37,592 bases of DNA from Gemmatimonadota bacterium (lineage in GTDB: Bacteria > Gemmatimonadota > Gemmatimonadetes > Gemmatimonadales > GWC2-71-9), in the NCBI GenBank assembly GCA_017889745.1, contig JAGGAG010000004.1, positions 1 to 37,592 on the forward strand. The letters run 5' to 3'. Shown here piece after piece: positions 1-37,592 of the stretch; position 1 is the first letter of the stretch, and every line of letters starts with the position of its first letter. The translations under genes were made by a program, and so were the position numbers. The notes beneath the pieces were generated by a model, which was not told the DNA's origin, did no database searches, and saw nothing but the letters and a program-made list of their open reading frames with translations.

Positions 1-390
1 GTTCACCTGCTGGGCTACCTGCACGGCATCGAGCTCGCGACCGCATATGCGTCGTCGGACGTGTTCGCGTTTCCGTCCAGCACCGAGACGTTCGGCAACG
101 TGCTGCTCGAGGCCATGGCTTCGGGTACGGCACCCGTTTGTGTGGATGCAGGAGGACCAAGTGACTACGCCGAACACGGCCGCAACGCGCTCGTGGCCCC
201 GCCCAACAACGTGGAGGCGTTTGCCCGGCAGCTGGGCCAGGCCATCGCCGAGCCGGCGCTGCGCCGGCAGATCGCGGAGGGCGCGCGGCAGACGGCACTC
301 GGGCGGCGGTGGGATGCAATCTACGACCAGCTTCTCGACGATTACACCGAGACCATCGCCGACCGGAGGCAAGCCCGCGCCGCGGCCTGA
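1..390 (+). CDS. Glycosyltransferase family 4, C-terminal fragment
   Basis: The reading frame is already open at base 1 and ends at TGA 388-390, so only the last 129 codons of a gene starting upstream are present. The ORF track begins it late, at an internal GTG at base 61. The fragment is the second Rossmann half of a GT-B enzyme. The EX7E signature of GT4 enzymes is visible in ETFGNVLLEAMASG and is followed by a GGPSDYAEHGRNALV segment that usually contacts the nucleotide-sugar donor. Such enzymes transfer a sugar from an activated donor to lipid, polysaccharide or another acceptor; nothing here defines the acceptor. The tail after the catalytic half is short and charged, normal for the family. 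A strong hairpin terminator follows within 60 bp, so this is the end of a transcription unit. Confidence 0.85.
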   Translation, partial: VHLLGYLHGIELATAYASSDVFAFPSSTETFGNVLLEAMASGTAPVCVDAGGPSDYAEHGRNALVAPPNNVEAFARQLGQAIAEPALRRQIAEGARQTALGRRWDAIYDQLLDDYTETIADRRQARAAA

Positions 391-414
391 TCGTAAGTCT
401 ATTCCAGTCAATCG

Positions 415-448
415 GATAGCCCCCGCCCTGTCGCGGGGGCTATCTTTT
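415..448 (+). terminator. Rho-independent terminator after the glycosyltransferase
   Basis: A perfect 12-bp stem (GATAGCCCCCGC, 415-426, pairing with 433-444) with a 6-nt loop is followed by a TTTT run. It ends the glycosyltransferase unit only a few bases before the ATG of ctaA, so ctaA needs its own transcription start. Confidence 0.88.
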
Positions 449-454
449 CCTGCT

Positions 455-1420
455 ATGCTCAGGGCCCGCTTTGCCCCCTTTGCCTGGGGGGTGGTGATCG
501 TCAGCTTCCTTGTGATCGTCTGGGGCGCCTACGTGCGCGCCAGCGGTTCGGGCGCCGGCTGTGGCAGCCATTGGCCCCTTTGCAACGGCACGGTGCTGCC
601 GCGCAACCCCGCCCTAGAGACTATCGTGGAGTTCCTGCACCGGGCGACGAGCGGTGTCGCGCTGCTGCTGGTGATTGGTCTGGCCGTCCTGGCGCGACGG
701 ACCTACCCGGCGGGTCATGTCGTGCGCCGCGCGGCCTGGGCGAGCCTTTTCTTCATGGTGACGGAAGCGCTAGTGGGCGCGGGACTGGTACTCCTCGAAC
801 TCGTGGCTCACAACGATTCCATTGCCCGCGCCGTGTATCTCGGAGTGCATCTCGTCAACACGTTTCTGCTGCTTGCGGCCCTGACCCTGACCGCCTGGTG
901 GGGATCCGGCCGCCCGGCACCCGTGCGGCCTGTCGACTGGCGCCGCCTCGCGCCGCTTCTCCTGATCTTGGGCGGTCTCCTGCTGGTGGGAGTCACCGGG
1001 GCCGTCACCGCGCTTGGGGACACGCTCTTTCCGGCCGGTTCCCTGGCCGAGGGGATGCGGCAGGATACGTCACCCACTGCGCACATTCTCCTGCGCCTGC
1101 GGGTGCTGCACCCGATCCTCGCGATCACGGTCGGCACCGTGCTGCTGGTGCTCTCCGTGCGCGGAACCCTGCGGGAGACGTCTCCCGCCACGTCCCTCGT
1201 GGGCCGCTTCGCGGCAGGCCTGGTGCTGACCCAGGTAGCGGCAGGCGTCCTCAACCTTCTCCTGCTGGCGCCCATCTGGATGCAGCTCGTGCATCTCTTC
1301 CTCGCCGATCTCGTATGGCTCAGCGCGGTGCTGCTCACGGCCTGTGCCGCCGCCGAGACCGTGCAGACGGCATCGCGCAGCCAGTCACCCGCACTCGATA
1401 CCGCCATTGCGCATCGGTAG
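455..1420 (+). CDS. ctaA: Haem A synthase (CtaA/COX15 family)
   Basis: This 321-residue polytopic membrane protein should oxidise the C8 methyl of haem O to a formyl group, giving haem A for an aa3-type cytochrome oxidase. The family histidines are visible: H62 in EFLHRATSG, H132 in GVHLVNTF, H219 in RVLHPILA and H280 in QLVHLFLAD. The first external loop holds a cysteine pair C36-x6-C43 (GCGSHWPLC), the same spacing as Bacillus-type CtaA. About eight membrane segments are seen, with the two-fold repeat of the family. The ORF track extends upstream to base 47, but that extension runs through the previous gene and the terminator, so ATG 455 is chosen. No Shine-Dalgarno precedes it; a TATCTT hexamer lies 8 nt upstream. 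No oxidase genes are in the window. Confidence 0.9.
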   Translation: MLRARFAPFAWGVVIVSFLVIVWGAYVRASGSGAGCGSHWPLCNGTVLPRNPALETIVEFLHRATSGVALLLVIGLAVLARRTYPAGHVVRRAAWASLFFMVTEALVGAGLVLLELVAHNDSIARAVYLGVHLVNTFLLLAALTLTAWWGSGRPAPVRPVDWRRLAPLLLILGGLLLVGVTGAVTALGDTLFPAGSLAEGMRQDTSPTAHILLRLRVLHPILAITVGTVLLVLSVRGTLRETSPATSLVGRFAAGLVLTQVAAGVLNLLLLAPIWMQLVHLFLADLVWLSAVLLTACAAAETVQTASRSQSPALDTAIAHR

Positions 1421-1435
1421 GCTCCTGACACCCTG

Positions 1436-2305
1436 ATGGCCCGTCCGCGCCCCAAGCCAACGTTCGAGGGACAGCTTCCGCCACCAGAGCGGAATCCGCT
1501 CGCCCTGTCCGTCAGCGCGCTGCTGCACGCGGTCGCGATCCTGGTCGTCATGCTGCTGTCGAAGCAGCTCTCCGAGCAGGAGGCGGCGGCGAAGCCGAAG
1601 GCGGACTCGGCGGCAACGCGCGAGGTCGCGATGGTCTACGTGCCGCCGCCGAAGCCGACGCCACCCCCGCCCAGGCCGGTGGAGCCGGTGCCGGCGCCGC
1701 CCCTGGAGCCACCGCGACCCAAGACGATCAACAAGCAGCCCGAGCCCGAGCCCAATGCGCCACCCGAGGCGCCAAGGACACAGGGCACGGCCGAGCCGGA
1801 CCAGCCGCGTACCCGTGATCCGGTGGGCGACCCGATGGCATCGACGCCGGACAACACGCCGCCGGCCACGGTGAACAAGGAGGACGCGCTGAACGCCTCG
1901 ATGGAAGTGGAGGCCAGGCGGATCTTCGGGAAGAAGAGGGGCGGCGTGGCACCCGACGCCGGCCCCGTGGCCACGCGGCCGTTCGAGAACGCGGCCATCC
2001 CGAACAGCAAGTGCCCGGAAATCCCGAAGGACTCGACCGGGGCGCCGCCGGAGGGAGTGGTGAAGGGGCGGGTAGTACAGCAGGAGACGGGGCGCCCACT
2101 CTCGAACGCCCATCTCCAGATGGTGGGCCAGACCTACCACACCTTCGCCAACGAGAACGGCGAATTCGAGTTGCACTTCGACCTGACCCTGATGGCCGAC
2201 TGCCGGGTGCAGTACGTGACGATCGTGGCGCCCGGCTACCGCTCGCAGATGCTGCCCATCGTGATGGGCGGCGGGATCTCGACGGTGCCGCTCAGGCGGC
2301 GCTAG
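1436..2305 (+). CDS. TonB-like protein with a carboxypeptidase-regulatory-like C-terminus
   Basis: The 289-residue protein has a short cytoplasmic N-terminus and one membrane helix at about 22-42. That helix contains S27-x3-H31, the same Ser-His spacing TonB uses to contact ExbB/ExbD. A long Pro/Glu/Lys-rich spacer (about 50-150, PPPKPTPPPP) follows, as in TonB proteins that span the periplasm. The C-terminus, from about 200, is not a recognisable TonB_C fold. GVVKGRVVQQETGRPLSNAHL and ENGEFELHF look like the beta-sandwich regulatory-like domain (CarboxypepD_reg) normally found at the N-terminus of TonB-dependent receptors. It starts 15 bp after ctaA and is probably co-transcribed. No exbB/exbD are nearby. 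The TonB-like half is read directly; an energy-transduction role is inferred, and a structural envelope-spanning protein is the alternative. Confidence 0.65.
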   Translation: MARPRPKPTFEGQLPPPERNPLALSVSALLHAVAILVVMLLSKQLSEQEAAAKPKADSAATREVAMVYVPPPKPTPPPPRPVEPVPAPPLEPPRPKTINKQPEPEPNAPPEAPRTQGTAEPDQPRTRDPVGDPMASTPDNTPPATVNKEDALNASMEVEARRIFGKKRGGVAPDAGPVATRPFENAAIPNSKCPEIPKDSTGAPPEGVVKGRVVQQETGRPLSNAHLQMVGQTYHTFANENGEFELHFDLTLMADCRVQYVTIVAPGYRSQMLPIVMGGGISTVPLRRR

Positions 2306-2490
2306 TTGCTGCCGGATGGCATCGATCGAGATCCAGGTCCGCGTCATCGCCCAGCAGCGCGCCGCCGGTCTCGAGAAGACGGTTGTACGCCACCCCTTAG
2401 TCCATCCGGTTGATCGTCCCGTTCACGTGGAAGCCGTCGCGCTGCTTCCCCGGGCGGTCATGAGCCGCAGCTGGATCACGAGGCCTCGTA
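2306..2490. other. Gap with no convincing gene
   Basis: This 185-bp gap lies between two convergent genes. The 66-codon plus-strand ORF at 2316-2516 has no recognisable product and runs into the 3' end of the opposite gene. On the minus strand a run of codons ends NGTINRMD before a stop, which could be a decayed gene tail, but it is too short to assign. No clear terminator hairpin was found. Confidence 0.4.
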
Positions 2491-2862
2491 TCAGAACGGC
2501 TTGTAGACAGCCATGACGATGGCTATGCCGCCGAGCACCGGCAGGGACCAGAAGACCGCCCGGGCCAGGGCGGGCCGACGATAGGGAATTGCCACCAGAG
2601 CCGCGAGCCCGACCCAGCACGCAAGCTTGACGAGGACCCAGCCCTGCAGGACTCCATGCGCCTGCAGGCGTGCCAGTGCGCCGAAGCCGGCAAGCAGGAT
2701 GACGAACGTGGCCACCCCGTGGGTGATCGCGATGAGCCTGCGGACGGACGATGTGGATTTCGTTGCCCCATTGGCCACGGTAAGCGCCAGGCCGCCGAGC
2801 GCGGAGAAGGCCAGCAACACACCAAGAATGTGCAGGACCTTGTACGTTTCTAGCGGGATCAT
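2491..2862 (-). CDS. Small four-helix membrane protein, possibly SirB2-like
   Basis: This 123-residue protein has four hydrophobic helices: about 8-28 (LHILGVLLAFSALGG), 45-63, 76-92 and 100-118. The ORF track runs the frame back to 3888 through the opposite gene. The ATG at 2862 is preferred because the membrane protein begins there (MIPLETYKVLH) and an AGGGG-like ribosome site lies just upstream. Size and helix pattern recall the SirB2 family of small inner-membrane proteins, but I cannot confirm membership by eye and no catalytic or metal-binding motif stands out. It is divergent from the transporter gene with only 27 bp between the start codons. Confidence 0.6.
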   Translation of the reverse strand: MIPLETYKVLHILGVLLAFSALGGLALTVANGATKSTSSVRRLIAITHGVATFVILLAGFGALARLQAHGVLQGWVLVKLACWVGLAALVAIPYRRPALARAVFWSLPVLGGIAIVMAVYKPF

Positions 2863-2889
2863 GTCTGCCCCTGAGGAGAAGTCGACTAC

Positions 2890-4344
2890 GTGACGAGCCG
2901 ACAAGGTAGGGCCATCGCGGCAGTCGCGGGACCCCTTGCCTATCTGACATGCGTCCAGGCGGGCCCTGCGGCCCTGGGCCCGGACCAGCGGGAGGTACTG
3001 GGCGTCGGCGCGTGGATGCTCGTCTGGTGGCTCATGGAACCGGTTCCACTCGCCGTCACGTCGCTCCTCCCCGTAATCGTCCTTCCGCTCTTTGGCGTGG
3101 TAACGCTGCGGGACGTAACCGCCCCGTACGCCAACGAGATGATCTTCCTGTTCCTCGCCGGGTTTCTGCTGGCCGCGGCGCTCGAGTTCTGGGGCGCCCA
3201 CCTGCGCCTCGCCCTGCGCATCGTCGCGGCCGCCGGGCGGAATGGGCGCCGGATCGTGCTCGCGCTGATGGTGGCGACAGCGGTCCTGTCCATGTGGATC
3301 TCCAACACCGCCACGGCGGCCATGATGTATCCCATCGCGATGGCGCTGGGGCAGCTGTTCGGCGAGGGCGCGCCGGCCGATCGCATCCGCACGTCGCTCT
3401 TCCTCGGCCTGGCCTACGCCGCGTCGATCGGAGGCATGGGCACGCTCATCGGCACGCCACCCAACCTGATCTTCGCGGCCGCGGCGAAGGAACTGCTGGG
3501 GCAGCCGATCGACTTCGCGCGCTACCTGCTCATCGGCGTGCCCTGTGTGATCCTGCTGGTGCCGATCTGCTGGGCGCTGCTCTGCTACGTGATCTACCCG
3601 AGCGAGGCGGTGCTGGGCGAGGCGGCGGAGCATGCGGTGGCCGAACGCCGGACGCGGCTGGGCAAGTTCAAGGGTGGTGAGCGCGCCACCATCGTGGTCT
3701 TCGGCCTCACGGCCCTCGCCTGGATCTTCCGCGAGCCAAAGCAGCTCGGCATCCTGTCGATTCCGGGACTCACGTCGCTTGCACCCGGGCTCAGCGATGC
3801 CGCCATCGGCCTCGCGGGCGCGCTCGCCCTCTTCCTCATTCCGGCCCGGGACGTGACCGGTGAGCGGCGCCGCCTGCTCAGCTGGCACGAGGCGAAGGGC
3901 ATCCCGTGGGAGGTGCTGCTGCTCTTCGGCGGCGGCTTGTCCCTCGCCGCGGCCACGGAAGTGACCGGGCTCACCCAGTGGTTCGGCGAGCTGGTGACCG
4001 GGCTGCAGGGGGCATCGCCCTTCATCGTGCTCCTCGCGGTGGCCGCCGGCACGGTGCTGCTGAGCGAACTCGCGTCGAACACCGCCGTCGCGGCGATGGC
4101 GATGCCGATCGCGGCGGGGCTGGCCTCGGGCGCCGACCTCCCGGCCATCAGGGTCATGGCGGTCGTCGCTCTCGCGGCGTCGGCAGGCTACGCCCTGCCG
4201 ATCGCGACGCCGCCCAACGCGATCGCCTATGGTTCCGGCCGCGTCACCGCCCGGCAGATGCTGCGCGCGGGCCTGGTCATGGACGTTGTGGCCGTGCTGG
4301 TGATCGTGGGCGTGGTACTGCTCCTCGGACCGGTCGCGGGGTGA
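2890..4344 (+). CDS. DASS/SLC13-family sodium:anion (dicarboxylate-type) transporter
   Basis: The 484-residue polytopic protein carries both copies of the Ser-Asn-Thr signature of the DASS (SLC13) family: SMWISNTATAAMMYPIA at about 134-150 and ELASNTAVAAMAMPIA in the second half. Each lies close to a Pro-Pro-Asn re-entrant segment, GTLIGTPPNLIFA and PIATPPNAIAYGSG. These pairs form the sodium and carboxylate/anion sites in the inverted-repeat fold. The substrate is most likely a di- or tricarboxylate, although sulfate carriers share the motifs. The start is GTG at 2890, with GAGGAG about 11 nt upstream. The last codons overlap the following hydrolase (GTGA), so the two are co-translated. Confidence 0.88.
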   Translation: MTSRQGRAIAAVAGPLAYLTCVQAGPAALGPDQREVLGVGAWMLVWWLMEPVPLAVTSLLPVIVLPLFGVVTLRDVTAPYANEMIFLFLAGFLLAAALEFWGAHLRLALRIVAAAGRNGRRIVLALMVATAVLSMWISNTATAAMMYPIAMALGQLFGEGAPADRIRTSLFLGLAYAASIGGMGTLIGTPPNLIFAAAAKELLGQPIDFARYLLIGVPCVILLVPICWALLCYVIYPSEAVLGEAAEHAVAERRTRLGKFKGGERATIVVFGLTALAWIFREPKQLGILSIPGLTSLAPGLSDAAIGLAGALALFLIPARDVTGERRRLLSWHEAKGIPWEVLLLFGGGLSLAAATEVTGLTQWFGELVTGLQGASPFIVLLAVAAGTVLLSELASNTAVAAMAMPIAAGLASGADLPAIRVMAVVALAASAGYALPIATPPNAIAYGSGRVTARQMLRAGLVMDVVAVLVIVGVVLLLGPVAG

Positions 4345-5228
4345 GCGAGCGAACTACCGACGAGTCTCCCAGGGCGAATCCGTTGAGCCGAGTCGATGCG
4401 CGGATCGTCCGGCTTCGGCTTGGCTTCCAGGTCCTCGGGCCGCTGTTCCCCGGCCGCGCCGCGCGCCTGGCCGAGCGACTCTTTACCCGCCCGCCGCAGC
4501 ATCCACTGCGCCCGCGCGAAGAAGCTTTCCTCGAAACGGGCGAGGCCTTCACCGTCCGTCATGAGGGCCAGGACCTCGCGTGCTGGAGCTGGGGACGTGG
4601 TCCGGTGGTGCTGCTGATGCACGGATGGGGCAGCCGCGCCGGTCGTTTCCGGCTCTTCGTGCCCCCGTTGCAGCAGCAGGGGTTCCGGGTGGTGGCGTTC
4701 GATGGGCCGGGACATGGCCGCAGCGGCGGCACCAGTGCTTCCCTGCCCCAGTTCGCCGCGGCACTCGTTGCGGTGTCAGCCGCGGTCGGGCCGGTCAGCG
4801 CCTTCATCGGACACTCGCTCGGCGGCGCGGCTGTCCTGTTCGCGATGGGCCGCCTGGTGCCGCCGGTTCCCGCCGTGCTGATCGCGGCACCCTCCGACCC
4901 GGTCGTGTTCTGGCGCCGCTTCCTGCGTCACCTCGCCATACCTTCCGCCGTGGGGAATCGCCTGCAGGAGAACCTCCGGCAGCGGTTCGGCATTACCTGG
5001 AGCGACCTCAACCTGATCCCAGTCGCGGCCGCGCTCCCCACGCCACTGCTGGTGATTCATGATGAGGGCGACGAGGACGTGCCGCTCGAGGACGGGCGCG
5101 ACATCGCCGCGGCGGCACCGCGCGGCACCTTCGTGCTCACTACCGGGCTCGGGCATCGCGCGATCGTGCGGGACAGTGAGGTGGTGCGGCGGGCAGTGGA
5201 GTTCATCGCGGAGCATGCGCGGCGGTGA
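4341..5228 (+). CDS. Alpha/beta-fold hydrolase
   Basis: This 295-residue protein starts at GTG 4341, overlapping the transporter stop by 4 nt; the longer frame in the track is a shadow inside the transporter. After a roughly 70-residue helical N-terminus comes an alpha/beta-hydrolase core. It has the oxyanion-hole strand VLLMHGWGSRAGRF, the loop FDGPGHGRSGG, the nucleophile elbow GHSLGG (Ser159), the acid at about D244 in IHDEGDEDVP, and His272 in GLGHRAIV. All triad elements are present, so an active esterase or related hydrolase is expected. The substrate cannot be read. Coupling to a carboxylate transporter suggests, without proof, that it acts on an imported ester or thioester. It is probably cytoplasmic, with no signal peptide. 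Confidence 0.85.
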   Translation: MSERTTDESPRANPLSRVDARIVRLRLGFQVLGPLFPGRAARLAERLFTRPPQHPLRPREEAFLETGEAFTVRHEGQDLACWSWGRGPVVLLMHGWGSRAGRFRLFVPPLQQQGFRVVAFDGPGHGRSGGTSASLPQFAAALVAVSAAVGPVSAFIGHSLGGAAVLFAMGRLVPPVPAVLIAAPSDPVVFWRRFLRHLAIPSAVGNRLQENLRQRFGITWSDLNLIPVAAALPTPLLVIHDEGDEDVPLEDGRDIAAAAPRGTFVLTTGLGHRAIVRDSEVVRRAVEFIAEHARR

Positions 5229-5491
5229 TCGTGATGGACCGCGTGAATGCGCTCGCCCCAGGCTGGTCGCACGTGCTTTCTACCACCAACGACCTGGCCG
5301 AGCTCGACGCATTCCGCATTCGCGTGGGCGCACCGCGCCAGGCGTTTCACCTCAGGGGTCGGCGCCCGCACCTCGACCTCAAGAACGGGCCGCGGGAGCT
5401 GGCGCTGCAGCAGGCGGACGTGCGGGTGTTTGAGAGGACCGCGGAGCTGCTGCGATTCCTGAACGGTCAGGGAAGTATTCGTAGACGGTAA
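5225..5491 (+). CDS. Small DUF4031-like protein
   Basis: This 88-residue protein is either coupled to the hydrolase through a GTGA overlap (GTG 5225) or starts at ATG 5234. The pattern WSHVLSTTNDLAELDAFRIR, then VGAPRQAFH, then RPHLDLKNGPRELALQQADV matches my memory of DUF4031 proteins, which show 'SHLxAD..ELHAFA..IG', 'PHYDLT' and 'RA.A...GA' in the same order. The function of that family is unknown to me. The last residues SIRRR and the TAA stop are encoded inside a 7-bp repeat array (5483-5510), so the original C-terminus may have been altered by the array. It is the third gene of the transporter-hydrolase unit. Confidence 0.55.
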   Translation: MIVMDRVNALAPGWSHVLSTTNDLAELDAFRIRVGAPRQAFHLRGRRPHLDLKNGPRELALQQADVRVFERTAELLRFLNGQGSIRRR

Positions 5492-5510
5492 ACGGTAAAC
5501 GGTGAATGGG
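5483..5510. repeat. Heptamer array, ACGGTRA family, copy 1
   Basis: Four consecutive 7-bp units in phase read agacggt-aaacggt-aaacggt-gaatggg. The TAA stop of the DUF4031-like gene (5489-5491) lies inside the array. The same words occur at 18934-19014. Confidence 0.75.
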
Positions 5511-5544
5511 GGCAGCGGTACGCGATGAGGGGGGAGCGCGTGTG

Positions 5545-6006
5545 ATGATTCGCTCGACGATCGGCAAGGTAGCCGGGCCGCTCGTGGCCGCGTTCGTGGC
5601 CGGTGTCGCACGCGTCACCAACGGGCACCGACGGCGGCCGCTGACCGCGCGCGAGCTCCGCGACCTGGACGGCATGCTGCCGGGGCTCGACCTATCCCAA
5701 GTGCTCGTGGCGGAGGGATCGCGGCTGCCCCTGCTCCCGGGGTTCGTGGCCATCACGCTGGGGCGCACGATCTACGTCCGTGGGCACCTCGCGCGGCGAC
5801 CGGCCTCGCTGCTGGCGCATGAGCTCGCGCACGTCCGGCAATTCAGCGAGCGGGGATGGATGGGCATGACGGGCGCTTACGCGGCCCTGTGGCTCGAACA
5901 CGGATACGCGCAGCACCCGCTCGAGATCGAGGCCCGTGCGGTCGAACTGGCGTTCCTGAGGGGGAGGCGAGCCGCGCCCGGCGCGACCGAGGTCAGGACG
6001 GGCTGA
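5545..6006 (+). CDS. Small HExxH zinc-metallopeptidase-like protein
   Basis: This 153-residue protein has a hydrophobic N-terminal stretch (about 8-24) and the zinc motif H92-E-L-A-H96 in LLAHELAHVRQF. A candidate third ligand is the glutamate in HPLEIEARA about 33 residues later. That arrangement recalls short DUF4157-type putative metallopeptidases, which also read HELAHVxQ; the exact family is uncertain. The start at ATG 5545 is preferred over the longer ORF because GGGGGAG lies about 9 nt upstream, and the extra upstream residues come from the repeat array. Its substrate is unknown. Its 3' end overlaps the convergent YceI gene by 14 bp. Confidence 0.65.
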   Translation: MIRSTIGKVAGPLVAAFVAGVARVTNGHRRRPLTARELRDLDGMLPGLDLSQVLVAEGSRLPLLPGFVAITLGRTIYVRGHLARRPASLLAHELAHVRQFSERGWMGMTGAYAALWLEHGYAQHPLEIEARAVELAFLRGRRAAPGATEVRTG

Positions 6007-6568
6007 AGCCGAAAGTGACGGCCACGTGCACCGTGATGTGCTCGTTCATCTTGAGGATCCCGAGCAACTTGCTGAGCCCGCCGATCTTGTAGTCCTTGAG
6101 ATTGAGGGGGAAGCTCGAGTCCACCGTAACGCCCTGGGCACGGCGCACCACGACCGCCGGCAGCTCGACTGCCTGCGTCACGCCGTGGATGATGAAGTCC
6201 CCTCCCAGCACCGCATCGACCGAATCGCCCCGCTCCGCGTGCACCTGCACCGTCTTCAACTCGAAGCGAATCGCAGGATACTTGTCCGACTCCATCGACT
6301 TGTTGAGGTCACGGTCGCGCTTGTCGTTCCCGGTGACCAGCGTGTTGACCGGCGCCTCTACGAATCCGCGCACATCGGCGAGCGTTGGCCCGCCCGTCAT
6401 CGACCCGCTGACGGTGTGCGTGGTGCCGGTAAAGTCGCCGGCCGTCGCCTTGCCGTCGAAGCTGAGCGTGCCCTCGGTCACCGTGCCGTTCGGGACGGCC
6501 TGCTGCGCCGCCAGGGGGAACGCGGCGCGCAGGAGCGCGGCCAGGCCCAGCGCGGCGAGTCGCATCAT
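5993..6568 (-). CDS. YceI-family periplasmic protein
   Basis: This 191-residue protein has a signal peptide (MMRLAALGLAALLRAAFPLAAQQ) and a YceI-like lipocalin-type beta barrel. Typical features are the N-terminal FDGKATAGDFTGTTHTVSG, the middle SDKYPAIRFELKTV and the C-terminal HGVTQAVELP and FPLNLKDYKIG. YceI proteins bind polyisoprenoid or other amphiphilic ligands in the periplasm and often sit beside electron-transfer proteins. The start is the first of two ATGs, overlapping the stop of the barrel gene (ATGA). The track's longer N-terminus reads through that gene. It is the last gene of a three-gene unit led by a cupredoxin lipoprotein, and overlaps the convergent metallopeptidase gene by 14 bp. 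Confidence 0.85.
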   Translation of the reverse strand: MMRLAALGLAALLRAAFPLAAQQAVPNGTVTEGTLSFDGKATAGDFTGTTHTVSGSMTGGPTLADVRGFVEAPVNTLVTGNDKRDRDLNKSMESDKYPAIRFELKTVQVHAERGDSVDAVLGGDFIIHGVTQAVELPAVVVRRAQGVTVDSSFPLNLKDYKIGGLSKLLGILKMNEHITVHVAVTFGFSPS

Positions 6569-7419
6569 GAACCCAGCTTCCCGACGGCAAATCGGCCTGT
6601 CAGGCTGACGCTGCTGCCGTAGGTAACCAGCGAGAAGAACTGCCCCGTCACCGACCAGCGGCGTGCCAGGTCCCACGTCAGCCCGCCGAAGATCGCGGCG
6701 GCATTCAGGTTCGACTCCACCTTGCTGTCATCGACGATACCCAGGGCGTTGGTGTAGTTGACCTGGAAGCGCGGCATGAGTCGGGTGTAGCCACCGCCCA
6801 CGTACGGGCGCAACGTTCCCCGGCTGAACGAGGCGCCAAGCGTCAGGTCGGCTCCATAGACCGCCGGCATGAAGGAATCGTCGGATGGGGTGCCCTGGTA
6901 GCAGTAGTTCGCCGGGTCCTGCACATCCGCCTCATCACAGGTGAACGACCCATGCACGCTGCCGAACGCGGCATTGAGGCTGAAGTTCGCAACGAGAACT
7001 CCACCCAGCGGTGAGGACGACCAGTCGGCGCCCAAGCCGAGGATATTCGCCTGGATCCCCGATACCGGGATGGGCGGAACCCAGCCAGCCTCGGCGGCAA
7101 AGCCACTGCCAAGACCGACACGAATCCTGGGCTGCGCCGCCACGACGAGCGCGTTGGTGTTGGCAAGTGTCTGCCCCGAAAAGCAGGTGACCGGCGTGTT
7201 TTCGTAATCGCTTACCTCCGGCACCGTGAGCACACCGAGCCCGAGCTCGACGCGGCCCGCGGGCATTCGTGCGGGGCCGCGCGTCGGGGTGAAGGCAATG
7301 GCAACCGACTTGGTGCCCATTGTCTGCGCCTCGGGCGAACCCGCCGGTGCGACGCAGGGAGTCTGCGCCGTGAGCGGCGCCGCACCGAGCACCGCGAGCA
7401 GCGCCACGAGGTGTTTCAT
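6565..7419 (-). CDS. Predicted outer-membrane beta-barrel protein
   Basis: This 284-residue protein has a clear signal peptide (MKHLVALLAVLGAAPLTAQ). The rest is built of alternating-residue strands separated by Gly/Asn/Asp turns. Barrel-like strands are seen in RVELGLGVLTV, RIRVGLGSGFAAEAGWV, LRPYVGGGYTRLMPRF and WSVTGQFFSLVTYG. Cysteines at C22, in TCF and in SFTCDE...NYCYQG may form disulfides. I recognise no family name. It is 19 bp from the upstream cupredoxin lipoprotein gene and overlaps the YceI gene by an ATGA, so the three envelope proteins are probably made together. A role as a porin-like or assembly barrel is possible but unproven. Confidence 0.6.
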   Translation of the reverse strand: MKHLVALLAVLGAAPLTAQTPCVAPAGSPEAQTMGTKSVAIAFTPTRGPARMPAGRVELGLGVLTVPEVSDYENTPVTCFSGQTLANTNALVVAAQPRIRVGLGSGFAAEAGWVPPIPVSGIQANILGLGADWSSSPLGGVLVANFSLNAAFGSVHGSFTCDEADVQDPANYCYQGTPSDDSFMPAVYGADLTLGASFSRGTLRPYVGGGYTRLMPRFQVNYTNALGIVDDSKVESNLNAAAIFGGLTWDLARRWSVTGQFFSLVTYGSSVSLTGRFAVGKLGS

Positions 7420-7438
7420 TGGTGTGGTCGCGTGCGCG

Positions 7439-8134
7439 CTAGTTGACCGTCACGGTGCCGGACATGCCGTTGACGGTACCGGGCGATGGATTGGCGCCAT
7501 GCGCGCTGCAGAAGAACTTGAACGTGCCCGCCGCGGGGAACGTGACGTTGAAGCTCTGCGGCGCATCGAGCAGGGCCGGCAGGCCGGGACTGGCCGGCAG
7601 TGCTGACGCGTTGCCGACGTCGGGGCTCACGTTGTGGTTCGTGGCACCGCTGGCCCACACGAAGTGCACCGACTGGCCGGCACTGATGGTGATGGTGACG
7701 GGAGAGAACACCAGTGCGCCGCCGGGGGCGACCGTGATCGTCGGGACGACCGGCGACGTCGCCGTGAACGTCACGGGAGATCCGGTGGCACCGGCGAGCG
7801 ATGCGGTCGCCGTCTGGGCGCCGCCACCCGCACCGAGCGTCCACGTCGCCGTGGCGATGCCGCCCGCATCGGTGACACCACTTGGCGTGAGGGTTCCCCC
7901 GTTCGCGGTGGCCCACGTTACCGTGACCCCGGACTGCGCTGCGCCGGCGTCCGTGACTACCACCCGAAGTGGGTTCGCGAGCGCGACGCCGGCAGTGCCG
8001 GTCTGCGCATCGCCACTGTTGGTCGCGGTCTTCGCGATCGCCTGCGTGCTGGGCGCGCCACCGTTGTCACTGCTGCAGGCACCGAGTGCTGCTGCGAGGA
8101 GAAGGCCAGCGAGGGCCGGGGAAGTTCGCGACAT
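7439..8134 (-). CDS. Lipoprotein with Ig-like and cupredoxin (blue copper) domains
   Basis: This 231-residue lipoprotein has the lipobox AAALGAC with the lipidated cysteine at 20. Residues about 30-128 resemble a bacterial Ig-like domain of the invasin/intimin type (LANPLRVVVTDAGAAQSGV, TDAGGIATATWTLG). Residues about 130-231 form a plastocyanin-like domain with a full type-1 copper set: H167 in TNHNVS, C209 and H212 in FFCSAHG, and M224 in NGMSGTV. It should carry electrons or copper at the outer membrane or in the periplasm. It heads a unit with the barrel and YceI genes. The Ig domain probably acts as a stalk. Confidence 0.8.
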   Translation of the reverse strand: MSRTSPALAGLLLAAALGACSSDNGGAPSTQAIAKTATNSGDAQTGTAGVALANPLRVVVTDAGAAQSGVTVTWATANGGTLTPSGVTDAGGIATATWTLGAGGGAQTATASLAGATGSPVTFTATSPVVPTITVAPGGALVFSPVTITISAGQSVHFVWASGATNHNVSPDVGNASALPASPGLPALLDAPQSFNVTFPAAGTFKFFCSAHGANPSPGTVNGMSGTVTVN

Positions 8135-8287
8135 GAATCAGCCTCATGCAGAAGTGAAGATGGAAGGCGAGACGGCTTGATCGTGCAAGAGCGGTACACG
8201 CGAAATCTTCCTCGCGGCCAGCCACTTGCCCTGCTGCAAGACGTCGCGCACGGGGCGAATCGCACACCCGTTCGCGGATCGCCCAAC

Positions 8288-9145
8288 TCAGCGCGGTGGC
8301 CCTGTCTCCGCTGGCAGATCATCTCGCTGTCCCCATTCAGTCCAGGAACCATCGTACAGCGCCGCGTCTGTGACCCCGAGCACATGCAGCGCGAAGATCA
8401 GGCTGCATGCGCTGACACCTGATCCGCACGACGCAATCACCGGGCGATCGACATCAATACCTGCTGCTTTCGCCATATTGCGCAATTCCGCAGCACTACG
8501 GAGGAGCCCCCGGCCGTCGACGAGATTCGCATACGGGAGGCTCCTGCTCCCGGGTATATGTCCGCCACGGACACCGGGGCGCGGCTCGGGTTCGGTGCCC
8601 TCGAACCGGCCGCGCGATCGCATGTCCACGACCTGTGCGGCACCCTGCCGCTGTGCCTCGAGCACCTGGGTCGCGCTCCGGACCATGGCGGGACGCAAGC
8701 GCGCGTCGAACGCGCCGCGCGCGGCCGTGACCGCGTCGCCAGGCTCAATGGGCCCGCCTGCGGCCTTCCATGCGCCGAATCCACCATCGAGCAGCGACAC
8801 CGCATCGTGACCGAACACGCGGAACATCCACCACACGCGCGGCGCACTGAAATTGGTGCCCGAAGCGTCGTACACGACGACGTGGTCCGTGCTCGAGATG
8901 CCCAGCCGAGACACGACATCGGCGAACTGCGCGGCGGGCGGGAGGGTGTGGGGCAGCGGCGAGGCGGGATCGCTCGCCTCGTCGATGCTGAAGAGGTGCG
9001 CGCCGGGAATGTGACCCTCGCGGAACTCGCGGCGCGGGTCGCGGTTCATGCCGGACAGGTACCAGGACGCGTCGAGGACGCGGAGGCCGTGGTCGTGCAG
9101 GTGGTCCAGCAGCCAGCGAGCCGGGATCACAGGAGGGATTGTCAT
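8288..9145 (-). CDS. sseA: Sulfurtransferase, 3-mercaptopyruvate/thiosulfate type
   Basis: This 285-residue protein has two tandem rhodanese domains. The N-terminal domain is inactive (DASGTNFSAPRVWW, with no catalytic cysteine in the loop). The C-terminal domain holds the active loop C240-GSGVSAC. A Gly-Ser-Gly-Val loop after the cysteine is typical of 3-mercaptopyruvate sulfurtransferases, whereas rhodaneses have CRKGVT. The protein moves sulfur from mercaptopyruvate or thiosulfate to thiols or cyanide in the cytoplasm. The start is set at MTIPP (9145) rather than the longer ORF, because family members begin about there and a TACCTT hexamer sits 6 nt upstream. It is divergent from ada, with 74 bp between the starts. 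Confidence 0.85.
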   Translation of the reverse strand: MTIPPVIPARWLLDHLHDHGLRVLDASWYLSGMNRDPRREFREGHIPGAHLFSIDEASDPASPLPHTLPPAAQFADVVSRLGISSTDHVVVYDASGTNFSAPRVWWMFRVFGHDAVSLLDGGFGAWKAAGGPIEPGDAVTAARGAFDARLRPAMVRSATQVLEAQRQGAAQVVDMRSRGRFEGTEPEPRPGVRGGHIPGSRSLPYANLVDGRGLLRSAAELRNMAKAAGIDVDRPVIASCGSGVSACSLIFALHVLGVTDAALYDGSWTEWGQRDDLPAETGPPR

Positions 9146-9151
9146 GGCTGG

Positions 9152-9157
9152 AAGGTA
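9152..9157 (-). promoter_or_regulatory. Possible -10 element for a leaderless sulfurtransferase mRNA
   Basis: On the minus strand TACCTT is followed by 6 nt and then the ATG, and no Shine-Dalgarno is present. The spacing would put transcription start at or next to the start codon. No good -35 was identified. Confidence 0.35.
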
Positions 9158-9206
9158 GCGGTGGTTTGACCGCATGATTCGGGTAGCCCGGCGCGGCGGA
9201 GTTCGC

Positions 9207-9212
9207 TAACGT
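9207..9212 (+). promoter_or_regulatory. Possible -10 element for a leaderless ada mRNA
   Basis: TAACGT lies 7 nt before the ada ATG, with no Shine-Dalgarno. No copy of the enterobacterial Ada box (AAAGCGCA-type) was seen between the divergent genes. Confidence 0.3.
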
Positions 9213-9219
9213 CTGCTCC

Positions 9220-10257
9220 ATGCAACGCGCCCTCGATCCCCGTGCAGCCTGGCGGGCAGTGGAAGCCCGGGATGCCCGCTCCGACGGCCGGTTCGTCTAT
9301 GCGGTGCGGTCGACCGGCATCTACTGTCGGCCCAGCTGTCCGTCGCGGCGGCCGCGGCGTGACCGGGTGGAGTTCTTCGCCGCTCCCCGCGACGCAGAGC
9401 AGGGCGGGTTCCGCCCCTGCCGTCGCTGCCGGCCGGAACGCAACGAGGCGACGCTCGCCGAGCGCGCGCGCGCCGTCATCGATGCGAGCGGCGGCACCAA
9501 CGTGCCGCTCGCACGACTGGCCTCTGAACTGGGCGTAAGTCCGGCCCATCTCCAGCGCACCTTCTCACGCACGCAGGGGATGAGCCCGCGAGCGTATGCC
9601 GAGCGGGTGCGTGGTGAGCGGATGCGGCGGTCCCTGCGCGAGGGACGGCAGGTGAGCAGTGCCACGTACGATGCAGGCTTCAACTCGAGCAGCCGGGCGT
9701 ACGCCGCATCGGCGCGCACGCTCGGCATGACACCAGGGAGCTATCGCAGGGGAGGTGCAGGCATGGAAATCCAGTACACGCTCATCGGGTCTTCGCTCGG
9801 CCGCCTGCTGGTGGCCCGCACCGATCGCGGCATTTGCGCCGTCTATCCCGGTGACACCGATGCGGCCCTCGAGCGCCAGCTTGCGGTGGAGTTCCCCCAC
9901 GCCGAGCGTCACAAGCTGTCGACAGTATTCCCCGAGGCGCGCCAGGTGCGCGACGCGCTCGACAAGGGCGCCGAGGCGCTGCCGCCCTTTGACGTGAACG
10001 GCACCGACTTCCAGCGACTGGTGTGGGCGGCCCTGGCACGGATTCCGGCAGGCCAGACGCGCACCTACGGCGAGGTCGCGAAGTCGATCGGGCGGGAGGG
10101 CTCCGCGCGGGCGGTGGCGCGGGCCTGTGCCACGAATAACGTGGCGGTGCTGGTGCCGTGCCACCGGGTCATTCGGGGCGATGGGGGCATGGGGGGATAT
10201 CGCTGGGGCATTGGGCGCAAGCAGGCCCTGCTGGCGCGGGAAGGCGGCGCGGCCTGA
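9220..10257 (+). CDS. ada: Bifunctional Ada: methyl-phosphotriester sensor and O6-alkylguanine-DNA alkyltransferase
   Basis: The full-length 345-residue Ada has all three parts. The N-terminal zinc domain has C36, C40, C67 and C70 (GIYCRPSC and RPCRRC), where C36 corresponds to the phosphotriester methyl acceptor (Cys38 of E. coli). An AraC-type helix-turn-helix lies at about 80-170 (SPAHLQRTFSR, TLGMTPGSYRRG). The C-terminal alkyltransferase domain has the suicide cysteine C314 in VLVPCHRVIRGDG, matching Cys321 in E. coli. Once methylated at the N-terminus the protein activates its own regulon, and the C-terminus repairs O6-methylguanine and O4-methylthymine. It stands alone; no alkA or alkB is adjacent. 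Confidence 0.96.
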   Translation: MQRALDPRAAWRAVEARDARSDGRFVYAVRSTGIYCRPSCPSRRPRRDRVEFFAAPRDAEQGGFRPCRRCRPERNEATLAERARAVIDASGGTNVPLARLASELGVSPAHLQRTFSRTQGMSPRAYAERVRGERMRRSLREGRQVSSATYDAGFNSSSRAYAASARTLGMTPGSYRRGGAGMEIQYTLIGSSLGRLLVARTDRGICAVYPGDTDAALERQLAVEFPHAERHKLSTVFPEARQVRDALDKGAEALPPFDVNGTDFQRLVWAALARIPAGQTRTYGEVAKSIGREGSARAVARACATNNVAVLVPCHRVIRGDGGMGGYRWGIGRKQALLAREGGAA

Positions 10258-10287
10258 GGTCTTGAACTGACTACAGGGCAATGGCTT

Positions 10288-10312
10288 AGGACGTTCCGCT
10301 CCGGCACGTCCT
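10288..10312 (+). other. Hairpin downstream of ada
   Basis: A 7-bp stem (AGGACGT/ACGTCCT) plus an inner CCG/CGG pairing forms a compact hairpin 30 bp after the ada stop. There is no T-run, so it could be a weak terminator or an mRNA-end structure. Confidence 0.35.
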
Positions 10313-10342
10313 GGCATTACCAGACCTTCACACCATCACCTA

Positions 10343-10383
10343 TTGACCCTTTAGCTGGCAGCCCGTACGCTACAGGCAGGAGG
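10343..10383 (+). promoter_or_regulatory. Sigma-70-type promoter and ribosome-binding site for the DUF4384 gene
   Basis: TTGACC (10343-10348) and TACGCT (10366-10371) are separated by 17 bp. A full AGGAGG at 10378-10383 lies 5 nt before ATG 10389. The leader would be very short, about 10-12 nt. Confidence 0.6.
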
Positions 10384-10388
10384 ATACC

Positions 10389-11852
10389 ATGCTCACATTC
10401 CTGCTTGCCGCCTCGTTGATCGCCACCGATCCGCCGGCGCCTGTTTCCATCACGCTCAGCCAGGACGGACGCTACCTGCCCGGCTCAGGGGTACAGGTCA
10501 CCGTCCAGCCCGGTGCCGATGGCTATCTGCTGGTCCTCAATGCCGACCCCGATGGTCGCGTGCGGGTGCTCTTTCCGCTCGACCCGACTGATGATGCGTT
10601 CGTGAGGGGCGGCAGGAAGTACCAACTCGAAAGTCGCGGCGGCAGGAACACCGCGTTCGTGGTGGACTGGGCCAGCGGCAGCGGAACCGTCTTCGCAGCC
10701 CTCTCCAAGGATCCGCTGCAGCCCGGCGAGTTCGCACTCAACGGCCACTGGGACTATCGCAACCTGAAGCTCGACAGCGACGACGACGAGTTGGCGCTGC
10801 GTGCGCTCGCGGAGCGCATCGCGCCCGGAGGCGTGCAGTACGACTTCGCCCCGTACTTCATCGCGTCCGCGAGTGATGCCATCGTTGCCGGCGACGCGAC
10901 GGTGGTGGTATACGGATCAGGCAGCGGGTGCTGGGACTGCGGCTACTGGGGTGTCGGCTACGGTGGATGGGGCTGGGGTGTAAGCGTGGGATGGGGCTGG
11001 GGCAGCCCGTGGTGGGGTTATTACCCGTGGTACCCGTACTATGGCGGCTACTATGGCGGTTACTACCCGGGCTATTACCCGGGCTACTACCCGGGCTATC
11101 CAGGGTACCCCGGCTACCCGGGATATCCCGGCTATGGCGGCCAGTTGACTCCGTATCGCGAGCGCACGCTGACCCGCACCTGGAATGGCCAGCCACATCC
11201 TGGCACGACGCAGGCAGCGCCGGGAGGCGTCGGCGTGCAGGGCACGCTCGCGGGCGCGCCGAACTCGCCGGGTGGCGGATACCGGAACCGCAGCGAGACC
11301 GTTGGGGTGCAGGGCGGACTCGCGAGTACGGCGTCGACGCGTCGGCAGGCGGCGGGAATGACGTCTACCTCGCGCAGCGCCGCAACGGGAAGCGCATCAC
11401 GGCGACTCGAGAGCGGCCAGATGGCAGCGGCCAGGAACGCGTACCGGCCGGCGCCAGCGCGCGGTGAGCGGAGCGCCGGTGCGCAGGCCTATGCAGCTCG
11501 GCGGCAGACCAGCGCGCAAGGGTATCGCGTTCCGCTGCGCGGAAACGCCGCGGGTGCCGCGTCCGCAGACGTTGCGCGCCGATCCGGTGGCGCGGCGGTA
11601 GGCGGCAACGCGAACCGCGCCGGCGTTTCCGGCTCGCGCGCGTACGGCGGCAGCCGTAGCGGTGGCGGCAGCGTCGGGCGGACTTCGCCGAGCTACGGCA
11701 ACCGCGCCCCGAGTGCCTCGGGCGGCAGCCGCGGGTACAGCGGGTCGCGCGGCGCAGCGGGCGGCGGCATGTCGCGAGGGGGCGGCGGTGGTGGTGGTTC
11801 ACGCGGGTTCAGCGGTGGTGGTGGCGGAGGTGGCGGAGGGCGGCGGAGGTAG
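10389..11852 (+). CDS. Exported DUF4384 protein with Gly/Tyr/Pro repeats and an Arg/Ser/Gly-rich tail
   Basis: This 487-residue protein has four parts. It begins with a short signal-like segment (MLTFLLAASLIATDPP). A DUF4384-like beta domain follows at about 17-110 (GADGYLLVLNADPDGRVRVLFP, KDPLQPGEF). Residues about 175-250 are almost only Gly, Tyr, Trp and Pro, with GYYPGYYPGYYPG steps passing into GYPGYPGYPG. The last 230 residues are low-complexity Arg/Ser/Ala/Gly, ending in poly-Gly and GGGRRR. DUF4384 occurs in exported proteins and beside kinases and is thought to be a binding module. The aromatic repeat and RGG-like tail suggest a surface-attached, self-associating or wall/nucleic-acid-binding role, but this is inference. 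It has its own promoter and strong ribosome site, and a hairpin follows the stop. Confidence 0.75.
   Translation: MLTFLLAASLIATDPPAPVSITLSQDGRYLPGSGVQVTVQPGADGYLLVLNADPDGRVRVLFPLDPTDDAFVRGGRKYQLESRGGRNTAFVVDWASGSGTVFAALSKDPLQPGEFALNGHWDYRNLKLDSDDDELALRALAERIAPGGVQYDFAPYFIASASDAIVAGDATVVVYGSGSGCWDCGYWGVGYGGWGWGVSVGWGWGSPWWGYYPWYPYYGGYYGGYYPGYYPGYYPGYPGYPGYPGYPGYGGQLTPYRERTLTRTWNGQPHPGTTQAAPGGVGVQGTLAGAPNSPGGGYRNRSETVGVQGGLASTASTRRQAAGMTSTSRSAATGSASRRLESGQMAAARNAYRPAPARGERSAGAQAYAARRQTSAQGYRVPLRGNAAGAASADVARRSGGAAVGGNANRAGVSGSRAYGGSRSGGGSVGRTSPSYGNRAPSASGGSRGYSGSRGAAGGGMSRGGGGGGGSRGFSGGGGGGGGGRRR
11041..11140 (+). repeat. In-gene tandem repeat encoding GY/PGY steps
   Basis: About 100 bp of 12-15 bp degenerate units (variants of tacccgggctat) encode the GYY, PGYYPGY and PGYPGY steps. 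The units differ at synonymous sites, suggesting old expansion under selection for the peptide. Confidence 0.7.
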
Positions 11853-11865
11853 AGCTGAAATCCGG

Positions 11866-11887
11866 GGGCGGACCAGGTGGTCCGCCC
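11866..11887 (+). terminator. Hairpin terminator after the DUF4384 gene
   Basis: A perfect 10-bp stem (GGGCGGACCA with TGGTCCGCCC) lies 13 bp after the stop. The following sequence (tcctgcttt) is only weakly T-rich, so termination may be partial or factor-assisted. Confidence 0.6.
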
Positions 11888-11943
11888 TCCTGCTTTGTGA
11901 ACTGGCTTGGTCAGGGGAAGTCGGGCCGCCAGGGACCTCGGAG

Positions 11944-11949
11944 TAGATT
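11944..11949 (+). promoter_or_regulatory. Possible -10 element for a leaderless sufE mRNA
   Basis: TAGATT lies 5 nt before the chosen ATG, and there is no Shine-Dalgarno. The spacing fits transcription starting at or very near the ATG. Confidence 0.35.
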
Positions 11950-11954
11950 CCACC

Positions 11955-12389
11955 ATGCCCACGCTCGACACGCTCATCACCCGCTTCCGCGGCGCCGACC
12001 GCAACACGCGGCTTGAGACACTGCTCGACTACTCGCGGAAGCTCCCGCCACTTCCGCCAGAGTACGAGGCACTCAAGGCGCAGGGAAAGAATCTCGTTCC
12101 CGAATGCCAGACGCCGGTGTACCTGTGGATCACGGTGGACGCCGGAAGGGTGCGACTACATGCCGACGTGCCCCGTGAGTCGCCCACGGTGCGGGGCTTC
12201 GTCGCCTTGCTGCTCAAGGCGCTCGACGGCGCGTCGCCAGCCGAGATTGCCGCAGTGCCGAATGACCTGCTCGACCAGTTGCAGCTGACCGAGACTCTGG
12301 GGATGACACGCACCCAGGGACTGACCTCCATCCTCGGGCGTATCAAGCGCTCGGTGGCAAACCCCTCCTTGCAGGACGCCAGCCCCTGA
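11955..12389 (+). CDS. sufE: SufE-family cysteine-desulfurase sulfur acceptor
   Basis: This 144-residue protein starts at ATG 11955; the track's 16 extra residues come from the non-coding leader. Family features are the N-terminal helix TLITRFRGADRNTRLETLLDYSRKLPPLP, the active cysteine C51 in LVPECQTPVYLW (the same residue number as in E. coli SufE), and the C-terminal helix with LGMTRTQGLTSILGRI. SufE accepts persulfide sulfur from SufS and passes it to the SufBCD scaffold for Fe-S cluster assembly. No suf cluster is adjacent, so it works with a desulfurase encoded elsewhere. It seems to be transcribed alone, from just after the preceding hairpin. Confidence 0.9.
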   Translation: MPTLDTLITRFRGADRNTRLETLLDYSRKLPPLPPEYEALKAQGKNLVPECQTPVYLWITVDAGRVRLHADVPRESPTVRGFVALLLKALDGASPAEIAAVPNDLLDQLQLTETLGMTRTQGLTSILGRIKRSVANPSLQDASP

Positions 12390-12621
12390 AGCTGATGTGG
12401 TACTGTCAACAGTTCCGTTGCTTCCTCTCAGCGCGCAAACACTTGCACTTGCGGCACCAGCCCGGCAATGTGCCGTGCCATAACTACATATTCGCCAGCG
12501 TTTTAAGGTGCACTGCAGCGATATCTGAAACGCCCAGCTACAGGGACTGCAATCCGGCGCGCTAGATGCATATGAGCATGAAGAGTTCAAGCTCTATACA
12601 TCAACCACCGAGTGGCTGGAC
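12390..12621. other. AT-richer intergenic region
   Basis: This 232-bp gap is visibly richer in A/T than its surroundings. It holds no ORF of note. A TATACA hexamer at 12595-12600, 21 nt before the next ATG, could be a -10 element, but no convincing -35 is present. I see no repeat or hairpin with a T-run. Confidence 0.35.
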
Positions 12622-14103
12622 ATGTACCGAATCCGCCGGGAATCAGGCGAGGAAGTCACCTTCGGCTCCGTCGACGAGTTCGGCGCGGCAGTCGCGGCTG
12701 GAGTGGTGACAGCCAAGGCCGAGATCTTCCACGCCCGCGCCGAGAAGTGGCTGCCGATCGCGTCGCACCCGCACTTCAAGTTGGCGCACGACCGGGTCGC
12801 CGGTGCCGCGGCGCCGAAGCCGCCGACGCGGACTCCGGGGCTCACTGCATCGGGACAGCGGCCCGCCCTCGGCGTCTCGGGTCAGCACCCGGCAGTCGGC
12901 GCGTCGGGTCAGCGTTCAGCGACAACCACACCGCAGGCCAGCGCACCGGGTGCGCCGGCAACGGCCAGCACCACGGCACCCCGCGCACCGCAGCTGCGCG
13001 CAGTGCGGCCCGAAGCGACGTCGGCTGCCGCGCCCACCCTTCCAGCCGACTCCTCCGTAGCCAACAAGCCCTCCCCGCGCTGGAACAGCGCGCAGCGGCC
13101 CGCCAGCAGGGCGGTGGCGCCGATGCCGTCGGCACCTGCTGCACCGCCATCGAGTGACTTGCGCCTGGTGCGCAAGGACGCGTTGCTGAGTAGCGCCGCC
13201 ACCGCGCCGGTTCTGCCCGAGTTTGAGCTCCTGCCCCCGCCCGAGCCCGCTATCATCGAGCCGGTCGCTGCCTCGCCGGTCGTGGCCCAACCGGTTACAT
13301 CCGGGCCAGTCGTGGTCGAGCCGGTTGCTGCTGCGCCAGCCGTGGTCGAGCCGGTCGCGGTCGAGCCGGTGATCACGGAAGCGGTGACGGTTGAGCCGAC
13401 GGTTGAGACGGTGGTGGAGCGCTCGCCCGCCGCGGTGGAACTCGTATCCCACGAGGAGAAGCCGGCCGCCGCGCGTGGCGACGTCGAGATCATCAATCCC
13501 GACCGCACCATGCCGGTCGTGTCCGACCGTGAGATCCCGGCTCTCGAGATCCCGGCGCCGATTCGCGACTTCGCCCCGGATGACGCGGCCGCCGAGCCGG
13601 TGGCCAGTTCCCGCTCGAAGACGCCGCTATTCGTCGGCCTGGGCCTCGTGGCCGCGCTAGCGGCGGTGATCGGGTTCTTCGTCCTGAAACCGTCAGGTGC
13701 CGCGCCGACCGCCCCGGGCAAGCGCGCAGCGAGCCCGGCACAAGTCGAGGCCACCAGCGCCCCCGTCGGGGCGCAGCCGGCGCCGAGCAGCCCTGGTGCG
13801 ACCGTCACCAAGCCGCCCACCGGCGCCTCGACCGGACTCGGTGGTGACGTGCAGCCCCGCAAGCCCCGGAAACAGTCGGATGGCGCCGAGACGGCGTCCA
13901 AGGCGACTATTGGCGATGGCCTCGAACCGCCGCCGGAGGCAGTGCTCCCGGCGGCGCCGAAGCTGGGTAAGATCGGCGACGCGGCAGCCCTGCCGACCGT
14001 AGAACCGGGCACGACCCTGAAGATGCAGGACCGCGCCAACGCCCTGGAGCGTCAGCGCCGGCTGATCGATTCGAGCATGCGGAGCCAGGAAGACTCGAAA
14101 TAG
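12622..14103 (+). CDS. Pro/Val/Ala-rich single-pass membrane protein with a small N-terminal domain
   Basis: This 493-residue protein is of unknown function. Residues 1-55 form a compact domain (RRESGEEVTFGSVDEFGAAV, AEKWLPIASHPHF) that loosely recalls GYF_2-like modules; this is only a resemblance. A disordered segment follows with ASGQRPAL/VSGQHPAV/ASGQRSAT repeats, then a region (about 200-270) of VEPV-type repeats, then a predicted transmembrane helix (about 332-352, LFVGLGLVAALAAVIGFFVL). The C-terminus is a Pro/Ala-rich tail with a charged helix near the end. The likely topology is N-terminus in the cytoplasm and tail outside. The long Pro/Val/Glu linker resembles spacers of envelope-spanning proteins. 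It ends 5 bp from the convergent pncA stop. Confidence 0.6.
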   Translation: MYRIRRESGEEVTFGSVDEFGAAVAAGVVTAKAEIFHARAEKWLPIASHPHFKLAHDRVAGAAAPKPPTRTPGLTASGQRPALGVSGQHPAVGASGQRSATTTPQASAPGAPATASTTAPRAPQLRAVRPEATSAAAPTLPADSSVANKPSPRWNSAQRPASRAVAPMPSAPAAPPSSDLRLVRKDALLSSAATAPVLPEFELLPPPEPAIIEPVAASPVVAQPVTSGPVVVEPVAAAPAVVEPVAVEPVITEAVTVEPTVETVVERSPAAVELVSHEEKPAAARGDVEIINPDRTMPVVSDREIPALEIPAPIRDFAPDDAAAEPVASSRSKTPLFVGLGLVAALAAVIGFFVLKPSGAAPTAPGKRAASPAQVEATSAPVGAQPAPSSPGATVTKPPTGASTGLGGDVQPRKPRKQSDGAETASKATIGDGLEPPPEAVLPAAPKLGKIGDAAALPTVEPGTTLKMQDRANALERQRRLIDSSMRSQEDSK

Positions 14104-14108
14104 GCGCG

Positions 14109-14741
14109 CTACACCACCCGGCCGGACAGCACCTCAGCCGACCATACCAGCCTCACGCCGCGGCGCTCCCAGTCACTGAGGAGCGCCGCAGTGTTCTGGG
14201 GACTGATGGCGCGGGTGGCATCGGTAACGAGGTGAATGCGCGCCTTCGGCCGGTGCCGGAGCAGTCCCTCGATCGCATAGCGATTGCACACGTCGAGCGC
14301 CACGCCGTAGAGCACGATGTCCGATGGATCGAGCAGGTCGAGCAGCGGCAGCACGTGAGGGTTGGTGAAGACGTCGAACCAGTGCTTGTGCAGCAGGATG
14401 TCGCCGCGATGCGCTCGCACGCCGGGCGGCAGCGGCTCATCGGGTTCGATGACCAACGGGTCGCGCAGGGTGGTCTCGGGGATTCTCCGCTGGCCGGGTG
14501 TGCCGCGCATGCAGTGCTCGGGAAACGACTCGGCGAAGTCCGGCGTGTCGCTCAGCTCGCGGTGACCGGGCACATGATCGTCGGCACTCGCCACGATGCG
14601 GATGCCCCGATCGTGGGCATACGCCGTGAGGGCGCCGAGGGCGGGGATGATCGCCTCGCTGTCACCGACGTAGAGCTTGCCGGTGGCACGCATGAAGTCG
14701 TGCTGGGTGTCGACGTCCCAGAAGATCGAGTTGTCAGTCAT
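14109..14741 (-). CDS. pncA: Nicotinamidase (isochorismatase-like cysteine hydrolase)
   Basis: This 210-residue protein converts nicotinamide to nicotinate. The catalytic triad is visible as D11 (DVDTQHDFM), K119 (LHKHWFDVF) and C152 (GVALDVCNRYA). The metal site is D54-x-H56, H60 and H76 (ADDHVPGH and FPEHCMRGTPG), and the 'P-HC-x-GT-G' segment is characteristic of nicotinamidases. It follows pncB on the same strand, so the two carry out consecutive salvage steps. The start codon lies inside a heptamer repeat array (14733-14816), whose units encode the first residues MTD. There is no Shine-Dalgarno in the array, so initiation may depend on the pncB message. Confidence 0.85.
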   Translation of the reverse strand: MTDNSIFWDVDTQHDFMRATGKLYVGDSEAIIPALGALTAYAHDRGIRIVASADDHVPGHRELSDTPDFAESFPEHCMRGTPGQRRIPETTLRDPLVIEPDEPLPPGVRAHRGDILLHKHWFDVFTNPHVLPLLDLLDPSDIVLYGVALDVCNRYAIEGLLRHRPKARIHLVTDATRAISPQNTAALLSDWERRGVRLVWSAEVLSGRVV

Positions 14742-14816
14742 CAGTCATCGGTCGTCAGTACGTGGGCATCTGACAGCTGCCGACTGCCTGCCGACCGACA
14801 ACCGTCGACCGACGAC
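14733..14816. repeat. Heptamer array, GTCGGCA family, with internal reversal
   Basis: Twelve consecutive 7-bp units keep phase across 84 bp. The first four read gtcagtc-atcagtc-atcggtc-gtcagta. After two divergent units, later ones read gactgcc-tgccgac-cgacaac-cgtcgac-cgacgac, the reverse complement of the same word family (gtcggca, ggcagtc). The array fills the pncB-pncA gap and includes the pncA start codon. Confidence 0.7.
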
Positions 14817-14828
14817 CCCAGCCACACC

Positions 14829-15893
14829 TCACGTCACCCTTTCCAGTCGCGAATTCGGCCGGTACCCCCGCCCCACCTTGGCGCAGGGCTTTCCATCGAG
14901 CAACACCACGTCGGCGGTGAAGTCGAAGCGCCCCTCGAAGAGAGACGAACCGACGCCGTAGGCATCCACCGGCACGGCGAGGCGCTCGAACTCGCGGATC
15001 TTGTCCACGGTGAACCCGCCCGACACCACGATCCGCACGTGCCCGAACCCACGCCTGTCGAGCGCGGCGCGCACGTTTTCCACCAGCCGAGGGTTGACTC
15101 CCGTCGGGCGGAAGCGGCCCATCTCCTCGAACAGGGACCGGTCCACCAGCATCTCACTGGTGTCGATCCGGACGCCGTACAAGCGATTTCCCATGGCCTC
15201 AGCCACCTCGAGCGCGGTGCGCACACAATCGTTCTCGAAATCGACCAGCGTCACCAGGCGCACCGATGGGGGCATGTATTCCGCGAACTTCCGCGTGGCG
15301 CGCACAGTGTCGCCGGCGTAGGCGGCAATGAGTGCGTGCGGTACGGTGCCGACTCCCTCGCTGCCCCACCAGCTGGCCTGCGCATCCGTCGACACGCCGA
15401 TGGCACCGGCAATGTGCGCGGCGTAGCCGTCGCCGGTCTGTACCAGCCAGTGATCGTGCCGCGCGGGGAAGAACATCACTTCCTTGGGCGCCGCCGCCTC
15501 CACCACCTGGCGGGTGTTGGTGCCCACCTTGGTGCGGCGCGCCAGCACGCCGAGGTAGAGGGTTTCCAGGTGGGCGAAGGTGTCGTACGGTCCCTCGATC
15601 AGCAGTACCGTCTCCCACGGTTCGATGGCATCGCCGTCGTACAGTGCCTGAACGCTGAGTTCGGGCCAGCGGTCAGAGCAGAGCTTGAGGATCGCAATGG
15701 CCTCGTCGATACCGCCCAGGAAGGCGTGTTGCTTGCCGAAGACCTGCATGGTGACGTGCGGCCGGTCGCCGTCGGCGAGCAGTATCTCGCGGGTACGGAC
15801 GAAGTACTTGTCGGAGTAGTACCCGGCCCGCATCCGTTCGACGGGGAGGTTGAAGATCGCAGGATCGAGCCGCGGGCGATGTGGTGCCGTCAT
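14829..15893 (-). CDS. pncB: Nicotinate phosphoribosyltransferase
   Basis: This 354-residue protein transfers phosphoribosyl from PRPP to nicotinate with ATP, giving nicotinate mononucleotide for NAD. It shows the NAPRTase N-terminal signature MRAGYYSDKYFVRTREILL, the TNTRQVVEAA and FPARHDHWLVQTGDGYAAHIAG segments, and the phosphate-binding VSGGFTVDKIREFE and DAYGVGSSLFEG near the C-terminus. At 354 residues it is shorter than many bacterial NAPRTases (about 400 or more) and closer to compact archaeal-type forms. It lies 6 bp after a membrane-protein gene and upstream of pncA, so a nicotinamide-to-NaMN salvage operon is likely. Quinolinate phosphoribosyltransferase shares the fold but not these N-terminal motifs. 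Confidence 0.88.
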   Translation of the reverse strand: MTAPHRPRLDPAIFNLPVERMRAGYYSDKYFVRTREILLADGDRPHVTMQVFGKQHAFLGGIDEAIAILKLCSDRWPELSVQALYDGDAIEPWETVLLIEGPYDTFAHLETLYLGVLARRTKVGTNTRQVVEAAAPKEVMFFPARHDHWLVQTGDGYAAHIAGAIGVSTDAQASWWGSEGVGTVPHALIAAYAGDTVRATRKFAEYMPPSVRLVTLVDFENDCVRTALEVAEAMGNRLYGVRIDTSEMLVDRSLFEEMGRFRPTGVNPRLVENVRAALDRRGFGHVRIVVSGGFTVDKIREFERLAVPVDAYGVGSSLFEGRFDFTADVVLLDGKPCAKVGRGYRPNSRLERVT

Positions 15894-15899
15894 GCGACC

Positions 15900-16556
15900 T
15901 CAGGTTGTGGGCGAGTCGCCGAACTGGATCCGCTTCCGCGCCTTCAGCATCCGGCTCAAGGTGGCGCCGCGGCGCGTGCCCGCATACAGCTCCACGAGCC
16001 GGCTCAGCTCCGCCATGGCGCGTCCAGGTTCTGCGAGCTGGTGCTCATAGAGGTTCATGAGGGCCAACCCGACGCGAAGGTCCTCGTCCCGTGAAAGAGG
16101 GCCGCCGGTGCGGAGCCCGGTCAACTCGAGCGCCGCGCCCGCGGGGTTGCCCATCGGTCCGGCGAAGAGCGCGGCCCGGCGCATAGTGGCCGCGACCCGC
16201 TCACGCGGCTCCTCGGCCCGCTGTCGGTACTCCTCGGCGGCGAGCGCGTAGTGTCCGCCGGCCACCAGCGCCTCGATGCTGGAGTAGTCCGGGCTCCGGC
16301 GCACCCCGAATCCCTGCAGCGCCCGGGAGGCACCCTCGATGAGCGGGGTCAGCAGGCCATCCACCACTCCCACGGTGAAGCCGTACACGCCCCACAGGCC
16401 GAGCACGAGCTTGAGGAACCGGGTGTCGTCCGCGGCCAGCCAGAACGCGACCGCCACGATGGTGCCGAACGCCAGGAGGAAGCCGGCAGCCAGGCGGACC
16501 AGCACCAGCGGGTCCTCGAGGGAGACCCGCATCCGGTCGAGCGTGCGTTCCAGCAT
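15900..16556 (-). CDS. Membrane protein with two helices and a TPR-like cytosolic tail
   Basis: This 218-residue protein has two predicted membrane helices at about 15-40 (LVRLAAGFLLAFGTIVAVAFWLA) and 45-68 (LVLGLWGVYGFTVGVVDGLL). The remainder is helical, with alternating pairs (IEALVAGGHYALAAEEYRQRA, LALMNLYEHQLAEPGRAMAELSRLVELY) that look like tetratricopeptide-type repeats. ATG 16556 is chosen; an alternative TTG start at 16571 would add MTPPP. No family is recognised. The gene sits 6 bp before pncB, which suggests co-expression with NAD salvage, though a functional link is inference. Confidence 0.6.
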   Translation of the reverse strand: MLERTLDRMRVSLEDPLVLVRLAAGFLLAFGTIVAVAFWLAADDTRFLKLVLGLWGVYGFTVGVVDGLLTPLIEGASRALQGFGVRRSPDYSSIEALVAGGHYALAAEEYRQRAEEPRERVAATMRRAALFAGPMGNPAGAALELTGLRTGGPLSRDEDLRVGLALMNLYEHQLAEPGRAMAELSRLVELYAGTRRGATLSRMLKARKRIQFGDSPTT

Positions 16557-16609
16557 GGGAGGAGGTGTCAAGCGACCGAACTTAAGACGCGCAGGAAGAC
16601 GGCGGCAAG

Positions 16610-16638
16610 TTGACAGGGCGTGGCGTGCTCCCTAAATC
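16610..16638 (+). promoter_or_regulatory. Sigma-70-type promoter for the Tat-exported asparaginase-like gene
   Basis: A perfect TTGACA (16610-16615) is followed after 17 bp by TAAATC (16633-16638). It lies just upstream of GTG 16685, giving a leader of about 40 nt. It also argues against the longer ORF in the track, which would start inside the -35 box. Confidence 0.6.
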
Positions 16639-16684
16639 CCGTGGTCGCCAGCCGCATTCTCTTCCCGAATCAGGACTGTTCCGC

Positions 16685-17734
16685 GTGACCGATCGCCCCG
16701 ACCGACGTTCGTTCCTCGGTTCTGCCGGCAGCCTGGCCGCCGTGCTCGCCCTGCCCCGGGTGCGAGAGGTGGCCGCCATGCAGGCACCCGCCATCCGGCG
16801 TGCCCCCCCGGCCCAGCCGGCGGCCATCAGCTCGGCCAACAGCCTGGCTCCGGTAACGCGCACTGCCGAACTGGTGCTGCAGGGCACGGACACCCTCGAC
16901 GCGGCCGTGGAAGGGGTGAAGATCCAGGAACTCGACCCGAAGGACGACTCGGTGGGATACGGCGGGCTGCCCAACGCCGATGGCGTGGTGCAACTCGATT
17001 GTTCGTGCATGCACGGCCCGACCAGGCGGGCGGGGGCAGTTGGTGCACTGGAGGGGATCAAGACGCCGAGCGAGGTGGCGCGACTGGTGTTGAAGTACAC
17101 CAACCACATCCTGCTGGTGGGCGAGGGCGCCAGGCGATTCGCGCTGTCGTACGGCTTCAAGGAGGAGGACCTGCTCACCCCGGAGTCACGGCAGAAGTGG
17201 CTGGTATGGCGGGCCAACCGCGGGCCGGATGACGACTGGCTGCAGGTGCCCGACAAGGAGCCGATGGTGGTGCGCCCCACCGGTACCATCAACCTCAACG
17301 TGGTGAGCCCGTCAGGCGACATTTCGTCGATCACCACCACGAGCGGGCTGGCGTGGAAGCTCCCCGGTCGGGTGGGTGATTCCGCGATCGCAGGCGCCGG
17401 CCAGTACACCGACAACGAGATAGGCGCCGCCGGCTCCACTGGTCGGGGAGAGTCGAACATCATGGTGTGCGGCGGATTCCTCACGGTGGAGGCGATGCGG
17501 CGCGGGCTCAAGCCGACCGACGCCTGCCTCGAGACACTGCGCCGGGCCGTGGCCATGTCGCCGGCCCGGCTGGTGGACGAGAAGGGTCGCCCGAAGTTCG
17601 GCCTGACTTTCTACGCGGTAAACAAGCGGGGTGAATTCGGCGCGGCGTCCATGTTTCCGGGCAGGTACGCGGTGCACGACGGCAAGGACGCGCGCTTCGT
17701 GGATACCGCGTACCTGTACGAGAGGACCAAGTGA
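16685..17734 (+). CDS. Tat-exported Ntn-hydrolase, glycosylasparaginase/isoaspartyl-peptidase family
   Basis: This 349-residue protein begins at GTG 16685 with a twin-arginine signal (DRPDRRSFLGSAGSLAAVLAL), so it is folded before export. The body is an asparaginase-2-type Ntn hydrolase. It has VGYGGLPNADGVVQLD near the N-terminus and, after the autocleavage point, GTINLNVVSPSGDISS, TTTSGLAWKLPGRVGDS, GAGQYTDNEIGAAGSTGRGE. The Thr of GTINLN aligns with the nucleophile of the usual 'HDTIGM' motif; the residue before it is Gly instead of Asp, which may change autoprocessing. The enzyme should hydrolyse asparagine-linked glycans, isoaspartyl peptides or asparagine in the periplasm. It overlaps the following barrel gene by GTGA. 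Confidence 0.85.
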   Translation: MTDRPDRRSFLGSAGSLAAVLALPRVREVAAMQAPAIRRAPPAQPAAISSANSLAPVTRTAELVLQGTDTLDAAVEGVKIQELDPKDDSVGYGGLPNADGVVQLDCSCMHGPTRRAGAVGALEGIKTPSEVARLVLKYTNHILLVGEGARRFALSYGFKEEDLLTPESRQKWLVWRANRGPDDDWLQVPDKEPMVVRPTGTINLNVVSPSGDISSITTTSGLAWKLPGRVGDSAIAGAGQYTDNEIGAAGSTGRGESNIMVCGGFLTVEAMRRGLKPTDACLETLRRAVAMSPARLVDEKGRPKFGLTFYAVNKRGEFGAASMFPGRYAVHDGKDARFVDTAYLYERTK

Positions 17735-18930
17735 GGCGGCATGCGGCAGGAGGCGGTCGGCAGTCAGCAGTCGGTCGACAGGCAGCAGGCTGGTTGGTGC
17801 TGGTCGCGGGAGTGCTGCTTGGTGCGAGTCCGGTCCACGCGCAGGGGATCTCCGCCAGGAAGACCTACCCGGGGCAATGGCTCACGAGTTACTACCCGTT
17901 TGTCGCCACGCTGCCCAACAACGGTCCGAGCTTCGAACTGCGGGCCCAGCACTGGCAGATGGCTCCCTACGAGTCGCGCGTCACCGCCGGGATCCTCTTC
18001 AGCGGACGCGCGGCGTGGGCGCCGTGGGGTGGCAGCTGGCTGGTGGACGTCGGCATGAACGCGCCGCTGTTGAGCCCGGGATGGCGGCTCATGGCCGACA
18101 TCCGCGCCGGCACCGAGACGCGCTACGGATACTACGGGCTGGGCAATACCACCGGTATCGATCCCGACGCCACCAGGGACACCGAGCCGTACCTCTACCG
18201 GGTGGAGCGTGGACTGTACGCCGCCACGGTGGACCTGACCCGCAGGATCGTGGGGCCCCTCGGCGTCTCCGTGATGCTCAACGGCGCCATCGCCGACTAC
18301 ACGTCACTCTCGCCGTCCTCACTGTTCGAGCTGGGATTCGGGCCGGAACTCAAGCAGACCGAGGGCTCGGTAACGGGCGCGCTGGTATTCGACCTGCGCG
18401 ACAACGAGTACGACACGCGGAAAGGGCTGGTGGTGGAGGCCGGTGGGCAATACGGCGGCTCGGAGCGGAACTACTCACGCTGGTACGGCATCGCACGGGG
18501 GTGGTTCCCGGCCACAAAGAGCACCGTGCTCGCCGCTCGCGTGTTTGCCACCAACATCGGCGGCACGCCGACCCTGCTCTCACAGGAAGTGGTGCCGGGC
18601 TGGGAGTCACCCTATGCCACGCTCGGCGGTGAGGACTCGCACCGGGCGCTTCCCTACGGCCGCCTTACGGGATCGGGACTGATCGGCACCAACGTCGAGG
18701 TCCGGCAGGACATCATCGCAAAGGGTGAATACGGCGCGCTCGGCATCGTGCTGTTCATGGACGCGGGCCGCTCGTTCCTGAATGACTTCCAGGTGACGCT
18801 CGACGACTGGACGGTGGGTGGCGGCGGCGGGCTCGTTCTGCGGATCCTGCGGGGCAACGTGTTCATCCTGACCTACGGCATCTCGAAGAACGAGAGCCAC
18901 GTGGGGTTCAGGACGGGATGGATGTTCTGA
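17731..18930 (+). CDS. Omp85/BamA-type outer-membrane barrel protein
   Basis: This 399-residue protein has a signal peptide (hydrophobic core WLVLVAGVLLGASPVHAQ) and a C-terminal barrel like the surface-antigen (D15) domain of Omp85 proteins. Typical are VFDLRDNEYDTRKGLVVEAGG, LGGEDSHRALPYGRLTGSGLIGTNVEVRQDI and a last strand ending in an aromatic residue (VGFRTGWMF). There are no clear POTRA domains before the barrel, so it is a short, barrel-only member. It starts at GTG 17731, overlapping the preceding hydrolase gene. The positively charged n-region GGGRQSAVGRQAAG is encoded by a heptamer repeat array (17742-17790). A second array, of another family, follows its stop codon. Confidence 0.75.
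   Translation: MRRHAAGGGRQSAVGRQAAGWLVLVAGVLLGASPVHAQGISARKTYPGQWLTSYYPFVATLPNNGPSFELRAQHWQMAPYESRVTAGILFSGRAAWAPWGGSWLVDVGMNAPLLSPGWRLMADIRAGTETRYGYYGLGNTTGIDPDATRDTEPYLYRVERGLYAATVDLTRRIVGPLGVSVMLNGAIADYTSLSPSSLFELGFGPELKQTEGSVTGALVFDLRDNEYDTRKGLVVEAGGQYGGSERNYSRWYGIARGWFPATKSTVLAARVFATNIGGTPTLLSQEVVPGWESPYATLGGEDSHRALPYGRLTGSGLIGTNVEVRQDIIAKGEYGALGIVLFMDAGRSFLNDFQVTLDDWTVGGGGGLVLRILRGNVFILTYGISKNESHVGFRTGWMF
17742..17790. repeat. Heptamer array, GTCGGCA family, inside a signal-peptide n-region
   Basis: Seven 7-bp units in phase read tgcggca-ggaggcg-gtcggca-gtcagca-gtcggtc-gacaggc-agcaggc. They are translated as the n-region of the Omp85-like protein. The unit gtcggca is shared with the 14733-14816 array. 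Confidence 0.7.
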
Positions 18931-18933
18931 ACT

Positions 18934-19014
18934 GGGGTGAACGGCAAAGGGTAAACGGTGAACGGAACGGTTGTTCCCGTTTAACCGTTCACCGTTTGCC
19001 GTTTACACTGTTCA
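18934..19014. repeat. Inverted heptamer array, ACGGTRA family, copy 2
   Basis: The left arm reads ggggtga-acggcaa-agggtaa-acggtga-acggaac. The right arm reads gttcccg-tttaacc-gttcacc-gtttgcc-gtttaca, which is the same family in reverse complement. It fills the gap between two convergent genes and encodes the last residues VNGKR and the stop of the thioredoxin-like gene. Confidence 0.78.
18953..18997. terminator. Hairpin between convergent genes, possible bidirectional terminator
   Basis: AAACGGTGAACGG (18953-18965) pairs perfectly with 18985-18997, and an inner AACGG/CCGTT stem (18966-18970 with 18977-18981) closes a 6-nt loop. It is built from the heptamer arrays. There is no long T-run, so termination is inferred only from position. 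Confidence 0.45.
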
Positions 19015-19549
19015 ACACCTCTCTCACCGTCGTCTCACCCCTGTCCCTCGCGTACCACTTCCGCTGTTCCCTGAGTCTTTCGACCTTCGGCAGCACGTCC
19101 TTGTTGGCCATGACCCACGCTTGAAGCTCGGACGGGCGCGGGCCCCAGCGACCGACCTCCGCGAAGTTCTCGTCGAGGACCAGCACGACGGGAATCGCGC
19201 GCGCGCCGTGGGTGAGGTAGCGGTCCATGATCGCGGGGTTCGCGTCGCGGAGAATGACGCGCAGGTCCACGCCCGGCACCGACTCAGCGACGCGCGCGAG
19301 GAACGGGATGGTATTGGAGGTGTCCATGCACCAGTCCTCGGTGATGGCGAGGAGGTGCAACCGGCGACCACCGACCAGGTCCACGGCCCACTCGGGCGAC
19401 CGCGCGTGGCGATAGATACCCTCCCAGAGCGCGCGATGCTCTGGCCGGGCCTGTGCCACGAACTGCTCGAAGGTGAGCGCGCCCTCCCAGATCCCCTCGA
19501 AGTCGAGCGGGCCCGCCCCGGTTACGACGTCCTGCACACTGCTCTCCAT
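18989..19549 (-). CDS. Thioredoxin-fold protein with a single active-site cysteine
   Basis: This 186-residue protein has a thioredoxin-like core. HLLAITEDWCMDTSN contains C74 where CxxC would be, but the second cysteine is replaced (C-M-D-T). ARAIPVVLVLDENF carries the cis-proline after Ile, and RWGPRPSELQAWV follows as the last helix. Proteins with 'EDWCxD' are a known thioredoxin-family branch of poorly defined function. With one cysteine it could work as a thiol reductase by a monothiol route or as a binding module. It lies 5 bp after the saccharopine-dehydrogenase-like gene and is co-transcribed. Its C-terminal VNGKR and stop derive from a heptamer array. Confidence 0.75.
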   Translation of the reverse strand: MESSVQDVVTGAGPLDFEGIWEGALTFEQFVAQARPEHRALWEGIYRHARSPEWAVDLVGGRRLHLLAITEDWCMDTSNTIPFLARVAESVPGVDLRVILRDANPAIMDRYLTHGARAIPVVLVLDENFAEVGRWGPRPSELQAWVMANKDVLPKVERLREQRKWYARDRGETTVREVLNSVNGKR

Positions 19550-19554
19550 GGCAC

Positions 19555-20697
19555 TTACAACTCCTGAATGACCACGCCACGCGCCGCGAGCCCGGCCACG
19601 TAGTCAGCAAACGGAATGGCTTCGTCGGGGGTGTGCACGCCCTTGAGCGTCACCCGCCCGTCGGCCTGCATCTGCCCCGTGAGTGACAGCGAGTAAGCCG
19701 TCGCCCGCATCATAGCCGAGATACCATGAACTGCGTCGTAATAATCGATGAGGCGGAACGTAACTTCGGACTTCTTGCCGTCCTTGATACCCGACACCTT
19801 CACCAGGAGTGCCACGAGGTCCTGGCCCTCAGGCTTGTGCAGCTTGGGATGCACCGCCGCGATGAACACGTCCCGGGGCACCACCTGCTGACCCTTCACG
19901 GTAATGGGAGAATTGTTGAGCAGGCCCAGTTCCCGGATAGGGCGCATGACGGCGACGTGGCCGGGATAGCGGAGGGTCTTGTACTCCATGATCTCCACCT
20001 GCCCCTCGTACTTGAACGGCAGGGTGCTGATGCCGCCCGCAGTGTGAAACGCTTCCAGCGGGCCCACCGGCGAGGGGAACTCGATCGTTTCCATCTCGCT
20101 CAACGCGTCCACCTGCGCGGGCTTGCCACCGCGCAGCACCCAGGAGGGCGTGGTGTAGTAGTCGAGCGCGCCCTCGAGCGAGTAGACGATCTGGTAGTTG
20201 AGCGGGGGCTCCGGGTGCTGCGGCAGTCCGCCGACGTAGATCTTGACCCGCTCCGTCTTGTCCAGCCGCCGAATGCCCTCGGCGGCCAGGATGGCGACCA
20301 TGCCCGGTGCCAGGCCGCAGTCGGGGATGATCGAGAGGCCCTTCGCCAATGCCGCGCCATCGAGCTTCTTCTGCTCGAAGACGATCTCGGTGTTGCCGCC
20401 CAGGTCGCTGAAGTGGCAGCCACACTCCACGGCGAGCGCTGCCATGGGGCCGTTGAAGTAGTACGGCAGGGCGCTCATGACGGCATCGTGGCCGGTCATG
20501 ACCTGGCGCACTGCGGCGTGGTCGGAGACATCGAGTTGCTGCAGGACGAGCCTCTCGCTGCGCGCGCGTTCGAGGAACGGCGGGAGCCGATCGATCTTCA
20601 GGTCGGCGAGGGTTACGCGGCTGACGCCTTTGCTGTAAAGGAGATCGTATGCGCACGCCGATCCCTGCAATCCCGCCCCGAGCACGAGCATCTTCAT
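19555..20697 (-). CDS. Saccharopine dehydrogenase-like / lysine 6-dehydrogenase-like oxidoreductase
   Basis: This 380-residue protein has an N-terminal Rossmann fold (MLVLGAGLQGSACAYDLL), then SALPYYFNGPMAALAVECGCHFSDLGGN and IPDCGLAPGMVAILAAEGI, and a large C-terminal substrate domain (GGLPQHPEPPLNYQIVYS, TLRYPGHVAVM). The order and motifs fit the saccharopine-dehydrogenase/lysine-6-dehydrogenase group, NAD(P)-dependent enzymes acting on lysine or related amino-acid adducts. The physiological substrate cannot be read. It is the first gene of a two-gene unit with the thioredoxin-like protein and is divergent from a TetR regulator across 140 bp, a candidate control region. Confidence 0.82.
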   Translation of the reverse strand: MKMLVLGAGLQGSACAYDLLYSKGVSRVTLADLKIDRLPPFLERARSERLVLQQLDVSDHAAVRQVMTGHDAVMSALPYYFNGPMAALAVECGCHFSDLGGNTEIVFEQKKLDGAALAKGLSIIPDCGLAPGMVAILAAEGIRRLDKTERVKIYVGGLPQHPEPPLNYQIVYSLEGALDYYTTPSWVLRGGKPAQVDALSEMETIEFPSPVGPLEAFHTAGGISTLPFKYEGQVEIMEYKTLRYPGHVAVMRPIRELGLLNNSPITVKGQQVVPRDVFIAAVHPKLHKPEGQDLVALLVKVSGIKDGKKSEVTFRLIDYYDAVHGISAMMRATAYSLSLTGQMQADGRVTLKGVHTPDEAIPFADYVAGLAARGVVIQEL

Positions 20698-20825
20698 TCG
20701 GTACCCAGCCTATGCATAAGGTCCTGAAATAGCTGCACTTACAGAAGCCCCGGAAGATAGCCGGGAGGGCGGCTTGCCTCAACACCACGGCTATCGGTGA
20801 GTGAGGGCTCAGCCTCGGACCGCGT

Positions 20826-20831
20826 TACATT
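20826..20831 (+). promoter_or_regulatory. Possible -10 element for a leaderless tetR-type mRNA
   Basis: TACATT lies 6 nt before the ATG with no Shine-Dalgarno, as at the sufE and sulfurtransferase genes. Confidence 0.35.
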
Positions 20832-20837
20832 ACCAGC

Positions 20838-21479
20838 ATGAACGCCCCCACCACCCCACCACGCAAACGCGACGGCGAGGCCACACGCCAGCGGCTGCTG
20901 CGGGCGGCACTCGACCTGTATACGACGGTTGGATTCCGGGGCACGACGACCCCGGCAATCGCCTCACGGGCGGGCGTGGCGGAGGGGACGATCTACCGGC
21001 ACTTCACCAGCAAGGAGCACCTGCTCAACGAGGTGTACCGGAGCGCGCAGAAATGGGCGACCGGGCTCCTCAAGGAGATCGAGGAGCAGGAGAAGGCCGC
21101 TCGCGCCTCGGAACGGCTGCAGCGGGTAGCTCGACGGTTCCTCGAGGCGGCGGAGCGGGATCCCGCGGCGCTCCGGATGCTGCTCTACAATCCGGCCGAG
21201 AAGAGCCTGGACGACAAGAGCCGCGAGGCGGCCCGCGAGTTCCGGGATGGGCTGCAGCAGATGGTGGCGAGTGGAAAGTCGGATGGACTGGTGCGGCCAG
21301 GGCCGGCCGATCTCTGGGCATCGGCGTGGCTCTCGCTCATTGCGCTTGCTGCCGAAAAGGTGGCGAGCCGGGAATGGCCGCCGGACCACCCGCACCTGCA
21401 GCTGCTCATCGACTCCGCCTGGGATGCCGTCTCGGCCAAGCCGATCGCTCCGGACACGGCGGCGGTACCCTCAGCGTAG
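20838..21479 (+). CDS. TetR/AcrR-family transcriptional regulator
   Basis: This 213-residue protein has an N-terminal TetR DNA-binding domain: ATRQRLLRAALDLYTTVGFRG (helix 1), TTPAIASRAGVAEGTIYRHF (helix-turn-helix) and TSKEHLLNEVY (helix 4). The C-terminal part (about 75-200) is helical and variable, as expected for a ligand-binding domain. Such regulators repress nearby or divergent genes until a small molecule binds. The nearest candidate target is the divergent saccharopine-dehydrogenase-like operon, with 140 bp between starts, but I could not identify a clear palindromic operator. Its 3' end is 12 bp from the convergent lipoprotein gene. Confidence 0.9.
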   Translation: MNAPTTPPRKRDGEATRQRLLRAALDLYTTVGFRGTTTPAIASRAGVAEGTIYRHFTSKEHLLNEVYRSAQKWATGLLKEIEEQEKAARASERLQRVARRFLEAAERDPAALRMLLYNPAEKSLDDKSREAAREFRDGLQQMVASGKSDGLVRPGPADLWASAWLSLIALAAEKVASREWPPDHPHLQLLIDSAWDAVSAKPIAPDTAAVPSA

Positions 21480-21491
21480 GCCGCAACGGGC

Positions 21492-22259
21492 CTAGCGTGC
21501 GGCTTCGCGCCGACCAGTGAACACCGTGAGGTCGCGCGGATTGACCAGCGACCCGCGCCAGCGGACGATCCGTTCTCGCCCCGGACCCACGGGCCGCACC
21601 ACCAGTTCCCCATTCAGTTGATAGCCCAGCGAGTCATCACCCCAGCGAACCGGATTCGTGGCGCCCGCCGCGAGCGTAGCCGGCGACCCCGAGTCGGGAT
21701 AGACGCAGAGCGCCGCCGCTCCATCGCAGGGTGCCACGCGGGCGAACGCCGGTGATCCCACCCATACGCTGAACGCCTGTTCCGCCGCGCGCAGATCAGC
21801 GGGCGACATTTCCGCCGGCGCGGGTGGAGAGGGCGGCGCGTTGAGGCGGAGGATCGTGCGCGTAGTGCGCACGACGAGCGCGCGCCCACCCTCGGTCCAG
21901 GCGAGCGCGAGCGGTGCGCCGGAGCTGTCGGGGAGCCCCAGCTCGCGCTCCGACCCGTTGAGCAGGTTCATGAGCCAGATGCGGGTGCGGGCGGTGTCGG
22001 ACTGCTCGCGCGAGCGGAGGAACGCGATCACCTCGCCCGTGGGCGAGAGCCGGGGCGACCACTCGGCCGGGAGCGAGAAGGTAAGCTGCACCGGGTCGGA
22101 TCCTTCCGGGCTCATGGCCCAGAGGTCGCCGCGGCCGTCGGGGGCATCCGCGACCAGCACCACGTAGGCGTCGCGACCGACCTCGAACTTGTGCCGCAGC
22201 GGCGGGAGCCCGGTGCAGGCCGCGAGTGCCAGGCCAAGCAGTGCCGTGCTACGGTGCAC
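21492..22259 (-). CDS. Lipoprotein with TolB/WD40-like beta-propeller repeats
   Basis: This 255-residue lipoprotein has the lipobox ALAAC and the lipidated cysteine at about 15. It shows blades of the TolB/PD40 type: GRGDLWAMSPEGSDPVQLTF, WSPRLSPTGEVIAFLRS, RIWLMNLLNGSERELG and ALAWTEGGRALVVRT. The blade count is too low for a complete six-blade propeller (about 3-4 visible), so it may be a partial propeller. The start overlaps the upstream M1 peptidase gene by 11 bp, so it is the last gene of the Dabb-GNAT-peptidase-lipoprotein unit. Periplasmic or outer-membrane location is expected; function is not known. Confidence 0.7.
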   Translation of the reverse strand: MHRSTALLGLALAACTGLPPLRHKFEVGRDAYVVLVADAPDGRGDLWAMSPEGSDPVQLTFSLPAEWSPRLSPTGEVIAFLRSREQSDTARTRIWLMNLLNGSERELGLPDSSGAPLALAWTEGGRALVVRTTRTILRLNAPPSPPAPAEMSPADLRAAEQAFSVWVGSPAFARVAPCDGAAALCVYPDSGSPATLAAGATNPVRWGDDSLGYQLNGELVVRPVGPGRERIVRWRGSLVNPRDLTVFTGRREAAR

Positions 22260-23865
22260 GTTCGACCTTGGCCTGCAGCAGCCACTTGTCGTTCGGGTCG
22301 ACGACTACCGCCTCCGGGGCGCGTGACTCCGGCACCCTGACCCGGGTGGTGGCTCCGCTCGCATCGACCGTAACCAGCTTGCCGCCCACGTCGATCTCCA
22401 GCGCCGGAAGGCGCCGAAGGCCCCACCCCGGCGGCTGGACCTGCAGGATTTCCAGGTCGACCGCATTCCCGTTCCGGGTCCAGCGCACGGTGAGCATCGG
22501 GTAACCGGGCAGCATCAGCGCCTGCGTAAAGAACCAGTCGAGGTCCTGCCCCGATACCTCCTGCATCACCTCTTCGAAGTCGGACGACAGCGCAATGCCG
22601 TTACGGTAGCGACGGTAGTAGAGCTGAAGGCCGGCAAAGAAGGCCGAATCACCCACGATGTTGCGCAGCTCGTTCAGGACCCAGGCGCCCTTTGGATAGT
22701 TGTTGGTGCTCAAGAGCCCCATGAGATCGGTAGCCGTCGTGTCGACGATGGGCGTCTCCGTGACGGGGTTCTTCACGAACACGCCGTCCTTGCCCTTCTT
22801 CCCGAAGACAGCGTCGGCGTGCTGCCGCATCTTGGCCCGGAAGGCGCTGTCGCCGTGCACGTGGCCGAGCCAGAGAGCCGCGAGGTAGGTGGCAAACCCT
22901 TCCGACAGCCAGAGGTGATGCCAGTCGGCCTCGGTGACGGCGTCGCCGAACCACTGATGGGCCGTCTCGTGCGCGATGATCTCCTCGCCGACTTGCTTCG
23001 CCGGGTAGAGCTGGGCGGCGTAGAAGATGGCGGTGGCGTTCTCCATGCCCCCGAACCGGGTGCTGGTCTCGACGTGCGCCAGGCTGGGATAGGGGAACGG
23101 CCCGACCATCTGGCTGAAGTACTCGACGATGGCCGGCGCCACGCTGAACGCCTGCGCGGCGTAGGCCGAATCCTTCGGATAGGACCACGCGGTCTGGGGG
23201 ACGCAGGGTGCCGTGCACGACGCGGGCGTGAGTGCGGTTACCGCCATGCGCGCGGCGCCGAACACGAAATTCGACGGTGGAATGCGGGTCTCCAGCCGGT
23301 ACTGCCAGGCCGCACGGTTCCGGGCCAGCGTATCCACCTTCACCAGCGTCCCGTTGGCGATGACCTCGAGGTCGAACGGTACCTCCACGCGGAAGTTCAC
23401 TTCCGCCTTGTCGGAGGGATGATCCTGCACCGGCAGCCAGAGGTGGGCCCGGTCGGGCCAGTTGTCGGCGAAGAAGGTGCGGTTGCCGCTCGAATCGGTG
23501 CGCACCACGAGCCCGTCCCGCGCCACGCCATGGTACCTGATGCGGGTACGGAGGGTGTCTCCCGCCTGCTTGTCGTGCGGGATGTACACGATGTTGTCCT
23601 CGCGGCCGTAGGCGGTGCGATGCACCCGGGTGTTTTCCCGGCCGTCGATGAGCACGCGCACCACGCGCATGGCGGAATCGAGCGGAACGACCACGGGCGC
23701 GTCCGACCCCAGCACCCAGACGGTCTCCACCTCGCCCACGATGTGGGACCCGGTGTCGCTCACGGCGATCAGGATGTCGTAGCGGATGGCGTCGTGGACG
23801 GTCTTGACGGTATCGGCACGCGCGGCGAGCGGACCCTGCAGCGCGAACAGGAGAGCGAGGATCAT
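22249..23865 (-). CDS. Secreted M1-family metallo-aminopeptidase
   Basis: This 538-residue protein starts at ATG 23865 (GGGAAGA upstream), overlapping the GNAT stop by ATGA; the longer ORF runs through that gene. The N-terminus looks like a signal peptide (MILALLFALQGPLAARA). The beta-rich first domain (to about 210) is followed by the catalytic domain. That has the exopeptidase motif GGMEN (272-276) and the zinc site H299-E300-x2-H303 with E322 in LWLSEGFATYL, that is HExxH-x18-E. At about 540 residues it is shorter than PepN-type enzymes and lacks most of the C-terminal helical domain; similar short secreted M1 enzymes are common. It trims N-terminal residues from peptides outside the cytoplasm. 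Confidence 0.88.
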   Translation of the reverse strand: MILALLFALQGPLAARADTVKTVHDAIRYDILIAVSDTGSHIVGEVETVWVLGSDAPVVVPLDSAMRVVRVLIDGRENTRVHRTAYGREDNIVYIPHDKQAGDTLRTRIRYHGVARDGLVVRTDSSGNRTFFADNWPDRAHLWLPVQDHPSDKAEVNFRVEVPFDLEVIANGTLVKVDTLARNRAAWQYRLETRIPPSNFVFGAARMAVTALTPASCTAPCVPQTAWSYPKDSAYAAQAFSVAPAIVEYFSQMVGPFPYPSLAHVETSTRFGGMENATAIFYAAQLYPAKQVGEEIIAHETAHQWFGDAVTEADWHHLWLSEGFATYLAALWLGHVHGDSAFRAKMRQHADAVFGKKGKDGVFVKNPVTETPIVDTTATDLMGLLSTNNYPKGAWVLNELRNIVGDSAFFAGLQLYYRRYRNGIALSSDFEEVMQEVSGQDLDWFFTQALMLPGYPMLTVRWTRNGNAVDLEILQVQPPGWGLRRLPALEIDVGGKLVTVDASGATTRVRVPESRAPEAVVVDPNDKWLLQAKVERAP

Positions 23866-24305
23866 TCTTCCCTGAGGCTCAGCGTGAAGTGGTAGGCGTT
23901 GATGTGCATCCCCTCCCGAAAATAGAAGCGATGCGCCCGGAAGCGGTGGACCCCGGAATCGAGGTCGAAGGAGTCGCAGTCCCTGTCGCGGGCGTACTGG
24001 ATGAGCCACTGGATCAGGGTAGCCCCGCAGGCGTGCGACCGGCTGGCCTCGGTGGTGACGAGGTCGTCGACGTACAGGTTCTTGCCGCGGGCGAGGATGA
24101 CGTTGATGCGGAACCCGGCCACCGCGCGGACCTCACCGTCCTTCTCCAGGGCGGCGAGGAGGTAGCCCTCCTTCTGCATCAGCCGGACCAGGCGGACGAA
24201 GGTCTCCTGGGCGAGATGCGGCCGCAGTTCCAGCATGACGGGGAAGCAGCGGGCGATTTGCTCGTCGGTCTCTGCCAGCCAGATCGCGGCGGCCGAGCCG
24301 GTCAC
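23862..24305 (-). CDS. GNAT-family N-acetyltransferase
   Basis: This 147-residue protein has a GNAT fold: LLAALEKDGEVRAVAGFRINVI (strands 2-4), LYVDDLVTTEASRSHACGATLIQWLIQYAR and a C-terminal strand-loop with FDLDSGVHRFRAHRFYFREG. The acetyl-CoA pyrophosphate loop is RSHACGA, a variant of the usual Q/RxxGxG/A, with the signature acidic D-D-L before it. The substrate is unknown. GTG start and stop overlap neighbours by 4 nt on both sides, placing it in the Dabb-GNAT-peptidase-lipoprotein unit. Confidence 0.83.
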   Translation of the reverse strand: MTGSAAAIWLAETDEQIARCFPVMLELRPHLAQETFVRLVRLMQKEGYLLAALEKDGEVRAVAGFRINVILARGKNLYVDDLVTTEASRSHACGATLIQWLIQYARDRDCDSFDLDSGVHRFRAHRFYFREGMHINAYHFTLSLREE

Positions 24306-24601
24306 GCCGGCACCTCGAAGTCCATGGCCAGGCGCGCTTCCCGAATGGGCAGCAGGTACGTCTTCGCCACGTCGACGTGGTGGGGGTGATCGACGTAGCG
24401 CTTCACCGCCGCCATGTCATCGACCACCACCAGCAGGGCGTGGGTGTACTCGGAGCGGCTCTCGGCGAGGTTGGGCCCGAAGGAGACGGCACGGACCTCC
24501 GGGATGCGGCCCTTCATGCCAAGGAGCGCAGACCCTGCGGCCGCCACCTGCTCCGGCGTGGTGGAGGGAGCCCAGCGAAACAGGACGACGTGATGGATCA
24601 C
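24302..24601 (-). CDS. Dabb (stress-responsive A/B-barrel) domain protein
   Basis: This 99-residue protein matches the small dimeric ferredoxin-like Dabb family: N-terminal MIHHVVLFRWAPSTTPEQV, middle VRAVSFGPNLAESRSEYTHALLVVVDD and the C-terminal YVDHPHHVDVAKTYL. In the family these proteins bind small hydrophobic molecules or act on them; the role here is unknown. The start is GTG 24601, with no Shine-Dalgarno. A heptamer array (24606-24633) ends within 5 bp of it. It heads a four-gene overlapping unit. Confidence 0.82.
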   Translation of the reverse strand: MIHHVVLFRWAPSTTPEQVAAAGSALLGMKGRIPEVRAVSFGPNLAESRSEYTHALLVVVDDMAAVKRYVDHPHHVDVAKTYLLPIREARLAMDFEVPA

Positions 24602-24605
24602 GGGA

Positions 24606-24633
24606 GGAGCCAGGAGTCGGGAGTCGGGAGTTC
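24606..24633. repeat. Heptamer array, GGAGTCG family
   Basis: Four 7-bp units in phase (ggagcca-ggagtcg-ggagtcg-ggagttc) directly precede the Dabb start codon. On the gene's own strand they are pyrimidine-rich, so they do not supply a ribosome-binding site. Confidence 0.65.
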
Positions 24634-24671
24634 AGAACGGATGGAAGGTACTGCCACTGCGGCCGGGCGCG

Positions 24672-24696
24672 AAAAGGGCGGGCACCAGGCCCGCCC
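24672..24696 (-). terminator. Rho-independent terminator after the 52-residue gene
   Basis: On the minus strand an 8-bp GC stem (GGGCGGGC/GCCCGCCC; arms 24676-24683 and 24689-24696) with a 5-nt loop is followed by TTTT. It sits 3 bp past the stop of the small membrane gene. Confidence 0.8.
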
Positions 24697-24699
24697 GTG

Positions 24700-24858
24700 C
24701 TATGTAGACAACGACTTGCGTTGCGTTCGGGCCCGGAAGGCCTTGTCGGCCTGTTGGTCGATGAAATCGGCGTCGACCGGCGACGAATGGAGCCCCCACC
24801 AGATGAGCGCCACCGCCGCGACCGCTGCCATGGCCATACCCAGCGTTGCCCCGTCCAT
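24700..24858 (-). CDS. Small 52-residue membrane protein
   Basis: This protein is missed in its proper form by the track, which gives a 93-codon frame from 24981. ATG 24858 is preferred because GGGGGAG lies about 7 nt upstream. The protein has one transmembrane helix near its N-terminus (MDGATLGMAMAAVAAVALIWWG) followed by a charged cytosolic tail (DFIDQQADKAFRARTQRKS). The terminator directly after the stop supports a real gene. No family is recognised. It is preceded by about 200 bp with no gene after the kinase. Confidence 0.6.
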   Translation of the reverse strand: MDGATLGMAMAAVAAVALIWWGLHSSPVDADFIDQQADKAFRARTQRKSLST

Positions 24859-25054
24859 GGCATCTCCCCCTTCGGTGGTGTCGGCGTGCCGTACCGGCCG
24901 GGCGCCATCACCGGAATTCGCTGAAAGAGATATGCCACGATGAACGCGATGGTACAGCATCACTTCGCCGCGCTGGTGCACGTTTCGTCACCGCACTTGC
25001 GGCACACTCGCCATAGCACCCGCGCGGCGACGCGCTGGCGCTGTCGCGACGGCA
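24859..25054. other. Intergenic region downstream of the kinase gene
   Basis: This 196-bp stretch holds no ORF that I trust. The GTG at 24981 in frame with the small membrane gene would give a longer N-terminus but lacks a ribosome site. TATCTC on the minus strand could serve as a -10 for the small gene, but no -35 is evident. Confidence 0.3.
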
Positions 25055-26076
<1,022 letters not shown>

Positions 26077-26080
<4 letters not shown>

Positions 26081-27006
26081 ACCGGCGGTCCTGAGCGCTC
26101 CCCGGCACCGGCCTCCGCGATCCGCTCGAGCGTGCGGACCGCGGCATCGACGATTTCGCGGGCAAACCCGACATCGCGCTGGTCGAGTGGCGCGTCCGAC
26201 GCAGTGGTGCGGAGGAAGAACACGCCTGCGGGCTCACCCCGGAGCTCGAACCGAATCGCGATCGCTGAGCGGAGCGGCACCGGAAGTCCGTCGGCGTGCC
26301 AGGAAACCCGCACCGCCTCGTACAGTGGATCGGTGGCAACGTCTTCCACGTGTACCACGTCGCCGGTATCGAGCGCGCGGCGGAGCTCGGGATAGCGCGT
26401 CAGGTCCACCGGCAGCGACTGGATCGACGGGTCCTCATAGGCGGCGACGACAGTGCCCTGTGCGTCGCCCGGTTTGGCCAGGATGATGGAGCAGCGCGGA
26501 ATGCGGAGGCCCTGGGCCACTCGTCGCACCAGGAGCTGGAAGATCTCGGCCGCCGTGAGGCCGGTGGTGACGTCGGCCATCACGTTGGCCGGGGTGCGCA
26601 ATTCTCTCTCCGCCGCCTCGTCCTTCACCTCGTGGCGGGCGCGCAGCTGCGCCTTCACCCGGGCCACGAGTTCATGCACCCGGAACGGTTTGACGATGAA
26701 GTCCTGGGGGCCCGCCTCGAGGACGCGGTACACATCGGCATCGGGAGGGCGCGAGGAAAGGAGCAGCAGGCCCGGCGCGGGGGCGGGCGCCGCCGCGCGG
26801 AGCCGGGCCACCCCGGCGGCCGCATCCGCGCCGGCCGCCACGATGTCCACCAGCAGGAGCTCGGTCGGGCCGTCCGCGAAGGCCCCCTCCAGCTCGGTTA
26901 CATCGGGGATGGCTACCACCTCGAAGCCGTGCTCCCGCAGGACACGGATGAGCGTCCGCCCGAGGGCGAGATCGGGATCGAGGATAACGAGCCGCGGTGC
27001 GGTCAT
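26077..27006 (-). CDS. Response regulator receiver fused to a GAF-type sensor domain
   Basis: This 309-residue protein has an N-terminal receiver domain (1-120): acidic pair D10/D12 in ILDPDLAL, phospho-acceptor D54 in LLLVDIVAAG, the Ser/Thr site in LLLSSRPPD and K106 in FIVKPFR. After a linker, residues about 145-300 look like a GAF domain (TGLTAAEIFQLLVRRVAQGL, GVFFLRTTASDAPLDQRDVGFAREI). There is no DNA-binding output, so it probably acts by protein contact or as a sensor. ATGA/GTGA overlaps join it to the dehydratase gene before it and the Ser/Thr kinase after it, suggesting the kinase and receiver act in one pathway. Confidence 0.82.
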
Positions 27007-27966
27007 CCCGCGATGAATCTTGCGAACACCGCATCGTCCACGTTGCCGCCCGAGGCGATCACGGCGACTGGGCCTTTCGGCCGGTAGCGGCCGGCGAGGA
27101 GCGCCGCCACGGAGGCCGCGCCGGAGGGCTCGACCCTGAGGCCGGCCTCTTCGTGCAGGTGCTTCACGGCGGCGCCGATGTCGGCGTCGCTCACCTGCAC
27201 CGCCTCGCGCACGGCATCGCGGAACACTTCGAATGGCAGGCGGCCGACACTGGGAGGAATGAGGCCGTCAGCCACGCTGGTCGGGGCCTCGAGCGTCACC
27301 GGGGCGCCGGCGCGAAGGGCCGCGGCGGCTTTCGCAGCGTGCTCCGGCTCCACCGCGACGAGGTCGACGTCCGCACCGGTCGCCGCGATGGCGGCCGCGG
27401 CACCAGCCAGCAGCCCGCCGCCACCAACCTGCACCAGGAGCGCCCGCACGTCGGGCCACTCCTGGAGGATTTCCAGGGTGAGGGTTCCCTGCCCCGCGAT
27501 CACGTCGGCGTGTTCGTAGGGCGGGATGAGCACCAGGCCCTCGCGCTCGGCGATGTCGGCACAGACCTTCACCCGTTCATGCCGCTCGACGAAGACGATT
27601 TCGGCGCCGTGGCTCTTCACGCCCGCCACCTTCACGGCGGGCGAGTCCTTGGGCATGACGATGACGGTGCGCACGCCGAAGCGCTTCCCGGCAAAGGCGA
27701 CGGCCTGGGCGTGGTTTCCGCTGGAGTGCGTGACGATGCCGCGAGCCCGCACGGAGGGTTCGAGGCGGGCGATGGCAGTCCAGGCACCACGGATCTTGAA
27801 GGCGCCGATAGGCTGGAGAAATTCGGCCTTGAGCCGGACGGGCACGCCGACCCGGCGCGACAGCGCCTCGAGCGGGATCAGCGGCGTCCGGACGGCGACC
27901 CCCTCGAGCCCCAGCGCCGCGCGCCGGAGGTTCGCGAGATCCACCAGCGGCGGCCGGACCGCCGCT

Positions 27967-27974
<8 letters not shown>
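27003..27974 (-). CDS. PLP-dependent threonine/serine dehydratase-like enzyme
   Basis: This 323-residue fold-type II PLP enzyme starts at ATG 27974, inside the last codons of gyrA (8-bp overlap), with GGACGGAG upstream. The PLP lysine is K60 in [10 protein letters not shown], the substrate loop is SSGNHAQ, and the phosphate-binding loop is GGGGLLAG. It has no C-terminal ACT regulatory domain, so it resembles catabolic threonine dehydratase or serine dehydratase/racemase-type proteins rather than biosynthetic IlvA. It deaminates threonine or serine to a 2-oxo acid. The translational coupling to gyrA is unusual. Confidence 0.87.
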
Positions 27975-30453
<2,479 letters not shown>

Positions 30454-30509
30454 GAGCGTCCAGGGTCGGGTGGGTCAGCGGCCGTTTCGGGCGGCCGGAA
30501 CAGGCGCGA

Positions 30510-30539
30510 AAGATACCCGGGACGCGGGGGCTGCGGCAA
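30510..30539 (-). promoter_or_regulatory. Candidate promoter upstream of gyrA
   Basis: On the minus strand TTGCCG and TATCTT are 18 bp apart, with the predicted start about 50 nt before the gyrA ATG. It lies in the 124-bp gap after the RND pump gene. An AAGCG/CGCTT inverted repeat over the pump stop (about 30556-30580) may end the preceding message. Confidence 0.4.
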
Positions 30540-30577
30540 GCGGAAAAGTGGCGCCTAAGCGCTTGAACGACAAACGC

Positions 30578-33500
30578 TTATGTGGTGCCCTCCGACCGGA
30601 CCACGGTTCCGGCCCGCCGGGTCGCGAACCAGTGCTGCAGTTCGTCGAACCAGACGTAGAAGACCGGCGTGACGTAGAGCGTCACCAGCTGGGAAAAAGC
30701 GAGGCCTCCCACCACGGCCAGGCCGAGCGGCCGGCGCGACTCGGCGCCCGCGCCGTGGCCGAGGGCGATCGGCAGCGTGCCCATGAGCGCGGCGAAGGTG
30801 GTCATCATGATCGGGCGGAAGCGGGCCGACGCCGCCTCGAGGATCGAGGCCTCCGGCCCCTTCCCGCGCCGCTCGGCCTCGATGGCGAAGTCGATCATCA
30901 TGATCGCGTTCTTCTTGACCAGGCCCACCAGCAGGATGATGCCGACGAAGGCGTACACGCTCAGGTCCTGCCGGAAGATCAGCAGCGTCAGCAGCGCGCC
31001 AAAGCCGGCGAACGGCAGGCCGGTGAGGATGGTGAGCGGGTGGATGAAGCTCTCGTACAGGATGCCGAGCACGATGTAGATCACCGCGACGGCAAGGATC
31101 AGGAGGATGAGCAGGCCCTGCTGCGCATCGGCAAAGGCCTGCGCCGCGCCGGAGAAGCTCGCGGTGATGCCGGTGCCCACGATGGGAGCGGCTGCCGTCT
31201 CGACCGCCTTCACGGCGTCGCCGATGGCCACGCCGGGAGCCAGGTTGAACGAGATGGTGACCGACGGGAGTTGTCCCGAGTGGTTCACCGAGAGCGGACC
31301 CACCGTCTCGGTGACCGTCGCCAGTGCCGTCAGCGGCACCAGGGTGCCGTTCGGGGCCCGCACGGAGAGCAGCCGCATGGCATCGAGGTCACGCTGGTAC
31401 TGCGGCAGCAGTTCCATCACCACGAAGTACTGGTTGTTGTCGGTGAAGATGGTGGACACCTGGCCGGCGCCGTAGGCGTTGTAGAGCGCCTGCTCGATCT
31501 GCTGCACGGTGACGCCCAGCGACGACGCGCGGTCGCGGTCGATGGCGACGTTGATCTGCGGGTTCTTGATCTGCAGGTCGCTGGTCACGTCGCGCAACTG
31601 TGGCAGCGCCGCGAGGGCCGCCTCGAGCTTCTTGTCGGTGGCGTAGAGCTGGCCGATGTCGCTTCCCTGCAGGGTGTACTGGTAGAGGCTCTTGGACGAG
31701 CGGCCGCCGATGTTGATGGGTGGCGGGTTGGTGAAGTACACGCGAATGCCGGGTACCGCCGAGAGCTTGCGGGTGAGCTGCCGTGCCACGGCATCGGCGT
31801 CGAGCTTCCGGTCCCGGCGCGGCTTGAGCCTCACGATGAACCGGCCCTGGTTGCTGGCCGCCGCGCGCCCACCCGACCCGATCGCCGACATGAAGCCGGC
31901 CACGTTCTCATCCGCCACCAGGATCGCCATCGCCGCCTGCTGGTACCGCATCATCGCCTCGAACGAGGTGCCCTCCGCCGCCTCGGTGGTGCCCCGCAGC
32001 TGGTCCTGGTCCTCGCTGGGGATGAACCCCTTGGGCACCAACTGCCAGAGCACCACGGTGCCCGCCAGTACCAGGGCACTGAACCCGAGCGCCACCGGTC
32101 GATGGGCCATGACCCATGCCAGCGACCGCTCGTAAGCGCGGAGTGTCGCCTCATAGCCACGCTCGAACCATGCGGTGGCCTGCTCCACCCGGCTCCGCTT
32201 GCCGCCGTGGTGCGGCCTGAGGAACCGGCTGCCAAGCATCGGGGTCAGCGTCAGCGACACGAACGCCGACACCAGGATCGATACCGCGATGGTGACGGAG
32301 AACTCGCGGAAGAGCCGCCCGACGATGCCGCCCAGGAACAGGAGCGGAATGAACACCGCCACGAGCGACAGCGTCATCGAAAGGATGGTGAAGCCGATTT
32401 CCTTCGACCCGTTGAGCGCGGCCTGCATCGGCTTCTCGCCCATTTCCATGTGGCGCACGATGTTCTCGAGCATCACGATGGCGTCGTCCACCACGAAGCC
32501 CACCGACAGCGTGAGGGCCATGAGCGACAGGTTGTCGAGGCTGTAGCCCAGCACCTTCATGACGGCGAAGGTGCCGAGCAGGGACATCGGCAGGGCCAGG
32601 CTCGGGATGACGGTCGCCGAGAGGTTCCTGAGGAACAGGAAGATGACCAGCACCACGAGGCACAGCGTGAGGTACAGGGTGAACTTCACGTCGTCTACCG
32701 ACTTCCGGATCGTCTCCGAGCGGTCGTAGATGGTGGTCACGTCCACCGACGGCGGCAGGCTGAGGCCGATCTCCTGCATCGTCTTCCGCACCCGGGCCGC
32801 CACCTCGACGGTGTTGGTGCCGGGCTGCCGGTAGATGGTGAGCACGATGCCGCGGGTCTGGTTGTACCAGGCGGCGGCCTTGGTGTCCTGCACGCTGTCG
32901 ATGACCCGGCCGAGGTCTTCCAGCCGCACCGGCCGCCCGTTGCGCCAGGCCACGATGAGCGGCCGGAATTCCGAGGCATTCTGCAGCTGGCCGGTGGCCT
33001 GCACGGCATAGGCGCGGTCGGTGCCCCAGAGGATGCCGGTGGGCATGTTGACGTTGCCCTGGTCGATGGCATCGCTCACCTCGTCGATGCCGATCTGGCG
33101 CGCTGCCATCGCCTGGGGATCGAGCTGCACCCGTACCGCGTACTTCTGGGAGCCGAACACCCGCACCTGCGCCACGCCCTCCACCGTGGAAAGCCGCTGG
33201 CCGATGTTCACCTGCCCGAACTCATCCAGCTGCGACAGCCTCAGCGAAGGTGAGGTGAGGGCATACACGATGATCGGCGACTGCGACGGGTCCACCTTCT
33301 GGTAGGTGGGCGGCACGATGTTCTGCGGCAGCTGCCGGAGGGTCTGGGTGATGGCAGCCTGCACGTCGCTCGCGGCCGCGTCGATGTCGCGGTCGAGCGC
33401 GAACTGCAGGGCGATCTCTGTGCTGCCCTGGAAGCTGGTGGAGGTGATCGCTTCGAGGCCGGCGATGGTGGAGAATTGCTTCTCGAGCGGCGTGGCGACC

Positions 33501-33685
33501 GATGCAGCCATCGTGGTGGGGCTCGCACCCGGCACCGACGCGCTCACCGAGATCGTGGGATAGTCCACCGGCGGGAGGTCGCTCACCGGCAGGCTGCGGT
33601 AGGCGGCCAGCCCGAACACGAGGATCCCGGACATGACGAGCGTGGTCATGACCGGGCGCTTGATGAACGGTTCGCTCAGGTTCAC
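30578..33685 (-). CDS. RND-family multidrug efflux pump (HAE1 type, inner-membrane transporter)
   Basis: This 1035-residue protein has the full RND layout: an N-terminal helix (FIKRPVMTTLVMSGILVFGLAAYRSLPV), a large periplasmic loop, a middle helix bundle, a second periplasmic loop and a final bundle. The proton-relay aspartates appear in FVVDDAIVMLENI, followed by the helix TILSMTLSLVAVFIPLLFLGG. Sequences such as SVPGASPTTMAASVATPLEKQF are typical of AcrB/MdtB-C relatives. It exchanges protons for drugs, dyes, detergents or other amphiphiles. Its GTG start overlaps the membrane fusion protein stop (GTGA), and an outer membrane factor is encoded first in the same unit, so a complete tripartite pump is made. 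Confidence 0.93.
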   Translation of the reverse strand: MNLSEPFIKRPVMTTLVMSGILVFGLAAYRSLPVSDLPPVDYPTISVSASVPGASPTTMAASVATPLEKQFSTIAGLEAITSTSFQGSTEIALQFALDRDIDAAASDVQAAITQTLRQLPQNIVPPTYQKVDPSQSPIIVYALTSPSLRLSQLDEFGQVNIGQRLSTVEGVAQVRVFGSQKYAVRVQLDPQAMAARQIGIDEVSDAIDQGNVNMPTGILWGTDRAYAVQATGQLQNASEFRPLIVAWRNGRPVRLEDLGRVIDSVQDTKAAAWYNQTRGIVLTIYRQPGTNTVEVAARVRKTMQEIGLSLPPSVDVTTIYDRSETIRKSVDDVKFTLYLTLCLVVLVIFLFLRNLSATVIPSLALPMSLLGTFAVMKVLGYSLDNLSLMALTLSVGFVVDDAIVMLENIVRHMEMGEKPMQAALNGSKEIGFTILSMTLSLVAVFIPLLFLGGIVGRLFREFSVTIAVSILVSAFVSLTLTPMLGSRFLRPHHGGKRSRVEQATAWFERGYEATLRAYERSLAWVMAHRPVALGFSALVLAGTVVLWQLVPKGFIPSEDQDQLRGTTEAAEGTSFEAMMRYQQAAMAILVADENVAGFMSAIGSGGRAAASNQGRFIVRLKPRRDRKLDADAVARQLTRKLSAVPGIRVYFTNPPPINIGGRSSKSLYQYTLQGSDIGQLYATDKKLEAALAALPQLRDVTSDLQIKNPQINVAIDRDRASSLGVTVQQIEQALYNAYGAGQVSTIFTDNNQYFVVMELLPQYQRDLDAMRLLSVRAPNGTLVPLTALATVTETVGPLSVNHSGQLPSVTISFNLAPGVAIGDAVKAVETAAAPIVGTGITASFSGAAQAFADAQQGLLILLILAVAVIYIVLGILYESFIHPLTILTGLPFAGFGALLTLLIFRQDLSVYAFVGIILLVGLVKKNAIMMIDFAIEAERRGKGPEASILEAASARFRPIMMTTFAALMGTLPIALGHGAGAESRRPLGLAVVGGLAFSQLVTLYVTPVFYVWFDELQHWFATRRAGTVVRSEGTT

Positions 33686-34773
33686 GGGGCACCTCCCTGC
33701 TGCTGCACCTGCACCCTGGCGCCGTCGGTGAGGCGCAGCTGGCCGTCGACCACCACTTGCTCTCCTGCACTCACGCCCGCCGTGAGAACGGCAATCGAGT
33801 CTCCTTGCCGCCGCAGCATGACCGGGCGCATGTGCGCCTTTCCCGAGTCGACCACGTATACGTAGCTGCCCTGCTGGCCGGTAACGACCGCGCTCGACGG
33901 CAGCACGATCACGGCCTTGTCCACCGAGAGGTCGAGTTGCACCCGCACCAGGGCCCCGGGCCAGAGCCGGCTGTCCCGGTTGGTGAACTCCGCCTTGAGC
34001 GCGATGGTGCCGGTCATCGAATCGACGGCGTTGTCGAGGAAGTCGAGCGTGCCGGTCACGGCCGTTGCGGTGTCGCCCACCGGGATGGCGCGGACCTCCT
34101 GCCTGCGACCGGCCAGGGCGCGCAGATCGAACAGGTAGGAGGCGGGCACGCTGAAGCGCACCCGGATCGGGGCCATCTGGTTGATGACCACCAGCGCGTC
34201 ACCGCTGCCGGCGCGCACGAGGTTGCCTTCGCGCACCAGGAGCGAGCCGGCGCGCCCGGTAATGGGCGCGCGCACGGTCGCATACTGGAGGCTCAGGCGG
34301 GCCTGGTCGATCTGCGCCTGGTCGGAGCGGAGCGTGGCCTCGAGGCCCGCGGCGGTGGCACGGGCCTGGTCGAGCTGCTGTCCGGTAACGTACTCCTTGG
34401 CGGCGAGTGCCTCGAAGCGGTCGCGGTCGCGCCGGGCACTTTCCCACTGCGCCGAGTCGCGCGCGAGCGCGGCCTCGGCCTGGCTCAGTGCCGCGCGGAA
34501 GGGCCGCGGATCGATCTGGAAGAGGATCTGTCCCTCCGCAACCTGGTCACCCTCACGGAAGGTGACTCGGTCGATGAGCCCGGACACCTGGGCCTCGACC
34601 CGCGCCGTGCGCACCGGCTCAACGGTGCCGGTGGCCTCGAGCACGAGGGGCACGTCGCGCTGCACCGCGGCCGCAAGGGTCACCGGAGCCGCGGCCTGGG
34701 TGGCGGCGCCCTTGGGCTTGCAGGCCGACGAGGCCGCAACCAGCACGAGGACGAGGAACCGGAGCCGGATCAC
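33682..34773 (-). CDS. RND membrane fusion protein (periplasmic adaptor), lipoprotein-type
   Basis: This 363-residue protein starts at GTG 34773, overlapping the OMF stop (GTGA); the track's longer ORF reads through that gene. A signal peptide with a lipobox-like VAASSAC leads to Cys18. A beta-barrel/lipoyl half-motif (TGTVEPVRTARVEAQVSGLIDRVTFREGDQVAEGQILFQID) follows, then a coiled-coil hairpin (about 85-145) and the second lipoyl half (YATVRAPITGRAGSLLVREGNLV). The C-terminal barrel contains IRVRFSVPASYLF and GALVRVQLDLSVDKAVIVLPSSAV. It bridges the RND pump and the outer-membrane channel. Confidence 0.92.
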   Translation of the reverse strand: MIRLRFLVLVLVAASSACKPKGAATQAAAPVTLAAAVQRDVPLVLEATGTVEPVRTARVEAQVSGLIDRVTFREGDQVAEGQILFQIDPRPFRAALSQAEAALARDSAQWESARRDRDRFEALAAKEYVTGQQLDQARATAAGLEATLRSDQAQIDQARLSLQYATVRAPITGRAGSLLVREGNLVRAGSGDALVVINQMAPIRVRFSVPASYLFDLRALAGRRQEVRAIPVGDTATAVTGTLDFLDNAVDSMTGTIALKAEFTNRDSRLWPGALVRVQLDLSVDKAVIVLPSSAVVTGQQGSYVYVVDSGKAHMRPVMLRRQGDSIAVLTAGVSAGEQVVVDGQLRLTDGARVQVQQQGGAP

Positions 34774-36257
34774 CTGGTTGGGTCCGTGGGTTCGGAGAGT
34801 CGAATGCGTGCGCCGCCATCGGGATCGAGCAAGGCGGCATCGTGCGCCAGCTGCACCAGGGCGGAATACCACTGAAGATGCGCCTGGATGCGCTGCGCCC
34901 GTGCGTCGGCGAGGGCGTTCTCGGCAGCGAGGAGGTCGATCAGTCCACCCACCCCTTCCTTGTATCGGGCCAGCGCCGCTTCCGCGGACGCGGTAGCGCT
35001 GGCCAGCAACTCCGCGGAAGTGCGCACCCGCTGGCTCGCGGTGCGCTGCGCTTCATACGCCGCAAATACCTGGTAGGTGACCTGCTGTGCCAGGCTCGCA
35101 GTACGGGCAAGCTCGGCCTCGGCGAGCGCCTGTGCTTCACGGGTGTTGAACTCCCAGCTGAAGCCATTGAACAGGGGCACCGCGAGGGAGAACCCGAGCG
35201 AGTAGAAGTTTCCGCCACCTCCGCCAGTCGAGAGAATGATGTTGCGGCCCGCGGCCCCGGTGGCGGAGATGGAGGGCAACCGGGCGGACTTCACGGCGCG
35301 AGTGCGCTGTTCAGCCGCGGCCCAGGTGGCCTGTGCCGCGGCGAGGTCGGGCCGGTTCTCGAGCGCGTGCGTCACCAGCACGTCCACGCTGTCGGCGACT
35401 TCGGCAATCTGGCCGTGGCTCAGCACCACATCGGCGTCGAGGTCCATCGTCGCGGGGAATCCCGCCGCGGTGGCGAGGGCGCCGCGCGCGGTGCGCACCT
35501 GGCCCTCGGTGGTCTGCACCGCGAGCAGCGCCTGTGACACGGCGGTGCGTGCCTGGAGCACGTCGGCGATGGTGGCAACGCCTACGCGCCGCCGGTCTTC
35601 GGCGGCAGCGAGGTTGACGTTCTGTTCCGCGAGGGTCGTGCGCTGGGCCTCGAGCAGCGCCCGGAGCCCGACGTAGTCATAGTACGCGCGCGCCGTGCGG
35701 AGGACCACATCGGCGATGATGGAGTTGTGGGTCCAGTCGGCGGCGAGCAGAGCCTCGCGCGCGGCGCCGATGGTGCCGGCGCGCCCACCGAGATCGAAGA
35801 GCAGCCAGCTGAAGCCGACGCTCGGGATGTACAGCACCTGCTGCACCGACTGCCGGCCCTGGGTGGCGGGATTCTGCAGCCCGGTGATGCCCATCGCGCC
35901 GTCGATCTGCGGATAGGCCAGGCCCCGCGACGAGCCGTACGCGGCCGCGCTGGCCCGGGCGTTCTCCCAGGCCATCCGGGTGTCGGGGCTGTTGCGAAGG
36001 GCCAGATCGACGAGGTCGGCCAGGGTCAGCGAGTCGCGGCGGGCCGCAAACTCGGCCGGCAGGGCGATCGGTGCGGGAGCCAGGGGCGCGCGTTCCCGGC
36101 TGGGCGGGGGCGGAGTCCAGACCCGCTCCGGCGCCGGGGACGTGGACTGCGCACCGCCGACGCCGGGCGAGGCAGGGGCACAAGCCGCCAGCCCCAGGGT
36201 CAGGGCCAGGAGCCACGGCAGCAACGTGCACGGACGCGCGGTCTTGAAGTGGGACAA
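34770..36257 (-). CDS. Outer membrane factor (TolC/NodT-like), lipoprotein
   Basis: This 495-residue protein starts at TTG 36257, the only sensible start upstream of its signal sequence, and has a lipobox LGLAAC with Cys26. After a Pro-rich stretch come two long helical repeats typical of TolC-type proteins. Each begins with LVDLALRNSPDTRMAWENARASAAAYG-like sequence, the second being ALENRPDLAAAQATWAAAEQRTRAVKSARLPSISATGAAG; both end in amphipathic coiled coils. It forms the trimeric outer-membrane channel for the RND pump encoded downstream. It is the first gene of the pump operon, and no local repressor is next to it. Confidence 0.9.
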   Translation of the reverse strand: MSHFKTARPCTLLPWLLALTLGLAACAPASPGVGGAQSTSPAPERVWTPPPPSRERAPLAPAPIALPAEFAARRDSLTLADLVDLALRNSPDTRMAWENARASAAAYGSSRGLAYPQIDGAMGITGLQNPATQGRQSVQQVLYIPSVGFSWLLFDLGGRAGTIGAAREALLAADWTHNSIIADVVLRTARAYYDYVGLRALLEAQRTTLAEQNVNLAAAEDRRRVGVATIADVLQARTAVSQALLAVQTTEGQVRTARGALATAAGFPATMDLDADVVLSHGQIAEVADSVDVLVTHALENRPDLAAAQATWAAAEQRTRAVKSARLPSISATGAAGRNIILSTGGGGGNFYSLGFSLAVPLFNGFSWEFNTREAQALAEAELARTASLAQQVTYQVFAAYEAQRTASQRVRTSAELLASATASAEAALARYKEGVGGLIDLLAAENALADARAQRIQAHLQWYSALVQLAHDAALLDPDGGARIRLSEPTDPTR

Positions 36258-36320
36258 GATCGGGGCAATTCAGTGCGAAAGTGACGAAGAGTGGCCCGTT
36301 CGGCCGCAGGCACGACTTCA

Positions 36321-36351
36321 GTTATACGTCCTGCTGGCGCCGAATGTTGAA
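36321..36351 (-). promoter_or_regulatory. Candidate promoter of the RND pump operon
   Basis: On the minus strand TTCAAC and TATAAC are 19 bp apart; the -10 is good and the spacing is long. The leader to TTG 36257 would be about 57 nt. Confidence 0.3.
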
Positions 36352-36749
36352 TCGTAAGGCAGGTAGGCGGGTTGGGGGCCGGATGCGAACGGCGCGTACC
36401 GATGCGACGACGGCGGCCCCAACGGAGAGCCGCCGTCTCGCTTCGCTGCGATGGTCACCCTGGTGGCGACCCTTGCATGCTACGGTCGGGGCATCGACGG
36501 CGTGTCAAATCACACCGTCATCTCACCGCGCCGAGGCCTTTCCGCCCAGCTGGGCCGGAAGGGGGCGGGCGAGGTAAAGGGTCGGGGCTCCGGGGCCACT
36601 CAAGGGAACTGTCCGGGGCGAGCCCTGTGCTGGCGTGGGTTCCATCGTACCACTCCTTGTTGCCTGTTCCTGGCGGCCGGAATGACCTGTCGTCCGGCCT
36701 TCACAGACTTGGATGCATCCCGGCGGCCAATGGTTGCGTAGGGACCCGC

Positions 36750-36772
36750 GCAACCCTTTCGAGGCCGTCTGT
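36750..36772 (+). promoter_or_regulatory. Candidate ECF-type (autoregulatory) promoter
   Basis: The sequence gCAACCC...CGTCTGT, with AAC and GTC 15 nt apart from first base to first base, matches the general GGAAC(C)/CGTC pattern of ECF promoters. It is 45 bp upstream of the ECF sigma gene's start, a usual position for autoregulation. Confidence 0.42.
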
Positions 36773-36817
36773 GTCTACGTGCTGTCCCACGGATCGAATC
36801 CAGCGCCCGGGAGCCAG

Positions 36818-37366
36818 GTGGACGACCAGCAACTGATCGGGCGCATCCGGGCCGGGGACCCGGCAGCGGAGCGCCAGCTCTTCGAGACCTACGCGGACCG
36901 GATCCACCGGATCGTCTTCCGATTCGTCGGCGATCCGGAGGCTGCCCAGGACTGTGTACAGGAGACGTTCATCCGGGCCTTCGATCGGCTGGGGACGTTT
37001 CGGGGCGAGGCGGCGCTGGGTACCTGGCTCGGTTCGATCGCGGTCTCAGTGGCGCTCAATGCGCTGCGCGGGCGAAGGCGCGACGAGAAGCGGCATGCTC
37101 CGTGGGAAGAGGCCGAGGTCGTGGCGGCACCATCGGCGCGCATCAGCGAGCCGGATCTCAAGACCAGGCTGCATGCCGAGATCGACCAGCTGCCGGAGGG
37201 TTACAGGATGGTGTTCCTGCTGCACGACGTGGAGGGCTACACGCACGAGGAGATCGGCACGATGCTCGGCGTCCAGTCGGGCACGTCGAAGGCCCAGCTG
37301 TTCCGGGCCCGGGCACGACTGCGCGAGCGGCTGGCCGATTTCGCACCGGAGGTGAGCGGCGCATGA
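36818..37366 (+). CDS. ECF-subfamily RNA polymerase sigma factor
   Basis: This 182-residue protein starts at GTG 36818 with GGGAG a few bases upstream; the track's longer ORF includes the candidate promoter and is too long. Region 2 is at about 15-85: LFETYADRIHRIVFRFVG (2.1), DPEAAQDCVQETFIRAFD (2.2) and FRGEAALGTWLGSIAVSVALNALR (2.3-2.4). Region 4 is at about 112-172: LPEGYRMVFLLHDVEGYTHEEIGTMLGVQSGTSKAQLFRARARLRERL. No region 3 is present, as expected for ECF sigmas. It directs RNA polymerase to a stress or envelope regulon. The next gene overlaps by ATGA and is probably its anti-sigma factor. Confidence 0.92.
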   Translation: MDDQQLIGRIRAGDPAAERQLFETYADRIHRIVFRFVGDPEAAQDCVQETFIRAFDRLGTFRGEAALGTWLGSIAVSVALNALRGRRRDEKRHAPWEEAEVVAAPSARISEPDLKTRLHAEIDQLPEGYRMVFLLHDVEGYTHEEIGTMLGVQSGTSKAQLFRARARLRERLADFAPEVSGA

Positions 37367-37592
37367 CCGACGAACACGACGAAACCCCGCTCGACCCGCG
37401 GATCGTGGAGCTGGCGAAGGGCTACAACGCGCCGCCGGCGGTGGATCGCGAGGCACTGTGGCAGGTGATCGAGGCGCGCCGGCGGCCGGCAGTCGACGGC
37501 CGGTACCCGGCAACGGGCCGCCGCCTGGGCGGCAGGCGGAAGTCGAGGGGCAGCCGGCGGCCGGTGCTGAGCACGCGGGCCGCGGCGTGGAT
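37363..37592 (+). CDS. Probable anti-sigma factor, N-terminal fragment
   Basis: An open frame starts at ATG 37363, overlapping the ECF sigma stop (ATGA), and runs off the window without a stop, which is why the track omits it. The visible 76 residues are hydrophilic (TDEHDETPLDPRIVELAKGY, REALWQVIEARRR) and turn Arg-rich. Genes coupled to ECF sigma factors are usually anti-sigma factors, many with a later membrane helix; no helix is reached before the window ends, and no zinc-binding HxxxCxxC motif is seen. The call rests on position. Confidence 0.5.
   Translation, partial: MTDEHDETPLDPRIVELAKGYNAPPAVDREALWQVIEARRRPAVDGRYPATGRRLGGRRKSRGSRRPVLSTRAAAW

Follow-up and report, generated by a model that had tools for sequence, protein, structure and literature searches.

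The intervening sequences (IVSs) of 23S rRNA genes in Leptospira and Coxiella resemble the elements described here in having a PF05635 open reading frame (ORF) of the S23p kind enclosed by terminal inverted repeats (PMC4990558). The 428-nt IVS of Coxiella contains an S23 ORF, is closed by a terminal stem of 28 bp and has GACAGAT heptamers in tandem, their number depending on the strain, and earlier proposals that IVSs are mobile are cited in the same study (PMC4990558). IVSs differ in lying within rRNA and in being removed from the RNA by RNase III (PMC4990558), whereas the present elements are found between protein genes, use a word particular to each genome and have abundant gene-less copies.

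Heptamer repeats have been described separately. The GGGAATC and GGGGA(C/T)T repeats of Xanthomonas and Nostoc are intergenic, with 70–75 convergent plus/minus pairs per Xanthomonas genome, and in Xanthomonas, as here, the G-rich strand is sense after stop codons and antisense before starts (PMC4692102). They differ in that an association with mobile elements was generally not found and no S23 link was reported (PMC4692102). The cyanobacterial STRRs and the TAACTGA repeats of Beggiatoaceae are also many-copy heptamers at gene edges, but they have been presented as direct repeats, for which regulatory roles are proposed, and not as the arms of gene-carrying elements (PMC4679880). S23 or four-helix proteins are mentioned in neither the Xanthomonas (PMC4692102) nor the TAACTGA (PMC4679880) paper, and the open-access literature yielded no paper connecting heptamer repeats with an S23 gene. 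An S23 protein structure is known from X. campestris (2GSC, XCC0516).

The window, meaning the whole 37,592-nt stretch analysed here, belongs to a Gemmatimonadales MAG (2.79 Mb, 77% complete; the source genome). It contains heptamer arrays at all five places named by the initial annotation, on which sequence and lag-7 scans agree:

18934–19014, no strand assigned: gene-less complete element of the ACGGTRA family (left arm 18934–18967, loop, right arm 18976–19010), from sequence, the '+-' pair and the fold
14729–14817, no strand assigned: gene-less complete element of the GTCRGYM (GTCGGCA/GTCAGTC) family, from sequence, the lag-7 scan and the fold
5481–5509, plus strand: half (single) arm of the ACGGTRA family, from sequence and the lag-7 scan
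17736–17790, plus strand: decayed arm of the GTCGGCA family, from sequence and the lag-7 scan
24605–24631, plus strand: single arm of the GGAGTCG family, from sequence and the lag-7 scan

The content of the window is two hairpins and three half-arms. A strict lag-7 scan returned 5481–5509 and 24605–24631 and nothing in 20 Markov shuffles of the window, bearing out the periodicity that had been claimed; the other three arrays exceed a lower threshold only and are backed by copies across the genome. The description of uninterrupted runs of up to 12 units does not hold for 14733–14816 and 18934–19014, each of which consists of two opposed arms around a loop. These same two arrays can fold, as had been proposed, at −47.5 kcal/mol (z = −4.8) and −48.8 kcal/mol (z = −6.4), respectively, and the remaining three fold no better than shuffled sequence. 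A known RNA family was rejected, as a search of the window against Rfam gave no match at the gathering threshold; sub-threshold miRNA matches to the hairpin reflect nothing more than its near-perfect stem.

All five arrays touch gene ends, as first reported, the gene start beside 17736–17790 being uncertain. The element at 18934–19014 sits between convergent Omp85-like and thioredoxin genes, its right arm running into the minus-strand gene at that gene's 3′ end, and the element at 14729–14817 lies between isochorismatase-like (14109–14741, minus) and QRPTase-like (14829–15893, minus) genes; further GTCGGCA copies occur elsewhere in the source genome. The half-arm at 5481–5509 supplies the TAA stop (5489–5491) of the ORF at 5225–5491. 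The array at 17736–17790, the most decayed in the window, with heptamers mixed with an 18-bp period, starts directly 3′ of the asparaginase stop (17734) and is probably read into the N terminus of the Omp85-like ORF. The arm at 24605–24631 lies 3 bp from the start of a minus-strand Dabb gene (24302–24601). The window also holds a small ORF with an eCIS core domain (5545–6006; PF13699, 5.8e-06) and two coding minisatellites unrelated to the heptamers, one of 12/18/24-bp Tyr-Pro-Gly-rich units (11037–11135) and one of 30/15-bp units (13256–13370).

The initial annotation had proposed a search of the genome for further arrays, and these were found. In 810 kb of the source genome, on contigs that were partly chosen, 60 intergenic tracts had a lag of 7, and lags 14 and 21 gave 31 and 12, respectively; every remaining lag between 4 and 20 had only 0–4. 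Some contigs were picked for holding matches, so that densities are biased, whereas polarity and gene context should be much less affected; genes were called with a simple codon-usage caller. The ACGGTRA pattern, at up to three mismatches, had 365 overlapping matches in the source genome as against one for the reversed control. As in STRRs, the units are tandem, 7 nt long, mainly intergenic and present in many copies.

The ACGGTRA array clusters comprise 36 plus-minus pairs and no minus-plus pair, beside 40 single arms that include some chance matches inside genes. The polarity of the pairs is constant, with a GTGAACG-type arm on the left and a CGTTCAC-type arm on the right. The consensus of the aligned arms reads AACWGC, four GTGAACG units and GG, and conservation ends sharply beyond the outer cap and inward of the GG; the centres of the pairs are 2–53 nt long and unconserved. 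Pure slippage at unrelated sites, with the inverted pairs arising by coincidence, would fit the variable unit numbers and the arrays of GAGCGGT that run in one direction with up to ~10 near-perfect units. Slippage alone, one of the mechanisms first put forward, is nevertheless contradicted by the left-plus/right-minus polarity (36 against 0), by the capped ends, by hundreds of copies of one common word and by the same words flanking an S23 gene (see below), and it can hardly be the explanation. Telomerase-like end addition at breaks would yield the identical polarity; a discrete element was preferred to it as accounting better for the capped, conserved ends and for the copies that carry a gene.

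The one-direction GAGCGGT arrays of the source genome are longer and purer (7–10 units; L037 10678–10730, L043 5924–5990, L060 29–99 and L062 1629–1685) and look slippage-expanded. Several have a GCGTGA cap like that of the ACGGTRA arms, and an fhb gene of Aridibacter (L280; fhb is defined below) is flanked by GAGCGGT. At L083 2894–3021, three same-direction arms follow one another with repeated caps (TCACGCNGTTC), as stacked insertions or duplications would.

Of 65 arms adjoining gene 3′ ends, 44 contain the stop codon of that gene. The GTGA and GTAA words hold TGA or TAA and 7 is not a multiple of 3; hence three or more units in a row place a stop in each frame of that strand. Arrays of this kind could be hairpins made and selected by the host (terminators, mRNA 3′ stabilisers or G-rich/quadruplex structures) and grown by slippage, with the S23 gene merely inserting in or near them. 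The many arrays directly 3′ of stop codons and the stable folds would suit such a role, as would the Xanthomonas repeats, which are transcribed and form quadruplexes in vitro (PMC4692102). Against it, some elements lie between co-directional genes and two lie in divergent spacers, and the dispersed copies have caps and a genome-wide word in common; with the further evidence given below, this origin appears improbable. The two arms of a gene-less element resemble each other (0.80) no more closely than arms of different elements do (0.82), so arm-to-arm copying after insertion is unsupported; coevolution of the arms was accordingly dropped as a candidate, pairing not being visibly maintained post-insertion.

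On contig C184 (L089 12895–13425), two arms 450 bp apart enclose a minus-strand ORF, which is the only PF05635 match (9.3e-18) in a search of the 77% complete source assembly. The arms consist of ACGGTRA words with caps similar to those of the gene-less elements. This S23 gene, also termed 23S_rRNA_IVP or four-helix-bundle gene (PF05635), is called fhb here. Of 61 genomes from the family and order, 51 have a PF05635 match above cut-off, the source genome included, and a profile built from seven fhb proteins finds 2GSC at 1.9e-37. The window copies themselves are without an S23 gene, and the source assembly, at 77% completeness, holds no fhb bearing GTCGGCA or GGAGTCG arms.

Left and right flanks of 400 bp were compared at 91 fhb loci, and an inverted repeat (score at least 16) brackets 78 of them. 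The corresponding control figures were 1 of 167 for flanks paired across different genomes, 2 of 196 for ordinary 300–600 bp genes of three genomes (1/145, 1/23 and 0/28) and 4 of 160 for random intervals. The bracketing of fhb genes by matched arms tells against host-made hairpins. Among the periods of these flanks at threshold 12, 7 is the strongest (29 loci on the left, 27 on the right), followed by 8 (16 and 17), every other period reaching at most seven loci. The left arm is G-rich in 70 of the 78 loci, and the arm words vary among loci while agreeing across each gene. In G039, G041 and part of G053, fhb is surrounded by long inverted repeats with no clear heptamer period, so that the constant feature is the inverted repeat and not the heptamer. 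Five loci (L199, L200, L211, L224 and L241) have very long inverted repeats (58–148 bp) without simple heptamers, some of the arms being themselves palindromic, and may represent a different fhb subfamily. An Rfam search over 20 fhb loci gave no rRNA and one tRNA only.

The dispersed words of a genome recur in the arms of its fhb genes. Among the 61 genomes, TTGGCTA matches are most numerous in G060 (344), G002 (234) and G008 (85), and GGACGGAA matches in G036 (89), G032 (77), G035 (52) and G020 (38); in all seven the fhb arms carry the word or a one-base variant. When fhb-arm probes were set against sampled DNA in a 12 by 12 table, the own genome topped eight rows, mostly by a wide margin, three rows had no own matches (small samples) and one row was empty. 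Likewise, the GGTGCGT dispersed in L114 is an fhb arm of the same genome (L271), and the GTCGTGA dispersed in L126 recurs as the arm of the one fhb in its genome (L269). G031 has 14 GGACGGAA matches with no PF05635 detected in its 78% complete assembly; the matches would be remnants, or the fhb gene is missing from the assembly.

Among the Gemmatimonadota, the boundary 3′ of the Omp85-like gene, occupied in the window by the ACGGTRA hairpin, bears differently worded arrays in L120, L122, L126 and L129, and at least 11 further relatives have no array there. It reads as a favoured site that has been occupied repeatedly and independently. At another, orthologous site (L114 10250–10500, L121 10560–10830, L122 10820–11080 and L123 10780–11040), heptamer inverted repeats of related words (GTGCGYC) fall, in four genomes, in the interior or at the 5′ end of a gene encoding a transmembrane segment and then a Tat-like motif, and are apparently read in frame.

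Heptamer-armed fhb genes were also found on plasmids of Nostoc, Calothrix, Anabaena, Aulosira, Trichormus, Geminocystis and Pseudanabaena and on one Azospirillum plasmid. Of the 17 plasmid loci, 12 have an inverted repeat that reaches the cut-off, the figure for cross pairs being 17 of 272. Their arm words are heptamers of the STRR kind (CAGGAGT, GGGAACA, GGGAGTA, GGGTGTA and TTAGCTT), the first three being cyanobacterial fhb arms. In Aridibacter (Acidobacteria) the fhb arms are GGAGACG, GTGAGCG and GTTCAAA. The plasmid copies sit between annotated protein genes. In plasmid CRISPR operons, fhb elements lie between cas genes (L295 and L306, cas6/cas4; L301, cas10/cmr3), the cas6-cas4 placement occurring twice, in different cyanobacterial genera and with different arm words.

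A block of ~416 bp, 82% identical, is present in three plasmids, its ends coinciding with the outer heptamers and its flanks being unrelated. At one site, the two genes that neighbour the element in L307 and L314 are separated in four plasmids by a mere 13 bp containing no repeat, the spacer of L307 being 441 bp; a second site likewise offers empty and occupied forms (L323 against L308, L313 and L315). Empty forms without any repeat at these two sites are a further argument against host-made hairpins. GTAAT stands on both sides of the insertion at the first site and is possibly a 5-bp target duplication; over 72 loci no signal of target duplication was seen, the element ends being fuzzy. L312 corresponds to the L307 element minus ~230 bp of its interior, including most of the gene, and is thus a gene-less derivative with the ends of its parent, as in MITEs; in the source genome, too, caps and arms are held in common. 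The fhb protein, with dN/dS of 0.10–0.15, is under purifying selection.

Like bacterial MITEs and REPINs, the gene-less copies are short inverted repeats dispersed in intergenic DNA. They differ in their tandem-heptamer arms and unconserved centre and in the want of a Y1_Tnp or RVT_1 partner in the source genome. They could nonetheless be MITE/REP-like elements moved by an ordinary transposase encoded elsewhere in the genome, with S23 as a passenger; the dispersal of short, gene-less inverted repeats and the possible target duplication at one site speak for this. Y1_Tnp (PF01797, RAYT type) and the reverse transcriptase RVT_1 (PF00078), the two families searched for, are absent from the source genome at 77% completeness. 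In addition, the word varies by genome and by element, a poor fit to one sequence-specific transposase, and between the arms of 78 loci it is the S23 gene that recurs, with no transposase ORF, and that gene is constrained. Movement by an ordinary transposase is therefore considered unlikely. With neither gene found in the source genome, a RAYT/REP system and a retroelement or diversity-generating retroelement were rejected as candidates. Avd of diversity-generating retroelements belongs to the same four-helix-bundle fold family as S23; unlike Avd systems, the source genome is without a reverse transcriptase.

Comparison across loci shows the element to be discrete, with arms that match, derivatives lacking the gene and a constrained protein, and to have been either inserted at its sites or precisely lost from them. 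We regard it as highly probable that the arrays are arms of a family of inverted-repeat mobile elements whose full copies carry one S23 gene (PF05635), the window arrays being most likely gene-less or decayed copies. The suggestion of a transposing or copying element akin to STRRs was right in direction, given the dispersed copies and the STRR-like arms of cyanobacterial fhb, but missed the inverted-repeat unit with its gene. A full element would measure ~0.45–0.7 kb and consist of a left arm, the S23/IVP gene and a right arm repeating the left in inverted orientation, each arm typically having 3–5 copies of a 7-nt word (sometimes 8–10 nt) with the G-rich strand inward, and every genome having its own word or words. 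Loss of the gene would leave short hairpins (60–120 bp) and half-arms, which may spread or persist at gene edges, often giving a stop codon. We infer that the S23 protein recognises the hairpins of its own family and acts in trans, such that gene-less copies could spread, and that arm length may change through 7-nt slippage and drift.

The element would then be IVS-like, outside rRNA, with MITE-like progeny, and is possibly a wholly new class. More tentatively, and with the balance of probability somewhat against so broad a claim, S23/fhb may constitute a separate, widespread mobile class without a recognisable transposase, for which a pentameric four-helix-bundle protein, its own hairpin arms and host enzymes would suffice, the heptamers of Cyanobacteria, Xanthomonas, Beggiatoaceae, Acidobacteria and Gemmatimonadota and the rRNA IVSs all being its products.

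Heptamers at gene ends have been known from cyanobacteria for decades, and later from Xanthomonas and Beggiatoaceae, with no accepted origin, and S23/four-helix-bundle genes are common, with both their function and the origin of rRNA IVSs unexplained. The matching arms around most S23 genes tie these together, connecting the scattered 7-base repeats of bacterial genomes with their S23 intervening sequences, both of them long unexplained. A mobile element of this kind would explain how genome-specific words exist alongside a constant 7-nt period, and the matched arms raise a directly testable question, whether S23 mobilises hairpins that consist of its own word.
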